A stretch of 64,000 nt of DNA from Halopiger aswanensis (GTDB lineage: Archaea > Halobacteriota > Halobacteria > Halobacteriales > Natrialbaceae), in contig NZ_RAPO01000001.1 of NCBI RefSeq assembly GCF_003610195.1, positions 806,001 to 870,000 on the forward strand. Direction: 5' to 3'. The notes beneath the pieces are model-generated. The model was not told the DNA's origin, searched no databases, and saw nothing but the letters and a program-made list of their open reading frames with translations. The first letter of the stretch is position 1. Each line of letters starts with the position of its first letter. Both the position numbers and the translations under genes were made by a program. Shown in pieces: positions 1 to 64,000 of this stretch.

Positions 1-1
1 G

Positions 2-577
2 GACGCCGACGGCTACGAGGCCGAACACATCCCCGAGAAGATGGCGATGCGCGCCTCGAAGCAGGCCCACATCACGTTCGACGACTGCCGCATCCCCGAG
101 GAGAACCTGATCGGCACCGAGGGTGCAGGCTTCTGGATGATCTCCGATTTCTTCAACCACGGCCGCGTCGCCGTCGCGGGTCACGGACTCGGCATGGCCG
201 CCGCCGCCATCGAGGAAACCTGGGAGTTCACCCACGACCGCGAGGAGTTCGGCCGAACGATCAACGAGTTTCAGGCCGTCCAGCACGGCCTCGCGGACAT
301 GTTGCTCGAGTTCGAGAGCGCCCGGACGCTCACCTGGCGCGCCTGCGAGAAGGTCGCGAACGACGACCACGCCGGCTACTGGGCGGCGCTCGCGAAGACG
401 AAAGCGACCGAGGCTGCCGTCGACGTCTCCGAACAGGGGATGCAGTTCCACGGCGGTCGCTCGGTGTTGGACGAGCGACGAATCGCCCGCGTCTACCGCG
501 ACGCGCGGATTCCGGTCATCTACGAGGGTGCAAACGAGATCCAGCGGAACCTGATCTACAGACAGTCACCGCAGTAG
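2..577 (+). CDS. Acyl-CoA dehydrogenase, C-terminal part (cut by window start)
   Basis: The reading frame is open from base 2 and stops at 577, so only the last 191 residues are present. They match the C-terminal helical domain of acyl-CoA dehydrogenases: a DDCRIPEENLIGTEGAGF stretch ahead of the domain, FGRTINEFQAVQH, and the terminal signature YRDARIPVIYEGANEIQRN. The family oxidises acyl-CoA to trans-2-enoyl-CoA with FAD and passes electrons to ETF. It lies with other beta-oxidation genes (2149-5387) and resembles the complete paralogue at 4236-5387. Chain-length specificity cannot be read from this fragment. Confidence 0.93.
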   Translation, partial: DADGYEAEHIPEKMAMRASKQAHITFDDCRIPEENLIGTEGAGFWMISDFFNHGRVAVAGHGLGMAAAAIEETWEFTHDREEFGRTINEFQAVQHGLADMLLEFESARTLTWRACEKVANDDHAGYWAALAKTKATEAAVDVSEQGMQFHGGRSVLDERRIARVYRDARIPVIYEGANEIQRNLIYRQSPQ

Positions 578-672
578 CGCTGTCGCGAGGCGGTGACAGG
601 AGACGGTGTGAGACGATCGCTGATCCGATACCCGATGTACCGATAGAAAACGCGACTCCCGAACGGGCCGAC

Positions 673-1104
673 TCAGCCACGAGTACGAGTGCGGGCCCGT
701 GCCGGGATATCCGCCTTGTTGTTCGCGTAGGCGCTGTACGCCGCGAGGAGCGCGACGGCCAGCCCCGAGATCGCCGTCCCCGTTGCGAGCTCGCTACTGC
801 CCATCTCGATGACGGCAGGCGAGATGAGCGCCCAGAGCCCGAGCAGGACGGTTAGACCTGCGGCGCCGACGTTCGCCAGCCGGTCCTTCGACAGCCGGTA
901 GAAGTTGTAACCGGCCAGCAGGAAGATGCCCGTTCCGACGAGCGTATCGTTCCAGGTCGCCGCGTCCGTCGACTCGAGGATGAACGGCGAGGCGACGATG
1001 TACAACCCGATCAGCGCAATGAGGGCGCTCAGCCACTGCATCGTGTCCGTGTTCAACGCGTTCCGGTTCCGATCGGTCGCCGTATCGGTTGTTGCATCAC
1101 TCAT
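673..1104 (-). CDS. SPW-repeat membrane protein
   Basis: A 143-residue integral membrane protein with about four hydrophobic helices arranged as two similar halves. Each half has the SPW-type pattern of a Trp near the start of a helix and an S-P pair after it (QWLSALIALIGLYIVASPF and LLGLWALISPAVIEMG). The role of SPW-repeat proteins is unknown. I chose the ATG at 1104 (MSDATTDTATD) over an upstream in-frame codon at 1152, because the added residues look like non-coding sequence. It appears to be a single-gene unit. The family call rests on motif pattern only. Confidence 0.72.
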   Translation of the reverse strand: MSDATTDTATDRNRNALNTDTMQWLSALIALIGLYIVASPFILESTDAATWNDTLVGTGIFLLAGYNFYRLSKDRLANVGAAGLTVLLGLWALISPAVIEMGSSELATGTAISGLAVALLAAYSAYANNKADIPARARTRTRG

Positions 1105-1376
1105 GCTACATGTACAGTAGCTCTCGACGGGCGAAAACGAGCGTGCCTGCACCTGTCGGGAACCCAGTCGGCGCTAATGTCCACCTACAATTGACGGTCA
1201 TCCCTCGTGTCTCGCGGTAGTCGGACCGAACGGACGGTCGATCACGGAGTGTGTATCCGACCGCCGACTCGAGACTCGCGGTTGACTGCCGAGCGTGATT
1301 ACGGCGGGAGAATCGGGACGCGGGAGACGGGAGCGGGAGGGTCGAGTGGAATCGAACCCAATCTGCGCCGACTGGC

Positions 1377-1949
1377 TCAGTTCTCGGTCTGGAGATCTTG
1401 AAACGCCCCCACGAACTCGTCGTGGGAGGACATGCTCGTTACCGTCTCGTCGACAGCCTGCTCGAGTTCGCTGACGCGGTCACAGAGATCCTGGTACTCC
1501 GCGTTCTGTTCGAGTTCTCGCTCCGCTTTCTCGGACTCGAGCAGGGCCTTCTTGGAGACGAGCGCGTAGTACTCCTGGATCGCCGACTCGTAGTCGGACC
1601 GCCCGGAGACGTCGTCGACCATCTCGAGGAGTTCGTCCTTCGAGACCGGTTTGACGAGGTAGTCGTCGAATCCCATCTCGATGATATCGAAGTCGGGATC
1701 GACCGCCGTGACCATGACGACGCGGCAGTCGTACCCCGCCTCGCGGAGCCGCTCGAGGACGTCGTCGCCCGAGAGGCCCGGCATCCGCCGGTCTAAGAGG
1801 ACCACCTCGACGGAGTCGGCCATCTTCTCGAGGGCTTCCTCCCCGTCGTAGGCGGTGTCGACGGCCCAATCGGACTGCAGCCACGCGGCGAACAGGTCAG
1901 CGAGGCGGGACTCGTCGTCGACGACGAGCACCTCGGTCCCCTCACTCAT
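1377..1949 (-). CDS. HalX-type response regulator
   Basis: 190 residues. The first ~120 form a receiver domain: the acidic pair D11-D12, phospho-acceptor D53 in VVLLDRRMPG, a Thr after the fourth strand (VMVTAV) and K100 in YLVKP. The rest is a mostly helical segment ending in a coiled coil (ALLESEKAERELEQNAEYQD), as in the haloarchaeal HalX domain. Such proteins receive phosphate from histidine kinases, but the output of HalX is not established. No kinase gene is adjacent, so the partner is unknown. The ATG at 1949 fits the start of the receiver fold. Confidence 0.88.
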   Translation of the reverse strand: MSEGTEVLVVDDESRLADLFAAWLQSDWAVDTAYDGEEALEKMADSVEVVLLDRRMPGLSGDDVLERLREAGYDCRVVMVTAVDPDFDIIEMGFDDYLVKPVSKDELLEMVDDVSGRSDYESAIQEYYALVSKKALLESEKAERELEQNAEYQDLCDRVSELEQAVDETVTSMSSHDEFVGAFQDLQTEN

Positions 1950-2148
1950 CGGCTGACCCCTCCGTTCCCTTCATCACCCATCATCGATTCCAGCCACGCG
2001 TCATGCATGGCACCTCTGGGTGATAAATCTCGCGACCAAATGACAATCGTATTACGTTACCGTCAAAAGTGCTGAAAGTACCCGATTGTGGGAGGTACTC
2101 GACCGGACGACGTTACAGCTACCGTAGTCGTCTCGTCCGCCGGTGTTC

Positions 2149-4119
2149 TTACTGCCCTTCGAACTCCGGCTCCTCGTCTCCCATGAAGGCGGTAATCCCC
2201 TCCATGAGGTCGTCGGTTGCCATCAGGTGGCCGAACGCCGACGCCTCGTACTCGAGGCCGGCCTCCGTGTCGTCGCGACCGGTGAGCATCGCGCGCTTCG
2301 TGAACTTCTGGGCGATCGGCGGGCCGCCGGCCAGATCGCTCGCCAACTCGAGCGCCGCCTCCTCGAGGGAATCGTTGTCGACGACGTCGTTGACGAAGCC
2401 GTATTCCGCCATGGTTTCGGCGTCGAACCGCTCGGCGGTGAGGATGATCTCCTTCGCGCGGCCCTCGCCGACGATGTGCTTGAGCCGCTGGGTGCCGCCC
2501 CAGCCCGGGAGCAGGCCGAGGTTGAGTTCGGGCTGGCCGAACTCCGAGCGCTCGCTGGCGACCCGCAGGTCCGCGCAGGTCGCCAGTTCCATCCCGCCGC
2601 CGAGACAGTAGCCGTCGATGCCCGCCACGACCGGCACGTCGCAGGCCTCGAGCTTGCCGAACGTCCGCTGGCCCGTCCGGGAGAGCTCCTGGGCCTCGAG
2701 CGGGTCGGCGCCGGCGGCCATGCTCTGGACGTCGGCGCCGGCGGAAAACGCGCGGTCGCCCGCGCCGGTCAACAAGATCGCGCGGACCTCGTCGTCGTCG
2801 GAGAGGTGGTCGATCGCCTCGGAGAGTTCCCCGAGCAGTTCGTTGCTGATCGTGTTCATCCGATGGGGGCGGTCGATCACGATGTGGCCGACGTAGTCGG
2901 CGGGGTACTCGACGCGGATCGTCTCGAACTCGGTCTCGCCCGCGTCTTCTCCCTCGTCCTCGTAGAAGCCGCCCGCCTCGGCGCGCTCGGCGAGGTAGTC
3001 AGCGGGCGCGTAGCGCTCGTGGCCCGTCTCCTCGTAGGCTTCCTCGAGCGTCTCGTGGAGCGTCTCGAGGCCGTAGTCGTCGACGAGCTTCACGGGGCCG
3101 TCGGGGAACCCGGCACCGAGCTGGACGGCCTCGTCGATCGACTCCGGCGGCGCGACGTCGCCGCCGATCAGCTTCGCGGCCTCGTTGGCCATCGTCGCCA
3201 GCAGCCGGCGCTCGACGAGGTCGGACTGCTCGTCGGTCGGAATGTCGACGCCGCCGTTCTCGTAGTCGTAGAACCCCTTGCCCGTTTTCTTGCCGAGCTC
3301 CTCGTTCTCGACCTTCTCCTCGAGCAGCGGCGCCGGTTCGTAGGCCTCGCCCAGCACCTCGTGCATGTAGTCGAGCACGTGGTAGCTGACGTCGTTGCCG
3401 ACCTGATCGCCCAACTCGAAGCTCCCCATCGGCAGCCCCATGCCGTACTTGGTCGTCGAGTCGACCTCGGCGATGGTCGCCTCGTCGTTGCTCACGAGCC
3501 AGCAGGCCTCGTTCATCAGCGGCACGAGAATGCGGTTCACGATGAAGCCGGGCGAGTCCTTGTGGACGCGCACGGGCGTCTTGCCGAAGTCCGCCGCCAG
3601 GTCCGCGACCGTCTCGAGGGTCTCCTCGGCCGTCTCGGCGCCCGTGATCACCTCGACGAGGTCCATCCGCACCGGCGGGTTGAAAAAGTGCATGCCGCAG
3701 AACCGCTCGGGCCGTTCCGTCACCTCGGCCAGTTCCGTAATCGAGAGGCTCGAGGTGTTCGTCGCGAAGATCGCCTCGTCGTTGGCGTGGGCCTCGAGTT
3801 CCCCGTAGACGTCCTTCTTGATCTCCATCTGCTCGGGGACGGCCTCGATGACGACGTCGGCGTCCGCGACGGCTTCCTCCATGTCGACCAGCGGCGTCAC
3901 GCGCTCCAAGGCGGCGTCGGCTTCCTCCTGTGAGAGCTGATCCTTCTCCGCGAGCTTGTCGAGCGACCACTCGATCTGGTCGTAGCCGTTCTGGACGAAC
4001 TCGTCTTTGATGTCTCGCATCGTCACGTCGTAGCCCGCGATCGCGGCGACCTCCGCGATGCCGTGGCCCATATTCCCTGCGCCGAGAACTGCGACGGTGT
4101 TGATATCTTCCAACTCCAT
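2149..4119 (-). CDS. Fused 3-hydroxyacyl-CoA dehydrogenase / enoyl-CoA hydratase
   Basis: A 656-residue bifunctional beta-oxidation enzyme. Residues ~7-290 are 3-hydroxyacyl-CoA dehydrogenase: the NAD-binding VLGAGNMGHG (G13-x-G15-x-x-G18) and catalytic His near 144 in CGMHFFNPP. A second dehydrogenase C-terminal segment follows, then a crotonase-fold hydratase from ~395 (AFSAGADVQS, YCLGGGMELA, GLLPGWGGTQRL). The order dehydrogenase-then-hydratase is the reverse of bacterial FadB and is common in archaea. It would hydrate enoyl-CoA and oxidise the product. I prefer the ATG at 4119; a GTG two codons upstream (4125) is also possible. It is divergent from the acyl-CoA dehydrogenase at 4236, which performs the preceding step. 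Confidence 0.93.
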   Translation of the reverse strand: MELEDINTVAVLGAGNMGHGIAEVAAIAGYDVTMRDIKDEFVQNGYDQIEWSLDKLAEKDQLSQEEADAALERVTPLVDMEEAVADADVVIEAVPEQMEIKKDVYGELEAHANDEAIFATNTSSLSITELAEVTERPERFCGMHFFNPPVRMDLVEVITGAETAEETLETVADLAADFGKTPVRVHKDSPGFIVNRILVPLMNEACWLVSNDEATIAEVDSTTKYGMGLPMGSFELGDQVGNDVSYHVLDYMHEVLGEAYEPAPLLEEKVENEELGKKTGKGFYDYENGGVDIPTDEQSDLVERRLLATMANEAAKLIGGDVAPPESIDEAVQLGAGFPDGPVKLVDDYGLETLHETLEEAYEETGHERYAPADYLAERAEAGGFYEDEGEDAGETEFETIRVEYPADYVGHIVIDRPHRMNTISNELLGELSEAIDHLSDDDEVRAILLTGAGDRAFSAGADVQSMAAGADPLEAQELSRTGQRTFGKLEACDVPVVAGIDGYCLGGGMELATCADLRVASERSEFGQPELNLGLLPGWGGTQRLKHIVGEGRAKEIILTAERFDAETMAEYGFVNDVVDNDSLEEAALELASDLAGGPPIAQKFTKRAMLTGRDDTEAGLEYEASAFGHLMATDDLMEGITAFMGDEEPEFEGQ

Positions 4120-4202
4120 GGACACTCATGCGATGGGGAGTCGTTTGAACGTTTCCCCACTTCATTGGAAAAACTATGTTTAGGTTTATGTCTGGTTACA
4201 AA

Positions 4203-4216
4203 GATCTTTATCGATC
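4203..4216 (+). promoter_or_regulatory. TATA-box promoter of the acyl-CoA dehydrogenase gene
   Basis: An AT-rich ATCTTTATCG stretch lies about 28 bases before the ATG at 4236. That is the usual TATA-to-start spacing for a leaderless haloarchaeal transcript. It sits in the 116-bp gap between two divergent beta-oxidation genes. Confidence 0.5.
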
Positions 4217-4235
4217 GGCATAGACATACTGACTC

Positions 4236-5387
4236 ATGGAGTTCGGTCTCACGGACGAACAACGGCAGATTCGGGAAGAAATCCAGCGGTTCGCGGAAAA
4301 CGAAATCGTTCCCCAGGCCGCGGAGTACGACCGCGAAGAGAAGTTCCCCCACGACATCGTCGACGAAGCCGCCGAGATGGGGCTGACCGGCGCGCACATC
4401 CCGATGGAGTACGGCGGCGCCGGCTACTCGATCCTCGATACCGCGATCATCACCGAGGAACTGTTCTCCTACGATCCCGGCATCGCCCTCTCGATCGTCT
4501 CCACCTCCTTCGGCTGCGAGGCGATCATGAACTTCGGCACCGAGGACCAGAAGGAACGCTTCCTCGAGCCGGTCGCTCGAGGAGAGCAGATCTCGGGCGC
4601 GGCGATTTCGGAACCCGACACCGGCTCGGACGTCTCCTCCGTCTCGACGCGCGCGGAGAAGGACGGCGACGAGTGGGTCATCAACGGCAACAAGATGTGG
4701 ATCACCAACGGTTCCGTCGGCGACTTCTTCGTCGTCCTCTGCAAGACCGATCCCGACGCCGAGGGGCGGTACAACGGGTTCAGTCAGATCGTCGTCGAGT
4801 CGGATCGCGACGGCTTCTCCGCCGAGAAGATCACCGGAAAACTGGGCATCCGGGCCTCGGACACCGCCGAACTCGTCTTCGACGACGTTCGCGTCCCCGA
4901 GGAGAACCTCATCGGCACGCGCGACGCCGCCTTCATGCAGCAGATGCAGTTCTTCGACGAAACCCGCGTCGCCGTCGCCGCCCAGGGCGTCGGCATCGCG
5001 AAGGGCGCCACCCGCGCGGCCCTCGAGTACGCCCAGGACCGCGAGCAGTTCGGCAAGTCGATCTCGGAGTTCCAGGCCATCCAGCACAAGCTCGCGGAGA
5101 TGGCCACCGACACCGAAGCCGCGCGCAACCTGACCTACAAGGCCGCCTGGAACGTCGACCAGGGCGAGGACATCACGAAACTCGCCTCGATGGCCAAGGA
5201 GTACGCCTCCCGCGTCGCGGTCGACGTCGCGGACGAGGCCGTCCAGATCCACGGCGGCGCCGGCTACGTGGACGACTTCCCCGTCGAGCGGTTCTACCGC
5301 GACGCCAAGATCACCCAGATCTACGAGGGGACGACGGAGATCCAGAAGAACGTCATCGCGCGGGAGATGCTCGGCAAAGGTTTCTGA
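4236..5387 (+). CDS. Acyl-CoA dehydrogenase
   Basis: A complete 383-residue acyl-CoA dehydrogenase, the normal family length. N-terminal helices (MEFGLTDEQRQIREEIQRF) are followed by the beta-domain with the FAD/substrate-binding stretch AISEPDTGSDVSS and MWITNGSVGDFF, then the C-terminal helical domain with DREQFGKSISEFQAIQH and the closing YEGTTEIQKNVIAREMLGKG. The catalytic base is normally the Glu of the YEGTTEIQ motif. It works with the divergent fused hydroxyacyl-CoA dehydrogenase/hydratase at 2149-4119. Its 3' end runs straight into a dispersed hairpin repeat. Confidence 0.95.
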   Translation: MEFGLTDEQRQIREEIQRFAENEIVPQAAEYDREEKFPHDIVDEAAEMGLTGAHIPMEYGGAGYSILDTAIITEELFSYDPGIALSIVSTSFGCEAIMNFGTEDQKERFLEPVARGEQISGAAISEPDTGSDVSSVSTRAEKDGDEWVINGNKMWITNGSVGDFFVVLCKTDPDAEGRYNGFSQIVVESDRDGFSAEKITGKLGIRASDTAELVFDDVRVPEENLIGTRDAAFMQQMQFFDETRVAVAAQGVGIAKGATRAALEYAQDREQFGKSISEFQAIQHKLAEMATDTEAARNLTYKAAWNVDQGEDITKLASMAKEYASRVAVDVADEAVQIHGGAGYVDDFPVERFYRDAKITQIYEGTTEIQKNVIAREMLGKGF

Positions 5388-5509
5388 GACGAAGTTTTGC
5401 TCTGCGGGTCGCCCGGAGGCGACCCTCGGCAAAATTCGATTAAAACGCTCCTCCCGCCGGTCGCTCACGGAGAACGTTTGGGTGGTAGCCTGCCCTTCCC
5501 CGGGTCGCG
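5388..5509 (+). repeat. Dispersed 3'-UTR hairpin repeat, copy 1
   Basis: This begins directly at the acyl-CoA dehydrogenase stop codon. Conserved blocks are ACGAAGTTTTGC, then a GC-rich hairpin (GGGTCGCC with GGCGACCC), then CGGCAAAATTCGATTAAAA, CTCCTCC, and a distal CCTGCCCTTCCCCGGGTCGCG. The same blocks in the same order occur on the minus strand at 40303-40546, also directly after a stop codon, but with different hairpins between them. It may act as a transcript end or a mobile REP/MITE-like unit. No protein is evident. Confidence 0.7.
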
Positions 5510-5632
5510 TGCTCGACGAGTTCCGTCGAGCACGCTCCCGACCACGTTCGTTTTCGAGTCGACCGTGACAGCAGATCCACAGTCTGCTGTCTGTGGACGG
5601 AGTTCGAGCAGAGACGCTCGAGCCGCCGTCCG

Positions 5633-6118
5633 TCACGAATCCGAGTCGGAGTCAGAGTCGGTATCGCCGTCGTCGCTATCCGAGTCCGTATCCGTGTCAC
5701 CGTCGTCACTGTCGGAATCCGAATCAGTATCGCCGTTCCCGCCGTCCGAATCGGTGTCCGTATCGGTATCCGTGCCGCCTCTCGAGCGGCCCGTTTCGGG
5801 CGTCGATGCGATTGGGTCGGCGGAGCGGGTTCGGTCTGGGACCGCTGCGTCCGCCTCGCTGCGTTCGGTACTCGAGACATCGTCCCCAGGAGACGGCGGT
5901 TCGGCTCCGATCGTGTAGAGGAACACGGGCGGCACGAGATAGCTGCCGATAGCGAGCGCCGCGAACCACGGATCGACGAACACGAGGATGCCGAAGATCG
6001 CCAGCGCCGCTGTCGCAGCCGTGTGGATCGCCGTAGCAGTATAGCGACGATAGAACGACCAGAACCGCCGGAGACGACGGGGGACGGTCACGAGCACGGT
6101 CGACGAGACGAGCACCAT
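5633..6118 (-). CDS. Small membrane protein with Asp/Ser/Thr-rich acidic tail
   Basis: About 161 residues from the ATG at 6118; a GTG at 6151 would add 11. The N-terminal half holds basic residues followed by two hydrophobic helices (TAATAALAIFGILVFVDPWF and AALAIGSYLVPPVFLYTIG). The second half is disordered and ends in a DSDSDSDDGDTDTD-type repeat. The function is unknown. The tail repeat could make alleles length-variable. It is divergent from the glycosylase gene that starts at 6248. Confidence 0.6.
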   Translation of the reverse strand: MVLVSSTVLVTVPRRLRRFWSFYRRYTATAIHTAATAALAIFGILVFVDPWFAALAIGSYLVPPVFLYTIGAEPPSPGDDVSSTERSEADAAVPDRTRSADPIASTPETGRSRGGTDTDTDTDSDGGNGDTDSDSDSDDGDTDTDSDSDDGDTDSDSDSDS

Positions 6119-6247
6119 TACTGCACCGTACGAGGTCCAGCGAGAAACCACTTTGTCGGGTGGGCGCCTCGAGTTCGACGTCCGATGCTGGCGCCAACCG
6201 AGACGCCTTTCCGCTCGCGGTCCCGTATTCCGGTATCCGACCGGAAC

Positions 6248-6667
6248 ATGTCGAACATGCTAACCGACGCCGAACCCGTCCTGCGACGCGACCCCGTCAT
6301 GGAACAACTGATCGAGACCCACGAGCCGTACGTCGAACCAGACTGGAGCGAGTACGAACGGCTCTGCATCTCGATCATCAACCAGCAGCTCTCGACCGCG
6401 AGCGCGATGGCCGTCCGCGAGCGCGTGTTCGAACTCCTCGAGGGCGAGGTGACGCCGGAAACCGTGCTCGCCGCCGAGGACGAAGCGCTCCGGGACGCCG
6501 GCCTCTCGCGCAGCAAGATCGAGTACATGCGAAACGCTGCGCAGGCGTTTCAGGAAAACGACTACACGCAGGAAGCGCTGGCCGACCACTCCGACGAGGA
6601 GGTGATCGACCGCCTCACCGAGATCAAGGGAATCGGCGAGTGGACCGCGAACATGTACCTCCTTTAA
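6248..6667 (+). pseudogene. Host DNA-3-methyladenine glycosylase, 5' fragment (interrupted by the element)
   Basis: The N-terminal ~135 codons of an AlkA/HhH-GPD DNA glycosylase (base excision repair of alkylated purines). It includes the LCISIINQQLSTASA helix region and the helix-hairpin-helix core LTEIKGIGEWTA. The reading continues into the attachment core ATG TAC CTC CTT and hits TAA at 6665, supplied by the element. The catalytic Asp expected shortly after the hairpin is missing here and lies in the 3' fragment at 23526. The start is ATG 6248 or ATG 6257; alignment with the element-borne copy (MIDEAIPVLR) favours 6257. The product should be inactive. Confidence 0.93.
6653..6663 (+). other. 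Left attachment core (attL)
   Basis: ATGTACCTCCT, identical to 23526-23536. On the host side it is preceded by CGAAC; on the element side it is followed by TTAACTC. The first three bases are a Met codon of the host gene, so the core lies in a conserved coding segment right after the helix-hairpin-helix motif. Confidence 0.9.
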
Positions 6668-6697
6668 CTCAGTATCTATACACAAAGTATATACAAA
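6664..6697 (+). promoter_or_regulatory. Left-end inverted-repeat arm and inward promoter
   Basis: TTAACTC (6664-6670) is the exact inverted partner of GAGTTAA at 23519-23525. Beyond it, the left arm AGTATCTATACAC resembles the right arm read inward (AGTGTATCTACACC). GTATATACAAA (6687-6697) also recurs, inverted, at 23457-23467. It lies ~28 bases before the ATG at 6719 and so can serve as TATA box for the integrase operon, and possibly as a recombinase arm site. Confidence 0.65.
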
Positions 6698-6718
6698 CAA
6701 TCTCCCTCGATAGACAGT

Positions 6719-7318
6719 ATGGGAGAAGCAAAAGAAGGGACGGAGGAAGACGATGCAAACAAACGCGTTACAGTCCCATGCCGCGTCCACCCGGAGACCC
6801 GCGACGAATGGCACGACTTCGTTGACGACTCTGATGAATGGGACAGCGTCTCTGACCTTATCCGCGGAGCTGTTTACCGGGAGATAGACGGTTGGTACAC
6901 CCAGCCCGGGGCACCGGCAGGAGGAAGCGTTGAAGCAGACGTAGACCTCGACCCTGTGCTCGATGCTCTCAACAACCTCAGTGACGACATCAACTCTATC
7001 GAGGACCGCCTCGATAACATTGAAGACCAAGAACACGATATGATGACTCTGCTGGCCGAGGACATCCGGGAGTTAATTCCCCAAGTAAACGACACCAGCG
7101 AGGTCGAGAAAATCGAAGCTGACCCCCGTAAAACAGTGAAATTCCTCGCTGAAGAAGCAGGGAGCATTGATGCAATCATAGATACTGTCAGTGCCCGACG
7201 TGGAGTCCGAGAGGGCAAGGTGCGAAACGCTATTGACAAACTCAAAGAGGACCTGCCTGCCAGCATCAACGAAGTACAAGTGAACGAAGGAGACCATCGA
7301 CTCGTTGAGGTCCGATAG
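6719..7318 (+). CDS. Putative ribbon-helix-helix/coiled-coil protein coupled to the integrase
   Basis: 199 residues, first gene of the element. Residues ~15-55 (KRVTVPCRVHPETRDEWHDF then VSDLIRGAVYREI) have the strand-helix-helix pattern of a ribbon-helix-helix DNA-binding domain. Residues ~75-105 form an acidic coiled coil. The last ~70 (KTVKFLAEEAGSIDAIIDTV, REGKVRNAIDKLK) look like a helix-turn-helix. Its stop codon abuts the integrase ATG, so the two are co-transcribed from the promoter at the left end. A recombination directionality factor or repressor of the integrase is a reasonable inference; no sequence match proves it. Confidence 0.65.
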   Translation: MGEAKEGTEEDDANKRVTVPCRVHPETRDEWHDFVDDSDEWDSVSDLIRGAVYREIDGWYTQPGAPAGGSVEADVDLDPVLDALNNLSDDINSIEDRLDNIEDQEHDMMTLLAEDIRELIPQVNDTSEVEKIEADPRKTVKFLAEEAGSIDAIIDTVSARRGVREGKVRNAIDKLKEDLPASINEVQVNEGDHRLVEVR

Positions 7319-8305
7319 ATGCCCCGGGAGGACTACGACTGGCATATCGACTACATCGAAGAGTGGCTACTGTTCTACAAGTCCGCCCGCCCACGTAGCT
7401 ACGACACAAGGCGTTCAGAAATCCGGCAATTCGACGAATGGGCATCGGAACAAGGGATAGATTCTATCGAAGAAGTCACGTACAGAACCCTCAAGCGATT
7501 CGCTATCGAGCAAAACGAAGACTATGCTCCAAAAACCGTAGCTGGCCGAGTCCAGGCAATTAAGAAATGTTTGGACGAGGCGTATCGAGACGAGGTCATA
7601 GACGAACATCCTCTACCCCGAGACTGGAGTATGGATGAATGGGGGATTAACGAGAACAAGACTCTACGCCAGCAATACCTCGAAGAACACGACCTAACTG
7701 AAGGAGTCACGGAGGACGAGTGGAGGCAACTGCGAGCAAACGTCCGTTCCCCCCGAACTCGTAATCAACTGCTCATCGACCTTCTCTGGACTACTGGAGC
7801 ACGTGCCAGTGAGATAGTCAATCTCACATTGGATGACATTGACCAAGATAATCGCATCATAGAGATACCTGACCGTAAGAAGAGCGACCCAGACGCAACC
7901 CGGAAGGTGAGTTATCTCCCTGTATGTGACCAACCCCTCACCGCTTGGCTGACAGACCGAAAACGGTACCAGTGTCTCAAAGACGCTGACGAGGACTGGC
8001 TCTTCTGTTCACGGAAGACCGCTCCCATGTATCCAGACCTTGTCTCCGAAATCGTGCGCGAATCTGCCTGGGAAGCAGGGATACAGAAAGTGATTGGTCA
8101 AGACTCACAGGGTCGAGACCTCCATTATATCAATGCTCATGCTCTCCGTCACGGCCACGGTACATGGGCTTCAGACCGGGTTGGCATCCACCGAGTACAG
8201 TCCCAGCTTGGACACGCATCTGTAGAGTTGACGGAGTCCACGTACACTCACACTGAGACTGAAGACGAAGAGAATCCGTATCACGACCTTAGCCTCGACG
8301 ATTGA
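7319..8305 (+). CDS. Tyrosine site-specific recombinase (element integrase)
   Basis: 328 residues. Residues ~8-100 form a SAM-like core-binding domain (phage integrase N-terminal type); ~125-315 form the catalytic domain. The catalytic set is visible: R162 in TTGARASEIV, a Lys at 187/188 in the beta-hairpin (DRKKSD), H274-x-x-R277 in HALRHGHG, H299 in QLGHAS and nucleophile Y309 in STYTHT. It should act at the ATGTACCTCCT core, with the TTAACTC/GAGTTAA arms as binding half-sites. It lies second in the left-end operon. The attachment core is not retained inside this gene. Confidence 0.95.
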   Translation: MPREDYDWHIDYIEEWLLFYKSARPRSYDTRRSEIRQFDEWASEQGIDSIEEVTYRTLKRFAIEQNEDYAPKTVAGRVQAIKKCLDEAYRDEVIDEHPLPRDWSMDEWGINENKTLRQQYLEEHDLTEGVTEDEWRQLRANVRSPRTRNQLLIDLLWTTGARASEIVNLTLDDIDQDNRIIEIPDRKKSDPDATRKVSYLPVCDQPLTAWLTDRKRYQCLKDADEDWLFCSRKTAPMYPDLVSEIVRESAWEAGIQKVIGQDSQGRDLHYINAHALRHGHGTWASDRVGIHRVQSQLGHASVELTESTYTHTETEDEENPYHDLSLDD

Positions 8306-8608
8306 CCGAGTGAACGCGTCCACAACGTGGAGAGTATCGCAGATGGGGCAAAATATTATTTTATTAGAGGAGTGGTGAGAGAGTGTGGATTACTCTGAGA
8401 GACCGTTCTGATGAGAGGCGCGTTTTCGACCGTTTCAGCGAGTTGTCGCTCTGTGCCCACGGCGTTGTAGCCCCACATCTCCTAGTACTTGTCTAGTACT
8501 ATATTTACTAACTAACACTAAAACCACTGTTTAACAAGGGGGTGTTCCAGATAACTAACACAGGCTGTGAATAAATTAATAGGGGTAGGGTGCGTGGTTC
8601 TTATCAAG
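8306..8608 (+). promoter_or_regulatory. Intergenic region with CTAGTACT direct repeat and promoter
   Basis: No gene seen. CTAGTACT occurs at 8482-8489 and 8493-8500, 11 bp apart (one helical turn), running into ACTATATTTA, a TATA-like stretch. This looks like an operator overlapping a promoter. A second AT-rich stretch, ATAAATTAATA (8569-8580), lies ~34 bases before the ATG at 8609 and may be the TATA box for that gene. Confidence 0.45.
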
Positions 8609-9772
8609 ATGGTTAGAGATACTATCCACGTTGACAAACAGTCAACGCGGAAACAGTTGACGATGGAAGCATGGGCCGCAGATTATCTCAACTCGGACTC
8701 GTCGATGACGAAGGGTTTAGCAGCTAATGAAGCTCTTCTCTTCGACTTTCGACGCGATTTAACCGACCCTCTCACCGAGATTGAGGGTCGTGTCCTCAAC
8801 CGGCTGTCTGAGCGCAGCGAGTTGGACTTCCGAGAGCTGCTCAACAGAATAATATCTGAGCGCACTGGTCAGGCGATGGCGAAACTTCAGAATGAGTGTA
8901 GGTATGACGACCCGGAGGAACGTCTAAATCACGTTGATTGTTATTTAATCGAGTCGCAGATGCCTGATGGTCGCGGACTTGGAGACGAGATTGCGGATAG
9001 CATCCGGTATCTCGTAGCATCTCCGTGGGACTCGCGTACTGACCGTCTCAATGACCTCCAGCGACTCGACCGGATGTTCACCGACGGGGTGGACGCGGTT
9101 GACTACGATGACTCTTCATTCCTTACCGCAATCGTTGAGGGCGATACCTCGACGTGGGCCGTAGGTGACCTCCATGAAGCTGTGGTTGACCGGGAGCCAT
9201 GGAACGACCCCGATTTGACAGTCGAGGACCTGCGCAACACGACCTACATCCCGGAAGGGCGCAAGCGTCGGCGTGCGCTTGACCACGCGCTGTCAAACTC
9301 GTCTCAGGTCTGGGACGAGAGCGACATCCGCAGCCTCATCAAGGACTTGTGGGAGGTCCACGACCTCACGGTAGACCAGATGATTAACGACCTCGATTAC
9401 GACCCTGGGTCTGCCGAGGTTGACGGTGTTAAATTCGCCGAACGCGTCCAAGACCTCGCGGAAGACCTCGTCAGCGAGATGCGGCAGGATGACCGGTGGC
9501 GAGATTCCGTACCTGGGAAACCTCTCCACTCACCGGCGCAGTATTACACGGACGACAAGCCGCCAGAGTACATCGTTGGTCTCATTGGTAGCGCAGAGAA
9601 CATCCTCAACCACGAGATAGTGGAATCTGAGGAGGATGTAGACATCGCAACGTCGCAGCTGACTCATTCAACCCGTGACACGGACCTCGACTTGGTCGAG
9701 GAAATGCAGGATGAGTTCGAGGACCGCTTGTTTGACCTCCGGGACGAGGTCATTGAAGAAGTAGAGGGGTAG
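8609..9772 (+). CDS. Hypothetical acidic protein of the element
   Basis: 387 residues from the ATG at 8609 (MVRDTIHVDKQSTRKQLTM); an in-frame GTG at 8567 overlaps the promoter and is less likely. No family recognised. The first ~20 residues contain a short beta-strand then a helix (DTIHVDKQSTRKQLTMEAW), loosely like the start of a ribbon-helix-helix fold. The remainder is helical and acidic with a basic patch (PEGRKRRRALDHAL near residue 230). It is the second-largest protein of the element and has its own promoter. A DNA-binding or replication role is possible but unsupported. Confidence 0.6.
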   Translation: MVRDTIHVDKQSTRKQLTMEAWAADYLNSDSSMTKGLAANEALLFDFRRDLTDPLTEIEGRVLNRLSERSELDFRELLNRIISERTGQAMAKLQNECRYDDPEERLNHVDCYLIESQMPDGRGLGDEIADSIRYLVASPWDSRTDRLNDLQRLDRMFTDGVDAVDYDDSSFLTAIVEGDTSTWAVGDLHEAVVDREPWNDPDLTVEDLRNTTYIPEGRKRRRALDHALSNSSQVWDESDIRSLIKDLWEVHDLTVDQMINDLDYDPGSAEVDGVKFAERVQDLAEDLVSEMRQDDRWRDSVPGKPLHSPAQYYTDDKPPEYIVGLIGSAENILNHEIVESEEDVDIATSQLTHSTRDTDLDLVEEMQDEFEDRLFDLRDEVIEEVEG

Positions 9773-10258
9773 TCACGCTGTGAGTGCGCGTGCGGCGTCG
9801 TTGAGTCCGTGTTTCTGGTTGTTGATGGCCGTCCACATCTGAGGGTGGATGTAAATACAACTATGGTCATTGTAGGATTTGAGTTCTCTCAATAGGGTTT
9901 CGTAGGTTCGGTCGTTATCGAGGTCGAGGTCGTCTTCAATGGATAGACGGGTTGCGTCCTCGTCTTGGTAGGCTCGCCACGAGAGTTGAACGTCAGTTGT
10001 GTCGGTCAAATCGTCGTGGAAGATGCGGATTGCAGGCTCATATCCTGACCGGATATAGTGTGCGTGTTCGAGGGTCTCATTTGGCCATAGCCGCTGTTCG
10101 TTGAGGTCACCGCTCACCAGAATGAATTCGGTCGAAACCTCGGCGGCGAGTTCGTCAAGGGAACCGGCGTTAAAACTCTGCCAAACTTCTGGTTCGACAA
10201 CTAAGCTACTGCACCGGCACAACCTCTTTTCTGATGTCCACCAGCTTGACATCGACAT
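9773..10258 (-). CDS. Hypothetical protein of the element
   Basis: 161 residues if started at the ATG at 10258 (10252 is also possible). The first ~18 residues (MSMSSWWTSEKRLCRCSS) overlap the end of the upstream gene in another frame and do not look like natural protein. Convincing sequence starts at VVEPEVWQSFNAGSLDELA. No ATG or GTG exists between 10252 and that point. Either the overlap start is real, or a frameshift has split one original gene (10206-10514 plus this one). The stop codon is at 9773, directly after the convergent gene ending at 9772. No function recognised. Confidence 0.55.
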   Translation of the reverse strand: MSMSSWWTSEKRLCRCSSLVVEPEVWQSFNAGSLDELAAEVSTEFILVSGDLNEQRLWPNETLEHAHYIRSGYEPAIRIFHDDLTDTTDVQLSWRAYQDEDATRLSIEDDLDLDNDRTYETLLRELKSYNDHSCIYIHPQMWTAINNQKHGLNDAARALTA

Positions 10259-10514
10259 CTATCTCCTTAGAGCCAGGAGCGCCCGGTGGACGGTGCGCAT
10301 CGATGAGTTCCTCTGTTGCTCCGATATGCACGCACCACCGCTCCTCAGGATGTATCTCTCGGTGTGGACCCCAAGCGTCACAGTCGCACTCAGACCCTCG
10401 ATACTCTAACTCTCCATCTCCCGGAGAGTACCACCGTCTCACGCGGAACTCAACGCCAGAATCGTCGAGGACGCGGAAATACATGACCACATAGTCCTCC
10501 GGGAGAGTCTCCAT
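10206..10514 (-). CDS. Hypothetical protein of the element, Trp/Cys-containing
   Basis: 102 residues starting METLPEDYVVMYFRVLDD. It contains GSECDCDAWGPHREIHPEE and a C-terminal beta-rich part (KEIDVDVKLVDIRKEVVPV). No family recognised. Its 3' end overlaps the downstream ORF (to 10258) by about 50 bases. It is divergent from the winged-helix gene at 10659, with a 144-bp promoter region between them. Confidence 0.5.
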   Translation of the reverse strand: METLPEDYVVMYFRVLDDSGVEFRVRRWYSPGDGELEYRGSECDCDAWGPHREIHPEERWCVHIGATEELIDAHRPPGAPGSKEIDVDVKLVDIRKEVVPVQ

Positions 10515-10658
10515 ATATCTGAGACATCAACGCGAATCGTACATAACGCCTGGGGCTAGTATCTCGGCCAGACACGCAGTAGAGAATCCCTCGACCTTCA
10601 CCGGGACGCCAGGATATATGTGTAGATTCTCTCGTGCTCATTGATAGGTAGGAATAGA

Positions 10659-10916
10659 ATGACGATGCGAGACCAAATCTGGAACGCGGCACTCGAACAG
10701 CTCGTCGCCAAGGGAAAATTCAAAGCCGCCGAAGTTATGGACGAACTCGACCTCTCTGAGAGGCAGCGGCAGACCGTACGACGTACCCTTAGACAGCTTG
10801 AGGAGCAAGGTTGGCTCTCACGGGAGAGCAAGCAATCCGGTATCTGGCGGCTTGGGAAGAAAGGGAGAATGCTGTTGAACGTGAGCGAGGACACTATTGA
10901 CGAGTCTAGAGAGTGA
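10659..10916 (+). CDS. Small winged helix-turn-helix protein
   Basis: 85 residues from the ATG at 10659 (83 from 10665). The whole protein is one winged helix: RDQIWNAALEQL, then KAAEVMDELDLS, recognition helix RQTVRRTLRQLEEQG, and wing WLSRESKQSGIWRLGKKG. It closely resembles the 72-residue protein at 22102 (RDxIWxAxL, QTVRxxLRxM), so the element carries two related small regulators near opposite ends. It probably controls element genes. The divergent gene at 10514 may share its regulatory region. Confidence 0.7.
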   Translation: MTMRDQIWNAALEQLVAKGKFKAAEVMDELDLSERQRQTVRRTLRQLEEQGWLSRESKQSGIWRLGKKGRMLLNVSEDTIDESRE

Positions 10917-10974
10917 CCCACTCAGTTTCGCTACCCCCGATATTGATTAGCACGCAGACAGAATAAAGGAGGAT

Positions 10975-11676
10975 ATGATTGAGGGGAGTGAGTTCAACGT
11001 TTTACAAGGTTCAGAGATTATTGAAGACAAAGGGTTAGACGAGGGTGGAGTACATGTTGACTGCAGTCGTTGCGGACGGGGACAACGATTGACAGCTGAT
11101 AACGCAGCTGGGTACTATGTCGACCGATGGCTCTGCAACTCCTGCAGAAACAACCTCCAAATCCGATGGGACGGAGACCTCCACCAGCCAACTGACCTCC
11201 TCTACCTGGTCAGCAAGCCCTTGTCTAAATCCACACTCAACGTGGGCGACACAGAGTATGAGGTAGTCCGCGAGGACTCGGATGAATTTACGCGAACCCA
11301 CCTGACTGCGTACCTTTTAAATCGAGAAGCCAAAGACCACCAACACGGAATTGGGACGTACAATATCGGGCACCATTACCCGCATATCGTGTTAGATGAC
11401 GGAGAGGCAGTCGGCTACCTACTCTGGGGACCAACGCCTAACGAGTACATGGTTCTTCGACAGTTGTTCATCCGTGAACCGTACCGCAGACAAGGGATTG
11501 GGTCTGCCCTCGTTGAATACTGGTGGGACGACGTGGCCAAAGAGTGGTGCGAGGACAGTGACGAGGATTTCTACCATATCGAGATGCCTAACGAATCGAT
11601 GACGGAGCTAATAGTTGACCTTGGCCATGATGGTGAGGATGGACAACCATGCGCTTACAGACACCAGCCGAGCTGA
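10975..11676 (+). CDS. GNAT N-acetyltransferase with N-terminal zinc ribbon
   Basis: 233 residues. The N-terminal ~55 contain two Cys pairs (DCSRCGRG and LCNSCRNN), a small zinc ribbon. The C-terminal ~110 form a GNAT fold with the acetyl-CoA-binding signature RRQGIGSALVEYW, preceded by VLRQLFIREPY. The substrate is unknown; in an element it might modify a protein, a metabolite or a toxin. A GGAGG lies two bases before the ATG at 10975, closer than usual for a Shine-Dalgarno. It is a single gene between the winged-helix gene and 11803. Confidence 0.75.
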   Translation: MIEGSEFNVLQGSEIIEDKGLDEGGVHVDCSRCGRGQRLTADNAAGYYVDRWLCNSCRNNLQIRWDGDLHQPTDLLYLVSKPLSKSTLNVGDTEYEVVREDSDEFTRTHLTAYLLNREAKDHQHGIGTYNIGHHYPHIVLDDGEAVGYLLWGPTPNEYMVLRQLFIREPYRRQGIGSALVEYWWDDVAKEWCEDSDEDFYHIEMPNESMTELIVDLGHDGEDGQPCAYRHQPS

Positions 11677-11688
11677 CTACGTAGACTT

Positions 11689-11799
11689 CACTCGGTACGA
11701 GGTGTGTGTCTAGAATAGACTCAAGCATATAAAGGGGTCGAGAACGGGCGGTATGAGGTATTAGGAGACAGTTTAGGTTACTACACTCGGCACGAGGTG
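11689..11799 (+). promoter_or_regulatory. Promoter bracketed by two 16-bp dyad motifs
   Basis: CACTCGGTACGAGGTG at 11689-11704 and CACTCGGCACGAGGTG at 11784-11799 differ by one base. Each is an imperfect dyad (CACTCG against CGAGGTG). A TATA-like ATATAAAG lies between them at 11727-11734. The second copy ends three bases before the ATG at 11803. This looks like a paired operator allowing looping or autoregulation of the 11803 gene. Confidence 0.5.
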
Positions 11800-11802
11800 G
11801 AG

Positions 11803-12528
11803 ATGAGTTTTCTTGGTATTCCTCGGCATGAGAAGAGTTACATCATGGTTCAAGATTTAAATGCCATTAGACGCCTCTATCTGGGTAACTTGCCGAGAAA
11901 GATACCTTCCCGAGACTCCATAGTAGTCCTCCAAAACGAGCAAATTGATTTCAAAGTCGAATTCGATGGGATTGGGCCAAGCGGTGTGAAATTTCTGGTC
12001 AATGATGAGATAGCAGCCGCCCCAAGTTTACATCCAGCGGAGACTGAGTGGATGATAGAGCCAACATTCCGGGAGACGGGCGAGTTCACCTTCCAGATAA
12101 TCGTCGAAGGGCCTGCATCTCCTGCAGAGATGGAGAAACTTGCGAGTGGAGACTCTGAAAAGATGGCGAACGTTAAGGAGTCAGAACGAATCAACGCGAC
12201 TTGGGATATAGTAGTTGCAGACCCTGACGAATTGTATCAGTCTACTCCTGAGAGAATCACAGAACTGATTCTGACAGCGTTAGGTCTGTACCAAGCAGGG
12301 GAACTCTCCTATAAATCCGTGAAGAGGGTGAAGAGAGTTCTTGATGAACAACTGCCAGAAGAGACAGTAGATGACGTTGAACACGAGCTAACAACGTTGG
12401 ATGACTTCATAGAGTCCAATGAGCCAGAAGAGGATGAACAGGAGGACTCAAACAAAGAGCTAAACCGGATAGCCAATTGGAGCGGGTACATGATTCAGAA
12501 ACTGCAAACTCGGTTCAGACGAGATTAG
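11803..12528 (+). CDS. Hypothetical protein of the element
   Basis: 241 residues from the ATG at 11803. The N-terminal ~125 residues look beta-rich (VLQNEQIDFKVEFDGIGPSG, WMIEPTFRETGEFTFQIIVE), with the alternating pattern of an Ig-like sandwich. The rest is helical and ends with an acidic linker (NEPEEDEQEDSNKE) and a basic tail. No signal peptide or family recognised. It overlaps by 14 bases the 3' end of the convergent membrane-protein gene at 12515. A paired 16-bp motif precedes it. Confidence 0.55.
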   Translation: MSFLGIPRHEKSYIMVQDLNAIRRLYLGNLPRKIPSRDSIVVLQNEQIDFKVEFDGIGPSGVKFLVNDEIAAAPSLHPAETEWMIEPTFRETGEFTFQIIVEGPASPAEMEKLASGDSEKMANVKESERINATWDIVVADPDELYQSTPERITELILTALGLYQAGELSYKSVKRVKRVLDEQLPEETVDDVEHELTTLDDFIESNEPEEDEQEDSNKELNRIANWSGYMIQKLQTRFRRD

Positions 12529-13435
12529 TGACGAGACCGCGCTCATACGCAAAGTGCAGCCCGAAGAGAACGTACACTACCAGTGAGTACTGCACGTATC
12601 TCCACTTGTTAGACGACAACTCCCCAAAGTCATCTCGCCCATACCGACCGTAAAGGAAGCGTGTAGAGACGATGCTATAATTTGTAGCAAGAGCAAATAG
12701 AAGTGACAGAACGGTTATTTTCGTCGTTTGAACCACCGATGAGGTCGGGAAGACGAAAGTGGCTGCAGCCATCGGCAAGAGAAATACTCCTGTAAAGGCG
12801 GCTGCTCCGAGGGCAACACCAAGACGTGACCCAATACGCTCCCCCAGACTCTGTTCCTCGGTATCTGCTAGACCTGTTTCCTGAATACGGCGAGCTTGAG
12901 GAGGATATTCGTCTTCAGGTAGGACAGACCTCTCAAGTAGCGTCTTCGACATCGCCAAAACCTCGTTACCAAACGGAGTTCCTCTGGAATTCAGATGCAC
13001 GTTCCAAACGTGGAGCGACATCAAGAGGAAGAAATCCCGATACAGTATTTCGTAGAGTACAACTGAAAGTAGAGCAGCAACGACGCATAGCGTCATTGCG
13101 ATAGACAATGGGGTCGCGGGAACAATAGGTGTGAGATATGAACCGACAACAAGGGAGAGGTAGAGAAACGAGTACGTGGTTGTGACGACTAACAGGGGAG
13201 TAGACCGCGACATAATCCAATCCTGTCTCGAATGCGGGTTTATCAATGCCATCCGGCGGAGGAGTGTGAGTAGCAGCAGCAGAAGAGCAGCACCAATAGT
13301 TGGTATCGTCAGTACCTGGCTGACACCAGGACTAATCAGGAGAGCTGTAGCAATGAGGGCAGCAACAGTTATCTCATAGTCTACTGCCGACTCCATATCC
13401 TTCTCTAACGTATCCGATAACGATACTTTCGCCAT
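12515..13435 (-). CDS. Polytopic membrane protein of the element
   Basis: 306 residues from the ATG at 13435 (an in-frame GTG lies at 13444). About six hydrophobic helices are visible: two near residues 23-57, two near 78-128, then a soluble loop of ~80 residues (PEDEYPPQARRIQETGLADT), and two or three more at the C-terminus. No known transporter or enzyme motif. The function is unknown. Confidence 0.6.
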   Translation of the reverse strand: MAKVSLSDTLEKDMESAVDYEITVAALIATALLISPGVSQVLTIPTIGAALLLLLLTLLRRMALINPHSRQDWIMSRSTPLLVVTTTYSFLYLSLVVGSYLTPIVPATPLSIAMTLCVVAALLSVVLYEILYRDFFLLMSLHVWNVHLNSRGTPFGNEVLAMSKTLLERSVLPEDEYPPQARRIQETGLADTEEQSLGERIGSRLGVALGAAAFTGVFLLPMAAATFVFPTSSVVQTTKITVLSLLFALATNYSIVSTRFLYGRYGRDDFGELSSNKWRYVQYSLVVYVLFGLHFAYERGLVTNLV

Positions 13436-13539
13436 TTGGCACATTCAGAGGCAAGTATCGTCTTAATCCCTCGGGTTCCGCAGACAGGTCGGACGGTCTC
13501 GGCGATGCATCTTTGGCATATTATACCCAATCTATCAGT

Positions 13540-13668
13540 ATGGGACATCGAGAAGAGGGAAATGACGACAGGTCCGAATTGAAGGACGCGATAAAGCGTA
13601 ACCGCGAGCGGACTGAGCATATTGACCACGAGGAGTTTGAGGACGAGTACTTCTCAGGTGAAGACTGA
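13540..13668 (+). CDS. 42-residue acidic protein upstream of a winged-helix gene
   Basis: ATG at 13540, TGA at 13666-13668. The product starts MGHREEGNDDRSELKDAIKR and ends EEFEDEYFSGED: highly charged and helical. It stops five bases before the ATG of the gene at 13674, so the two are likely one transcript. A TTATAC-containing AT-rich stretch precedes it. A small acidic protein in tandem with a DNA-binding protein could form a regulatory or toxin-antitoxin-like pair; that is inference only. Confidence 0.5.
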   Translation: MGHREEGNDDRSELKDAIKRNRERTEHIDHEEFEDEYFSGED

Positions 13669-13673
13669 GGTCT

Positions 13674-14087
13674 ATGGCTGACGCTCCCGGAGTTGACTCG
13701 TGGAAGGAACACACGAGCGCGTTTGACCGAGTGCAGTCGATTGCGACCACCGTGACTCAGCCGAGGTCAGCAGCCTATATCGCCGATGAGGCATACGTTG
13801 AGGAGGCTACGGCACGAGAGCATCTGGACCAGCTCGTAGACCTGGGAGTTCTCAGGCGCACTCATGAAGAGGAGACTTGGTACGCTCCAGACCCGCTCTA
13901 TACACGGATGCTGTCACTACGCGACTTACTCGATGCTTATGACCAAGATGGCCTCGCCAACCTGCAGACGGAGATGCGGAGTAAACTGGAAGAATTGGAA
14001 GGTCGAGAGCGAGACCTCCTCCAGTATCGACTGGGAGTAGTCGAAGAGGCCATCGAGGTGCGGCAACGCTACATGCAGGCGGACTGA
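13674..14087 (+). CDS. Winged helix-turn-helix regulator
   Basis: 137 residues. Residues ~18-65 form a winged helix (QSIATTVTQPRSAAYIADEA, then TAREHLDQLVDLGVLRR). The C-terminal half is a long helix with coiled-coil character (LQTEMRSKLEELEGRERDLL). Proteins of this shape are frequent in haloarchaeal genomes and are presumed regulators. It follows the 42-residue ORF with a five-base gap. Its target is unknown. Confidence 0.7.
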   Translation: MADAPGVDSWKEHTSAFDRVQSIATTVTQPRSAAYIADEAYVEEATAREHLDQLVDLGVLRRTHEEETWYAPDPLYTRMLSLRDLLDAYDQDGLANLQTEMRSKLEELEGRERDLLQYRLGVVEEAIEVRQRYMQAD

Positions 14088-14242
14088 ATTCTGTCTCTCC
14101 GGTATCAAGTGTGTAGGAAACCTCCAGTTCTCTTCTCTTAGTTCGTTGCACTACCCTTCCACCTACCAGTAGTACTACGCTCACGTTCGCGGACGATTCA
14201 TCGACCGAGAACCTATGGGGTAGTCGACCTTCAGATGTACTT

Positions 14243-14321
14243 GGGCCGAGACACAACGTATACCGTGTCAGGCAAACAAAACCAATTGGTTAGGAAGCGG
14301 GTTCGAATCCCGTCCGGTCCA
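14243..14321 (+). ncRNA. tRNA-like structure with intact T-arm and acceptor
   Basis: The 3' part is a perfect tRNA T-arm (GCGGG TTCGAAT CCCGT) followed by CCGGTCC and A. GGGCCGA at 14243 can pair with CCGGTCC in six of seven positions. Between them lie a GACAC/GTGTC hairpin and an AACC-AATT-GGTT hairpin instead of normal D and anticodon arms. It is therefore not a functional tRNA. It may be a tRNA remnant from an earlier att site or a tRNA mimic. Confidence 0.4.
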
Positions 14322-14404
14322 CTCGGAGCGGTGAACAGCAAGGTACCCGCTCAGCTTGATAAGCAGGGAGAAAACCTCGGCTCCGTTGCCGCTTCTTTCT
14401 CGAT

Positions 14405-14611
14405 TCAGAGGTGAGCTAGCACCCACATGTACAGGAGTGCAGGCGGAAGACCAGCAACCGGCCCGAGGTGAATTAAAAGGAGAGTAGGAACCACTACCAG
14501 AAGCGCCACCCCGACCAGCACGACCTTGAGGATGTGGGCCACTCTAAAGAGTAGAAATCCCAAGAGAGGGAGTGTCACCCCGTAGTCCTCATCTATATGT
14601 ACTTCACTCAT
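14405..14611 (-). CDS. Small membrane protein following the serine recombinase
   Basis: 68 residues from the ATG at 14611, which overlaps the recombinase stop by eight bases, so translation is probably coupled. After an acidic N-terminus (MSEVHIDEDYG) it has about two hydrophobic helices (LKVVLVGVALLVVVPTLLLI and LPPALLYMWVLAHL). The function is unknown. It is the third gene of the 15609-14405 operon. Confidence 0.55.
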   Translation of the reverse strand: MSEVHIDEDYGVTLPLLGFLLFRVAHILKVVLVGVALLVVVPTLLLIHLGPVAGLPPALLYMWVLAHL

Positions 14612-15377
14612 TATCACCACCGTAGTACTCGTCGAGGGCTTCCTGCACGAGCCTCCGCCGACGACGTTCGTCAGTTCCCTCTTCTGCATCCTCAACGTAC
14701 TCCTTCCCCTCAACGTATCGGTCTCGGTGGTCTTCCATCAGCGAGGAGAGCGCCTGCCGGGAGATAGGGATGTCCTCCTCAACCGACCGCTGTGACTCAC
14801 CGTCCTCGACCCGTAGCATGGCCGCGCGGATGGCCGCAAACTCCTCGTCGTCAACGATGAGGTAGCCGTTGTCGTCGGTGGTGAACCCGGTGGGGGTCTT
14901 GCCCGTCCACTTGCCCTCGCGCTGGGTCTGTGCCAGCCCGCGGTTGATGCGTCGGCGGGTCTGCTTAGCCTCCTCCTCGTACCAGAGCGCGAGCTGCTTG
15001 GCGAAGAAGTGGGACATCGGGTCGTCTGGGTCGATGCAGTCAATCATCTCGTCCCGGAGGTAGATGGGTGTCTCCGTCTTCACCGCCGCATCGATGAAGT
15101 CCGCGCTCGCGGAGAGTTTGCGGGCGATGCGGGAGATTTCGGTCATCACGACGGCGTCGTACTTCCCGTCCCGCACGTTCTCCATCAGTTCGAGGAACTG
15201 CTCCCGGGAGAGGTCCGAGCCGCTTCGGTCGCGGTCAACGAACTGGTCGACCTCGCTCATCGAGATGTCGCGCTCCTTGAACCACTCGCGGATACTCCCA
15301 TGCTGGCTGGCTTCCCCTGACTCCTGATTGCCGGTCGACACACGCTGGTAGGACGCGTATCGCTTTACCTCACTCAT
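14604..15377 (-). CDS. Serine recombinase (resolvase/invertase family)
   Basis: 257 residues from the ATG at 15377. The N-terminal catalytic domain contains YQRVSTGNQ with the nucleophilic Ser, FVDRDRSGSDLSREQ and VVMTEISRIARKLSASADF, as in resolvases. The helical region QTRRRINRGLAQTQREGKW corresponds to the E-helix/recombinase linker, followed by a DNA-binding part with SQRSVEEDIPISRQALSSL. It lacks the long zinc/coiled-coil domain of large serine integrases, so multimer resolution or inversion is more likely than integration. It is flanked in its operon by a zinc-ribbon and a small membrane protein. Confidence 0.88.
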   Translation of the reverse strand: MSEVKRYASYQRVSTGNQESGEASQHGSIREWFKERDISMSEVDQFVDRDRSGSDLSREQFLELMENVRDGKYDAVVMTEISRIARKLSASADFIDAAVKTETPIYLRDEMIDCIDPDDPMSHFFAKQLALWYEEEAKQTRRRINRGLAQTQREGKWTGKTPTGFTTDDNGYLIVDDEEFAAIRAAMLRVEDGESQRSVEEDIPISRQALSSLMEDHRDRYVEGKEYVEDAEEGTDERRRRRLVQEALDEYYGGDNE

Positions 15378-15609
15378 AGGAATCACTCTCCCGAAGAGAG
15401 GCTATCTCCTCGTCCGTCAGGAACTGTTCTAGAAATCTCAGAACTGTATCCACAACCTGGAGAATTCTCACCTGTGAGCGGGCATAGTGCCTATCACAGT
15501 CACCTCTGCACAGGTACGTAGACTTGATTGGAGTCTGTTCGAGTTCGTGTTCACACTCTGGGCACTCTACCCCAGAATAGTGGAGGCCGTCTTTGGTACT
15601 TGCTGTCAT
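15370..15609 (-). CDS. Small zinc-ribbon protein, first gene of the recombinase operon
   Basis: 79 residues. Two metal-binding knuckles are visible: ECPECEHE and LCRGDCDRHY, a treble-clef-like or ribbon zinc site. The C-terminal part is helical and acidic (VVDTVLRFLEQFLTDEEI). Its end overlaps the start of the serine recombinase by eight bases, indicating co-expression. It may assist the recombinase in DNA binding; this is inferred from position. Confidence 0.6.
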   Translation of the reverse strand: MTASTKDGLHYSGVECPECEHELEQTPIKSTYLCRGDCDRHYARSQVRILQVVDTVLRFLEQFLTDEEIASLRESDSYE

Positions 15610-15767
15610 AATTATGCTATTTCTGGCTATCCTAACTTACCGCCCACTACCCTATATAAATGCGGGTCGAATTTTACCGCCTGTCAGAATCCACTTGGAA
15701 TCTTACCACCTACCCCAACAGTCCTTGTGGGGGTAAACCTATAGGGTCAGGGGTACAACAAGTAGGT
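15610..15767. promoter_or_regulatory. Bidirectional promoter region with TACCCC dyad
   Basis: The 158-bp gap between divergent operons contains CCTATATAAATG (TATA box, ~15650-15657) and a dyad of TACCCC (near 15712) with GGGGTA (near 15730), overlapping a second AT-rich box (CCTATAGGG). It probably serves the recombinase operon to the left and the 15768 gene to the right. Confidence 0.4.
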
Positions 15768-16052
15768 ATGAAGTCAGACACCACCCGAACCGACGACGCA
15801 CAGGCCGAAAACGAAGCGAAAGCAGAGAACCTAATCAAATCCATTACTGGATTTGGTGAGTGCGAATACATCGACAGCACCGTTGACGCGTATCACGACG
15901 GTGCAGACTTCACACTCACATTTAATGACAACATCCCGGCATGTGTTCTCGAAAATGTTTCGGACCGAGACCAGCCGGAGATGTTAGGAGTTGAAACAAC
16001 CTCCGGCAACATCCTGACTCTCTCAGTGGCTTACAAACCTCATCTTATCTAA
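15768..16052 (+). CDS. Hypothetical protein of the element
   Basis: 94 residues from the ATG at 15768. A charged helix (ENEAKAENLIKSITGFGECE) is followed by beta-strands (DFTLTFNDNIPACVLENV and ILTLSVAYKPH). No family recognised. The gene at 16063 follows within ten bases, so both are likely co-transcribed. Confidence 0.5.
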   Translation: MKSDTTRTDDAQAENEAKAENLIKSITGFGECEYIDSTVDAYHDGADFTLTFNDNIPACVLENVSDRDQPEMLGVETTSGNILTLSVAYKPHLI

Positions 16053-16062
16053 ATTCGAATTT

Positions 16063-16284
16063 ATGACTGACGACGCACCCAAACTCAGTGACCAACAGAA
16101 GCGCATCATCGAACTCCTCGATGAAGGCCACACGTGGGCGTCCGCCGCGGACGAGTTGGACATCAGCCAGAGCGCGCTCGAAGAACAAATGGCACGCGTA
16201 AGCGATAAGACCGAGCGCGCTACGGAGGAAATCAAAGAATGGGAAGAGACGCTTGCCTGGCTCGACGCACACGACCAGTTGTGA
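16063..16284 (+). CDS. Small helix-turn-helix protein
   Basis: 73 residues. KLSDQQKRIIELLDEGHTWA then AADELDISQSALEEQMARV gives the helix-turn-helix of LuxR/sigma-region-4-like proteins. The C-terminus is a charged helix (ERATEEIKEWEETLAWLDAH). It is likely a DNA-binding regulator within the element, second gene after 15768. It is convergent with the 16291 gene, with only six bases between. Confidence 0.65.
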   Translation: MTDDAPKLSDQQKRIIELLDEGHTWASAADELDISQSALEEQMARVSDKTERATEEIKEWEETLAWLDAHDQL

Positions 16285-16290
16285 CCCTTC

Positions 16291-16608
16291 TTACTCGCCA
16301 GAATAACGGAGACGGATAATATCGTCCCAGATAACACAATCGTGCGTTTCCGCGAGGTCTAACGCCTGCACGCACGCATCCTCAGCAGACCCATATAGAC
16401 CGCATGACTGGATAACCTCTCCTCTACCCGCTGGCCAAAGAACGACATCATGAGCTTCTGTACCATCCCCGTGAAGTCCAATACCATCGTCCTCCGGGAT
16501 TCTATAGACTACAATGTGTACGCGGTCGCGCAGCCGTTCCTCGACGATATGGTCCGACGAGAGATAATCTGATACGCTTCCAGCGACCCCGTCTTGGTCC
16601 ATAGCCAT
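16291..16608 (-). CDS. Hypothetical protein, paralogue of 16937-17227
   Basis: 105 residues. The centre and end match the neighbouring small protein at 16937: a hydrophobic strand into WPA (HDVVLWPAGRGE against VEIVCWPADECP), a Tyr-Gly turn, a long helix (SAEDACVQALDLAETHD) and a closing hydrophobic strand ending DDI. The two genes flank the iteron array in the same orientation, which suggests tandem duplication. No function recognised. The promoter would lie beside the repeat array. Confidence 0.5.
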   Translation of the reverse strand: MAMDQDGVAGSVSDYLSSDHIVEERLRDRVHIVVYRIPEDDGIGLHGDGTEAHDVVLWPAGRGEVIQSCGLYGSAEDACVQALDLAETHDCVIWDDIIRLRYSGE

Positions 16609-16650
16609 ACTCGATTCATTGATTTCTGTTGAGAAAAGGTCGAGGGAATA

Positions 16651-16866
16651 GTGAGTATACTGCTGAGAATTCCAGTGAGTATACCGCTGAGTATGCTGCT
16701 GAGTGTACCAGTGAGTATACCGCTGAGTATGCTGCTGAGTGTACCAGTGAGTATACCGCTGAGTATGCTGCTGAGTGTACCAGTGAGTATACCGCTGAGT
16801 ATGCTGCTGAGTGTACCAGTGAGTATACCGCTGAGTATGCTGCTGAGTGTACCAGTGAGTCTACTA
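16651..16866 (+). repeat. Array of 18 x 12-bp iteron-like repeats (36-bp higher-order unit)
   Basis: 216 bp built from 12-bp units of the form nnCTGAGTrTrC. Three variants (GTGAGTATACCG, CTGAGTATGCTG, CTGAGTGTACCA) make a 36-bp super-unit present five times exactly (16675-16854), with a partial unit on each side. The array lies between two paralogous minus-strand genes. It is open in two frames (a SEYTAEYAAECT protein repeat), but I see no start signal, so I treat it as non-coding. Candidate roles are a replication or partition iteron block, or a regulator-binding array. Confidence 0.85.
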
Positions 16867-16936
16867 GTCAGACATCCAGATGTACAACTAGCTGAGCGTA
16901 CATACTATAGTCTCTACCAAACTCGGGATTCACTCT

Positions 16937-17227
16937 CTAATCCCCGTTAATATCGTCTAATACCGGTATTCCCAACTCGTCAGCTAAATCCACGGCTGTA
17001 CGGATAGCGACCTCGACATCGCTAAAACCTCCGTACTCATCATACACCGGCCAGACTTCTTGCCGAGTCTTACGTACATAGACATCGTATGTTGTACCAG
17101 ATTCCTTGGCCACATCGGGACACTCGTCAGCGGGCCAGCAAACAATCTCTACATGAGGTCCATACGGACGTTCTGCGACAACTCGGTCTGAATCAGTGTA
17201 CTCCTCTACTTTGACGGTCACTGTCAT
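16937..17227 (-). CDS. Hypothetical protein, paralogue of 16291-16608
   Basis: 96 residues starting MTVTVKVEEYTDSDRVVAER. It shares with the 16291 product the WPA strand, the Tyr-rich turn (VYDEYGGFSDVEVAI) and the C-terminal LADELGIPVLDDI. The fold is probably alpha/beta; the function is unknown. Its 3' end lies beside the iteron array. Confidence 0.5.
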   Translation of the reverse strand: MTVTVKVEEYTDSDRVVAERPYGPHVEIVCWPADECPDVAKESGTTYDVYVRKTRQEVWPVYDEYGGFSDVEVAIRTAVDLADELGIPVLDDINGD

Positions 17228-17253
17228 AACCGCTGTTCGCTTCGTTCTCCGAT

Positions 17254-17487
17254 TTAAACCTCAGTATCGCTCGGACGGAGGTCTCTCCAGCGAAAATCCA
17301 TCTCTTCCCCTGATTCAAGCTCTACCCGGTAGAGTACACTATCACGTTCGTCACCAGTCGCATATCCAGCTGCATCTTCCTTGATTGCAGTTACCACTCC
17401 GTGTTCCCTGTGATACTCAAAATCAGGGTCTGTCGTATCAGGAATGTCTACCCGGACACGGTCTCCGACACTAAACCGATTGACCAT
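17254..17487 (-). CDS. Small SH3/KOW-like protein
   Basis: 77 residues from the ATG at 17487 (MVNRFSVGDRVRVDIPD); an upstream in-frame start at 17526 adds unlikely residues. The pattern is that of a small beta-barrel: GDRVRV, EYHREHGVVTAI, SVLYRVELESGEEMDF, then a conserved-looking RWRDLRP end. Similar short proteins occur widely in haloarchaea; their role is unknown. It is divergent from the restriction-modification gene at 17599. Confidence 0.6.
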   Translation of the reverse strand: MVNRFSVGDRVRVDIPDTTDPDFEYHREHGVVTAIKEDAAGYATGDERDSVLYRVELESGEEMDFRWRDLRPSDTEV

Positions 17488-17583
17488 ACCCCTCAATTTC
17501 GCGTCCACCCTCGTGAGAGTTACCAAACAAAACTACCACACAGTAAGCTACAAGAACCTAGTGTATCAACAGAGAGACCTAAT

Positions 17584-17588
17584 GGAGG
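17584..17588 (+). promoter_or_regulatory. Shine-Dalgarno deciding a GTG start
   Basis: GGAGG, extended as GGAGGGTG, lies ten bases before a GTG at 17599. It supports that GTG as start of the large restriction-modification gene rather than the in-frame upstream extension, which would overlap the divergent gene. Most genes here are leaderless, so the site stands out. Confidence 0.55.
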
Positions 17589-17598
17589 GTGCCAGTCC

Positions 17599-20544
17599 GT
17601 GAGTGAGGCTGACGTACACTTTGAACTCTATCGTCATGTACAGAACGCTATTGATGACCAGCCGAGTCGCGGTCAGATAACCTTCGGTTCCGCCCGACCC
17701 GAGTACAGCGAAGGGATTAGCGGCCGAGCAGACATCGTCATATTCGACGACTCGCACAACCCGATACTTGTCGTCGAGGCGAAGAAGCCCGGGGATTCGG
17801 GCAACCGTGACATCGACCCATATTCGCCGGATGTCATCGAACAAGGGTTGGAATACGCGACCAAGCTGGGAGCCCCCTTCACAGCGACGTACAACGGGAG
17901 CCGACTCGTCCTGTTCAAGACCTTGGAGCCCGGGAAACCATTTCTCCAGAGAGCTACCAAATCCTACGAGATTTCGAGTGTACCGAAATTCGCTGACGAG
18001 CTGCTGAACGAGGTCTCCCGGTTTGAAGCGAAGCAAGCCCAGTGGGACAGCCTCGACAACGCGTTCATCAAGCGGGTTAAAAGCCTTCACGAGTTCGTAT
18101 CACCCCGAATCGAGGACTCTCTCCAAGAGAAAATCGAAGAGGACAGTTCGTTCCAGGTCTCGTTTGAGGAGTGGGCCGACAAGCAAGGGCTAGAGTACTC
18201 AGACGCCAGCAAGAGCGAGAAGGAGGATATACTCCAGAATTTTTCTGAGCAGGCAACCTACTTGTTGATAAACAAGATTCTATTCTACAAGATACTGGAG
18301 AACTCACCCGCGTACGGTGACGAGGTTGCCCCACTCGCCGTCAGCATCCACCGAGTCCAAGAAGACCTCGAAGAACACTTCGACAAAATCGTGTCCGACG
18401 TGGACTTCGAGGCTATTTTCGAGCACGACGACATCTACTCCGAGATTCCGCTCGAACCCGTTGCTGAGAAAATCCGAGAGTTCGTTATCGAACTGGACGA
18501 CCAGGACTTGACACAGTTCGACAGTGACGTTATCGGGCGCATCTACGAGGGCGTTATTCCCCACGAGCGCAGGCACGAGATGGGGGAATATTATACTCCC
18601 GCCGCCGTCTGCGACCTGATTACTCGACTCTGTATCGACAGTTCCTCCGACACGGTCCTCGACCCTGCCTGCGGCTCTGGAGGATTCCTTGTCAGTGCGT
18701 ACAACCGCCTCCAAGAGCTATTCCCCGAGGCAAAAGGAGCGCACACAGAGATTCTCAACCGAATCTACGGGGTGGACATCAACCGCTTCCCGGCCCATCT
18801 GAGCGCCATCAACCTCGCCATCCAAGACCTCGAATCCTACACGGAGGACGTACACATCGAGGTCTCAGACTACTTCGACGTTGCCTCGGATACGCAGAGA
18901 TTTGGACGCGTGGTGGCAGGCCTCAGTGGCCGAGAATGGCAGAACGGTGATTCAGAGGATGCGCTCGGCGGCTTCGACGCAGTGGTCGGAAATCCGCCCT
19001 ATATCAGAGCTACCAGCCTTGATGATAAATCCCGTATCCGAAGCCACCTATCCGACCTAGACGCTACCGACCTATCCAGTCAGATGGACATCTACGGGTA
19101 CTTCATCACCCATAGTACCCAATTCCTCTCAGACGGGGGCAAATTGGGATTCATCACGAGCGACCGGTGGATGGACACCGACTATGGAGCTGACCTCCAG
19201 AAGTTCCTCCTCGACAACTACAGCATCGACGCCGTCATCCGATTTGACCGACAGACGTTCGATGACGCCTTGGTCGGAGCCAGCATCATCATCGCCACCA
19301 AAGAGCCGGACACGCCTACCCGAGACGAGAACACCGTCAAATTCCTACGCGTACGCGAGCCTCTCGAAATCGATGAAATAGAATCCATCCTCCGGGAGGA
19401 CACGGCGAGCGACCAGATGATTAACGATACCGAGTACAGACTCGTCACACGGCGACAAGGAGACCTCTACGACCAAGATAAATGGAAGCCATATTTCCTG
19501 GCTAGCCCGGTGTACTTCGACTTGTATGGTCACGACGATACTACCGAACTGCAGGACGTAGCCGATGTCAGTCGCGGAATAACGAGCGGCGCAAATCCGT
19601 TCTACTACGGTCGACGCGAGGAATGGGAAGACCTCGGACTCACCGAGTACACCGAACCTCTGCTCAAAGCCACTGGACAGCTCGACAGCATCCGATTCAA
19701 CGATGAAGACGCGAAAGAGTGGGGGGTTCTCTCCATCCACGACCTCGTTGAACAGGGTATCGAGGAGTCGAAAGCCCAGGAAGAAGAAAGCGAAGAGTAC
19801 CGAGACATCGACCCGGCAGAGCGAGCGAAATCGTGGATGGCAGACAACGGCCACGAAACCCTCGTAGAATATATCGAATGGGGCGAAGACAAGGGGTACG
19901 ATGACCGACCCACGACCTCATCTCGAAGTGTCTGGTACGACCTCGGAGAGTTAGACACCCCCAAGATACTCACTACCGACTTCACGTGGCGAATCTTCCG
20001 TAGTGTCTGGAACGAGGCTGGAGCAGCCGTTAACGACCAATTCTACTGCATAGAGCCTCGGAACGATATAGATGACCAAGTCCTCTGTGGAATCCTAAAC
20101 TCACGGTTCGCCTGGCTCATGGTCGAACTGCGCGGTCGATGGGCAGGCGGTCAAGGTATGACGCGAGCCCGCATCAAAGTCTACGAGACTGAGGAGCTCC
20201 CCATACCCGACCCGCGGACGATGAGCGACGAAGAGAAGGAACGAATCCGCGGTGCGTTCGAGGACCTCATGGACAAAGAAGACGAACTGGATGAAGAAGA
20301 CCGCAACGTCGAAAACACCGAGGATGAGCGAACGGAACTCGACCGTGCTGTACTCGCAGCTCTCGGAATGGAAGACCGAGTCGACGACCTGAGAGCCGCC
20401 GTCGAAGAGCAAGTTGCTCTCCGCGAGCAAGACGCCGGAGAGCGCACCCAGGTCTTGGTCAACCGCCCGCAAGAGACCGAGGTCATCAACCTTGAAGGCG
20501 TCACCGAAACCCGAGACAGTACCACCCTCAGCGACTTCAATTAA
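17599..20544 (+). CDS. Type IIG-like restriction-modification enzyme (nuclease + N6-adenine methylase + specificity)
   Basis: 981 residues from the GTG at 17599. Residues ~1-130 contain a PD-(D/E)xK-type nuclease core: D45 in GRADIVIFDD, then E60 and K62 in LVVEAKKPG. Residues ~300-560 are a gamma-class N6-adenine methylase: GEYYTPAAVCD, SAM-binding LDPACGSGGFLVSAYN (~354) and catalytic VVGNPPYIR (~465). The region from ~640 (LQDVADVSRGITSGANPFYY) resembles the target-recognition domains of Eco57I-like enzymes. A charged coiled coil lies near the C-terminus. No separate S or R gene is near, so it probably cuts and methylates by itself. It may defend the host or stabilise the element. PglX of BREX is an alternative family, but the N-terminal nuclease argues against it. 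Confidence 0.82.
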   Translation: MSEADVHFELYRHVQNAIDDQPSRGQITFGSARPEYSEGISGRADIVIFDDSHNPILVVEAKKPGDSGNRDIDPYSPDVIEQGLEYATKLGAPFTATYNGSRLVLFKTLEPGKPFLQRATKSYEISSVPKFADELLNEVSRFEAKQAQWDSLDNAFIKRVKSLHEFVSPRIEDSLQEKIEEDSSFQVSFEEWADKQGLEYSDASKSEKEDILQNFSEQATYLLINKILFYKILENSPAYGDEVAPLAVSIHRVQEDLEEHFDKIVSDVDFEAIFEHDDIYSEIPLEPVAEKIREFVIELDDQDLTQFDSDVIGRIYEGVIPHERRHEMGEYYTPAAVCDLITRLCIDSSSDTVLDPACGSGGFLVSAYNRLQELFPEAKGAHTEILNRIYGVDINRFPAHLSAINLAIQDLESYTEDVHIEVSDYFDVASDTQRFGRVVAGLSGREWQNGDSEDALGGFDAVVGNPPYIRATSLDDKSRIRSHLSDLDATDLSSQMDIYGYFITHSTQFLSDGGKLGFITSDRWMDTDYGADLQKFLLDNYSIDAVIRFDRQTFDDALVGASIIIATKEPDTPTRDENTVKFLRVREPLEIDEIESILREDTASDQMINDTEYRLVTRRQGDLYDQDKWKPYFLASPVYFDLYGHDDTTELQDVADVSRGITSGANPFYYGRREEWEDLGLTEYTEPLLKATGQLDSIRFNDEDAKEWGVLSIHDLVEQGIEESKAQEEESEEYRDIDPAERAKSWMADNGHETLVEYIEWGEDKGYDDRPTTSSRSVWYDLGELDTPKILTTDFTWRIFRSVWNEAGAAVNDQFYCIEPRNDIDDQVLCGILNSRFAWLMVELRGRWAGGQGMTRARIKVYETEELPIPDPRTMSDEEKERIRGAFEDLMDKEDELDEEDRNVENTEDERTELDRAVLAALGMEDRVDDLRAAVEEQVALREQDAGERTQVLVNRPQETEVINLEGVTETRDSTTLSDFN

Positions 20545-20629
20545 CGGCTCTCCTTTCTCTGCATCTTTCTCTGCCTCCAGTCACTACTATCTAACCCGTC
20601 AAACCGCCGGATAGCTGCAAGAACAGTAG

Positions 20630-20652
20630 ACAAACTTTGCACAAAGTATCAT
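20630..20652 (+). promoter_or_regulatory. Palindrome upstream of the 20653 gene
   Basis: ACTTTG and CAAAGT face each other across two bases just before the ATG at 20653. The right half is part of CACAAAGTAT, which also occurs at 6681-6690 in the left-end promoter of the element. GTATAC CCC GTATAC follows at ~20673-20687. These look like regulator-binding sites. Confidence 0.4.
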
Positions 20653-21117
20653 ATGACCAACACTCCTTTAGGAGTATACCCCGTATACAATTGTATGCAG
20701 TCGCACACTACCGATGGTGCAGACGCACAGGATAGTCCGATGAACAACTCCGTTGAGAAGTTCAAATCTGTACTCGACTCAATCATTGACGAGTCAATTA
20801 TCGAACTTACAGAAACCGAACGAGGCAGTCTCATCGACTCACTTGTAGACGCACATCGAGACACCATCAACGACTTCGAAGCAAACGCTGACGGCGTCCT
20901 CTACCACGATGACGACTGGTACGTAATCACCAGTGACCGCCACATCCTCCAACAATACGTAGACGACCCTGACGAGAAAAACTGCGAGTTCTACGACCTC
21001 GATGCGAAACTCGCAACCAACCTACTCCAATCGGTACACGACCGTGTCGCAGAAGAAATCAGTGGCAATCCCCACATCGCCTCTGACGTAGATGTATTCG
21101 TCTACAAACGCGAATAA
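20653..21117 (+). CDS. Hypothetical acidic protein of the element
   Basis: 154 residues from the ATG at 20653. Internal ATGs at 20695 and 20740 are possible and would leave the repeats before them non-coding. The core from NNSVEKFKSVLDSIIDESII is helical, followed by a strand pair (GVLYHDDDWYVITSDRHILQ) and ending DVDVFVYKRE. No family recognised. The stop codon TAA overlaps the first base of a tRNA-like hairpin that precedes the next operon. Confidence 0.5.
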   Translation: MTNTPLGVYPVYNCMQSHTTDGADAQDSPMNNSVEKFKSVLDSIIDESIIELTETERGSLIDSLVDAHRDTINDFEANADGVLYHDDDWYVITSDRHILQQYVDDPDEKNCEFYDLDAKLATNLLQSVHDRVAEEISGNPHIASDVDVFVYKRE

Positions 21118-21157
21118 CCCGTGTCGGCGTACAGTGGTTCGATTCCGCTGGCGGGTA
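21117..21157 (+). ncRNA. Minimal tRNA-like acceptor/T-arm hairpin in a 5' leader
   Basis: AGTGG TTCGATT CCGCT (21133-21149) is a full five-bp T-arm with the canonical TTCGATT loop. GGCGGGT (21150-21156) follows directly and can pair with ACCCGTG (21117-21123) in six of seven positions, one of them G-U. The result mimics a tRNA minihelix. It ends one base before the ATG at 21159, so it occupies the leader of the ribbon-helix-helix/signal-peptidase operon. Confidence 0.4.
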
Positions 21158-21158
21158 T

Positions 21159-21332
21159 ATGACAGACACAGTCCGCATCGATGATAGCATCGACGAGAAA
21201 ATAATCCAAGCACAAGACCAAGTCGAAGAAGCAACCGGCACACGGCCAAGCAAAAAGGAACTCGTCCGTGCCGCAGTCAACCAGTACGATGTCGGAGACA
21301 ACAACGGAGGTGAATCCGGTGACACAGAATGA
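21159..21332 (+). CDS. Short ribbon-helix-helix protein coupled to a signal peptidase
   Basis: 57 residues, ATG 21159, TGA 21330-21332. The sequence TDTVRIDDSIDEKIIQAQDQ followed by TGTRPSKKELVRAAVNQY has the strand-helix-turn-helix plan of a ribbon-helix-helix DNA-binding protein. The tail GDNNGGESGDTE is disordered. Its stop overlaps the signal-peptidase start (ATGA), so the two are translationally coupled. It could autoregulate the pair. A tRNA-like hairpin occupies its leader. Confidence 0.6.
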   Translation: MTDTVRIDDSIDEKIIQAQDQVEEATGTRPSKKELVRAAVNQYDVGDNNGGESGDTE

Positions 21333-21766
21333 GTACCAAGTCTACAGCCCCCCACGCTGCACAAGACGATGTCGACTGGGATAGATTATTCCGCGTCAGC
21401 GTCGTTGTTTTCCTCCTGTTCCTCTGCTCAATGGTTGGTGTTGGATTCGCTGACCGAATGCCCAGTCATGAAATCCCATTCGGATACGCAATGACTGCCG
21501 GAACTGGCTCGATGGAACCCACAATGACCGGTGGCGAGCTGGTCATCTACACGGACTGGGGAGAAGTCGAGGAAGGAGACATCATCGTGTTTGAGGACGC
21601 GCAGCGAGACATAGACTTAGTCCACCGCGCGGTCGAGGACACCGAGCAAGGATGGGTAACTAAAGGAGACGCGAACGGCTACCTTGACCAAGACCGGGGC
21701 ATCCCCCATGCAACCGAGGAGACTATCTACGGCCGCGAGCTGGTCCACATCGACCTTCCATTCTAA
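21329..21766 (+). CDS. Type I signal peptidase (archaeal S26B-like)
   Basis: 145 residues. One N-terminal membrane helix (FRVSVVVFLLFLCSMVGVGF) is followed by the catalytic region: Ser in TGSMEPTMTGGELVI, the conserved strand GDIIVFED, His in DLVHRAVED and Asp in TKGDANGYLD, the Ser/His/Asp arrangement of archaeal and ER signal peptidases. It would cleave secretory signal peptides on the outer face of the membrane. No element protein shows an obvious signal peptide, so its substrate may be a host protein or a protein with an atypical signal. It is short for the family. Confidence 0.88.
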   Translation: MSTKSTAPHAAQDDVDWDRLFRVSVVVFLLFLCSMVGVGFADRMPSHEIPFGYAMTAGTGSMEPTMTGGELVIYTDWGEVEEGDIIVFEDAQRDIDLVHRAVEDTEQGWVTKGDANGYLDQDRGIPHATEETIYGRELVHIDLPF

Positions 21767-22101
21767 TCCTCCCCGTTCCAACCTGTTACATCACCCCTAG
21801 GGAGCAACCTGTAACCAGGTACTGTAACATCCTCCTAGGGGAGACCCGCTATCCGACACTCTATATGGGGAGACCCATCAACGAGTAAACAATATCAGTT
21901 ACGAACCCATCCTATGTTATAAAAGGTAGTAGTACCAAATAATTGATAGGCGTCACCCGGGGTATCCCATGACGCCAATGTACCGCCCTCCAAATACACC
22001 ATCGGTAGTATCTGTCTGAGTTCCATGCGTCGGAGGCGCGTCGGCTCTAACCGACGCTATCCCCCCTGTCATCTAAGAGGTAGTAACCACTCATAGTTAA
22101 T
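21767..22101 (+). ncRNA. Structured non-coding region, candidate small RNA
   Basis: 335 bp with no ORF. The left part holds three GTTAC/GTAAC boxes (21783-21830), two CCTAGG sites (21796, 21834) and two GGGGAGACCC repeats (21838, 21867). A TATA box, TTATAAAAGG, at ~21916-21925 lies ~28 bases before two perfect 7-bp hairpins: GGCGTCA/TGACGCC (21949-21976) and GCGTCGG/CCGACGC with a 6-base loop (22038-22057). This fits a short structured RNA of ~115 nt starting near 21947. Confidence 0.35.
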
Positions 22102-22320
22102 ATGACACAACCAGCAAAGAGAGACCACATCTGGGCGGCCACTCTGAAACTCCTATCCGAAGAAGAAGAGACTACAGTAGACGACATCCAATCAGAATGT
22201 TCCGTTGAAGTCTGTGAACAGACTGTGCGCAGTGTACTCCGCGCGATGGTCGAGTTTGATTACATCGAGCATAAACCAGGAAGTCCAGTGTATCGAGCGC
22301 CAGTTCCAAGTGGTGGATAG
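22102..22320 (+). CDS. Small winged helix-turn-helix protein
   Basis: 72 residues, a single winged helix: KRDHIWAATLKLL, then TVDDIQSECSVEVCE, recognition helix QTVRSVLRAMVEFD and wing YIEHKPGSPVYRAP. It is a diverged relative of the 10659 product. It is probably a regulator of the right half of the element; the structured non-coding region lies directly upstream. Confidence 0.65.
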   Translation: MTQPAKRDHIWAATLKLLSEEEETTVDDIQSECSVEVCEQTVRSVLRAMVEFDYIEHKPGSPVYRAPVPSGG

Positions 22321-22390
22321 TACTGTATCCCCTCTCTCCTCTTGCGATTTTGACCTAGGATATATAGGGTTTGACAACCATACACAATAT

Positions 22391-22543
22391 ATGGCGTCGC
22401 AACCAATCAGCGGCGAAATCAATATCACATGTCCCGCCTGCGGAAACACCGTATCAACAAACCCAGTAGCCTCTGGCGTCGTTGATACAGTCCGCTGCCA
22501 ATGCGGTCAAGAAGTCACAGTGAACGTCAACGGTTCTTGGTGA
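22391..22543 (+). CDS. 50-residue zinc-ribbon protein
   Basis: Starts at the ATG at 22391 (MASQPISGEINITCPACGNT). Two Cys pairs, CPACG and CQCGQ, about 20 residues apart form a zinc ribbon, ending VTVNVNGSW. A TATA-like ATATATAGG at ~22358-22366 lies ~29 bases upstream, consistent with a leaderless start. It is probably a small nucleic-acid- or protein-binding module; no function known. Confidence 0.6.
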   Translation: MASQPISGEINITCPACGNTVSTNPVASGVVDTVRCQCGQEVTVNVNGSW

Positions 22544-22771
22544 ACACCAATTGGGTCTCCGTCCCTCTACCTCAATGGGGTCGAGACAAGAAGACCCTGA
22601 GGTCTATACTTAGACTCAACTTCTCGCGGGGCATGTATCGTTGCCACTCTTCTTTCTTCACCCGCTCTCAGAACGGCCCGGAGGCGAATGGGAGTTGCTC
22701 CGAGACCGCATCCAACCCGAGACACTGGTACCAATTATAGCTGCTGGCCTCTACATATCTGACCATCGCTC

Positions 22772-23374
22772 TTAATCAGCAGACTCGTACTCTGCCCAGA
22801 TATACCGTGTCGCCACCGACCGATACGGACGCCACGCTTCAGCAATCTCACGCATCTCCGCACGCGTCATCTCCCCCGGCTCCTGCCCGTTCCCGTACAA
22901 CTGCTCAATGCCGCGACGGATAGCGAGGTCGCCGAGCGGGAGTACGTCTGGCCGTTCGAGTACAAATAACAGAAACATGCGTGCCGTCCACGGACCAATA
23001 CCCTTGATTTCGGTAAGTCGGTCAACAACCTCCTCGTTCGAATACTCTGCCAGACCTTCGCGTGTAAAATCGTTCTCTTGGAAGGCACGGGCAGCATTAC
23101 GCATATACTCCACCTTGCTCCGGGAGAGTCCAGCTGCGAGGAGTGCTTCATCTTCTGCTTCTAGTACGGCCTCGGGAGTGACCTCGCCACGGAACAACTC
23201 GAACACGCGCTCCCGGACGGCGGTGGCGCTCGCGGTCGAGAGCTGCTGGTTGATGATGGAAATACAGAGTCGCTCGAACTCGTCCCAGTCCTGCTCAACA
23301 TATGGGTCGTGCTGCTCAATGAGCTCCGCCATTACCGGGTCTTCCCTTAGAACGGGGATTGCCTCGTCTATCAT
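22772..23374 (-). CDS. Full-length DNA-3-methyladenine glycosylase carried by the element
   Basis: 200 residues from the ATG at 23374 (MIDEAIPVLREDPVMAEL); an in-frame ATG at 23416 would add a His-rich leader. It is an intact AlkA/HhH-GPD glycosylase: LCISIINQQLSTASATAV, helix-hairpin-helix LTEIKGIGPWTARM, and catalytic-Asp region LPLGDLAIRRGIEQLYGNG. By eye about four of five residues match the host gene that the element interrupts, along its whole length. At the attachment position it reads ATGTTTCTGTT instead of ATGTACCTCCT, so its own gene is not a target. It is transcribed inward from the right end, where GTATATACAAA (23457-23467, minus strand) can act as TATA box. Confidence 0.95.
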   Translation of the reverse strand: MIDEAIPVLREDPVMAELIEQHDPYVEQDWDEFERLCISIINQQLSTASATAVRERVFELFRGEVTPEAVLEAEDEALLAAGLSRSKVEYMRNAARAFQENDFTREGLAEYSNEEVVDRLTEIKGIGPWTARMFLLFVLERPDVLPLGDLAIRRGIEQLYGNGQEPGEMTRAEMREIAEAWRPYRSVATRYIWAEYESAD

Positions 23375-23456
23375 CCTCGTGTCGTTAGAATGATGGTGAT
23401 GGGGCGGGAAATGCATCTCGATAGTGTCCCGTGTTCACACATTCGCCAACGCTGAT

Positions 23457-23525
23457 TTTGTATATACAGATTTGAGGCTAATCGCCAGACGTAGTTGACT
23501 TCGGTGTAGATACACTGCGAGTTAA
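23457..23525 (-). promoter_or_regulatory. Right-end inverted-repeat arm and inward promoter
   Basis: GAGTTAA (23519-23525) mirrors TTAACTC at the left end. Read inward, the right end continues AGTGTATCTACACC, like the left AGTATCTATACAC, and has GTATATACAAA at 23467-23457. This can drive the glycosylase copy and may bind the integrase. Confidence 0.6.
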
Positions 23526-23536
23526 ATGTACCTCCT
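23526..23536 (+). other. Right attachment core (attR)
   Basis: ATGTACCTCCT, identical to 6653-6663, preceded by the element arm GAGTTAA and followed by host sequence GTTCG. CGAAC on the left host flank and GTTCG on the right host flank are themselves an inverted pair, so the empty target attB is also a dyad. Confidence 0.9.
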
Positions 23537-23741
23537 GTTCGTCCTCGAGCGCCCGGACGTCCTCCCGCTGGGCGACCTGGCGATCCGCCGCGGCATCGAG
23601 CAGTTGTACGGCAACGGCGAACCGGACGAGATGACCCGCGCCGAGATGCGCGAGATCGCCGAGGAGTGGCGACCCTACCGCAGCGTCGCGACGCGGTACA
23701 TCTGGGCGGAGTACGAGGCGGAGTCGCCGGCCGTCCTCTAG
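23526..23741 (+). pseudogene. Host DNA-3-methyladenine glycosylase, 3' fragment
   Basis: 71 codons continuing the host gene exactly where the 5' fragment (6248-6667) is cut: MYLLFVLERPDVLPLGDLAI, then GIEQLYGNGEPDEMTRAEM and WRPYRSVATRYIWAEYEAES. It contains the Asp-bearing segment needed for catalysis but lacks the N-terminal domain and the helix-hairpin-helix. The core happens to start with ATG, so a short peptide could be made, but it would not fold as a glycosylase. Confidence 0.92.
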
Positions 23742-24048
23742 CGGCGGCCGTCCCGAACCGAATACGGGACCCGTTCGCCAACACGTTTCATTCGGTTCCC
23801 GTCCTGTCATCCCCGTTCCTGCCATCGGCCGAGCGGTTTCGGGCGGTGCTCCCGTCTATCGCAAGGCGGTAATCGAACACTGTTTCGCACCGATCGCGCT
23901 GCGAGCGCGAGGGCGCAGCTCCAGCGACCGTCTCAATCGCGGGTTACGATTCCGTCCGTCTCGAGACGACTGTACGACGGGAGAAATCCCGGACTGAACG
24001 GAGAGACGGCCCCGTCGACTCAAGTGCCGCTCGACTGCAGTGCCGTCG
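23742..24048. other. Intergenic stretch, nothing recognised
   Basis: 307 bp of host-like GC-rich sequence between the glycosylase remnant and the acidic repeat protein. I see no convincing ORF, RNA or repeat. Confidence 0.5.
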
Positions 24049-25431
24049 ATGGCAAACGATCCGTCCGACTCCACGGAATCCACCGACACACCGGCACAGC
24101 GACGCATGACCACTGATCCGGACCGCATTCGGGAGTGGGCCGAGGAGCGCGACGCAGTCCCGGTCTCGACCCGCGGCGGCGAGGGCCACGGCCACACCTT
24201 CGCTCGCCGGGAGGACGTCGGCGACGAGCACGAGGAGCACACGTGGGACGAGTTCGAGGAGACGTTCACGAACCGGGACCTGGTCTTCGTCTATGAGGAC
24301 ACGGAGTCGACGGGAACGGAACCCGAAGGGCTCGGCAGGTTCGACCTGCTCGAGCGCAACGAGGCCTTCGACCGCGCCGATCTCGGTGAGAGCGAACTCG
24401 AGGACCAGCTCCGGCAGGGCGAGACCGTGACGACCGAAATCGTCGAGACCCAGGTCATCGAACGGGAGGTCGTCGAACGGGACACGATCGAGAGCGAGGT
24501 CGTCGACACCGAACTCGCCGACCGGCACGTCGTCGACTCCGAACTGCTGAGCCGCGACATCGTCGATACAGAGTTCGTCACGGCCGACATGATCGAGGTC
24601 ACGACCGACGAAACTCGGCTGGACACGATCGAAGAGATCGAGCGGTACACGGTCGAGAGCAAGGTCGTCGACGTCGACCTCGAGAGCGACGAGGAACTCG
24701 AGAGCGACGAGATCGAGACGGGGATCGAACTCGAAAGCGTCCAGCGGTCGATTCTCGAGAGCGACGTCGTGCAGGCCGACGTCGCGCCCGAGGAGGTCAT
24801 CGAGCGCGAGGTCATCGAGAGCAAGCGCGGCGAAGGCGACACCGTCCGAAGCGAACTCATCGAACGGCGAACGGTCGAGGAGGAGATCCACGAACGGACC
24901 CGCCAGGAGTTCACGCTCGAGGACACGGACCTCGTCGAGTCCGAAGTGATCGGTAGCGACATCATCGAGGGGGAGATCATCGACGTGGAGGAGTACGAGT
25001 CGATCACGGCCGAGGAGCGGAGCGAGCGCGTCGAAGTGACCGATACCGAAGCGGCGATGCGGGACGACGAGACGATGGCCGAATCCGAGTCTCCTATGGA
25101 AAGCGGGCCGACGGTCGAATCGGAATCCGGCATGGGAACCGAAACGAGCGAAACCGAACACGGAGCCACCGAACCGACGGCCCAGGCGGATGCGTCCGTT
25201 TCCATCAGCAAGGACGATCAGGGGAAAGTCGTCGTCGACGAATCGGGCCAGGAGATCGGAATCGCCTCGCGGATCCAGGCCGATACCGTCTACATCGATC
25301 CGGAACCCGGCCTCGCGGATCGACTCAAGGCGCGCCTCGGCTGGGGTAGCGAGGACGACGACGAGTATCCGATCGAACCGGCGCAGATAAAAGAAGTCAC
25401 GGACGACGAAATCGTCATCCGCGGCGACTGA
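24049..25431 (+). CDS. Acidic five-residue-repeat protein with C-terminal PRC-barrel-like domain
   Basis: 460 residues from the ATG at 24049. Residues ~1-115 are a charged N-terminal region (HTWDEFEETFTNRDLVFVYE). Residues ~120-330 are a long run of five-residue units such as VIERE VVERD TIESE, with two hydrophobic positions, then acid, polar, charged. The period of five suggests a pentapeptide-type beta-solenoid with very acidic faces. Then comes a disordered Glu/Ser/Thr linker and a C-terminal ~80-residue domain (KVVVDESGQEIGIASRIQAD, EPAQIKEVTDDEIVIRG) resembling a PRC-barrel. No catalytic motif. The function is unknown. It is a single gene beside the element. Confidence 0.65.
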   Translation: MANDPSDSTESTDTPAQRRMTTDPDRIREWAEERDAVPVSTRGGEGHGHTFARREDVGDEHEEHTWDEFEETFTNRDLVFVYEDTESTGTEPEGLGRFDLLERNEAFDRADLGESELEDQLRQGETVTTEIVETQVIEREVVERDTIESEVVDTELADRHVVDSELLSRDIVDTEFVTADMIEVTTDETRLDTIEEIERYTVESKVVDVDLESDEELESDEIETGIELESVQRSILESDVVQADVAPEEVIEREVIESKRGEGDTVRSELIERRTVEEEIHERTRQEFTLEDTDLVESEVIGSDIIEGEIIDVEEYESITAEERSERVEVTDTEAAMRDDETMAESESPMESGPTVESESGMGTETSETEHGATEPTAQADASVSISKDDQGKVVVDESGQEIGIASRIQADTVYIDPEPGLADRLKARLGWGSEDDDEYPIEPAQIKEVTDDEIVIRGD

Positions 25432-25604
25432 GCGGTCGAAATAGACGCGTCAGTCGCGTTCGGAATCGGTCTCAGTCCCAGGCGATGACACGGGTCAGTT
25501 CGGCTCGACCGGCTTCACCCGAACGCGTCGAAACCGGCGCGCGAGCGAGCAGGGGGTCGACGGGCGTGACCCCGTCGTAACTACGGATCCCGGCAGTTAC
25601 TCGA

Positions 25605-28107
<2,503 letters not shown>

Positions 28108-28365
28108 CTATCGATCGGGCCGCTCGATCAGCAGGTAATCGTCCACGTCGCGCATGCAGCCCGCGGGCACGATCAGCGTCCCGTCGTCGGTCGTTTCGAA
28201 CGCACGGGCGGCGCCGGTCCGGCCTTCGTTCGCGGGCGCGACGAACACCTCCTCGAGTTCGCCGGACGCGAGGTTCATCGTGATGTTCTCGATCGTTCCG
28301 AGCTTTTCGCCGCTCGTGCTCAACACGGGCTTGCCGGAGAGCGTGGATGCGAGGACCGTCGTCAT
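28108..28365 (-). CDS. PRC-barrel domain protein
   Basis: 85 residues, one PRC-barrel: LASTLSGKPVLSTSGEKLGT, ENITMNLASGELEEVFV, and closing IVPAGCMRDVDDYLLIERP. The small beta-barrel fold is used in RNA processing and ribosome-maturation factors and in many short archaeal proteins of unknown role. It is a single gene, 63 bases upstream of (and not overlapping) the rimK-like gene's 3' end. Confidence 0.8.
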   Translation of the reverse strand: MTTVLASTLSGKPVLSTSGEKLGTIENITMNLASGELEEVFVAPANEGRTGAARAFETTDDGTLIVPAGCMRDVDDYLLIERPDR

Positions 28366-28428
28366 CGTACGGTCCCGTTCGTCGAAACGATCAATAAATT
28401 AACCGGTGGTCGCGGGCAAGAAGGAGCG

Positions 28429-29772
28429 CTACTCTTCCTCTTCGGGCGTATCGGGCGCCTCGCTGTCGATGCGGCGGCTCACGTCGACCTGGTAGTTCTC
28501 GAGGATGTCCCGGCCGAGGATGACGGGATAGTCCATGTGGCTGCGGTCCTCGACGCTGGCGGTCACGGTGTGCTGGTTGCCGCCGACGCCGACGACGACG
28601 TCGACGACGGGCCGACTCCGGGACTGTTTGCTGCTGCCCGAGCGGATCCGCGTGATCGACTTGATCGGCCCGGCGCCGATGTCGGCGGCGAGGCCGGTGT
28701 CGATGCTCGTTCGCGTCGCGCCGGTGTCGGACTTGGCGACGACGGACTTCGAGCCGCTGGTCCCCGAGAGGACGACCTCCTCGGTGTAGCCGATCACCGC
28801 CGGCTCCGTGTCCTCCGAGATCGACTCGACCGGCTGCGCCGTCGGCCGCGAGTCGTCGAGCACGTTCGCGATGTCGCGGACGCGGCCCTCGTCGACCTCG
28901 CCGCCGGCCCGTTCGATCGCCAGTTTGGCGATGTAGGGCGCGGGGCTGACCTGCGTCGCCTGGTAGAGTCCCTTGAATCCCGCCGTCGGGTTGACCTCGA
29001 GGACGAACCAGCCCTCGTCGCCCTCGACTAAGTCGACGCCGGCGTAGTCGAGGCCGACGGCACCGGCTGCGCGGCGGGCCATGTCGCGGGCCTCCTCGGG
29101 CAGGTCCTCGGTCGCGTCCTCGACGCTGCCGCCGAGCGCGACGTTGGTCCGCCAGTCGTTGTCCGGCGCGTAGCGGTACATCGCGGCGATGATCTCGCCG
29201 TCGACGACGTAGACGCGCACGTCGCGGTGGCGAACGTCCTCGCGGTCGATCAGTTCCTGCAGGAAGGCGTACCGGTTGCCGACCTTCGGGTTGACCGGGT
29301 CGTCGGGGCCGACCTTCCAGGTGCCGCCCCCGTGTGTCCCGATCGCCGTCTTGTAGACGGCCTCCTCGCCGTAGCGCTCCCGCGCCGCGTTCAGCTGATC
29401 GCTGTTGAGCGAGAGGGTCACGTCGGGCGTCCGGACGTCGTTCGCCGCGAGCGTCGTCGCCGTCGAGAGCTTGTGGATCGCCGTCATCACGTTCGCCGGC
29501 TCGTTGAGCATCGGCACGAGTTGCGCGAACGTGTTCGCCAGCCCCAGCTCCTCGGCGGGCTGTTCGGTGTTCGACAGCAACATCCGATTCGCGATGACGT
29601 CGACCGACGGCTCGAGGACGACGCTGCCGTCAGTGACGCTGATGGACGTGTTTTCGGTTCGAAGCCACTCGGTGTCGTGGCCGAGATCCTCGACGGCGTT
29701 GAGTATCGCCTTCGTCTCCTTGCTCGTGTGTAAACTCAGTACCCCCACCGTGACGGGATCGTCGACGTCCAT
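28429..29772 (-). CDS. RimK-family glutamate ligase fused to a retropepsin-like (RimB-type) domain
   Basis: 447 residues. Residues ~8-300 are a RimK-type ATP-grasp ligase: TAIGTHGGGTWKVGP in the ATP-binding region, VYVVDGEIIAAMYRYA, and metal-binding WFVLEVNPTAGFKGLY. Residues ~325-435 form an aspartic-protease-like fold with KSDTGATRTSID and DYPVILGRDILENY, as in the RimB/ATP-dependent zinc protease family. In bacteria, RimK adds glutamates to ribosomal protein S6 and RimB trims them, from separate genes. Here both lie on one chain. The archaeal substrate is unknown. Confidence 0.85.
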   Translation of the reverse strand: MDVDDPVTVGVLSLHTSKETKAILNAVEDLGHDTEWLRTENTSISVTDGSVVLEPSVDVIANRMLLSNTEQPAEELGLANTFAQLVPMLNEPANVMTAIHKLSTATTLAANDVRTPDVTLSLNSDQLNAARERYGEEAVYKTAIGTHGGGTWKVGPDDPVNPKVGNRYAFLQELIDREDVRHRDVRVYVVDGEIIAAMYRYAPDNDWRTNVALGGSVEDATEDLPEEARDMARRAAGAVGLDYAGVDLVEGDEGWFVLEVNPTAGFKGLYQATQVSPAPYIAKLAIERAGGEVDEGRVRDIANVLDDSRPTAQPVESISEDTEPAVIGYTEEVVLSGTSGSKSVVAKSDTGATRTSIDTGLAADIGAGPIKSITRIRSGSSKQSRSRPVVDVVVGVGGNQHTVTASVEDRSHMDYPVILGRDILENYQVDVSRRIDSEAPDTPEEEE

Positions 29773-30011
29773 ACCGCGCTAGACGGCAACCGCGTGGATA
29801 AGTATTAGTAGTGAATCGCACCGAGTGACGGTGCCGCATGGGGGCACGCGCGGCGTTCGGGTCGTTCAACTGCACTCGAGCGCAGCGTCGAGCGCCGCGC
29901 TCGAGCCCGGTGTCGTTCGACCGCCGCGATTCGCACGACTGCGACGCGGTAATCGCCGACGAACGACGGTGCGGATCGATAACCGATTCTTACCCGCGCC
30001 TCCGGCACCGA

Positions 30012-30836
30012 TTACTCGTCGACGTCGTTCGGATTGTTGTACGTGGACGGATCCGGGTCGGGCGCGACGACTTCCCCGTCGCCCGGCTGCTCCGCGGCGT
30101 AGGAGAACTGCCCCTTTCCGTCCGGCGACTCGCCCTGCGTCCAGGGGTACTCGGGATCGGGCTGTTCCTCGCGGCGCGTCGAGATGAACGTGTAGTTGAC
30201 GTCCTGATTCTCCTGATCCTGCGGGAAGCTGGCGGGGACCGGCACCGGATCGTCGAGCGACTCGAGCGCCTCGAGCCACTGGTTCTGGTGCATCGTGTCC
30301 CGGGCGATGAGGTAGGAGAGCATGTCCTTCATGCCGGGGTCGTCGGTGTAGTCCCAGAGCCGGGTGGCGAGCGTCCGGCCGGTCGCCTCGGCCATCACGT
30401 TCGCGTAGAGGTCGCCGGCGAGGTTCCCCGATGCGGCGATGTACGCGCCGGTAAACGGCACGCCGTTGCTGTCGACGGGCATCGCCGAGAGCCCGGAGGA
30501 GAGGTACTGACGCGGGTTCTGGCCGGTCATCGCCGCGGCGACGGCGGCCGTTTCCTCGGTCTCCTCGCGCATCTCCTTGGGCGAGCCGCGGAGATTCTTC
30601 GTCACGGCCGACGCGAGCATCTCGATGTGACCGAGTTCCTCGGCTGCGGTCTCCATGAGGAGGTTCCGATAGGCCTCGTACTCCTCGGGGAGCGCCCACG
30701 CCTGGAACATATACTGGAGCGCGACGCGCATCTCTCCCTCTTGGCCGCCGATCGCCTGCTGGAGTAGCTTCGCGAAGTGCGGATCCGGATCCTCGACGGT
30801 AACCTCGTACTGGAGTTCGGGTTCTTGAAAGAACAT
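30012..30836 (-). CDS. Manganese catalase
   Basis: 274 residues from the ATG at 30836 (MFFQEPELQYEVTVEDPDPH). The four-helix bundle carries the dinuclear Mn ligands of the family: E35 in GEMRVALQY and E66/H70 in ETAAEELGHIEML, with the second pair in GDLYANVMAEATGR and ARDTMHQNQW. The C-terminal tail is acidic and Pro-rich. Longer in-frame starts (30845, 30875) exist. A TATA box, ATATTTATTT, at 30861-30870 is ~30 bases before 30836, so the longest start would overlap the promoter. It disproportionates hydrogen peroxide without haem and complements KatG. Confidence 0.93.
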   Translation of the reverse strand: MFFQEPELQYEVTVEDPDPHFAKLLQQAIGGQEGEMRVALQYMFQAWALPEEYEAYRNLLMETAAEELGHIEMLASAVTKNLRGSPKEMREETEETAAVAAAMTGQNPRQYLSSGLSAMPVDSNGVPFTGAYIAASGNLAGDLYANVMAEATGRTLATRLWDYTDDPGMKDMLSYLIARDTMHQNQWLEALESLDDPVPVPASFPQDQENQDVNYTFISTRREEQPDPEYPWTQGESPDGKGQFSYAAEQPGDGEVVAPDPDPSTYNNPNDVDE

Positions 30837-30860
30837 CCACCCCATGGACATCGAAGTAAC

Positions 30861-30870
30861 AAATAAATAT
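30861..30870 (-). promoter_or_regulatory. TATA box of the manganese catalase gene
   Basis: ATATTTATTT on the minus strand, centred ~29 bases before the ATG at 30836. This is ideal spacing for a leaderless transcript and argues against the start codons at 30875 and 30845. Confidence 0.6.
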
Positions 30871-31027
30871 TTCATCCGTCGGAAACAGTGTTATTACGAT
30901 CGGTAAGAGAAATACTCGAGACCGAAAAAGACGTTCTCGAGACCCTCAGATCGGCCGTAATCAGGCTTTTTCTCGCCGGTAGTGGCTTTTTCCCGCTGGT
31001 AGTACTCCGTGGGCTGTACTGATTTCG

Positions 31028-31501
31028 ATGACCGGTGACGAATCCACAGCACGGACGGGTCCCTCGCGACGACGCGTGCTCGCGACCGGTGCGCTCGCGG
31101 CGACCGGCGCCGTGGTCGGCGGCTCGCACGCGGTCGGCGCCGTCGAGACCCGCACACAGCACGAGGAGTCGGCGGCAGCCCACCACGTCCACGGAGCGAT
31201 GTTTCCCTACCACTACGCGCCCGCCTCGCAGGCGACGATCGTCGAGACGGACCTCGAGTGGCTCCCCGAACGCCTCTCGGGATACCAGACGCACGTCCTC
31301 GAGTACGGCCACGCGCGGTCGTTCCGCGGCTTTCTGTTCGCCGAGGAGGGTGAGGACGGGAACGGAAACGAGAACAAGAACGACGACGGAACACCATCGT
31401 CCCTGCACGGGCGAACCGTCTCCCTCGAGCGCACGACCGGCGCGCCGGCGTCGGCGTCGAATCTGATCGGCGTCGAGGCGACCGTTCTCGAGGGCGACTA
31501 G
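31028..31501 (+). CDS. Tat-exported protein of unknown function
   Basis: 157 residues. The N-terminus is a twin-arginine signal: SRRRVLATGALAATGAVVGG ending near AVGAVE, so export in folded form is expected. The mature part has a His/Tyr cluster (AHHVHGAMFPYHYAPASQ), then a beta-rich domain (YQTHVLEYGHARSFRGFLF) interrupted by a low-complexity acidic Asn/Asp/Glu loop. No family recognised. No Cys follows the signal, so it is not a lipoprotein. Confidence 0.65.
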   Translation: MTGDESTARTGPSRRRVLATGALAATGAVVGGSHAVGAVETRTQHEESAAAHHVHGAMFPYHYAPASQATIVETDLEWLPERLSGYQTHVLEYGHARSFRGFLFAEEGEDGNGNENKNDDGTPSSLHGRTVSLERTTGAPASASNLIGVEATVLEGD

Positions 31502-31601
31502 ACAATCGAGGACGGTCGACTGCGGCGACGGGTCGCGACAACACCGATTTTCCGCCCGCCTCTTCCGCCGACCCGCCGATAACTGCGCGTCCGGCGCCGC
31601 G

Positions 31602-33071
31602 TTAGCCGAGTACAGAGCGTACTTCGCCGGGATCGACCAGCCCGCTCACGACGGCGAGCACCGCCCACGTCGCGGCGCCGAGTGCGATCGCGGCGATGAG
31701 CATCGGGAAACTCGAGACCATCGGCGTCACGATCAGCACCGCGACCGCCATGACGCCCGTGATGCCGAAGATCAGCCCCATCGTGCGGGCGAGGTGGCGC
31801 ACGCGCAGCGAGAGTTCGCTGTGGACCACGTAGAGGTTCACCGCCACGTAGACGGAGTGAGTGATCACCGTCGCGATCGCGGCGCCGACGACGCCCATCG
31901 CCGGGATGAACACGAGGTTCAGCCCGAAGTTGGCCGCGGCCGTTCCGCCCTTCGCGACCGCTCGCGCCTGCGCTCGGCCGAGGTAGTCTAAACTGTCGCT
32001 CGTGAGGTTCGTGATCGCCTGCAGGACGATAAACGCCGTCAGCGCCTGCAGGACGGGGATCGCCCCCTCGTAGCTCGGGAACGCCAGCGAGATGAACGGG
32101 TCGGCGACGATCGCGAGGCCGGCCGCCGCGGGCACGTAGAGCAACAGCGTGTTCGTCAGCGACGACTCGTAGATCCGCCGAGCCTCCTCGAGTTCGCCGT
32201 TGGCCTTGTACTCGCCGAAGTTCGGCGAGATGGTGAAGCCGAGCGACTCGGCGGGCGCGAGGACGAAGTCGGTGATCTGCTTGCCGAGCGTGTAGAACCC
32301 GACGGCCGTCGACGAGAGGAAGACGCCGACGAGGAAGGTGTCGATCTGCTTGTCGAGGACGTTGGCGCTCCGCGTTGCGGTCAGCGGAACGCTGTACTTG
32401 AGCAGTCGTTTCGACAGGCCCTCCTCGTAGATGTCGGCAGTGTCGTACTCGCGGTAGAACTTGACGTAGAGGATGCCCAGTCCGAACGCACCGGCCAACG
32501 CGTAGCCGACGATGTAGCCGAACAGCGCCCCTAAGGCGCCGAACCCCAGCAGGACGAAGCCGACGGCGAAGACGAGGCGCGTCGCACCGCCGATCGCCTG
32601 CACGGCCGCGCTGTACCCGAGTTCGTTGAACCCCTGGAAGGAGATCTGCGCGAACGTCTGGAACGACTTGACGACGATGTAGAGCACGCCCGCCGCGAGG
32701 AACGGCGCCGCGCTGGGTTCCCCCAGCATCGTCGCGATTTCGTCGTGGAAGAGCAACAGCGCGTACGCCACGACCGACACGACGATGAGCTTGTAGATGA
32801 TCGTCGACCGGAGCAGGTGCGGAATCTGTCCCGGATCCTTCTCGTTGTACTCGGAGATGTACCGCGCTGCCGACTTCCCCAGCCCGACGTCGGCGAACAG
32901 CTGGATGATCGCGAGGATACTGATCGCCCAGTAGAGGTCCCCGTACCCCTGCGGGTCGAGGAGAAACCGGGCGAGGACGAGCATCAGGAGTGCGCTCGAG
33001 AGCATGTAGACTGCTCGAGCGACGAGCGTTGCTTTGAACCCGCGGACGATGTGATCCTGCTGCGTGCTCAT
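31602..33071 (-). CDS. Oligosaccharide flippase (Wzx/MATE-like)
   Basis: 489 residues with about 12-14 membrane helices spread over the whole length and no large soluble domain. The N-terminus (DHIVRGFKATLVARAVYMLS) and the motif LGKSAARYISEYNE after helix 2 are typical of polysaccharide/lipid-linked-oligosaccharide flippases. It would move glycan-lipid intermediates across the membrane, for example for S-layer or archaellin glycosylation. No glycosyltransferase is adjacent, so its pathway is open. A GC-rich palindrome lies upstream at ~33144-33170. Confidence 0.85.
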   Translation of the reverse strand: MSTQQDHIVRGFKATLVARAVYMLSSALLMLVLARFLLDPQGYGDLYWAISILAIIQLFADVGLGKSAARYISEYNEKDPGQIPHLLRSTIIYKLIVVSVVAYALLLFHDEIATMLGEPSAAPFLAAGVLYIVVKSFQTFAQISFQGFNELGYSAAVQAIGGATRLVFAVGFVLLGFGALGALFGYIVGYALAGAFGLGILYVKFYREYDTADIYEEGLSKRLLKYSVPLTATRSANVLDKQIDTFLVGVFLSSTAVGFYTLGKQITDFVLAPAESLGFTISPNFGEYKANGELEEARRIYESSLTNTLLLYVPAAAGLAIVADPFISLAFPSYEGAIPVLQALTAFIVLQAITNLTSDSLDYLGRAQARAVAKGGTAAANFGLNLVFIPAMGVVGAAIATVITHSVYVAVNLYVVHSELSLRVRHLARTMGLIFGITGVMAVAVLIVTPMVSSFPMLIAAIALGAATWAVLAVVSGLVDPGEVRSVLG

Positions 33072-33364
33072 AGGACGGAACTGAGACGAGAGAGTCCGGA
33101 CGTCGACCGATGGCCGGCGGCCGGCGGCTGCCGACTGCTGACTGCCGACCGCCGATCGTCGGTCGGCGTCCGGTGAGACTCATTCGTCCGATAGCGAAAT
33201 CCGGCAATTGTAATGCGGAGCCAACGCCGCCCGAAGCACCGGGCTAGTGGGAACTAACCGTCGAAAGACTCTCGTACGGACGGTGAAACGGGGTCGTACA
33301 CGCTCGCGCCGTCCCGATCCGGAAACCGCGTCGTCCATTGCTCGACCGAATAGCCGGACGGGCC

Positions 33365-34114
33365 CTAGAGATACGAGGCGTCCCACCGCGTCGCCTTCCG
33401 CCGGTTGCCACAGACGTTACACTCGATGCGGCCCATCGTGTCCATCGTGTTGTCGATCGAGTCGCACGAGCCGCAGAGCCAGGCGTACAGTTCCTCCCGG
33501 TCGCCGTCCCGGTAGGCGCTGTAGAACGGCGACTGCGACCCCCGCGCCGCCTCGCCGTAGCTCACGTAGACCGTCTCGCCGTCGACCTCGAGTTCGTCGA
33601 TCGCCCCCCAGCCCTCGTCCTCGAGGTCTCCTTCGACGTAGACGTTCTCGGTAAACGTCTCGTCGCCGATCTCGACCTCACGCTCGCCGGCGCGTTTGAA
33701 GCCGTGCTCCTGGTAGAACTCGTTCCCGCCCTCGTTGTCGGCGAGAACGAACGCTTCGACGCGATCGGCTCCCTCGTCGAGGAGCGTCTCGCGGGTCCGG
33801 ACGAGCAGCCGGACGCCGGTCCCGCCGCCGCGGTGGTCGGGGTGGACGTGCAGCCAGAGGATCCGGCCGGTGCCGTACTGCTGGCCGACCAGATCGCTCT
33901 GGGAGAAGCCGGCGATTTCGCCGTCGCGTTCGACCACGAGGACGACCGCGTGATCGTCCTCGAGTTCGGCGGCGAAGCCGTCGCCGTACCACTGATCGAT
34001 CGCGTCTTCGACGGTTTCCTCGCCGAGGAAGTCCGTGTAGGTGGAACTAAGCGACTGGTGAGCGATCGAGCGGATGGCGTCGATATCGGCGTCGGTCGCG
34101 TTACGAATCTCCAT
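33365..34114 (-). CDS. GNAT N-acetyltransferase with C-terminal zinc-finger domain
   Basis: 249 residues from the ATG at 34114 (MEIRNATDADIDAIRSIAHQ). Residues ~1-150 form a GNAT domain with acetyl-CoA-binding HRGGGTGVRLLVRTRE and closing FYQEHGFKRAGEREVEIG. The C-terminal ~60 residues contain two Cys pairs, LCGSCDS and CNVCGNRRKA, a small zinc domain. The acceptor substrate is unknown. It appears monocistronic. Confidence 0.83.
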   Translation of the reverse strand: MEIRNATDADIDAIRSIAHQSLSSTYTDFLGEETVEDAIDQWYGDGFAAELEDDHAVVLVVERDGEIAGFSQSDLVGQQYGTGRILWLHVHPDHRGGGTGVRLLVRTRETLLDEGADRVEAFVLADNEGGNEFYQEHGFKRAGEREVEIGDETFTENVYVEGDLEDEGWGAIDELEVDGETVYVSYGEAARGSQSPFYSAYRDGDREELYAWLCGSCDSIDNTMDTMGRIECNVCGNRRKATRWDASYL

Positions 34115-34276
34115 GCGGACCGTTACCACATCATCCTACAAAACGTATGCCCACGGGGAGAGATTTTCCCCGCGACTCCATCAGGAAATCCGGACTGTTA
34201 CGGGTTCAATACCGTGTGAGTACAGGCCGGAGACTAACAAGACAAGATTCACATTGTTGCCACTCGAGACCGGTGT

Positions 34277-35380
34277 ATGAGCGACGACGCCGCGCGGGAC
34301 GAGGGAACGGACGAGCCACCCGATCAGCCCGCCGATTCCGACGGGATCGAGAACGACGCGTTCACCTACAACGGCGGTCGTATCGACCCCGGCGAGTCCG
34401 CGAACATCCGGTACGGCATCAGCGAGACCTACCTCGGCGACCCCGTCCGGATTCCGGTCACGATCGTCAACGGCGAACACCCCGGGCCGACTGTCTTTCT
34501 CTCCGCGGCGGCCCACGGCGACGAGCTCAACGGCATCGAGGTCGTCCGCGAGGTCGCCCACGACTGGAACCACGCCGAACTCCACGGCACGCTGGTCTGT
34601 CTCCCCGTGATGAACGTCCCCGGTTTTCTCGCCCAGGAGCGGTACCTGCCGATCTACGACCGGGACCTGAACCGGTCGTTCCCCGGCCGCGAGGGGTCGA
34701 CCAGCGCCAGACGGATGGCCCACCAAATCTTTACGAACTTCATCGAACCCTGCGACATCGGGATCGACTTTCACACCTCCACGCGGGGCCGGACCAACAT
34801 GCTCCACGTCCGAGCCAACATGGATAATTCCCAGGTCTCGCGACTCGCCAAGGCGTTCAGTTCGAACGTCATCATCGCGGGCGAGGGGCCGTCGGGAACG
34901 CTCCGGCGCGAGGCCACCGACGCCGGCGTCCCGACGATCACCGTCGAGATGGGGGAGGCCCACCGCTTCCAGCGGAGCCTGATCGACCGCGCGCTGACCG
35001 GTGTCGCGAGCGTTCTCGCCGAGTTCGGCCTCCATCAGGACTCGTCGGTCCACTGGCCCGGCTGGCGGACCGTCATCAACGACGACGACGAGAAGACCTG
35101 GATCCGCGCCGACGCCGGCGGCATCGTCGACATGAAACACGGCCGCGGCGAACTCGTCAGGGAAGGCGACGTGATCTGTACCATCACGAACCCGTTCAAG
35201 GAGGAGGAGGACATCGTCACCGTCGAAGCGCCCTTCACCGGCCTCGTCGTCGGCGTCCTCGAGAATCCGGTCGTCTACCCGGGGAACCCGCTGTGTCACT
35301 TAGTGGGGCTCTCGCCGGACACGCGGACCGCGCTCGAGCGCGAACACACGGCCGCACGGTCGCAGTCGGAACTCCGGTAG
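34277..35380 (+). CDS. Succinylglutamate desuccinylase/aspartoacylase-family amidohydrolase
   Basis: 367 residues. A zinc carboxypeptidase-like fold: [15 protein letters not shown] gives the H-x-x-E zinc pair, [13 protein letters not shown] the conserved Arg region, [19 protein letters not shown] the third His ligand, and VEMGEAHRF the catalytic Glu region. The C-terminal ~100 residues form a biotinyl-like beta-domain ([18 protein letters not shown]). The family hydrolyses N-acyl amino acids. In other genomes such genes accompany rimK; here the rimK fusion is ~5 kb away. The exact substrate cannot be set. Confidence 0.88.
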
Positions 35381-35576
35381 CGGCGGGGTAGCGAAGTCGC
35401 GGGCGCGGTCGCAGTTCCGACCGCGCGGAGGTCGCTCGGCAAGCCTCGGTCGAACAGGTTCGGGGAACGCGGGTGAAATTTGTCGCGTTTCGGACGTTCT
35501 CGAGCGTCGGAAACCGGCGAACGAGGAGATAAAAGTAAGTTCTATACCCCCACGGTCAAACCGTCCACATGAGCGC

Positions 35577-36005
35577 ATGAGTCAGTCTTACAATCGCGGT
35601 CTCATCGAGGACTTCGGTCGGTGGAAGGAGTTCTCGGCCGGCATGTGGGCGTGGATCTTCCACAAGTTCACCGGGTGGATGCTGATCGGCTACCTGTTCA
35701 CCCACATCGCCGTGCTGAGTACGGCGATCGGCGCAGCGAGCGGTGATGCATCGATGATCCAAGCTGAAACCGACGTCTACACGACGACGATTCAGGGCCT
35801 CGAGGAACTGTTCATCGTCCGCGTTCTCGAGGTCGGCCTGCTGGCGGTGGCCGTCTTCCACATCCTGAACGGCCTCCGGCTGTTGATGGTCGACCTCGGC
35901 ATCGGACTCGAAGCACAGGATCGCAGCTTCTACGCGTCGCTGATCCTGACCGGCGCGATCACCGTCGCGAGCGTGCCGACCTTCCTTTCGGGGGTGGGCT
36001 TCTGA
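35577..36005 (+). CDS. sdhC: Succinate dehydrogenase cytochrome b subunit SdhC
   Basis: 142 residues with three membrane helices. [20 protein letters not shown] carries the first-helix His and conserved Gly/Trp pattern of SdhC haem b subunits, and [16 protein letters not shown] carries the second His. It anchors the dehydrogenase in the membrane and passes electrons to quinone. It is first of the sdhCDBA operon; its stop overlaps the sdhD start by one base. Confidence 0.92.
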
Positions 36006-36370
36006 TGGCGGAACGGTACTCCTCGTTCGCGCCCGGCGGGACTCGCTGGTTGCTCCAGCGGATCACGGCGGCGTTTCTGGTCGTCGTGCTCGCCTTTCAC
36101 TTCTTCCAGCTGCACTTCGTCACCCACGCGGCGGAAGTGACCTTCATGGGCACGCAGGCCCGCATGCAGAACGTCGGCTACTTCCTGGCGATGGTGCTGT
36201 TCCTGATCACGGCCGCGTTCCACGGCGTCAACGGCGTCTACAACGCCCTGATCAATCAGGGACTCGAGGGCACCCGGAAGAAAGTAGTGCTCGCAGTCCT
36301 TGTCATCGCTGGCGGCGCACTGATCGTGCAGGGAGTCTACGTCGCAGTCGCTATGGCGGGGTGGATCTAA
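36005..36370 (+). CDS. sdhD: Succinate dehydrogenase membrane subunit SdhD
   Basis: 121 residues, three membrane helices. RWLLQRITAAFLVVVLAFHF and FLITAAFHGVNGVYNAL contain the His residues expected for the haem-binding anchor. It pairs with SdhC. TGATG overlaps at 36003-36007 and a one-base gap to sdhB show tight coupling. Confidence 0.92.
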   Translation: MAERYSSFAPGGTRWLLQRITAAFLVVVLAFHFFQLHFVTHAAEVTFMGTQARMQNVGYFLAMVLFLITAAFHGVNGVYNALINQGLEGTRKKVVLAVLVIAGGALIVQGVYVAVAMAGWI

Positions 36371-36371
36371 C

Positions 36372-37256
36372 ATGAGTACGCAACAACAGCAGCAAGAACC
36401 CGAGAGTCAGGAATCACCGCAAGACCCCGAGATGAAGGGGACCGAGTCGCCCCAGCAGGAGCGACTCCGAGAAAAGCAGGAGGGGATGGTCGACGACCAC
36501 GCCGAGAAGGAAGCCGAAGCCGAAGGCGAGACCGTCCACATCAAGGTCTTCCGCTACGACCCGGAGGTCGCGGCGAAGCAGGAACCTCGCTTCGACGACT
36601 TCCACGTCCCCTTCGAGAAGGGGATGACCGTCCTCGACGCGGTCATGTACGCCCGCGACGAGTTCGACTCGTCGCTGACCTTCCGCCACTCCTGTCGGCA
36701 GGCCGTCTGTGGCTCCGACGCCTTCTTCGTCAACGGCAAGCAGCGACTCGGCTGCAAGACCCAGATCTCGGATCTGGAGCAGCCGGTTCGCATCGAGCCG
36801 CTGCCCCACCAGGAGGTCGTCAAGGACCTGGTCGTCGACATGGACCACTTCTACGACCAGATGCACGCGGTCGAGCCGTACTTCCAGGACGAGGACACCC
36901 CTGATCCGGCCGACCTTGAGGAGCAGCGCCAGAGCCCCGAGAACCGCGAGAAGATCAAGATGTCTTCGCGGTGTATCTGGTGTGGCGCCTGTATGTCCTC
37001 GTGTAACATCGCAGCCGGCGACAACAAGTACCTCGGCCCGGCGGCGATCAACAAGGCCTACAAGTTCGCGATGGACGACCGCGAGAGCGAGGCGATCAAG
37101 GAGCACCGACTCCGCATCCTCGAGCAGGAACACGGCGTCTGGCGGTGCCAGACCCAGTTCTCCTGTACCGAGGTGTGCCCGAAGGACATTCCGCTGACCG
37201 AGCACATTCAGGAGCTCAAGCGGGAAGCAGTCAAGAAGAACCTGAAGTTCTGGTAA
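36372..37256 (+). CDS. sdhB: Succinate dehydrogenase iron-sulfur subunit SdhB
   Basis: 294 residues. A ~50-residue Gln/Glu-rich acidic N-terminal extension precedes the ferredoxin domain. The [2Fe-2S] ligands lie in RHSCRQAVCGSDAFF and LGCKTQ. The C-terminal domain holds the [4Fe-4S] motif CIWCGACMSSC and the [3Fe-4S]-type CQTQFSCTEVCPKDIP. It relays electrons from SdhA to the membrane anchor. The N-terminal extension is longer than in bacteria and likely disordered. Confidence 0.96.
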   Translation: MSTQQQQQEPESQESPQDPEMKGTESPQQERLREKQEGMVDDHAEKEAEAEGETVHIKVFRYDPEVAAKQEPRFDDFHVPFEKGMTVLDAVMYARDEFDSSLTFRHSCRQAVCGSDAFFVNGKQRLGCKTQISDLEQPVRIEPLPHQEVVKDLVVDMDHFYDQMHAVEPYFQDEDTPDPADLEEQRQSPENREKIKMSSRCIWCGACMSSCNIAAGDNKYLGPAAINKAYKFAMDDRESEAIKEHRLRILEQEHGVWRCQTQFSCTEVCPKDIPLTEHIQELKREAVKKNLKFW

Positions 37257-37265
37257 CCCTAACCT

Positions 37266-39101
37266 ATGTACGAACACGACGTCATCGTGGTCGGCGCGGG
37301 CGGCGCCGGCCTCCGAGCCGCGATCGCAGCGAACGAGGCGGGAGCCGACACGGCAATCGTCTCGAAGCTCCACCCGGTCCGCAGCCACACCGGCGCGGCC
37401 GAAGGGGGCATCAACGCCGCACTCCAGGAGGGCGACGACTGGGAGCTCCACGCCTACGACACGATGAAGGGGTCGGACTACCTGGGCGACGCCCCGGCGG
37501 TCGAGACCCTCGCAAAGAACGCTCCCGAGGAGACGATGAACTTGGAGCACTGGGGGATGCCCTTCTCCCGCGAAGAGGACGGGCGCGTCTCCCAGCGGCC
37601 GTTCGGCGGCCTCTCCTACCCCCGTACCACCTACGCCGGCGCCGAAACCGGTCACCACCTGCTGCACACGATGTACGAGCAGGTCGTCAAGCGGGGCATC
37701 CAGGTCTACGACGAGTGGTACGTGATGAACCTCGTCACGACCGACGAGGACGACCCCACGGACCGCGAGTGTCACGGCGTCGTCGGCTACGACGTCCAGT
37801 CCGGCACGATTGAAGGGTTCAAGGCCAACAACGGCGTCGTCCTCGCGACCGGCGGCCCCGGCCAGGCCTTCGACCACACCACCAACGCCGTCTCCTGTAC
37901 CGGCGACGGTCACGCGATGGCCTACCGAGCGGGCGCGCCCCTCGAGGACATGGAGTTCATCCAGTTCCACCCCACATCGCTGCCGTCGACCGGCGTCCTC
38001 ATCAGCGAGGGCGTCCGCGGCGAGGGCGGTATCCTCTACAACAGCGAGGGCGAGCGGTTCATGTTCGAGTACGGCTACGCGAACAACTCCGGCGAACTCG
38101 CCTCCCGCGACGTCGTCGCCCGCGCCGAACTCACCGAGGTCGACGAGGGCCGCGGGATCGAGGACGAGTACGTCCATCTGGACATGCGCCACCTCGGCGA
38201 GGACCGCATCATGGACCGCCTCGAGAACATCCTGCACCTCGCGGAGGACTTCGAGGGCGTCGACGGCCTCGTCGAGCCGATGCCGGTCAAGCCCGGCCAG
38301 CACTACGCGATGGGCGGCATCGAGGTCGACGAGAACGGCCAGACCTGCGTCAGCGGCCTCTACGCCGCCGGCGAGTGCGCCTGCGTCTCCGTCCACGGCG
38401 GGAACCGCCTTGGCGGCAACGCCCTGCCCGAACTCATCGTCTTCGGCAAGCGCGCCGGACGCCACGCCGCCGGCGAGGATCTCGGCGCCCCCGAGATCCG
38501 CACCGGCTACGGCGACGACGTCGAGGACGACGACACCGAACTGCCGGTCCAGCCCGGCTCCGCCGGCCTCGATACGGCAAGCGGCGTCGCGGCCGACGGC
38601 GGCGTCGCCGCGGAGGCGGAGGGCATGCTCGAGCGCGCCGTCGAGCGCGAGCGCGAGCGCGTCGACCGCCTGATGGACCGCGACAGCGGCATTCAGCACT
38701 CCGAGATCCGCTCGAAGCTCCAGCAGGCGATGACCGACTACGTCAACGTCTTCCGGACCGAGGAAGGCGTCAAGAAGGCGCTGCGGATCATCCGCGAGTG
38801 CCGCGAGGAGTACCAGAACGTCTACGTCGACGACCCCTCGCGCACGTTCAACACCGACCTCCAGCAGACCTACGAGACGCGCAACCTGATCGACGTCGCC
38901 GAGACGATCGCGCTCGGCGCCCTGGTCCGCGACGAGTTCCGCGGCGCCCACTGGCGCAAGGAACACCAGGAACGCAAGGACGACGAGTGGCTCAAGCACA
39001 CGCTGATCTCGTGGAACGAGGGCGACCCGGACATCTTCTACCGTCCGGTCATCCTCGAAGGCGAGAACAAGACCTACGAGCCAAAGGAACGCAGTTACTA
39101 A
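37266..39101 (+). CDS. sdhA: Succinate dehydrogenase flavoprotein SdhA
   Basis: 611 residues, full length. FAD-binding VVGAGGAGLRAAIAANEAG, the flavin-linking His in PVRSHTGAAEGGIN, active-site HPTSLPSTGVLISEG, CSVHGGNRLGGNALPEL-type substrate loop, and the C-terminal helical domain starting near LQQAMTDYVNVFRTEEG. It oxidises succinate to fumarate in the citric-acid cycle. It is last of sdhCDBA, nine bases after sdhB. Confidence 0.97.
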   Translation: MYEHDVIVVGAGGAGLRAAIAANEAGADTAIVSKLHPVRSHTGAAEGGINAALQEGDDWELHAYDTMKGSDYLGDAPAVETLAKNAPEETMNLEHWGMPFSREEDGRVSQRPFGGLSYPRTTYAGAETGHHLLHTMYEQVVKRGIQVYDEWYVMNLVTTDEDDPTDRECHGVVGYDVQSGTIEGFKANNGVVLATGGPGQAFDHTTNAVSCTGDGHAMAYRAGAPLEDMEFIQFHPTSLPSTGVLISEGVRGEGGILYNSEGERFMFEYGYANNSGELASRDVVARAELTEVDEGRGIEDEYVHLDMRHLGEDRIMDRLENILHLAEDFEGVDGLVEPMPVKPGQHYAMGGIEVDENGQTCVSGLYAAGECACVSVHGGNRLGGNALPELIVFGKRAGRHAAGEDLGAPEIRTGYGDDVEDDDTELPVQPGSAGLDTASGVAADGGVAAEAEGMLERAVERERERVDRLMDRDSGIQHSEIRSKLQQAMTDYVNVFRTEEGVKKALRIIRECREEYQNVYVDDPSRTFNTDLQQTYETRNLIDVAETIALGALVRDEFRGAHWRKEHQERKDDEWLKHTLISWNEGDPDIFYRPVILEGENKTYEPKERSY

Positions 39102-39290
39102 CGCCGCACGGTCTCAACCCGGGACCGAAATCCGGTTTGCGGGTTCGACCGTCAACCGTTGACCGTCGATCGTGATTCGTGGATCGGCGGCCCGAACGCG
39201 ACTGACTCTCCTCGATTCACATCGACCGCTCGCGTGCCGATCGCTCGAGACCGGTAGCCCTTTCGTCCCGTATCGACTCTCGTTCAGTAG

Positions 39291-39476
39291 ATGAGCCTCG
39301 AGCGATTCATTCAGGTCAATCTGGTTCTCGCGCCGCTGTTGCTCGGCGTCGGCTACCTCTACTACGAGTCGCTCCCGGTTATCGTCCTCCCGATCGGGCT
39401 GAGCTACCTCTGTTTCGTCATCGTGCTCGGATTTGCGTGGGGGATGTCGCGACTCTCGATGGCGTTGGAGTCGTAA
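39291..39476 (+). CDS. Small membrane protein
   Basis: 61 residues with two hydrophobic helices (VNLVLAPLLLGVGYLYYESL and IGLSYLCFVIVLGFAWGMS). The ATG at 39291 is followed by an amphipathic start (MSLERFIQ). No family recognised. Confidence 0.55.
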   Translation: MSLERFIQVNLVLAPLLLGVGYLYYESLPVIVLPIGLSYLCFVIVLGFAWGMSRLSMALES

Positions 39477-39529
39477 CGCAATAGCGGCCGTGTGTCGGCC
39501 GCGTCAGCCGTTGCGCTCTCGCCGTCCAG

Positions 39530-39727
39530 TCAGATGCCCAGCGCCTCGAGGAGAACGGCGACGTCGACGTCGAAGTACTCGATGACCCTGTAGCCGAGGA
39601 AGATGCCGACGATCCCCATGATGCCGGGCAGTTCCGGCGGTGCAGGGATCGGAACGTTCAGAAAGCGAAACAGCGCGCCGGTGAACAGGCCGGCCAGAAG
39701 CGCGAGGACGGTAAGTTGCGTCGACAT
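39530..39727 (-). CDS. XapX-domain small membrane protein
   Basis: 65 residues from the ATG at 39727. Two membrane helices flank a Pro-rich loop: LLAGLFTGALFRFLNVPIPA, PPELPGIMGIVGIFLGYRVI. This is the XapX domain pattern. The function of the domain is not known. A second in-frame ATG at 39733 is less likely. Confidence 0.78.
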   Translation of the reverse strand: MSTQLTVLALLAGLFTGALFRFLNVPIPAPPELPGIMGIVGIFLGYRVIEYFDVDVAVLLEALGI

Positions 39728-39950
39728 CGTCACCGACTGTCGTCGGCGTGCACAAAAGCGACCCGCTTGCCGGCTGTTTCGACCGGTGACTGTGGGACTG
39801 ACTGTCGGGGAACGACGATCGGTAAACCCCTCGTATCGGCCATAATCGACCGGTAACGGACGAGAGAACCTCGTCCGTTGATTCTACACGACGGTACTGA
39901 ATCGCATTTCGGTTGCTGAAGCCGGCTGAATTTCGACATCTGTTGTAACA

Positions 39951-39965
39951 TAGGTTTATTATCGT
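39951..39965 (+). promoter_or_regulatory. TATA box of the 39986 regulator gene
   Basis: AGGTTTATTATCG lies about 28 bases before the ATG at 39986, fitting a leaderless transcript. Confidence 0.5.
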
Positions 39966-39985
39966 CGAAACAGTGAAAATCGAGT

Positions 39986-40210
39986 ATGAACCCGACAACG
40001 GCGCAGGGACTCGACGTGTCGATGCCGGAGGATCTCGCTTCGCCGCGTGCGAAGCTGGTCTATCTCTATCTCGAGGCGTTCGGCAGCGCAACGGCCGACG
40101 AGCTTCGATCGGCACTCGACGTCAACAAGAGCACCGTCCTCTCGATCACCGGCACCCTTCGCGAACGCGGCCACCTCGAGCGACGAAACGGTCGGTACGA
40201 ACTGGTTTGA
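39986..40210 (+). CDS. Small TrmB/MarR-like helix-turn-helix protein
   Basis: 74 residues. SPRAKLVYLYLEAFGSATAD, then ELRSALDVNKSTVLSITGTL as helix-turn-helix and RERGHLERRNGRYELV as a short wing. The architecture is a minimal winged-helix domain without an effector domain. Its target is unknown. A clear TATA box supports the start. Confidence 0.72.
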   Translation: MNPTTAQGLDVSMPEDLASPRAKLVYLYLEAFGSATADELRSALDVNKSTVLSITGTLRERGHLERRNGRYELV

Positions 40211-40302
40211 ATCGCGGCTCGTGATACGTCGTCGATAGTCTCTCCTGCGTAGTCCCAACTGTTTCTCGGCCGGGAGCGGAGTCGCCGCAATCGCGGCGAA
40301 TT

Positions 40303-40546
40303 CGCGACCCGGGGAAAGGCAGGCCGTCATCAGTCATTTGCCGCGAGCGAACGTAGTGAGCGAGCGGGCCGACGACTGACCGAGAAGCCGCGCCACGCGC
40401 GGCTGACGGGGAAGGAGGAGTGCTTTTAATCGAATTTTTGCCGAGGGCGCGGCGAAGCCGCGCCCGTGGTTCGAAAGGCGCTTCGCGCCTTTCGTCATCA
40501 CGAGAGAGCTTCGCTCTCTCGAACGACAGCGCAAAACTTCGTTCTT
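40303..40546 (-). repeat. Dispersed 3'-UTR hairpin repeat, copy 2
   Basis: On the minus strand, directly after the stop of the HD-domain gene: ACGAAGTTTTGC, then three perfect hairpins with TTCG-type loops (CGAGAGAGC/GCTCTCTCG, GAAAGGCGC/GCGCCTTTC, GGGCGCGGC/GCCGCGCCC), then CTCGGCAAAAATTCGATTAAAA, CTCCTCC, a further hairpin, and distal CCTGCCTTTCCCCGGGTCGCG. The end blocks match copy 1 at 5388-5509; the hairpin stuffing differs. No protein is evident. Confidence 0.75.
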
Positions 40547-41357
40547 AGAGCTCGATCCGCTCGACTAACTGGTCGGTCGTCTCGTTCGTGTTGACCGCCA
40601 CGATCCGGATCTCGTCCTCGAGGCCGGAGTTGCGGAGCTTGGCCTTCAGCAGGTTGTCGACCTGATAGACGCCGGCGGCGTTGGTCATCGCGATTTCGAC
40701 CATGACGGGGCGGCTGTCGCCCTCGGTCAGGGTAACGCGCTGGATCGCCTGACTCGAGAGGGTATTGATCCCGCGCCCGCCCTGCTCGTAGGGGATGCGC
40801 GAGCGGCCGCTTTCCATATCGAGGGCGTCGGCGACGCGGATGACGCCGGCCTCGGTCGTCAGCGGCGTCTCAGCCGTGTGGTGACAGAGAATGGCATGGA
40901 GCACCTCACCTTTCACGCGGACCGTCTCGGCGAGATCGTAGAAGTTCGGCAGGACTCGATCGAGGATGTCCGCCGCGAGCGGGATGGAGTAGTAGACGTG
41001 TTCGTCCCGGTGGACGACGTGGCCGACGTCGTGCAGCGTCGCCGCTAAGGCGATGATGACCGCTTCGTCTTCCTCCGCGAGTCCCTGCTGCTGGGCGTGG
41101 AACTCGACGCCGCCGGCCTTCAGGAGGTCGTAGAGACAGAGCGCCCGGTTGCGAACGATCTCGATGTGCTTCGCCCCGTGATCGTTGTACCGCATCCGAT
41201 CGACCGCGTTGACGTTCTGCGCCTCGAGATAGGTCTGGATCTCCTCGTCGGTTTCGATGAACTCGAGGACCTCATTGAGCTTCTCGTCGGGGAAGTTGTG
41301 CGCGGCGTCGGGGGCGTAGACGCGACCGGACTCGTCGTCGACAGTCGAATCGCTCAT
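40545..41357 (-). CDS. HD-domain phosphohydrolase-like protein
   Basis: 270 residues. The HD metal site is visible: H in HGAKHIEIVRNRALCLYDLL, the HD pair in LAATLHDVGHVVHRDEHVYY, and a further His in LHAILCHHTAETPLT. IRVADALDMESGRSRIPYEQ supplies the closing Asp. The family hydrolyses phosphate esters such as nucleotides or cyclic nucleotides; the substrate here is unknown. The C-terminal part (residues ~195-270) is an added beta-rich domain. Its stop codon runs into repeat copy 2. Confidence 0.85.
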   Translation of the reverse strand: MSDSTVDDESGRVYAPDAAHNFPDEKLNEVLEFIETDEEIQTYLEAQNVNAVDRMRYNDHGAKHIEIVRNRALCLYDLLKAGGVEFHAQQQGLAEEDEAVIIALAATLHDVGHVVHRDEHVYYSIPLAADILDRVLPNFYDLAETVRVKGEVLHAILCHHTAETPLTTEAGVIRVADALDMESGRSRIPYEQGGRGINTLSSQAIQRVTLTEGDSRPVMVEIAMTNAAGVYQVDNLLKAKLRNSGLEDEIRIVAVNTNETTDQLVERIEL

Positions 41358-41423
41358 ACGCGAACGTCGACTCGAGTCCCAAAAAGCGCTGCGACGATAC
41401 TGACTGGTCGGCTGCGAGTGACG

Positions 41424-41903
41424 TTAGGCTAGCTCTTCGACGGCCGCCTCGACTTCGTCGTAGTCGGGTTCGACGCCGGGGTCGTCGCTGACCCACGAGT
41501 AGGTGATCTCGCCGTCGCCGTCGACGACGAAGACCGAGCGCTTGGCGACGCCGTAGACGCCCAGATCGTCGAAGTCCATCTCGAGATCGTACTCGTCGAT
41601 GATCTCCTTGTTCAGGTCGCTGATGAGACCGAACTCGAGGTCGTTCTGGTCGCGGAACTCGTTGAGCGTAAACGGCGTGTCGCGGCTGATGCCGTAGACC
41701 GTCGCGTCGAGTTCGTTGAAGTTCGCGAGTCGGTCCTGGAACGTACACATCTCGTCGGTGCAGACGCCGGTGAACGAACCGGGGAAGAAGGCGAGGACGA
41801 TCGGTGCCTCGTCCTCGAGACGCTCCGAGAGCGTGAAGGACTCGATGTCGCCGTTTGCGAGCGGTGCGGTGAAGTCGGGTGCGGAATCTCCACTCGTTGC
41901 CAT
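41424..41903 (-). CDS. Peroxiredoxin (AhpC/TSA-redoxin family)
   Basis: 159 residues. The peroxidatic Cys C48 lies in FFPGSFTGVCTDEMC, with a second Cys at C53 that could act as resolving residue. The thioredoxin fold continues through VYGISRDTPFTLNEF and KRSVFVVDGDGEITYSW. It reduces peroxides at the expense of a thiol donor, a third peroxide-removing enzyme in this window besides KatG and the Mn catalase. Confidence 0.93.
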   Translation of the reverse strand: MATSGDSAPDFTAPLANGDIESFTLSERLEDEAPIVLAFFPGSFTGVCTDEMCTFQDRLANFNELDATVYGISRDTPFTLNEFRDQNDLEFGLISDLNKEIIDEYDLEMDFDDLGVYGVAKRSVFVVDGDGEITYSWVSDDPGVEPDYDEVEAAVEELA

Positions 41904-42335
41904 CAGTCACCCATTACGTGCAAGCAGGAAAGATAGTTTCGTTCGCGGAATGAACTGGTCGCGTTCCGATCAGTGGTGGGTCACTGGATCGCCGATCCGT
42001 ACGGGTCCAAACGGGCGATCGAGCGCAGTCGCAGTTTTAGAAACGTACCAGCGTGGCCTGATACGCAGTTCAGTCTTCCGATCGTCTATTCGGCCGTATT
42101 CCGCCGATAGCAGGCGTTGGAGAGAAGATATCGAAACTACCGGCGGACCGCACCGAGAGACGAGGGACAGCCGAACTCGGACCGCCCTGGCCTGCAATCG
42201 CCGCCGTTACTCCCTTGTCCATCGTCGTACATCGTTTCTAGACGGATATTACGCTCGAGGGGCGTCTCGCTGGCTCTTGCTTAACTGAGTGGTCCAAAAA
42301 GGTTATAATTGCCAGCGGGTAAGCCACGCATAGAG
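41904..42335. other. Intergenic region with tatA promoter
   Basis: 432 bp without a convincing gene. Near its right end AGGTTATAATTG (~42301-42312) lies ~30 bases before the tatA ATG at 42336 and is the likely TATA box. Nothing else recognised. Confidence 0.45.
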
Positions 42336-42635
42336 ATGGTAGCCGAAATTGCACCGCTGTTCATCCCCGGTGCACCCGGGGGTCCGGAACTACTGATCAT
42401 CCTTTTCATCGCCATTCTGCTCTTCGGGGCGAACAAAATCCCGAAGCTCGCCCGATCCACCGGCGAGGCCATGGGCGAGTTCCAGAAGGGGCGTGAAAAG
42501 GTCGAAACGGAACTCGAGGAAATGCGCGAAACCGGCGACTTCGACGACCTCGACGAGGACGACGACGACTTCGTCGACACGGAGCCGGTCACCTCCGAGG
42601 AAAGCGAGACCCAGACCGAAACGGAAACCAACTAA
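42336..42635 (+). CDS. tatA: Twin-arginine translocase subunit TatA
   Basis: 99 residues from the ATG at 42336. A single N-terminal membrane helix (GGPELLIILFIAILLFGANK) is followed by the amphipathic helix IPKLARSTGEAMGEFQKG, as in TatA/TatE, then an acidic tail typical of haloarchaea. It forms the pore of the Tat pathway, which haloarchaea use for most secretion; the Tat-type protein at 31028 is a possible client. It is encoded just upstream of tRNA-Arg. Confidence 0.92.
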   Translation: MVAEIAPLFIPGAPGGPELLIILFIAILLFGANKIPKLARSTGEAMGEFQKGREKVETELEEMRETGDFDDLDEDDDDFVDTEPVTSEESETQTETETN

Positions 42636-42648
42636 CGCGGTTTTTCCG

Positions 42649-42721
42649 GGGCGTGTGGCCTAGCGGAGAGGGCAGAAGGTTCCTAACCTTCTGATCGTGG
42701 GTTCGAATCCCGCCACGCCCG
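42649..42721 (+). tRNA. tRNA-Arg (anticodon CCT)
   Basis: 73 nt: acceptor GGGCGTG pairs with CACGCCC, D-arm TGGCCTAGCGGAGAGGGCA, anticodon arm GAAGG TTCCTAA CCTTC with anticodon CCT, T-arm CGTGG GTTCGAAT CCCGC-type, discriminator G. No intron. Its last 20 bases (42701-42720) recur downstream at 42806-42825. Confidence 0.93.
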
Positions 42722-42756
42722 TGCAACGAGCCACGCAGTGGCGAGTGAACCGGCAC

Positions 42757-42825
42757 GGCGGGATTCGAATAAGAGAACGGCGAGCGGCAGCGAGCCGTTC
42801 GCGTAGTTCGAATCCCGCCACGCCC
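42757..42825 (+). repeat. tRNA-Arg 3'-end duplications (one inverted, one direct)
   Basis: GTTCGAATCCCGCCACGCCC, the 3' end of the tRNA, is repeated exactly at 42806-42825. An inverted partial copy (GGCGGGATTCGAA) lies at 42757-42769. These are the kind of scar left by integrases that use tRNA 3' ends. No other element gene remains between them. Confidence 0.75.
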
Positions 42826-43010
42826 AATCCCACCGCGCCCGATTCTGTCACCGAGTTTCCGAAGTGACATCCACCCCTCGAGTTCACGCTCTTGCTCCCA
42901 ATTATCGACGACCCGACTCCCGAATCGATCGCCGATCGAAACGACCGTTTTGAGCGGCCGTGGGACCTACAGCCCGAGGTCTGCCGATACGGCCCGTTCG
43001 GATAGGTGGC

Positions 43011-43030
43011 ACTATTTATACCGAAATAGT
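43011..43030 (+). promoter_or_regulatory. Dyad operator over a TATA box upstream of the pilus operon
   Basis: ACTATTT and AAATAGT face each other across six bases, and the left arm runs into TTTATACC, a TATA-like box. It lies ~170 bases before the PilB-like start at 43192, so a long leader is implied. The dyad would let a regulator block TBP binding. Confidence 0.45.
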
Positions 43031-43191
43031 TCAGCAAGTTGAGTAGAACGAGGGATGTCTGGTGGCTATTTCCATCGGTTGAAAACTTGATACGTCGGAA
43101 CAGCCGGTTTCCATCGACCGAACGCTCGATGCGGATCTCGTTATCAGAAGTGGTAATGAGAACATGAATTTTTTGAAGGGTGAGGGTTTGG

Positions 43192-46100
43192 ATGGAGTCA
43201 ATGGCTATTGACGAGGGTGACCGGTCGGACGCCGGGGATTTTGCTTCGGGCGAGGCGTCCGACTCCGCGTCGGCAGACGAGCGGGCCGCCGGTTCCGATT
43301 CGGACTCGGATCCGGCGTCCGGATCATCGGTCCGAGTCGGCGACTATACGTGGGAAGATTTCATGGTGGAGTACGGGTACGGTGACGACGTTTCGACGCT
43401 GTATCCGGACGATCCGGCTCCTGACGACGACCAACTTGGCCTCGAGACGGGCGAAGCGGACGCCTCGACGGTGCCAAGCGGCGACGACTGGGAGCAGGTC
43501 GCGTTCGATCCCGAATCCTATCTCGGCTACCATCCGGACGACTTGACGGACCGCGTGCTACCGATCGCGGGGGACAACGCGGACGCACTGTGGGACGAAT
43601 TTCTCGAGTACGTCGATCCGGAGACCACGCCGGTCGTCAAGGACGTCTGGACCTGGGAACACTACAAGTGGGAGTACTACTACGAAGACGACGGCTCCAG
43701 ACCGCGCGATAGCGACGGCGAGGTCGTCGAACACGACAAGGAAGAGGCACTCGGGTTCGATCCCGACACGCTCGAGGAGCGGCTCTCGGCGGGCGCGGAT
43801 CGCGCCATGGAACTCGACGACGTCGTCGAGGAACGAACCGTCAACGTCCAGGAGGACTTCGACGAGGACGACTTTTTCTCGACTGCCGACGGCGCGACGA
43901 CGCTGACCAACCGGTACGACCTCGAGAAGGCCGTGCCGATGGAGAAGAAGACCCACTTTCAGGAGGTCGAGCGCTACTGGGTGAACAAACCCTACGCCTG
44001 CGTCGTCATCTTCCACTCGGAGCAGGAAAACGAGAAGAAGTACTACCTGATCGAACCCTACCTGAACGAGATCGAGGACGAACTCCAGGCGTTCCTCTCG
44101 GGCAAACTCCGGACGGCGATCAAGTACTCCGACGACGGGATCAAGGAGAAGGCCGACGAGGACGGTCGCCGGATCGTCATCGAGGACGAGACCCGGCGCC
44201 TGCTGAAGCGGTACGACCTCTACGAGAAAACCGCCGGCAGCAAGACGGCCGGCCTCCTCGAGACGGTCCAGTCGCTGCTGAACGACGACGAGGAGGACGA
44301 GGACGACGGCCCGACCGAACTCGAAGGAATCGAGGTCCGACCCGAGCCCGCGATCCTCGAGGAGGATCCGGACACGCTAAACGAGTATCAGGTCGAGAAG
44401 CTCCTCTATTTGCTGCAGCGCAACTTCATCGGCTACGAGCGCATCGACGGGATCAAACACGACATCAACGTCGAGGACATCTCCGTCGACGGCTACAACT
44501 CGCCGGTGTTCGTCTACCACTCCGACTACGAGCAGATCATCACCAACGTCTACCACGGCGAGGAGGAACTCGACGACTTCGTCGTGAAACTCGCCCAGCG
44601 GTCCGGAAAGGGGATCAGTAAACGACTCCCGCAGGTCGACGCGACCCTCCCCGACGGCTCGCGTGCCCAACTGACGCTGGGCCAGGAGGTTTCGGACCAC
44701 GGGACCAACTACACCATCCGCCAGTTCAAGGACGTCCCCTTTACCCCGATCGACCTCATCAACTGGAACACCTTCTCGCTCGACGAGATGGCGTTCCTCT
44801 GGCTCTGTATCGAGAACCACAAGAGCCTGATCTTCGCCGGCGGTACCGCATCCGGGAAGACGACCTCTCTGAACGCCGTCTCGCTGTTTATCCCCTCGAG
44901 CGCGAAGATCGTCTCCATCGAGGACACCCGCGAGGTCGAACTGCCACAGCGTAACTGGATCGCCAGCGTCACCCGGCCGTCGTTCTCCGACGACGAGCAA
45001 GGCGACGTCGACGAGTTCGACCTCCTCGAGGCAGCGCTCCGCCAGCGCCCTGACTACATCGTCATGGGTGAGATCCGCGGTGAAGAGGGGCGGACGCTGT
45101 TCCAGGTGATGTCGACGGGTCACACCACGTACACGACCTTCCACGCGGACTCCGTCGACGAGGTCCTCAAACGATTCACGACGGATCCGATCAACGTCTC
45201 GAAGACGATGTTCACCGCCCTGGACCTGGTGTCGATCCAGACGCAGACGCGGGTCCAGGGCCGAAAGGTCCGCCGGAACAAATCCCTCACGGAGATCAAC
45301 CACTACGAGGCCGAAAACGACGAGATCAACGTTCAGGACGTCTACCAGTGGCAGGCCGAGACCGACGAGTACCTCAAGATGGGGGACTCGAACACCTTAG
45401 AGGAGATCCAGTTCGATCGCGGGTGGAGCCGCGAGAAACTCGAGGAGGAACTGTTCAAGCGGAAGGTAATCCTCGCCTATCTGATCAAGAACGAGCTGAA
45501 CACGTACGCGGAAGTCGCGGCGACGGCTCAGGCGTTCATCAACGACCCCGACACGATCCTCACGCTCATCGCGAACGGCCAACTCGAGGACAGCCTCGAC
45601 GATCTCCGCGAGATGGAGAGCGTCCTGATCGACGTCGACCAGGAGAAGGAGGAACTCGTCCCGCGACCCGAGGCGACGGGCGAGACGTACAACACCTCGG
45701 TCGACGTCCTCGAGCGCGCCGAGGAATCGCTGTTCGAGGACTACCGCGGGAAGGTCCCCAGCGGCCTCGCGAGCGCGCTCGGTGACCTCGACGAGGAGGA
45801 GCCGATCGACGTCGACGGGGACGACGAGTCGTTCGACGATTCGATCGACGACGCCGACGACGGCTGGGGCATCGACGAACAGTCGGCAGCGGCGACCGAC
45901 GACGGATTCACCACCGGCGGCACCGACGACCAGCCAGCCTGGATCACGGACGATACGAACTTCGATATCGGGTTCGACGAGGGCTCGAGTCCGACGGCGG
46001 ACGATGGCGCCAGTGCCCAATCGTGGACGGCCAGCGCCGATACCTCGTCGACCACCGAAAGCGCGGCCGAAGCCAGTGCCGACTCGACTGCCAGCACGGC

Positions 46101-47367
46101 GGGTTCGAGCGGCGGCGACCGCGAGATTGCGACGGGACAGTTCGACATGTCGCCGGTCGAGACGCAATCAGTCGGCGGCGGCGATGGTGGTGGGCAATCG
46201 GCTTCGAGTACCGGCCACGCAGCAGGTACAGCCTCGGATTCCGAGGACGATCCGATCGTGTTCTCGGCGGACGACGCGCCCGAAGACGGTGGATTCGGCG
46301 GCCTATTCGATAACATGGATGAGACGCTGAACGAAATGGACGAAGTCGACGAGGCCCGCTCTTCGTCAACCCCGGCCGGTGCCGGCGGAGCAGCCGACGA
46401 GCCGGTCTTTACGGAGGGCGACTCGACGTCGATCTTCGATCCCGAAGCGGACGCCGGCCCGTCGTTCGGCGATTTCACCGACGAACTCGAGGACGCGCGG
46501 CCGTCGGGGGCCGAGTCGAAATCCGGGGCCGCGTCCGAGTCCGATTCTGGTACGGCGTCAACCGCGGCGACGACCGAATCGGCTTCAGTTGATCCGGAAC
46601 CGGAGTCGAAGCCGGAACCCGAGTCAACGTCTGACTCAGAGCCGGAATCAGAACCCGAACCGCCGACGATCGACATCGACGAGCCGTCAGCGAGCGCCGA
46701 CACCGATGCTTCCGACTCGGAACCGGGAGGCGGTGACGACGCCGCTGAAACAGAGACGGTGGCCTTCGAGGAGGATGCTATCGCTGCCGACGATTCCGAC
46801 GCCGGTGGCGATGATGAAGACGACGTCAATGACGGTGAGGGCGTCGGTGACGATGAGGCCGCTGAACCCGCACCGCCGATCGAAACGGACGCGGAGCCGC
46901 CGACGATCGACGTCGATCGTTCCGCGGACCAGCGCGACGGTGACGGTACCGCAGCGGACAAGGCGGACGCCGAGACTGTGTCAGAGGAGCCGGATGCCGA
47001 GACTGTGCCAGAGGAGCCGGATGCCGAGACTGTGCCAGAGGAGCCGGATGCCGAGACTGTGCCAGAGGAGACGGCAGCCAGTACGAATTCGAAGTCCTCC
47101 ACGCCCACTGAGCCACAATCCGAGTCGACGAACGACGACGACGGCACCGACAGTCGAGACGACGGCGAATCGATCTTCGGCCCTGAATCCGACCCGATTT
47201 TCAGCGATGACGAGGCACCTGCTGCACCCGACGAGACGGATGCCGCCGACGAGCCCGAATCGCTGTTCGGCGACGCCGCCGAAACCGCCGACGATTCCGG
47301 CGATGAATCCGACTCGATCTTCGATGGGACGGGCACCGAGAGCGACGACGAGGAAACCGACACATGA
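43192..47367 (+). CDS. PilB-like type IV pilus/secretion ATPase with long acidic tail
   Basis: 1391 residues from the ATG at 43192 (preceded by GGGTGAGG); ATG 43201 is also possible. Residues ~1-200 are acidic with W/Y-rich motifs (GDYTWEDFMVEYGYGD). Residues ~230-800 form the GspE/VirB11-type motor: LIFAGGTASGKTTSLNA (Walker A, ~550), VSIEDTREVELPQRNW (Asp box), RQRPDYIVMGEIRGEEG (Walker B) and STGHTTYTTFHAD (His box). From ~845 to the end is a disordered Asp/Glu/Ser-rich tail with a repeated ETVPEEPDA. It powers pilus assembly with the PilC-like protein at 47364. The tail is unusual for the family. ArlI of the archaellum is related, but the pilin-rich operon favours a PilB3-type system. Confidence 0.85.
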   Translation: MESMAIDEGDRSDAGDFASGEASDSASADERAAGSDSDSDPASGSSVRVGDYTWEDFMVEYGYGDDVSTLYPDDPAPDDDQLGLETGEADASTVPSGDDWEQVAFDPESYLGYHPDDLTDRVLPIAGDNADALWDEFLEYVDPETTPVVKDVWTWEHYKWEYYYEDDGSRPRDSDGEVVEHDKEEALGFDPDTLEERLSAGADRAMELDDVVEERTVNVQEDFDEDDFFSTADGATTLTNRYDLEKAVPMEKKTHFQEVERYWVNKPYACVVIFHSEQENEKKYYLIEPYLNEIEDELQAFLSGKLRTAIKYSDDGIKEKADEDGRRIVIEDETRRLLKRYDLYEKTAGSKTAGLLETVQSLLNDDEEDEDDGPTELEGIEVRPEPAILEEDPDTLNEYQVEKLLYLLQRNFIGYERIDGIKHDINVEDISVDGYNSPVFVYHSDYEQIITNVYHGEEELDDFVVKLAQRSGKGISKRLPQVDATLPDGSRAQLTLGQEVSDHGTNYTIRQFKDVPFTPIDLINWNTFSLDEMAFLWLCIENHKSLIFAGGTASGKTTSLNAVSLFIPSSAKIVSIEDTREVELPQRNWIASVTRPSFSDDEQGDVDEFDLLEAALRQRPDYIVMGEIRGEEGRTLFQVMSTGHTTYTTFHADSVDEVLKRFTTDPINVSKTMFTALDLVSIQTQTRVQGRKVRRNKSLTEINHYEAENDEINVQDVYQWQAETDEYLKMGDSNTLEEIQFDRGWSREKLEEELFKRKVILAYLIKNELNTYAEVAATAQAFINDPDTILTLIANGQLEDSLDDLREMESVLIDVDQEKEELVPRPEATGETYNTSVDVLERAEESLFEDYRGKVPSGLASALGDLDEEEPIDVDGDDESFDDSIDDADDGWGIDEQSAAATDDGFTTGGTDDQPAWITDDTNFDIGFDEGSSPTADDGASAQSWTASADTSSTTESAAEASADSTASTAGSSGGDREIATGQFDMSPVETQSVGGGDGGGQSASSTGHAAGTASDSEDDPIVFSADDAPEDGGFGGLFDNMDETLNEMDEVDEARSSSTPAGAGGAADEPVFTEGDSTSIFDPEADAGPSFGDFTDELEDARPSGAESKSGAASESDSGTASTAATTESASVDPEPESKPEPESTSDSEPESEPEPPTIDIDEPSASADTDASDSEPGGGDDAAETETVAFEEDAIAADDSDAGGDDEDDVNDGEGVGDDEAAEPAPPIETDAEPPTIDVDRSADQRDGDGTAADKADAETVSEEPDAETVPEEPDAETVPEEPDAETVPEETAASTNSKSSTPTEPQSESTNDDDGTDSRDDGESIFGPESDPIFSDDEAPAAPDETDAADEPESLFGDAAETADDSGDESDSIFDGTGTESDDEETDT

Positions 47368-49436
47368 GCCTCCAAACTGACGATCGTGACACCGGAGGTG
47401 GCGTCGCGGGTGGTTCGAGTTCCGACGCGCTCGGGAACGCCTTCTACCCGCTGTACCGCCTGCTGTTCGACGAGGACAGCGAGTTCGTCGCCGACGTCGA
47501 GACCAAACTTGCACAATCCCGGATGACGGATCCGGTCGAGCTCTACCTCGCTCGAGCGCTCGGGATCGGCCTCATCACCGGGCTGGCGTTGTGGCTGATC
47601 GGGCTCACGATCGGCTACGGGCTCTTCGCGACGGGGCTGATCACGGTCAACGAACTCCTCGGCATTCCGCTGCAGAATCAGACGCTTATCCAGATCATCG
47701 AGCAGCTCAAGGTCCCGGCGCTGGTCTTCGGGACCGGGCTCGTGTTCGGCACGATCGGGTTCGCCCTCGGCTTCGGCTCGCTGACCGCGATCCCCTACTC
47801 GCGCGCCTCCGCTCGCAAGCGCGAGATCAACATGCTGCTGACCGACTCCGTCTCCTTTATGTACGCGCTGTCGGTCGGCGGCCTCAACCAGCTCGAGATC
47901 ATCGAGGCGATGGCCCAGGCCGACGACACCTACGGCGAGGTCGCCAAGGAGTTCCAGAGCATCGTCAAGGAGACCGAATACTTCGACGTCGACTACCGGA
48001 CGGCGATCCGCAAGCAGGCCTTGGAGACCCCGAGTGACGAACTCTCGCAGTTCCTGACCGACATGCTCTCGATCGTCAACAGCGGCGGTGACATGGAGAA
48101 CTTCCTCGAGGACAAGAAGGAAAAGCACATGCGAACCGCCAAACAGGAGCAGGAACTGACCCTCGAAACCCTCGAGCTGTTCGGCGAGATGTACATGACG
48201 CTGTCGCTGTTCCCGCTCTTGCTCATCATCATCATGGTCGTCATGCAGATGATTCCGCAGGCGGAGGTGACGGACAACATGCTCTACATGACCGTCTACG
48301 GATTGATTCCGCTGACCGGCGTTGGCTTCCTCGTGCTGGTTTCGACGGTCAAACACGACGAACCCGGCGACGGCTTCCTCTCGATGACCGACGACAACGG
48401 CCGCATCCAGCGAGCCCAGCAGCAGGGGCTGCTCAACCTCGGGCTCGTCGAGGCCTTCACCGGCGAGCACAGCGTCTTCGATCGCATCAAGAACCGCGAA
48501 GGAACCCACGAGACGGTCAAGGTACTCAAGCGACCGCACATCTTCTTCCGGGACAACCCGCTGTACACGCTGGCATTGACCGTGCCCGCGTCGCTCGTCG
48601 TGATCACGTCGGCGATGGTAACCGGTGCGGCGCCGACGTCGTGGAGCGCCCTGCTCGAGAACCCGATCTGGGGAACGTTCGTCTACGTCTACGTGCCGCT
48701 GTACTGTATGGCGATTCCGCTCTCGATCTTCCGCGAGTGGAACGTCAGGCACCGAAACACCGTCGTCAACCAGCTCTCGGAGGACCTGCGCAAGCTCGCC
48801 AGTGCGAACGACACCGGGCTAACGCTGCTCGAGTCGCTCAAATCCGTATCGGACACTACGAGCGGCAAGCTAGCCCGCGAGTTCGAGATGATGCACACGA
48901 AGGTCAACTACGGGATGAGCCTGAAGGAGGCGCTCATCGAGTTTAACAACAAGTACCACATCCCCCGGCTCGCACGGACGACGCGACTGATCACCGAAGC
49001 ACAGGAGGCGTCGAACCAGATCACCGACGTCCTTCGCACCGCTGCCCGCGCGAGCGAGAATCACGACGATATCGAACGCGACCGCAAGTCCCGGACGCGG
49101 ATGCAGGTCGTGATCATCGTTATGACGTTCATGACCGTTCTCGCCGTGATCGCTATCCTCAAGACCCAGTTCATCGATACGATGGCCGGACTCAACCCGG
49201 GTAGTAGCGGCGGTGGCTCCGGCGGCGGAGCAGGTGGTGACCTCGCACAGGCGGACCTCAGCAGTAACGTGGACGTGGATATGCTGTCGGTGTTGTTCTT
49301 CCACGCGGTGACGATGCAGGCGATCATCTCGGGATTCATCTGTGGCTACATCCGTGACGCGGACATTCTGAGCGGACTCAAGTACGCGGTTATACTGGCG
49401 ACGATCGCACTCGTCGGCTGGATGCTGGTGGCCTAA
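47364..49436 (+). CDS. PilC-like type IV pilus platform protein (TadC/GspF family)
   Basis: 690 residues, start overlapping the ATPase stop (ATGA). It contains two GspF-type cytoplasmic helical domains (MLLTDSVSFMYALSVGGLNQ and LRKLASANDTGLTLLESLKS), each followed by membrane helices, for about nine in total, as in archaeal PilC/ArlJ. A Gly/Ser-rich periplasmic-side loop (NPGSSGGGSGGGAGGD) lies before the last helices. It forms the membrane base on which the ATPase acts. Five pilin-like genes follow in the same operon. Confidence 0.88.
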   Translation: MSLQTDDRDTGGGVAGGSSSDALGNAFYPLYRLLFDEDSEFVADVETKLAQSRMTDPVELYLARALGIGLITGLALWLIGLTIGYGLFATGLITVNELLGIPLQNQTLIQIIEQLKVPALVFGTGLVFGTIGFALGFGSLTAIPYSRASARKREINMLLTDSVSFMYALSVGGLNQLEIIEAMAQADDTYGEVAKEFQSIVKETEYFDVDYRTAIRKQALETPSDELSQFLTDMLSIVNSGGDMENFLEDKKEKHMRTAKQEQELTLETLELFGEMYMTLSLFPLLLIIIMVVMQMIPQAEVTDNMLYMTVYGLIPLTGVGFLVLVSTVKHDEPGDGFLSMTDDNGRIQRAQQQGLLNLGLVEAFTGEHSVFDRIKNREGTHETVKVLKRPHIFFRDNPLYTLALTVPASLVVITSAMVTGAAPTSWSALLENPIWGTFVYVYVPLYCMAIPLSIFREWNVRHRNTVVNQLSEDLRKLASANDTGLTLLESLKSVSDTTSGKLAREFEMMHTKVNYGMSLKEALIEFNNKYHIPRLARTTRLITEAQEASNQITDVLRTAARASENHDDIERDRKSRTRMQVVIIVMTFMTVLAVIAILKTQFIDTMAGLNPGSSGGGSGGGAGGDLAQADLSSNVDVDMLSVLFFHAVTMQAIISGFICGYIRDADILSGLKYAVILATIALVGWMLVA

Positions 49437-49437
49437 T

Positions 49438-50010
49438 ATGACGGCGAGATCACGACCACGACCTCGAGACGGACGATCCAAACGGACGCGGCGCAAGCGA
49501 CCGCGGACGGTTTCGATCTCGCTGGCGGATCGCGGCCAGACGACGCAGGACTTCGCTATCGGTATCGGCGTCTTCATTCTGGCGGTCGCGTTCGTCTTCT
49601 CGTTCCTGCCGTCGATCGTGACGCCCTACGATTCGTCCGTCGGCGGTGCGGAAACGGCGCAGGCGGATCGGATCGCGGATCGGGTCGTGCAGAACCTCTC
49701 GACTGGCGAGTCGCCGAACGAGATCGACGAGACTCCGATCGTTACCGGTGCGTGGAACGAGAGCCAGCTAGCTACCCGAACCGGACTTAGAACGACGACG
49801 ACCGGCGGCGGCGATACCGTGCTTATCGACAAGGCGAACGTGACGATACAGCACCTCAACGGAAGTACCGTCGAACACACGACTGTCGACGGCGTCGGTC
49901 CGGCCTATGAGGACCAGCCGGCTGCCAGCTCGGCCCGTATCGTCGCACTCAAAGACGACTCCGACGATTTCGACGAACCGGCGTATCGGCTCCTCGTGAG
50001 GGTGTGGTGA
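49438..50010 (+). CDS. Type IV pilin-like protein 1
   Basis: 190 residues. A basic N-terminus (RPRPRDGRSKRTRRKRPR) leads to LADRGQTTQDFAIGIGVFIL: an Arg-Gly-Gln junction followed by a hydrophobic helix, the class III signal pattern processed by PibD. The rest is an exported beta-rich domain (TTGGGDTVLIDKANVTIQHL). It is probably a minor pilin; two bases separate it from the platform gene. Confidence 0.75.
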   Translation: MTARSRPRPRDGRSKRTRRKRPRTVSISLADRGQTTQDFAIGIGVFILAVAFVFSFLPSIVTPYDSSVGGAETAQADRIADRVVQNLSTGESPNEIDETPIVTGAWNESQLATRTGLRTTTTGGGDTVLIDKANVTIQHLNGSTVEHTTVDGVGPAYEDQPAASSARIVALKDDSDDFDEPAYRLLVRVW

Positions 50011-50014
50011 TCGC

Positions 50015-50686
50015 ATGAACGACGGACCTACCGCCCACAATCGCGACAGCTACACTCGAGACCGCGCGCAAGCGTACACCCTCGAGGGATTCATCGGGGC
50101 GATGATCGTCCTGATGGCGGTGCTGTTCGCGCTCCAGTCGGCGGTGATCACGCCGACGACCGGCGGACTGGCCGATCGGACCGTCCAGGAACAACTCCAA
50201 CAGGAGACCCAGGACGCGCTGGTCGTCGCCGCGGCGAACGAAACCCGGAATCTGTCCTACACGCTCAGGTACTGGGAGAAAGACGGCGATGAAATCGTCT
50301 TCAACGGGACCGACCAGCCCGGGCCGAACGGCCAGCGGGTGTACAGCGAGGAGCAGTTCGGGAACTTCACGCTCGGCCAGCTCTTCGACGACCGGTTGAC
50401 CGAAACCGGCCGAAGCTACAACGTCGAACTCCACTACGAGAACGGTTCCGGTGGCGAACTCGAGACGACACACCTCGTCTATCAGGGGAGTCCGCCGTCG
50501 AACGCACAGACGGCGAGCTACATCGTGACGCTGTACGACGATCAGCCGGTGACCGGCACGGACGAGTATGCGAATCTCAGCGACGCTGAGAACGAGTCGA
50601 ACACCACGCCGCCGATTCCGGAACACCACAACGCTGGGTCCAGTGCACTCTACAACGTCGTCGAGGTGCGGGTGATCGTATGGTAA
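50015..50686 (+). CDS. Type IV pilin-like protein 2
   Basis: 223 residues. TRDRAQAYTLEGFIGAMIVL places an Arg-Ala-Gln junction and a Glu at +5-like position before a hydrophobic helix, close to the archaeal pilin consensus. The exported part is beta-rich with several N-x-S/T sites. Its end overlaps the next ATG by seven bases. Confidence 0.75.
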   Translation: MNDGPTAHNRDSYTRDRAQAYTLEGFIGAMIVLMAVLFALQSAVITPTTGGLADRTVQEQLQQETQDALVVAAANETRNLSYTLRYWEKDGDEIVFNGTDQPGPNGQRVYSEEQFGNFTLGQLFDDRLTETGRSYNVELHYENGSGGELETTHLVYQGSPPSNAQTASYIVTLYDDQPVTGTDEYANLSDAENESNTTPPIPEHHNAGSSALYNVVEVRVIVW

Positions 50687-51117
50687 CTGCGACTGGCGAT
50701 CGATCCCGCGGACAGATCATCCTCATCGGTGCGATCGCGCTCGCGTTCATCATCCTCGGGATCGTCGTCGTGTTCAACGGCGTCCTGTACACCGAGACGA
50801 TCTCGTCCGGAACGGCGAGCCAGGGCGGGAGTTCGGCAGCCGTTACCGATGCCGAACTCGAGCAGAGTATCGGCTGTATCCTCACGAGATACAATCAAAC
50901 CGAAACCGATCAAGCCGAAACGGAGATCGAGGAGTTCGGGAGGATCTATCGAAACGTAAGCGCACAGTCGGAGACCACGCTGATCAACGTTAGTGACGTC
51001 GATGTGAGAGGAACCGGCAGCAGCGATATCAACGCAACCGTGAACGTCACGTACGACACACACGATCTGCAGTATAACCAGCAGCGAGAAATCGAACCCG
51101 ACGAGGAGTGTCCCTGA
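50680..51117 (+). CDS. Type IV pilin-like protein 3
   Basis: 145 residues. GDRSRGQIILIGAIALAFII gives the Arg-Gly-Gln junction and membrane helix almost at the N-terminus. The exported domain is helical then beta, with two Cys residues (IGCILTRYNQ and the terminal EECP) that could form a disulfide. It overlaps the previous gene. Confidence 0.72.
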   Translation: MVTATGDRSRGQIILIGAIALAFIILGIVVVFNGVLYTETISSGTASQGGSSAAVTDAELEQSIGCILTRYNQTETDQAETEIEEFGRIYRNVSAQSETTLINVSDVDVRGTGSSDINATVNVTYDTHDLQYNQQREIEPDEECP

Positions 51118-51122
51118 GAACG

Positions 51123-51635
51123 ATGATTGAGCAGCGTCCGTCCGACGAACGAAATCGGGAGCAGGACCGACACCGGGACCGAGGCGTCTCCATCGCGATC
51201 ACGCACGTCCTGACGATCGGCATCACGACGATTCTGATCGCAATGTTGTTGATGAGCGGTAGCAGCCTCCTCGAGTCGGAGACGGACCGGTCGGTCGAAA
51301 CGTCGCTCGAGACGGTCGGCGAGCGCCTCGCCGACGAAATCGCGAACGTGGATCGGATCGCGAGTCGGAACGGAACCGAAACCGTGAACCTCACCGTGGA
51401 TCACCCGCGAACGGTCTCGAATAGCGGCTACACCGTCGAGTTGCTGAACGACGCGAGTGAGGCGCCGCTGATCGAGGACGGCCCGTGTCTGCGGCTGACC
51501 GCACGGAGTACCGACGTTGTCGTGTACGTGCCGGTCGCCGTCGATGCTGACCTCGACGGTTCGGCGACCGGTGGGACGATCGAGATCAGTGCCGACGGTA
51601 ACGGGACGATCACCATCGAAGAGGTGAGCGGATGA
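51123..51635 (+). CDS. Type IV pilin-like protein 4
   Basis: 170 residues from the ATG at 51123. HRDRGVSIAITHVLTIGITT shows the Arg-Gly-Val junction followed by the hydrophobic helix. The remainder is a small beta-sandwich-like domain (AVDADLDGSATGGTIEISAD, GTITIEEVSG). ATGA overlap with the next gene. Confidence 0.72.
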   Translation: MIEQRPSDERNREQDRHRDRGVSIAITHVLTIGITTILIAMLLMSGSSLLESETDRSVETSLETVGERLADEIANVDRIASRNGTETVNLTVDHPRTVSNSGYTVELLNDASEAPLIEDGPCLRLTARSTDVVVYVPVAVDADLDGSATGGTIEISADGNGTITIEEVSG

Positions 51636-52411
51636 GCAACCGACCCGACGGCGACGTTCGTTCGTCGCTTTCACTGCAGCGAGACGAGCGGGCGGTTTCC
51701 GAACTGATCGCGTTCATCCTCGTGTTCGGAATCATCCTCAGCTCGGTCGCTATCCTCTCGGTGACTGGATTTCAGGCGATGGAAGACTATCAGGAGGTCG
51801 AGCAGGAGCGAAACGCCGACCGGGCGATGACCGCCCTCGCCGAGAACTTTAACGACGTCCTGCGATCCGACGGCGTCGAGCAGCGGTACGGCGAACTCTC
51901 GTTGCGCGGCGGAACGATCACGGTCGACGAGGGAGTCGCGCTCAACGTCTCGGTCGATGGCGAGTTCGTCGGCGACAAATCGGAGTTCGACCTCGACCAC
52001 GTCAGCGACGGCGATTCACTCCCGCTCGGCGCGTTTACGTACGAGTCCGACGACGCGGCGGTCAAGTACGAAGGCGGCGGCGTCGTTCGCTCGGAAGAAG
52101 CCGGCAGTGTTGCGCTCAAGGATCCCCAAATTCGGTACAGCGAGAACGCAGGTGACTCCGTTGCGATCGTTTCGCTTGTCGTCCTCGAGGAAAACGGCCG
52201 GTCGATACAGAGCCAAGGCGGCCGAGGAGTGACCATCTCGGTCGAGAATCGGACGAGTGCAGTCTACCGATCTGCGGACGTGAACATCTCGGCTGAGAGT
52301 GGCGACTCTCACGGGGTGTGGAAGGACGACATTCTCGCGGACTGGCAGAACGAACACGAAGATGTCGACCGCGTGCTCGTGACGGTCGTCGAAGCAAAGA
52401 TCGAATACTGA
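51632..52411 (+). CDS. Type IV pilin-like protein 5
   Basis: 259 residues. QRDERAVSELIAFILVFGII has the Arg-Ala-Val-Ser-Glu arrangement closest to canonical archaeal pilins. The exported domain of ~220 residues is beta-rich (GELSLRGGTITVDEGVALNV) and is the largest in the operon, so it may be a tip or adhesin-type pilin. Last gene of the operon. Confidence 0.75.
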   Translation: MSNRPDGDVRSSLSLQRDERAVSELIAFILVFGIILSSVAILSVTGFQAMEDYQEVEQERNADRAMTALAENFNDVLRSDGVEQRYGELSLRGGTITVDEGVALNVSVDGEFVGDKSEFDLDHVSDGDSLPLGAFTYESDDAAVKYEGGGVVRSEEAGSVALKDPQIRYSENAGDSVAIVSLVVLEENGRSIQSQGGRGVTISVENRTSAVYRSADVNISAESGDSHGVWKDDILADWQNEHEDVDRVLVTVVEAKIEY

Positions 52412-52460
52412 CGGCGACTCGGGTGGCTCCTCGAGCCGAACGTTTCCTCGAGTACCGCCG

Positions 52461-53735
52461 CTACTCCCAATCGCCAGTCAAGAGCACTCGTAACCCCGCA
52501 CGCGAAGTGAGCGCTCTCGCTCGCTCGGCGTGAGTTTCCGTATCGCCACCGGTCTCGAGGTAGAGGCCGTTCGAGAGTTCGTAGGGAGCGGCCATCGGCT
52601 CGCCGTCGGCACGGACGGGGTCGGCGTTCAGCAGCGTCGGTTCCTCGTCGCCGTCGCCGGGGCTCCAAGGGACAGACACTCCCGAGAGGCCTCGTTCGAA
52701 GAGGTACTCCGTCACGCCGACGAGCGCCCGCTGCGAACTCGAGTGGCCGATCGCCCCGATCGAGCCGCGATCGTTGAAGAAGCGAGCGACGTACTCGCCG
52801 TCGTCGCGGTCGGCGGCCGCCGCGGATTCGTCCGTCGCGTCTCGGGTGGCGGACGTCGCCGTGCCGTCTGCCGCCGATTCTGATGGTGTCGCGTTCGTCT
52901 CGGCTGTTCGTCCACTCTTTGCGTCCGTTTCCGGCCGCTCTCCCTGTGACGCCCCCTCGAGAGCGTCGTCGGCTGCCTCGAGATCGCTGTGCTGGTCCGG
53001 ACTCGAGGACGAGTCCGGTTCGGATGGGACGTTCGAACTCGGATCCGAACCTTCGGCCGTCGGATCCGTAAACCGAAACGAGATATCGTCCGACGGGGAG
53101 TCGAACCGCTCGGCGTCGGTCTCAGCGAACGAAACGACCAGTTGTTCGCAGAACCGTTCCGCGGCAGCCTCGAACTCGTCGGCGTAGCCGTCGCCCGCCG
53201 TGGCCGTCAACTGGTCGACGAACGCCTCGACGAGCGACTCCTGTCGGACCGCGAGTTGCCGCGCGACGGCGGGCTCCGCATCCGCCTCGAGCCGCCGGCT
53301 GAGCGTCGCCCGCGAGAAGTGTTCGACCGACGACGCGTGGTCCGGAAGCGCCGACAGCCGACACGCGAGTCGTTCGACGTCTCGCGTCCCGGCCAAAAAC
53401 AGGTACTCGCGGCCGTTCGTGTAGACCGCGCGGTCGACGCCGGTCCACGCCATCGCCTCGAGCACGCCCCGGGCCCGCGATTCGTCGAGCGACCGATCGT
53501 AGGGATCGACAGCGACGAACAGCGCGGGGACCGAATCGACGCCGAGGACGTACTCGAGGCGGGTCTCCTCGACGGTCGTCTCGACCGCGACCGCGTCGCC
53601 GTGGCTGTCCCAGCCGAGCGTCTGGAGGAACGGCTCGACGAGCCACGTGCGCGTCTCGCGACCGGTTGTCGGGGGCGCGGACTCGAGGAGTGCCCGCGAG
53701 CGGCCGACGAACGAGCGGAGATGGGGGCCGGACAT
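52461..53735 (-). CDS. Hypothetical protein between pilus and che clusters
   Basis: 424 residues in three parts. Residues ~1-120 (TRTWLVEPFLQTLGWDSHGD, LEYVLGVDSVPALFVAVDPY) have the outline of a type I restriction HsdR-N-like nuclease fold, but I see no intact catalytic E-x-K. Residues ~215-310 are an acidic Ser/Asp/Glu-rich linker. The C-terminal ~110 residues form another domain (SIGAIGHSSSQRALVGVTEY). The function is unknown; its location beside che genes may suggest a signalling partner. It is convergent with the pilin operon. Confidence 0.6.
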   Translation of the reverse strand: MSGPHLRSFVGRSRALLESAPPTTGRETRTWLVEPFLQTLGWDSHGDAVAVETTVEETRLEYVLGVDSVPALFVAVDPYDRSLDESRARGVLEAMAWTGVDRAVYTNGREYLFLAGTRDVERLACRLSALPDHASSVEHFSRATLSRRLEADAEPAVARQLAVRQESLVEAFVDQLTATAGDGYADEFEAAAERFCEQLVVSFAETDAERFDSPSDDISFRFTDPTAEGSDPSSNVPSEPDSSSSPDQHSDLEAADDALEGASQGERPETDAKSGRTAETNATPSESAADGTATSATRDATDESAAAADRDDGEYVARFFNDRGSIGAIGHSSSQRALVGVTEYLFERGLSGVSVPWSPGDGDEEPTLLNADPVRADGEPMAAPYELSNGLYLETGGDTETHAERARALTSRAGLRVLLTGDWE

Positions 53736-53842
53736 CGTATCGTTCAGTCGTAGTTCGGGGCCGATTATGTAAGGAGCGGGTAAGACTCAGGAATCGATAC
53801 GCGTGCGGCGTTCGCGGGATCGACGGCTCTTGCGGAGGGACG

Positions 53843-54661
53843 TCACGACGAGATTTCCGCCGCGTCGCGCTGATAGATCCGAAGGCGGGCGTCGTACACC
53901 GAGAACGCGGACTTGAGGTTCGGCGGGATCGTTTCCGCCTTTCCGATGACGAGGTAGCCGTCCTGGCGGAGGGACCGCGCGATCACTTCCAGCATCGATT
54001 GCTTGTACTCGTTGTCGATGTAGATGAACAGGTTTCGGCAGACGACCAGATCGAAGCCCGACTTCGGATCGCCGTTGATCAGGTCGTGGCGCTCGAACTC
54101 GACGGTCCGCTTGACGGCGTCGTCGATCCGGTAGATCCGCTCGTCCTGCTCGACGTACCGCGAATAATCGTCGAGGAAGGACAGTTGGTCGGCCATATCG
54201 ACCGTCCGCGACTCCTCGTAGACGCCCTCGCGAGCCGTCTCGAGGGCCGGTTCGCTGATGTCCGTTCCGAGAATCGAGATCGACGATTCGTCGATCTGCG
54301 CATCGTCGTGGGCGAGCATCGCTAGCGAGTACGGCTCGCGGCCGTCGGCGCAGGCGGCGCTCCAGATACGGACCTCGCGATTTTCCGCCGAGAGCGTCCG
54401 GAGGACGTCCCGGATGCCGGCCCAGACGTCCGGGTTGCGGAAGAACCCGGTGACGTTGATGCTCATCGCCTCGAGCAGGGCCTTCTGTTCGTCCGCGTCT
54501 TCTCGGAGGAACGCCAGGTAGTCGGCGTAGGTATCGTTTTGCGTGCGACGCATTCGCGAGGAGACTCGGCGGTCGAGGTAGCTGTCGTTGTAGTGGCTCG
54601 TCGCGAAATCCAGTTCGTGCTCGACGAACGAGAGCAGATCGTCGAAAGAGTCGTCTGTCAC
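53843..54661 (-). CDS. cheR: Chemotaxis protein methyltransferase CheR
   Basis: 272 residues, GTG start at 54661 overlapping the cheD stop (GTGA). The N-terminal helical domain (SYLDRRVSSRMRRTQNDTYA) is followed by NVTGFFRNPDVW and a SAM-binding fold: IWSAACADGREPYSLAMLAH, then FDLVVCRNLFIYIDN. It methylates Glu residues of transducers, opposing CheB. It is last of the che run. Confidence 0.95.
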   Translation of the reverse strand: MTDDSFDDLLSFVEHELDFATSHYNDSYLDRRVSSRMRRTQNDTYADYLAFLREDADEQKALLEAMSINVTGFFRNPDVWAGIRDVLRTLSAENREVRIWSAACADGREPYSLAMLAHDDAQIDESSISILGTDISEPALETAREGVYEESRTVDMADQLSFLDDYSRYVEQDERIYRIDDAVKRTVEFERHDLINGDPKSGFDLVVCRNLFIYIDNEYKQSMLEVIARSLRQDGYLVIGKAETIPPNLKSAFSVYDARLRIYQRDAAEISS

Positions 54662-55179
54662 AGATCAGTCACTCCGTTAGTACCGTCGTCGGTGGAGGTT
54701 TTTACGCGAAGCGTTCCGGACGCCGGCGTAAACTCGACGGTTCGGCCGCGGTCGCCGCCGGTATCTTCGGCGACCAGCGGGACGCCGAGTTTCTCGAGTT
54801 CCTCCTTGGCTGCGGCGATGTTTCGCTGGCCGACGCCGTCGCCGAAACTGTCGAACTCGAACATGTCGCTCCCGCCCGCGATCTTCGCCTCGACGGCCGT
54901 GTAATCGGCGCCGCGTTCGACCATCCGCCGCAGGAGGGCCCGGATCGCCGTGTCGGCGTACTTGCCCGGTTTGCGGTCGCTGTTGGCGGCGGAGTCGCCG
55001 TCGGGGAGCATGGCGTGGGCGAGGCCGCCGATCTCGGCGTTGGGATCGTAGAGGGCGATCGCGAGACACGAGCCCAGCCCGTACGATTTGAGCGTCTCGT
55101 CGCCGTCGCCGATGGCCAGTTCGGAGATACCGACTTTGACCGGCGATGGCGCGCCCGGTTCACTGCCGTACGTTTTCAT
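54658..55179 (-). CDS. cheD: Chemoreceptor glutamine deamidase CheD
   Basis: 173 residues. Catalytic Cys and His lie in SYGLGSCLAIALYD and GGLAHAMLPD, followed by IRALLRRMVERGADYTAVEA and GVGQRNIAAAKEEL. It deamidates receptor Gln residues and in many organisms is controlled by CheC, which is encoded next to it here. It overlaps cheR by four bases. Confidence 0.95.
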   Translation of the reverse strand: MKTYGSEPGAPSPVKVGISELAIGDGDETLKSYGLGSCLAIALYDPNAEIGGLAHAMLPDGDSAANSDRKPGKYADTAIRALLRRMVERGADYTAVEAKIAGGSDMFEFDSFGDGVGQRNIAAAKEELEKLGVPLVAEDTGGDRGRTVEFTPASGTLRVKTSTDDGTNGVTDL

Positions 55180-55183
55180 GATT

Positions 55184-56431
55184 TCATGACTCGTTCACTT
55201 GTTGGAAGTCAGCCGTGGTCGGCGTCTCCTCGATCCGATCGACGTCGAGATCGTTGAGTGCGCGCTCGAGGTCCGACTCGTCGGGGATGGCGTACACTTC
55301 GCAGTCGAACTCTCTCCCGTCGGCCGTGATGACTGTATCGAAGACGAACGCGAACTCCTGGTTCTCGCCGAGGTGGATCACGACCGGATCGACGGCTGCC
55401 GCGCCGATGTCGTGGATGAACTCCGGCGTCGAGTGGTCGATCGTCGTGTCCAGCACATTCGCCCAGCCGTCGAGGAAGCCGCTGGCCATGATGTTCCCGA
55501 GTTCGGTGATCGCGCTTCGGCCCATCTCGTCGTAGCCGTCCGTCTCGTCGTCGGTTCCGGGCGCGCCCGTCGGGACCATCGCGTCGATGATCTCGTCGGC
55601 CGACGCCTCGTCGAACAGGAAGAGGAGGTAGCCGCTCGGGACGCCGTCGAACTCGAACGCGACCCCGACCAGTCGCTCGTCGGCTACCTGCTCGGGAATC
55701 GCCTCGAGCGAGAGGAAGTTCAGCCGGCGGATATCGACGCTCGTTTCGATCCCGGTCAGCGTCGTCGCCGTGTTGGCGATCTCCTCGGCGCCGCGTTCGG
55801 CCATGCGGTCGAAGCCGTCGAGTTTGTCGTACTCGATGCCGTCGCTGGTGCGCAGTTGATCCAGCAGGTCGGCCATCGACTCCCGCGTCGGGAACAGGTA
55901 GTGGTGGAATCCGACTTCGGTGCCGACGGCCTCGATGTTGCTCTGGAAGAGCAAGGCGAGTTCCTCGTCACCTGCGCCCTCGATGTCGCCGAGGAAGGGG
56001 TCCGCCGACTGTCCCTGGACGAACTCGGGCGTCGAGACGTCGATGACCGTTTCCAGGACGTCGGCCCAGCCGTCGATGAAGCCGTTGTTCATGATCTGGC
56101 CCACTTCGGTCGCGGCGGAGCGGTTCATCTCGTCGAACTCGTCGGCTTCGGATTCGGTGACGAGCGTCTCGACGATTCGAAGCGCGTTCTCGCGCTCGAA
56201 GACGATCACCGACTGGCCCTCGATCGCGCCCGTGAGTTCGACGCGGACGCCGACCTTCTCGCTCGAGTCGGCGAAGTCGCGGCGGATCTCCCGCCCGCGC
56301 ATGAAGTTGAGCTTCGTCACGCCGACCCGCGTCTCCACGTCGGTCATGTGGGTCAGCCGACCCGCGGCGAGTCCGGCCCCCTCTCGAGCCATTCGATAGA
56401 ACGTTCCGAGCGCGTTGACGTCGAGTTTCAT
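55184..56431 (-). CDS. cheC: Two-domain CheC-family phosphatase
   Basis: 415 residues with two CheC-type repeats: E-x(3)-N active-site patterns occur as SAATEVGQIMNNGFIDGWAD near residue 90 and AITELGNIMASGFLDGWANV near residue 310, plus additional halves (DGFDRMAERGAEEIANTATT). The family dephosphorylates CheY-P and binds CheD. Its stop is four bases before the cheD start. A double-length CheC is a haloarchaeal feature. Confidence 0.88.
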   Translation of the reverse strand: MKLDVNALGTFYRMAREGAGLAAGRLTHMTDVETRVGVTKLNFMRGREIRRDFADSSEKVGVRVELTGAIEGQSVIVFERENALRIVETLVTESEADEFDEMNRSAATEVGQIMNNGFIDGWADVLETVIDVSTPEFVQGQSADPFLGDIEGAGDEELALLFQSNIEAVGTEVGFHHYLFPTRESMADLLDQLRTSDGIEYDKLDGFDRMAERGAEEIANTATTLTGIETSVDIRRLNFLSLEAIPEQVADERLVGVAFEFDGVPSGYLLFLFDEASADEIIDAMVPTGAPGTDDETDGYDEMGRSAITELGNIMASGFLDGWANVLDTTIDHSTPEFIHDIGAAAVDPVVIHLGENQEFAFVFDTVITADGREFDCEVYAIPDESDLERALNDLDVDRIEETPTTADFQQVNES

Positions 56432-57033
56432 GCGGATTGCACGTCCATCCCGTTGACCATTTCGACGAACTCTTCGAGGTCGGGGAAGGCATAGATTTCG
56501 GCCTCGATCTGATAGCTCGGGACCGACAGATCCGAGTCGAAAAACAGCGCGAGGTCGTCGTCGCCGAGTCCGGCCGTTCGGGTGACGATTTCTTCGGTCG
56601 GGGCGTAGACGAGCTGCGGGGCGGCGATGTCGATCACGCGCCCGAGCACGTCGGCCCAGCCGTCGATGAAGCCGCTGGCCATCATGTTGCCCATCTCCTC
56701 GACGGCGCTGCGGGCCATCTTGCCGGAGACGTCGGACATGTCGTCGACGACGTCGTCGAGCATGATCGCGGTGATCTTCTTCGCGCTCGCCTCCGGGAAG
56801 AGGATGAGGATGTGGCCGTGGGGCGGGTTGAGCAGGCGGACGCGGACGCCGACGCGTTTCCCGTTATCGAGTTGGGACTGGATGTCGTCGACGTCGACGA
56901 AGTTCGTCTTCGTTACCTCCATCTGGGCGTCTTGGCCGGTCAGCTTGCTCATGTTGTCGGCGACACCGTTCGTCCCGACCTTGGCCATCTCGTTTATGAA
57001 ACTCAGCTTGCGGATGTCGACCATTAGCGTCAT
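56428..57033 (-). CDS. cheC: Single-domain CheC-family protein
   Basis: 201 residues (ATG 57033, or ATG 57024 at MVDIRKLSFINEM). It has the CheC fold, with the active-site-like ARSAVEEMGNMMASGFIDGW followed by a beta-rich C-terminal half (DLALFFDSDLSVPSYQIEAE). It overlaps the two-domain cheC by four bases (ATGA). Probably a second CheY-P phosphatase or a CheD regulator. Confidence 0.88.
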   Translation of the reverse strand: MTLMVDIRKLSFINEMAKVGTNGVADNMSKLTGQDAQMEVTKTNFVDVDDIQSQLDNGKRVGVRVRLLNPPHGHILILFPEASAKKITAIMLDDVVDDMSDVSGKMARSAVEEMGNMMASGFIDGWADVLGRVIDIAAPQLVYAPTEEIVTRTAGLGDDDLALFFDSDLSVPSYQIEAEIYAFPDLEEFVEMVNGMDVQSA

Positions 57034-57100
57034 CTGTTCCTGATCCTCCGTCGATGTGCGTCTGTGTCTGCGTACACGTGTGCGGTTGCGTCGTTCGCGT

Positions 57101-60100
57101 TCATAGTGTCGTCACGTCAAGGATGTTGACTACCTTCCCTCGGCCGCGCACCGTCGCGCCGCTGAGGCCGGGAATGCCCCGCATGAAGCCCTCGAAGGGC
57201 TTGACGACGACCTCCTGTTGGCCGTGGACCAGATCGCACCGAAGCGCGACCGGGCGGACGTCGTCGCGGATCCGAACGAGGACGTCGCCGCCCTCGCGCT
57301 CGAGTCCGACCCCGGCGGTGTCACCGTCACTGCTACTGCCGCCGTCACCGACTGCGACTCCGGCGTCGGTCTCGGTGTCGGTGTCGGCGTCAGTATCGAC
57401 CGCCGCCGTCTCGAGCGCCTCGTCGAGGCTGAGTACGGGAATCGGATCGTCGTCATCGCCGTCACGGGGGAGCATCGGCTCGCCGTCGATCAGTTCGATC
57501 GACTCGGCGGGCTCGACGTCGTAGACGACCTCGGTCGGCAGTCCGAACTCCTCGCCGCCGCTCTCGATGAACAGGATGTCGTCGATCGCGATCGACACCG
57601 GCAGGGTCATCGTGACGGTCGTGCCCTCGCCCGGCGCGCTGTCGATCGAGACCGTGCCGTCGAGTTCCGTTACCGTTCGGTCGACGACGTCCATTCCGAC
57701 GCCGCGGCCGCTGACGTCCGTCACTTCCTCGGCGGTCGAGAGGCCCGGATGGAAGACGAGGTCGTAGACGTCCTCGTCGGCCATCGCGTCGGCCTCGTCC
57801 TCGGTGAGCACGTCCGCCTCGACCGCCTCGGATCGGATCCGGTCGGGGTCGAGACCGCTCCCGTCGTCGTCGACCGTGATCGTCACGCGGTCGCGTTCCC
57901 GCGTCGCGGTCACTTCGACGGTCCCCTCGCTGGGCTTGTCCGCGTCTTCTCGGTCTTCCGGGGGTTCGATACCGTGGTCGACGGCGTTGCGAACCAGATG
58001 GATCAGCGGATCGCTGATCCGGTCTAAGATGGTCCGATCGAGTTCGACGTCGCCGCCGTCCATCTCGAACGCCACTTCCTTCTCCTGTTCGCGGGCGATA
58101 TCGCGGACGACCCGCGGCAGCCGCCCCGTCACCGTCTCGAGGGGGACGAGGCGGACGTCCATCACCGTCTCCTGGAGGTCGGTCGTTAGATCCTCGAGCG
58201 CGTCGAGTTCCGTCTCGAGGGCCTGGCGATCCTCGTCGGCTTCGACGGCGTGTCGAAGGCGGACGCGGCTGGTCACCAGTCCCTCGACGAGCGTGAGGAG
58301 TTCGTCGACCTGCTCGACGTCGACGCGGAGCGACTGGATCTCGTCGGCGTCGTCGTCGGCGTCCTGCTGGGTCTCCGGTTCGGGCACCGTGACGTCCGGA
58401 ATCTCGATCTCCGGCACGTCGATGATGCGGTCCGGCGTCTCGTCTGCCTCGGTCGCGGTCGCGGAATCGCTCGCCGCGTTCGAGGCGCCGTCACCGAACG
58501 AGTCGTGCTCGAACGCGGTCCCGTCGTCGGTTTCGGTCCCGATTCCGGGCTCGCTCTCGGTGTCGGGTTCGCTGAACGACGTCGATTCCGAGTCGATGTC
58601 GGCGAACGCGTCGTCGCCGAACGTGTCCTCGAAGGACGTGTCCGAATCGGGCTCGAGGTCTAAGGACTCGAGCGAGTCGTCGAGGGTCGTCGACTCGAGG
58701 TCCGTCGAGTCGAGATCGACTGAATCGAACTCGTCCTCGGAGGTACTCTCGATATCCGGGTCGGCAATAGCGAACGCATCGTCCGTCTCCAACGTGCCGC
58801 TTGACTCGAAGTCGTCGGTCGCTTCGAACGCATCGCCCGTCTCGAGATCGGCGGCCGTCGCACCATCATCGAGGGCTTCGTCGACGAAGTCCTCGTCAGC
58901 GACGCCCTCATCGGCGACATCGTCGGCTCCGAGTTCGGTATCGGAGTCGGCGCCGTCCGACTCGTCGAACGCCGCCTCGCCGAACTCGGCCGCGTCGCCC
59001 TCCGACGGAACGGAGTCCGAGACGTCGAACTCGTCCGAATCGATCGCACCGTCGTCGAACGTCTCCGTCGAATCGGCTGCCGACTCGAGTTCGGCGTCGT
59101 CCGTCGACGCTGCCGTTGCGTCTTCAGTTGCGAAGCCGACGCCCGACTCGTCGTCATCGGCGGCGACGGGTTCTGCGTCGTCCTCGTCACCGTCGACCGA
59201 CGAAAACGCCGCCTCGAGCACCTCATCGGCGGTATCGGACGGCGTCGCGGGTTCGGATTCAGTCTCGGTCTCGAGTTCGGATTCGTCTTCGTTCCCGTCT
59301 TCGACTGCCTCATCTACGGACGCCGAGCCAACGTGCTCTATCTCGTTCGACTCCGGATCGGCCCCAGTTTGGTCGTCGCTATCGACTGGGACATCACCGT
59401 CAAACTCCGGAGCGGCCGTCGCGTCATTGGCGTCCGACTCCGCCGTCGCAGCGTCGTCGGCAGCCGAGCCGACGGTCGCACCGAGGTCGCTGAAGTCGAC
59501 CATTTCGTCTCCGCCGGCGCTTCCGGCGGAATCGGTGTCGGCCTCGGCATCTACCGCGTCGGCAGATTCGTCATCAGTCGCCGGCTCGAAGTTGTCCGTC
59601 GCCGGTTCGAAGCCGCCGGTCGCCGAATCGAAATCAGCGACGTCCGTCGGCGGAGCGTCGTCGCTACCGTTGTCGTCATCGTCGCTATCGTCGACGCCGG
59701 CGTCATCGTCGACACCGATGTTATCGTCGGCATCGACGTCCTCGAGTTCGTCATCTTCCTCGAATTCGTCTTCGTCGGCCGACGCGGTCGGCGACCCGAG
59801 CGGAATCACACCGTCTTCGGTAGCATCGTCCGTGGATTCTGCGCCCGTAGACGACGCTGCCGTCTCAGATTTCGGTTCCGGCTCCGGTTCCGGCTCTGAG
59901 GCCAGTGTTTCAGCCGGTTCCAGCGTTTCAGCCGGTTCCGCCGTCGCTGTCGCTTCGTCGGCGACCGTCTCTGCAGGCTCTTCCGTCGAATCGGGGTCGT
60001 CCGCAGGCGTCTCGAGATCGGATTCGGCCTCGTCGGCCGTCTCGACTGCGTCCGCCTCGACTGCGTCCGCGACGTCGCCGTCGGACGGCTGACCGGTGGC

Positions 60101-61549
60101 CGGTTCCGCCTCATCGGCAGCCGAATCCGCGTCCGCAGTTGCAGCGTCGGCGTCGGCGGTCGCATCGCCGGCGTCGTCCGCTTCGAGGAACGGATCTTCG
60201 TCGGCGACGTCGTCCCCGAGAAGCTCGTCCATGCTGACTTCGTCGTCGGTGTCGAACTCGTCGAACTCGAGTTCCGCGAGTTCGTCCTGGAGTTCGTCGA
60301 AGCCGACCATCTCGACTTCGTCCTTGAGCTCCTGGAAGACGGCGTCGGCGTCCTCGACGGGATCCTCCGCCGAGCCCGGATCGGTGACCGCGGATCCGGA
60401 GTCGGAACTGGAATCGGAGTCAGAATCGGAATCGGAGACCGATCCGGACCGCTCGTCGCTTTCGGCGCTCGAGTCGGTCGCCGTCTCGACCGAATCGCCC
60501 TCAGAAGCCGATTCCGTGGCGGACTCGTCGGTATCGACGTCCGCCAGCTCGGCCGCAGCTTCGTCCAGAGCGGGATCGACCTCGATGTCGACGTCGTCGT
60601 CGCCCAACAGATCGTCGAACGAGCCGGCTTTGCCCATATCGTCGAAGGCGTCGAGATCGTCGTCGTCCTCGACTTCCTCGACCATCGAATCGAGATCGTC
60701 GTACTGATCGAACTCGCCGAGTAGTTCATCGACCTCGAGGTCCTGCGCATCGTCGGCCGAGATGTCCGGGTCTGCCGCCCCCGGCGTTGCGTTATCGCCG
60801 CCGGTTTCCTCGGCATCGGCCACCGCGGCGAACTGGTCGGTCACCTCGAGCAACTCGAAGTCCGCGACCTCGTCGACCGGCTCGAGACCGGATTCGATCG
60901 CCGATTCGGTCACCGCGCTCGCGAAGACGGCATCGAAGCGACCGTTGTACGCGTGGGCTTCGATCGCGTCGCGCGGCGGCGCGGTTCCGATCAGGTCGAA
61001 CGCGTCGATCAACGCCTTGACGATCAGGATGCCGGCGTTGGCGCCCTCAGCCTCGCTCTCGTCGACCGAGAGCCGGGCGAGGTAGACGTTCCGGTCTTCC
61101 GCCGGCGGCTCGAATCGCGAGAGGACATCTTCGATCTCCTCGTCCGTCGGCGGTTGGATCGCCGCCGGCCCCTCGAGGTGGTCCCGGAGGGCGTGAATCG
61201 TCTCGGACGGATCCGCGTCGAACTCGTCGTCGGCGCCGTCGGCGGTCTCGATGATCGTCTCGAGTTCGTCGACGGCGTCGAAGATGTCGTCCATCAGTTC
61301 CGGCGAGACCTCGAGCGAACCGCCGCGGACGGCGTCGAGGAGGTCCTCGATCGCGTGGGCGAGTTCGCTCGCGGACTCGAGGCCGGCGGCGCCACAGTTG
61401 CCCTTGAGCGTGTGGGCGACCCGGAAGACGTCCTCCATCGCCGCCTCGTCGTCGGGGTTTCGCTCGAGGGTCAACAGGGCGTTGTTCAGTTCCGTGATTC
61501 GCTCCGTGCTCTCTTGGACGAAATCGGTCCAGTACTCGTACTCAGTCAT
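57101..61549 (-). CDS. cheA: Chemotaxis histidine kinase CheA with ~815-residue acidic linker
   Basis: 1482 residues from the ATG at 61549. P1 (~1-120) holds the phospho-accepting His in RVAHTLKGNCGAAGL. A P2-like domain spans ~150-245 (RNVYLARLSVDESEAEGANA). Residues ~250-1065 are an Asp/Glu/Ser/Thr/Ala-rich low-complexity region. P3 dimerisation begins at QSLRVDVEQVDELLTLVEGL (~1068), followed by P4 (HLVRNAVDHGIEPPED N-box, VDDDGSGLDPDRI, VSGRGVGMDVVDR) and the P5 CheW-like domain to the end. It phosphorylates CheY and CheB. About twice the usual CheA length, all in the linker. Overlaps cheB by eight bases. Confidence 0.93.
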   Translation of the reverse strand: MTEYEYWTDFVQESTERITELNNALLTLERNPDDEAAMEDVFRVAHTLKGNCGAAGLESASELAHAIEDLLDAVRGGSLEVSPELMDDIFDAVDELETIIETADGADDEFDADPSETIHALRDHLEGPAAIQPPTDEEIEDVLSRFEPPAEDRNVYLARLSVDESEAEGANAGILIVKALIDAFDLIGTAPPRDAIEAHAYNGRFDAVFASAVTESAIESGLEPVDEVADFELLEVTDQFAAVADAEETGGDNATPGAADPDISADDAQDLEVDELLGEFDQYDDLDSMVEEVEDDDDLDAFDDMGKAGSFDDLLGDDDVDIEVDPALDEAAAELADVDTDESATESASEGDSVETATDSSAESDERSGSVSDSDSDSDSSSDSGSAVTDPGSAEDPVEDADAVFQELKDEVEMVGFDELQDELAELEFDEFDTDDEVSMDELLGDDVADEDPFLEADDAGDATADADAATADADSAADEAEPATGQPSDGDVADAVEADAVETADEAESDLETPADDPDSTEEPAETVADEATATAEPAETLEPAETLASEPEPEPEPKSETAASSTGAESTDDATEDGVIPLGSPTASADEDEFEEDDELEDVDADDNIGVDDDAGVDDSDDDDNGSDDAPPTDVADFDSATGGFEPATDNFEPATDDESADAVDAEADTDSAGSAGGDEMVDFSDLGATVGSAADDAATAESDANDATAAPEFDGDVPVDSDDQTGADPESNEIEHVGSASVDEAVEDGNEDESELETETESEPATPSDTADEVLEAAFSSVDGDEDDAEPVAADDDESGVGFATEDATAASTDDAELESAADSTETFDDGAIDSDEFDVSDSVPSEGDAAEFGEAAFDESDGADSDTELGADDVADEGVADEDFVDEALDDGATAADLETGDAFEATDDFESSGTLETDDAFAIADPDIESTSEDEFDSVDLDSTDLESTTLDDSLESLDLEPDSDTSFEDTFGDDAFADIDSESTSFSEPDTESEPGIGTETDDGTAFEHDSFGDGASNAASDSATATEADETPDRIIDVPEIEIPDVTVPEPETQQDADDDADEIQSLRVDVEQVDELLTLVEGLVTSRVRLRHAVEADEDRQALETELDALEDLTTDLQETVMDVRLVPLETVTGRLPRVVRDIAREQEKEVAFEMDGGDVELDRTILDRISDPLIHLVRNAVDHGIEPPEDREDADKPSEGTVEVTATRERDRVTITVDDDGSGLDPDRIRSEAVEADVLTEDEADAMADEDVYDLVFHPGLSTAEEVTDVSGRGVGMDVVDRTVTELDGTVSIDSAPGEGTTVTMTLPVSIAIDDILFIESGGEEFGLPTEVVYDVEPAESIELIDGEPMLPRDGDDDDPIPVLSLDEALETAAVDTDADTDTETDAGVAVGDGGSSSDGDTAGVGLEREGGDVLVRIRDDVRPVALRCDLVHGQQEVVVKPFEGFMRGIPGLSGATVRGRGKVVNILDVTTL

Positions 61550-62882
61550 CGCGGTCACCCGCTTTCGCGTCCGGGTCCGAGTCCGGATCCGGCGTCGTGT
61601 CCGCGAACGCGGCGACGATCTCGTCGACGATCTCGGGGGCGGGGGCGATCGAATCGACGCAGCCGGTTTCGATCGCCTGACAGGGGATGCCGAAAACGGG
61701 GCTCGTCGCCTCGTCCTGTGCGATTGTTCGTCCGCCCGCGGCTTTGATCGCCTCGATCCCGGCGGCGCCGTCGTCACCCATGCCGGTCAGGACGACGCCA
61801 CAGAGCGGTCCGTCGACGCGGTCGGCGGCCGTTTCCATCGTGACGTCGATCGCCGGCTGGATGCCGTAGTCACGCCGCGCTTCGTCGAGGCGGACGCGCA
61901 GCGAATCGCCGAAGTCGGCGCCGATCTCGAGGTGGGCGCTACCGGGTGCAACGACCGCCTCGCCGGGACCGACCCGGTCGCCGTCGCTGGCCTCGCTGAC
62001 CGCGTACGGTCCCATCGCGTCGAGTCGGTCGGCGAACCGCCCGGTGAAATCGGCCGGCATGTGCTGGACGATCAGCACCGTCGCGCCGAGGCCGATCGGA
62101 AGCCGCCGGAGCAGTCGTTCGACGATCTTCGGGCCGCCCGTCGAGGCGCCGACGACGATCGTCGGACCGCGGACGCCGTCGTCCGCTTCGTCACCGTTGA
62201 CCGCGGAGGCCAGATCGTCGTTGCGCTCGGGGACGGGCGCCGCAGTCAATTGCGCGTCGGTTTCGGTGTCCGTCTCCGGACTGGCCGGCGCAATCGATTC
62301 GACCGCCGTTTCGCCTCGCGACGTCGTCCCGGTGGCACCGGCCGTCGACGGACTCGAGCGGTCGGTGCGTGCCGGATGCGAGTGCGAGCGAGCGCGAGTA
62401 GGAGCGCCCGATTGCGAGTCCGAACGACCGTTCGACTCTGACCGAGTCTCACTGCTCGTCGGTCGAGCATCAGCCAGGGACGACACGTCGACGTCGTCCA
62501 GTCGATCGATCTTCTCGCGGAGGTCGTCCACGAAGTGAGCGATGTTACGCGAGCCCGAACCGTCGGGCTTCTGGAGGAAGTCGATCGCGCCGGCTTCCAG
62601 CGCATCGAGGGTCGCCTCCGCGCCTGCATCGGTATACGCGCTGGCCATGATGACCGGCGTCGGCGTCGCCGCCATGATCCGCTCGACGGCCGCGATGCCG
62701 TTCATGTCCGGCATCTCGACGTCCATGGTCACCACGTCGGGATCGAAGGCCGCGTTCGTCACGATTTCGACTGCTTCGGTGCCGGTCTCGGCCGTTTCGA
62801 CGTCGTAGCCGGCGTCGCTGAGCGCGTTGCCGACGACTGTTCGGAAGAACTGAGAGTCGTCGACAACGAGTACTCGCGTCAT
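61542..62882 (-). CDS. cheB: Chemotaxis methylesterase CheB
   Basis: 446 residues from the ATG at 62882. An N-terminal receiver (VLVVDDSQFFRTVVG, VVTMDVEMPDMNG) is joined by a ~125-residue low-complexity linker to the methylesterase: Ser in VVGASTGGPK, His in LIVQHMPADFTGRF and Asp in GVVLTGMGDDGAAG. It removes receptor methyl groups. Its start overlaps the cheY stop (ATGA). The linker is longer than in bacterial CheB. Confidence 0.95.
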   Translation of the reverse strand: MTRVLVVDDSQFFRTVVGNALSDAGYDVETAETGTEAVEIVTNAAFDPDVVTMDVEMPDMNGIAAVERIMAATPTPVIMASAYTDAGAEATLDALEAGAIDFLQKPDGSGSRNIAHFVDDLREKIDRLDDVDVSSLADARPTSSETRSESNGRSDSQSGAPTRARSHSHPARTDRSSPSTAGATGTTSRGETAVESIAPASPETDTETDAQLTAAPVPERNDDLASAVNGDEADDGVRGPTIVVGASTGGPKIVERLLRRLPIGLGATVLIVQHMPADFTGRFADRLDAMGPYAVSEASDGDRVGPGEAVVAPGSAHLEIGADFGDSLRVRLDEARRDYGIQPAIDVTMETAADRVDGPLCGVVLTGMGDDGAAGIEAIKAAGGRTIAQDEATSPVFGIPCQAIETGCVDSIAPAPEIVDEIVAAFADTTPDPDSDPDAKAGDRDD

Positions 62883-63241
62883 GCCGCAGTGACGTCCGTA
62901 AGCGCTTTTCTGACGCTCGGTTCCTCGAACGGCTTCGTCACGTAGCCGTCCGCGCCCGCTTTGACCGCGAGTTTCATCTTTTCCCGCTGGCCGACGCTCG
63001 TGCACATGATAACGCTGGCGTCGGGATCGATTTTCTTTATGGCCGCGGTCGCCTTGATGCCGTTACATTTGGGCATCACGATGTCCATCATGACGATATC
63101 CGGATCGTGTTCCTTGTACAACTTGACGGCTTCAGCCCCGTTCGACGCCTCACCCAGAATGCGGTATTCCTGCTCGAGAATCTGCCGGAGGAGATTCCGC
63201 ATAAAATGTGAGTCGTCTACGATGAGCACCCCTGTCGACAT
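62879..63241 (-). CDS. cheY: Chemotaxis response regulator CheY
   Basis: 120 residues, a stand-alone receiver: D9/D10 in VLIVDDSHFMRN, phospho-acceptor D53 in IVMMDIVMPKCNG, T81 in VIMCTSVGQ and K103 in YVTKPFEEP. CheA phosphorylates it; in haloarchaea it reaches the archaellum motor through adaptor proteins that are not in this window. It is followed without gap by cheB. Confidence 0.95.
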   Translation of the reverse strand: MSTGVLIVDDSHFMRNLLRQILEQEYRILGEASNGAEAVKLYKEHDPDIVMMDIVMPKCNGIKATAAIKKIDPDASVIMCTSVGQREKMKLAVKAGADGYVTKPFEEPSVRKALTDVTAA

Positions 63242-63372
63242 TCACTAGTACACCAAATTCGGGTAGAAATACAACTACCATAAATGCTGTCTCTCTATTA
63301 TCAGACGTGATAACCGACGAAAACGACGGCGAGCGGTGCGTCCGCGCGGCTACCACGACCGGTAGTTACCGG

Positions 63373-63999
63373 TCACGACCGCGGCCCAGCCGCTAACAAA
63401 AGTTTGTCGACAGTGACGACCGGCGTGAGTTCGACGACGACGGGCTCCCGGTCCTGCGGCTCGTCGACCGATGCCGCCGCACTCGTTGCGTCCGATTCAC
63501 CGATCGCGTCGGCGGATTCCGCTCCCTCGGTCGGCGAGACGACCGTCTCCCCGATCCGTCGGGTCGGACGCCGCTCCTGTTCGGCGAGCGCACTGATCAG
63601 CGGGTGCTCGAGTAGATCGGTCTCGAACTCGCGCGAGGCGACGTCGTCGGCGTCCAGTAGGTTGCGCTCGGGAACGGATTCGACGTCCAGGACCTCGTGG
63701 ACCCGAATCGCCGCCGACTGGTCGTCGGCACCGCGGTCGAAGACGAGCAATTGGTCGCGCCCGGCGTCGGTTTCGGTGGTTCCGTGGTCGGCCGTCGGGA
63801 AGTGCACGGACGGATCGATCACGGCCGTGATTTCGCCGCGGAGGTCGGTGACGCCCTCGACCGCCGACGGCGTTCGCGGGACCGGCGTCAGTTCGTCCGG
63901 GAGATCCGTCGTCGTACGAACGTCGTCGACCGGAACGGCCAGACGGTGCTCGCCGACGGTAAACAGCACGAGCCGCACGAGCTCTTCCTCGTCGTCGGA
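63373..63999 (-). CDS. cheW: CheW coupling protein (5' end beyond the window)
   Basis: The frame stays open to the window edge (SDDEEELVRLVLFTVGEHRL), so the start lies outside; the GTG at 63978 is internal. The first ~110 residues are a CheW SH3-like domain (LAVPVDDVRTTTDLPDELTP, GVTDLRGEITAVIDPSVHF). An acidic loop (ESADAIGESDATSAAASVDE) separates it from the final strand VVVELTPVVTVDKLLLAA. It links receptors to CheA. The gap of ~130 bp to cheY may hold a promoter. Confidence 0.88.
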   Translation of the reverse strand, partial: SDDEEELVRLVLFTVGEHRLAVPVDDVRTTTDLPDELTPVPRTPSAVEGVTDLRGEITAVIDPSVHFPTADHGTTETDAGRDQLLVFDRGADDQSAAIRVHEVLDVESVPERNLLDADDVASREFETDLLEHPLISALAEQERRPTRRIGETVVSPTEGAESADAIGESDATSAAASVDEPQDREPVVVELTPVVTVDKLLLAAGPRS

Positions 64000-64000
64000 C

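Follow-up and report, generated by a model that had tools for sequence, protein, structure and literature searches.

A mobile element of 16.9 kb in the genome of the archaeon Halopiger aswanensis interrupts a DNA glycosylase gene and carries, near one of its ends, a complete gene of the same family. The initial annotation of the window, by which we mean the whole stretch of 64,000 nucleotides that was analysed, had proposed a self-complementing design for this one element; the design extends beyond it, since a broken target accompanied by a carried copy recurs in six more elements whose integrases belong to this class, and in two further target genes. Judging from sequence comparisons, the best explanation for the element and its carried copy is probably replacement in trans, which would stand in for the usual repair of a gene end at the junction.

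The limits of the element are given by the 11-bp sequence ATGTACCTCCT, found on the forward strand at positions 6653-6663 (left att core) and 23526-23536 (right att core), with no third copy in the whole window even when one mismatch is allowed. In shuffled versions of the window, matches with at most one mismatch average 0.47, and 12 of 100 shuffles reach two, so that the direct repeat on its own is weak evidence. The insert between the two copies, from 6664 to 23525, lies within a single HhH-GPD glycosylase gene: when it is excised in silico, positions 6248-6652 and 23526-23741 join in a closed frame of 206 amino acids, which reproduces the split of the gene, at 6653 and 23526, described in the initial annotation. 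The GC content is about 0.60-0.69 outside, versus about 0.49-0.58 in those kilobases that lie wholly within the insert. That annotation had also suggested looking for empty sites in relatives, and a sister species of the same genus, G001, has one: its glycosylase gene is uninterrupted, and the window segments 6192-6663 and 23526-30350 have their matches side by side in G001, with identities of 94% and 91% and an overlap of exactly 11 bases. This empty site proves the insertion at the glycosylase gene. The window has a single tRNA gene, located at 42649-42721.

Circularization of the element predicts the joint GAGTTAAA-TGTACCTCC-TTTAACTC, in which the arm GAGTTAAA comes from positions 23519-23526 and the arm TTTAACTC runs on from the left core to position 6670. 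By eye, the joint contains perfect inverted arms of 8 bp separated by 9 bases, as expected for the core site of a tyrosine recombinase.

Both pieces of the resident gene stop at the core, and no rebuilt gene end was found at either junction. The 5' piece (6248..6667, forward strand) ends in a TAA codon directly after the core; its protein terminates at MYLL*, past the helix-hairpin-helix and ahead of the LGD region. The 3' piece (23526..23741, forward strand) contains the catalytic region. In sequence comparisons, the LGD region aligns with the GD or DD of the solved glycosylases 2h56, 2yg8 and 3s6i, and we take its Asp to be the catalytic Asp, as in AlkA. With a 5' piece that lacks the catalytic region, the insertion is predicted to inactivate the resident glycosylase. 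Once joined, the pieces are 93% identical to the G001 orthologue. The earlier observation that the junction restores nothing and that a separate full gene is supplied instead is borne out: the 5' frame stops at its TAA, and a gene of 214 amino acids lies inside the element.

This carried gene, a full-length HhH-GPD (AlkA-like) glycosylase, occupies positions 22772-23416 on the reverse strand, opposite to the resident gene and some 110 bases short of the right junction. Its match to PF00730 (3e-17) exceeds the curated cut-off, and its PDB sequence matches include 2h56, which is the best, 2yg8 and AlkA; against the NCBIfam AlkA model it scores 39 bits, far under the cut-off of 229. As the initial annotation had it, about four of five residues are shared with the resident protein: the identity is 82% over 200 amino acids, and 76% over 530 bases of DNA. 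A TATA-like stretch, spotted by eye, might serve the gene from within the element (23455..23472, reverse strand). Another intact chromosomal copy would have made the carried one irrelevant, and none was found: a search of the genome returns no second whole orthologue at E<=1e-3. Six proteins of the genome match the HhH-GPD Pfam family, namely the carried gene, the 5' piece and four paralogues, two of which were compared and show 31% and 26% identity.

A tree built from 34 proteins places the resident gene as sister to the G001 orthologue (support 97/97) and the carried gene in a clade of other genera (90/92), with no firm nearest relative. The tree thus shows an outside origin for the carried gene, in another haloarchaeal lineage. 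Its GC3 is 0.65, versus 0.91 for the resident. DNA similarity between the carried gene and native loci spans positions 22782 to 23445, and the match with G059 extends over the gene plus some 30 bases ahead of it. The three genes nearest to the carried copy by score, in G059, G060 and G067, were considered as possibly derived from elements and rejected, each being a native locus with high GC. Compared with five native relatives, the carried gene has a dN/dS of 0.046-0.061, figures that are rough because dS, at 1.75-2.2, is near saturation; they show a low rate of amino-acid change. These figures do not separate the history of copies inside elements from their history in chromosomes.

The integrase, a tyrosine recombinase (7319..8305, forward strand; PF00589 8e-26, PHROG integrase 1e-39), adjoins the left junction, preceded by an ORF (6719..7318, forward strand) that looks like a ribbon-helix-helix protein by eye and has no Pfam or NCBIfam match. 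Cargo ORFs of unknown function occupy 8567..13444 on mixed strands, among them a GNAT-like ORF (10975-11676, forward) and a membrane ORF (12515-13444, reverse). They are followed by a serine recombinase or resolvase (14604..15386, reverse; PF00239 9e-24, and PHROGs), a type IIG-like restriction-modification protein (17401..20544, forward; N6_Mtase, Eco57I) and a signal-peptidase-like ORF (21329..21766, forward), whose PF10502 match of 3.6e-4 is under the Pfam curated cut-off. The part of the element's ORFs that was compared, 20 ORFs with Pfam and 10 with PHROGs, includes no viral structural or packaging gene.

We now turn to the glycosylase site in other genomes. The carried glycosylase was searched against genomes G000-G420, and those that matched weakly or more than once were then singled out (25, later 32), so that the count of occupied sites is a lower bound: there are at least five, in G000, G006, G239, G419 and G251, all at M-x-L codons, with cores of 11, 7, 16, 9 and 11 bases, respectively. 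The five integrases are scattered in the integrase tree, though some of its branches are long. The expectation that other elements at the same codon would also carry a glycosylase holds for one of the four others: the G251 element (locus L164) contains a complete glycosylase from a different subfamily, 46% identical to that of the window; no carried glycosylase was found in the elements of G006, which is broken over two contigs and partly read, G239 and G419. At E<=1e-6, 15 of 392 genomes of the order have no glycosylase match, the gene being absent or unrecognised. Since these genomes lack a match and three elements at the same site leave the gene broken, the gene seems to be dispensable in the long run; the same two facts leave unsupported the earlier suggestion that the host could depend on the element for alkylation repair. 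Two further candidates were discarded: the extra 3' fragment of G020 stems from an independent duplication, about 180 bp long, whose start is not at the core, and the G039 gene has a frameshift only. Viral contigs gave no result for the glycosylase or for the integrase alignment, and all matches in phages and plasmids are below 60% identity (32-39% among the matches listed).

In order to survey the integrase class, 100 further loci were collected, 60 from integrase matches and 40 mostly from a later search, each 20 kb long unless the contig ended sooner; 104 sequences were tested, seven of them shorter than 8 kb. In 87 of the 104 loci, the integrase has a small regulator-like ORF ahead of it. 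The self-copy test compares the frames upstream of the integrase with the DNA downstream, and a control was run at 114 positions of nine stretches of host DNA, which come from related genomes and are thus not independent. At a threshold of 50% identity over 50 amino acids, a self-copy is present in 6 of the 60 loci and in 1 of the 40 (L274), versus 0 of the 114 host positions, where three weaker matches occur. Beyond the window, six of the 104 loci combine a gene that the junction breaks with an intact copy in the interior: L164, with the glycosylase of G251; L151, L153 and L156, with a creatininase (PF02633); and L170 and L192, with an ABC-2 permease (PF01061). Both pieces are present in the stretches of L164, L151, L170 and L192, which makes, with the window, five cases with cores of 10-15 bp at both junctions. 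The frame closes upon removal of the insert in L164, L151 and L192, and is offset by one base in L170. A further case of the design is probably L274 (TFS), in which the resident gene is short by about 11 codons and a full copy lies within; its 3' piece and core were not found.

When the glycosylase, creatininase and permease sites are taken together, 7 of 12 elements have a replacement. None was found in the other 5 (G006, G239, G419, G438 and G430, three of them at the glycosylase), and it follows that a copy is not required for establishment; at the permease site, the elements of L183 and L185 have no copy. Several self-copy matches were dropped: L143 matches another small regulator gene, L163 has a short match distant from the junction, L245 (32%) reflects the ABC ATPase superfamily, and L273 (39%) a second recombinase-like ORF. 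In L150 (pilin), a repeat of 71 bp with 96% identity indicates ordinary restoration.

The creatininase and permease copies have histories of their own. Of 26 genomes, 23 have an intact creatininase orthologue, and the other three, G171, G245 and G339, have a broken gene and a carried one. The broken residents group with their own genera in the tree. The carried creatininases of G171 and G245, whose hosts belong to different families, are nearest each other (89% identity, support 82/75), and that of G339 falls elsewhere. The sisterhood of the first two has moderate support. Their dN/dS is 0.03 at a dS of 2.5, at or close to saturation. As for the permeases, the two carried copies are sisters (support 99), apart from four residents. 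These groupings suggest that the copies travel with the elements and were acquired more than once. The 3' piece of the resident creatininase lies on another contig in G245, and about 830 kb away in G171, where clean repair through excision therefore looks impossible.

Other members of the class treat their targets differently. From 98 loci, 77 junction-side frames were scanned with Pfam, the remainder having no clear frame; target genes were assigned to loci with the help of clusters and by eye. Several loci fall at the 5' end of a gene that appears whole, release factor in five and RFC-like in seven, and four loci directly follow secY, which also appears whole. Other genes are cut, with no copy found: an FMN oxidoreductase, a type II/IV secretion ATPase and a uracil-glycosylase-like gene. 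This shows three solutions within one integrase class: insertion at a gene end, gene break, and gene break with a copy. Integrases cluster by target for RFC, SecY, release factor, permease, FMN and secretion ATPase. Among the first 60 loci, seven contain tRNA genes, none of them less than 4 kb from the integrase.

Under replacement in trans, a tyrosine recombinase would insert the element at conserved codons midway along a haloarchaeal HhH-GPD glycosylase gene, which the insertion would inactivate; the attP would not rebuild the target, and the body of the element would hold a complete copy of it from another lineage. Assuming that this copy is expressed and active, it would take over the function in trans, and the low cost of integration to the host would let the element use a well-conserved coding site. 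The carried copy would presumably be kept for offsetting the damage. Replacement in trans is probably a strategy that recurs within one haloarchaeal integrase class, applied to creatininase and ABC-2 permease as well. That this is an evolved and heritable strategy of the class, with elements that break conserved chromosomal genes in mid-frame, element-borne gene lineages that outlive and replace those of the host, and hosts that run housekeeping genes from mobile DNA, is a more tentative proposition, on which we would not quite bet.

A rival reading is that the copies are by-products of capture, recombination near the target occasionally trapping the target gene without any selection for complementation. 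Captured neighbours are known in helper-embedded PICIs, according to excerpts of PMC10111431; the copies are often near the end of the element (window, L151, L170 and L192), and five elements at these sites have none. However, the copies of the window and L151 are inverted with respect to the broken gene, and copies are full-length, unlike the products of simple imprecise excision; they come from lineages other than the current host, and have few amino-acid changes across a long divergence. We thus regard capture without selection as unlikely. The copy could also mainly make the loss of the element cost the host a function, as an addiction module does. In G000, G251, G171, G245 and G339 the element is the sole source of the intact gene, and the remote 3' piece of G171 goes in the same direction, but precise excision would rebuild the resident gene wherever both pieces are in place, which is the opposite of addiction, and some genomes do without the glycosylase: retention by dependence is, in our opinion, improbable as well.

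A disfavoured reading is that a repair gene was acquired for the element's own reasons and is, by coincidence, carried in its orthologue. DNA-repair genes are plausible cargo, and a restriction-modification-like gene is also present; against seven matching elements in three unrelated gene families, versus none of the control positions, coincidence retains a very small chance. The smallest goes to an artefact of assembly or annotation, in which a contig is chimeric or adjoining genes are taken for pieces of one. Some genomes are drafts, and G006 is split over contigs, but the empty site of G001 has an exact core overlap, and the anatomy is repeated in contigs of several Mb.

How replacement in trans compares with known systems can be read against excerpts of PMC10111431. 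According to these, the attP usually carries a replacement sequence that keeps the target functional, and exceptions are named regulated gene integrity. Elements that restore tRNA genes or icd share with the window element a tyrosine integrase, a short core and a conserved target gene, but rebuild the target at the junction, where the window element supplies a whole gene elsewhere. Regulated gene integrity elements (skin-like, gerE gin) also interrupt protein genes, which precise excision can restore; with a full carried copy, regulation by interruption is unnecessary, unlike in those elements. In the excerpts, helper-embedded PICIs disrupt protein genes without attP replacement, and captured late genes are proposed as backup intact copies; with these features in common, they are the nearest precedent. 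Their broken gene belongs to the helper prophage, whereas here single targets in archaeal chromosomes recur with copies at three sites. As for archaea, excerpts of PMC6563490 place 14 of 68 thaumarchaeal integrated elements in the 3'-distal part of protein genes, with short direct repeats like those of the window element, and do not describe a mid-gene break with a full spare copy; nor do excerpts of the reviews PMC8371274 and PMC6563490 describe a whole spare target gene. A limited collection of the literature was searched, and no description of a carried whole target copy was found in it.

Replacement in trans would give elements a third way of coping with a conserved coding target, the other two being to rebuild the gene at the junction and to leave it broken pending excision. 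It would account for the use of conserved mid-gene codons by integrases, provide a route by which mobile DNA replaces orthologues, and suggest that mobile DNA has a general means of compensating for the damage it does. It is directly testable, because elements with and without a spare copy exist at the same site.

We finally considered whether the core is recoded in the carried copies, which could protect them. Mismatches to the core number 4 of 11 in the window and in L164, 1 of 10 in L151 and L156, 2 of 10 in L153, and 2 of 15 in L170 and L192, the cores of L153, L156 and L170 being read against a resident gene from another genome. Such recoding was rejected as a general feature: in L151, L153, L156, L170 and L192 the mismatches are no more than gene divergence. 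The exact core is missing in 4 of 29 native genes (best matches), and the core variant of the window copy may thus be natural.

The creatininase gene broken by an element in genome G171 lies in two pieces, at C1:1549486-1549893 and C1:719763-720131: since these are separated by about 830 kb, a rearrangement after integration is suggested.

At locus L274 (genome G447), an integrase junction interrupts a TFS (TFIIS-like) gene close to its 3' end, and the interior of the element holds a whole TFS copy; the cut resident and the whole copy occupy positions 1816-2115 and 3838-4167, in oriented coordinates. Neither the 3' piece of TFS nor the core, the short direct repeat of element junctions, was found at this locus.

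Related integrases occupy the ends of three kinds of genes, all usually essential: release-factor genes (loci L163, L175, L193, L196 and L199), RFC-like genes (L166, L179, L200, L249, L257, L259 and L271) and secY genes (L258, L260, L262 and L266). A 71-bp repeat (96%) accompanies the element that sits at a type IV pilin gene in locus L150 (genome G129); the gene appears to be restored at the far junction in the ordinary fashion.

Locus L076 (genome G020) contains an additional 3' fragment of the glycosylase gene (3287-3484); the fragment, about 180 bp that were duplicated recently, comes after two unrelated genes. The cargo of the window element includes a type IIG-like restriction-modification gene (17401-20544).
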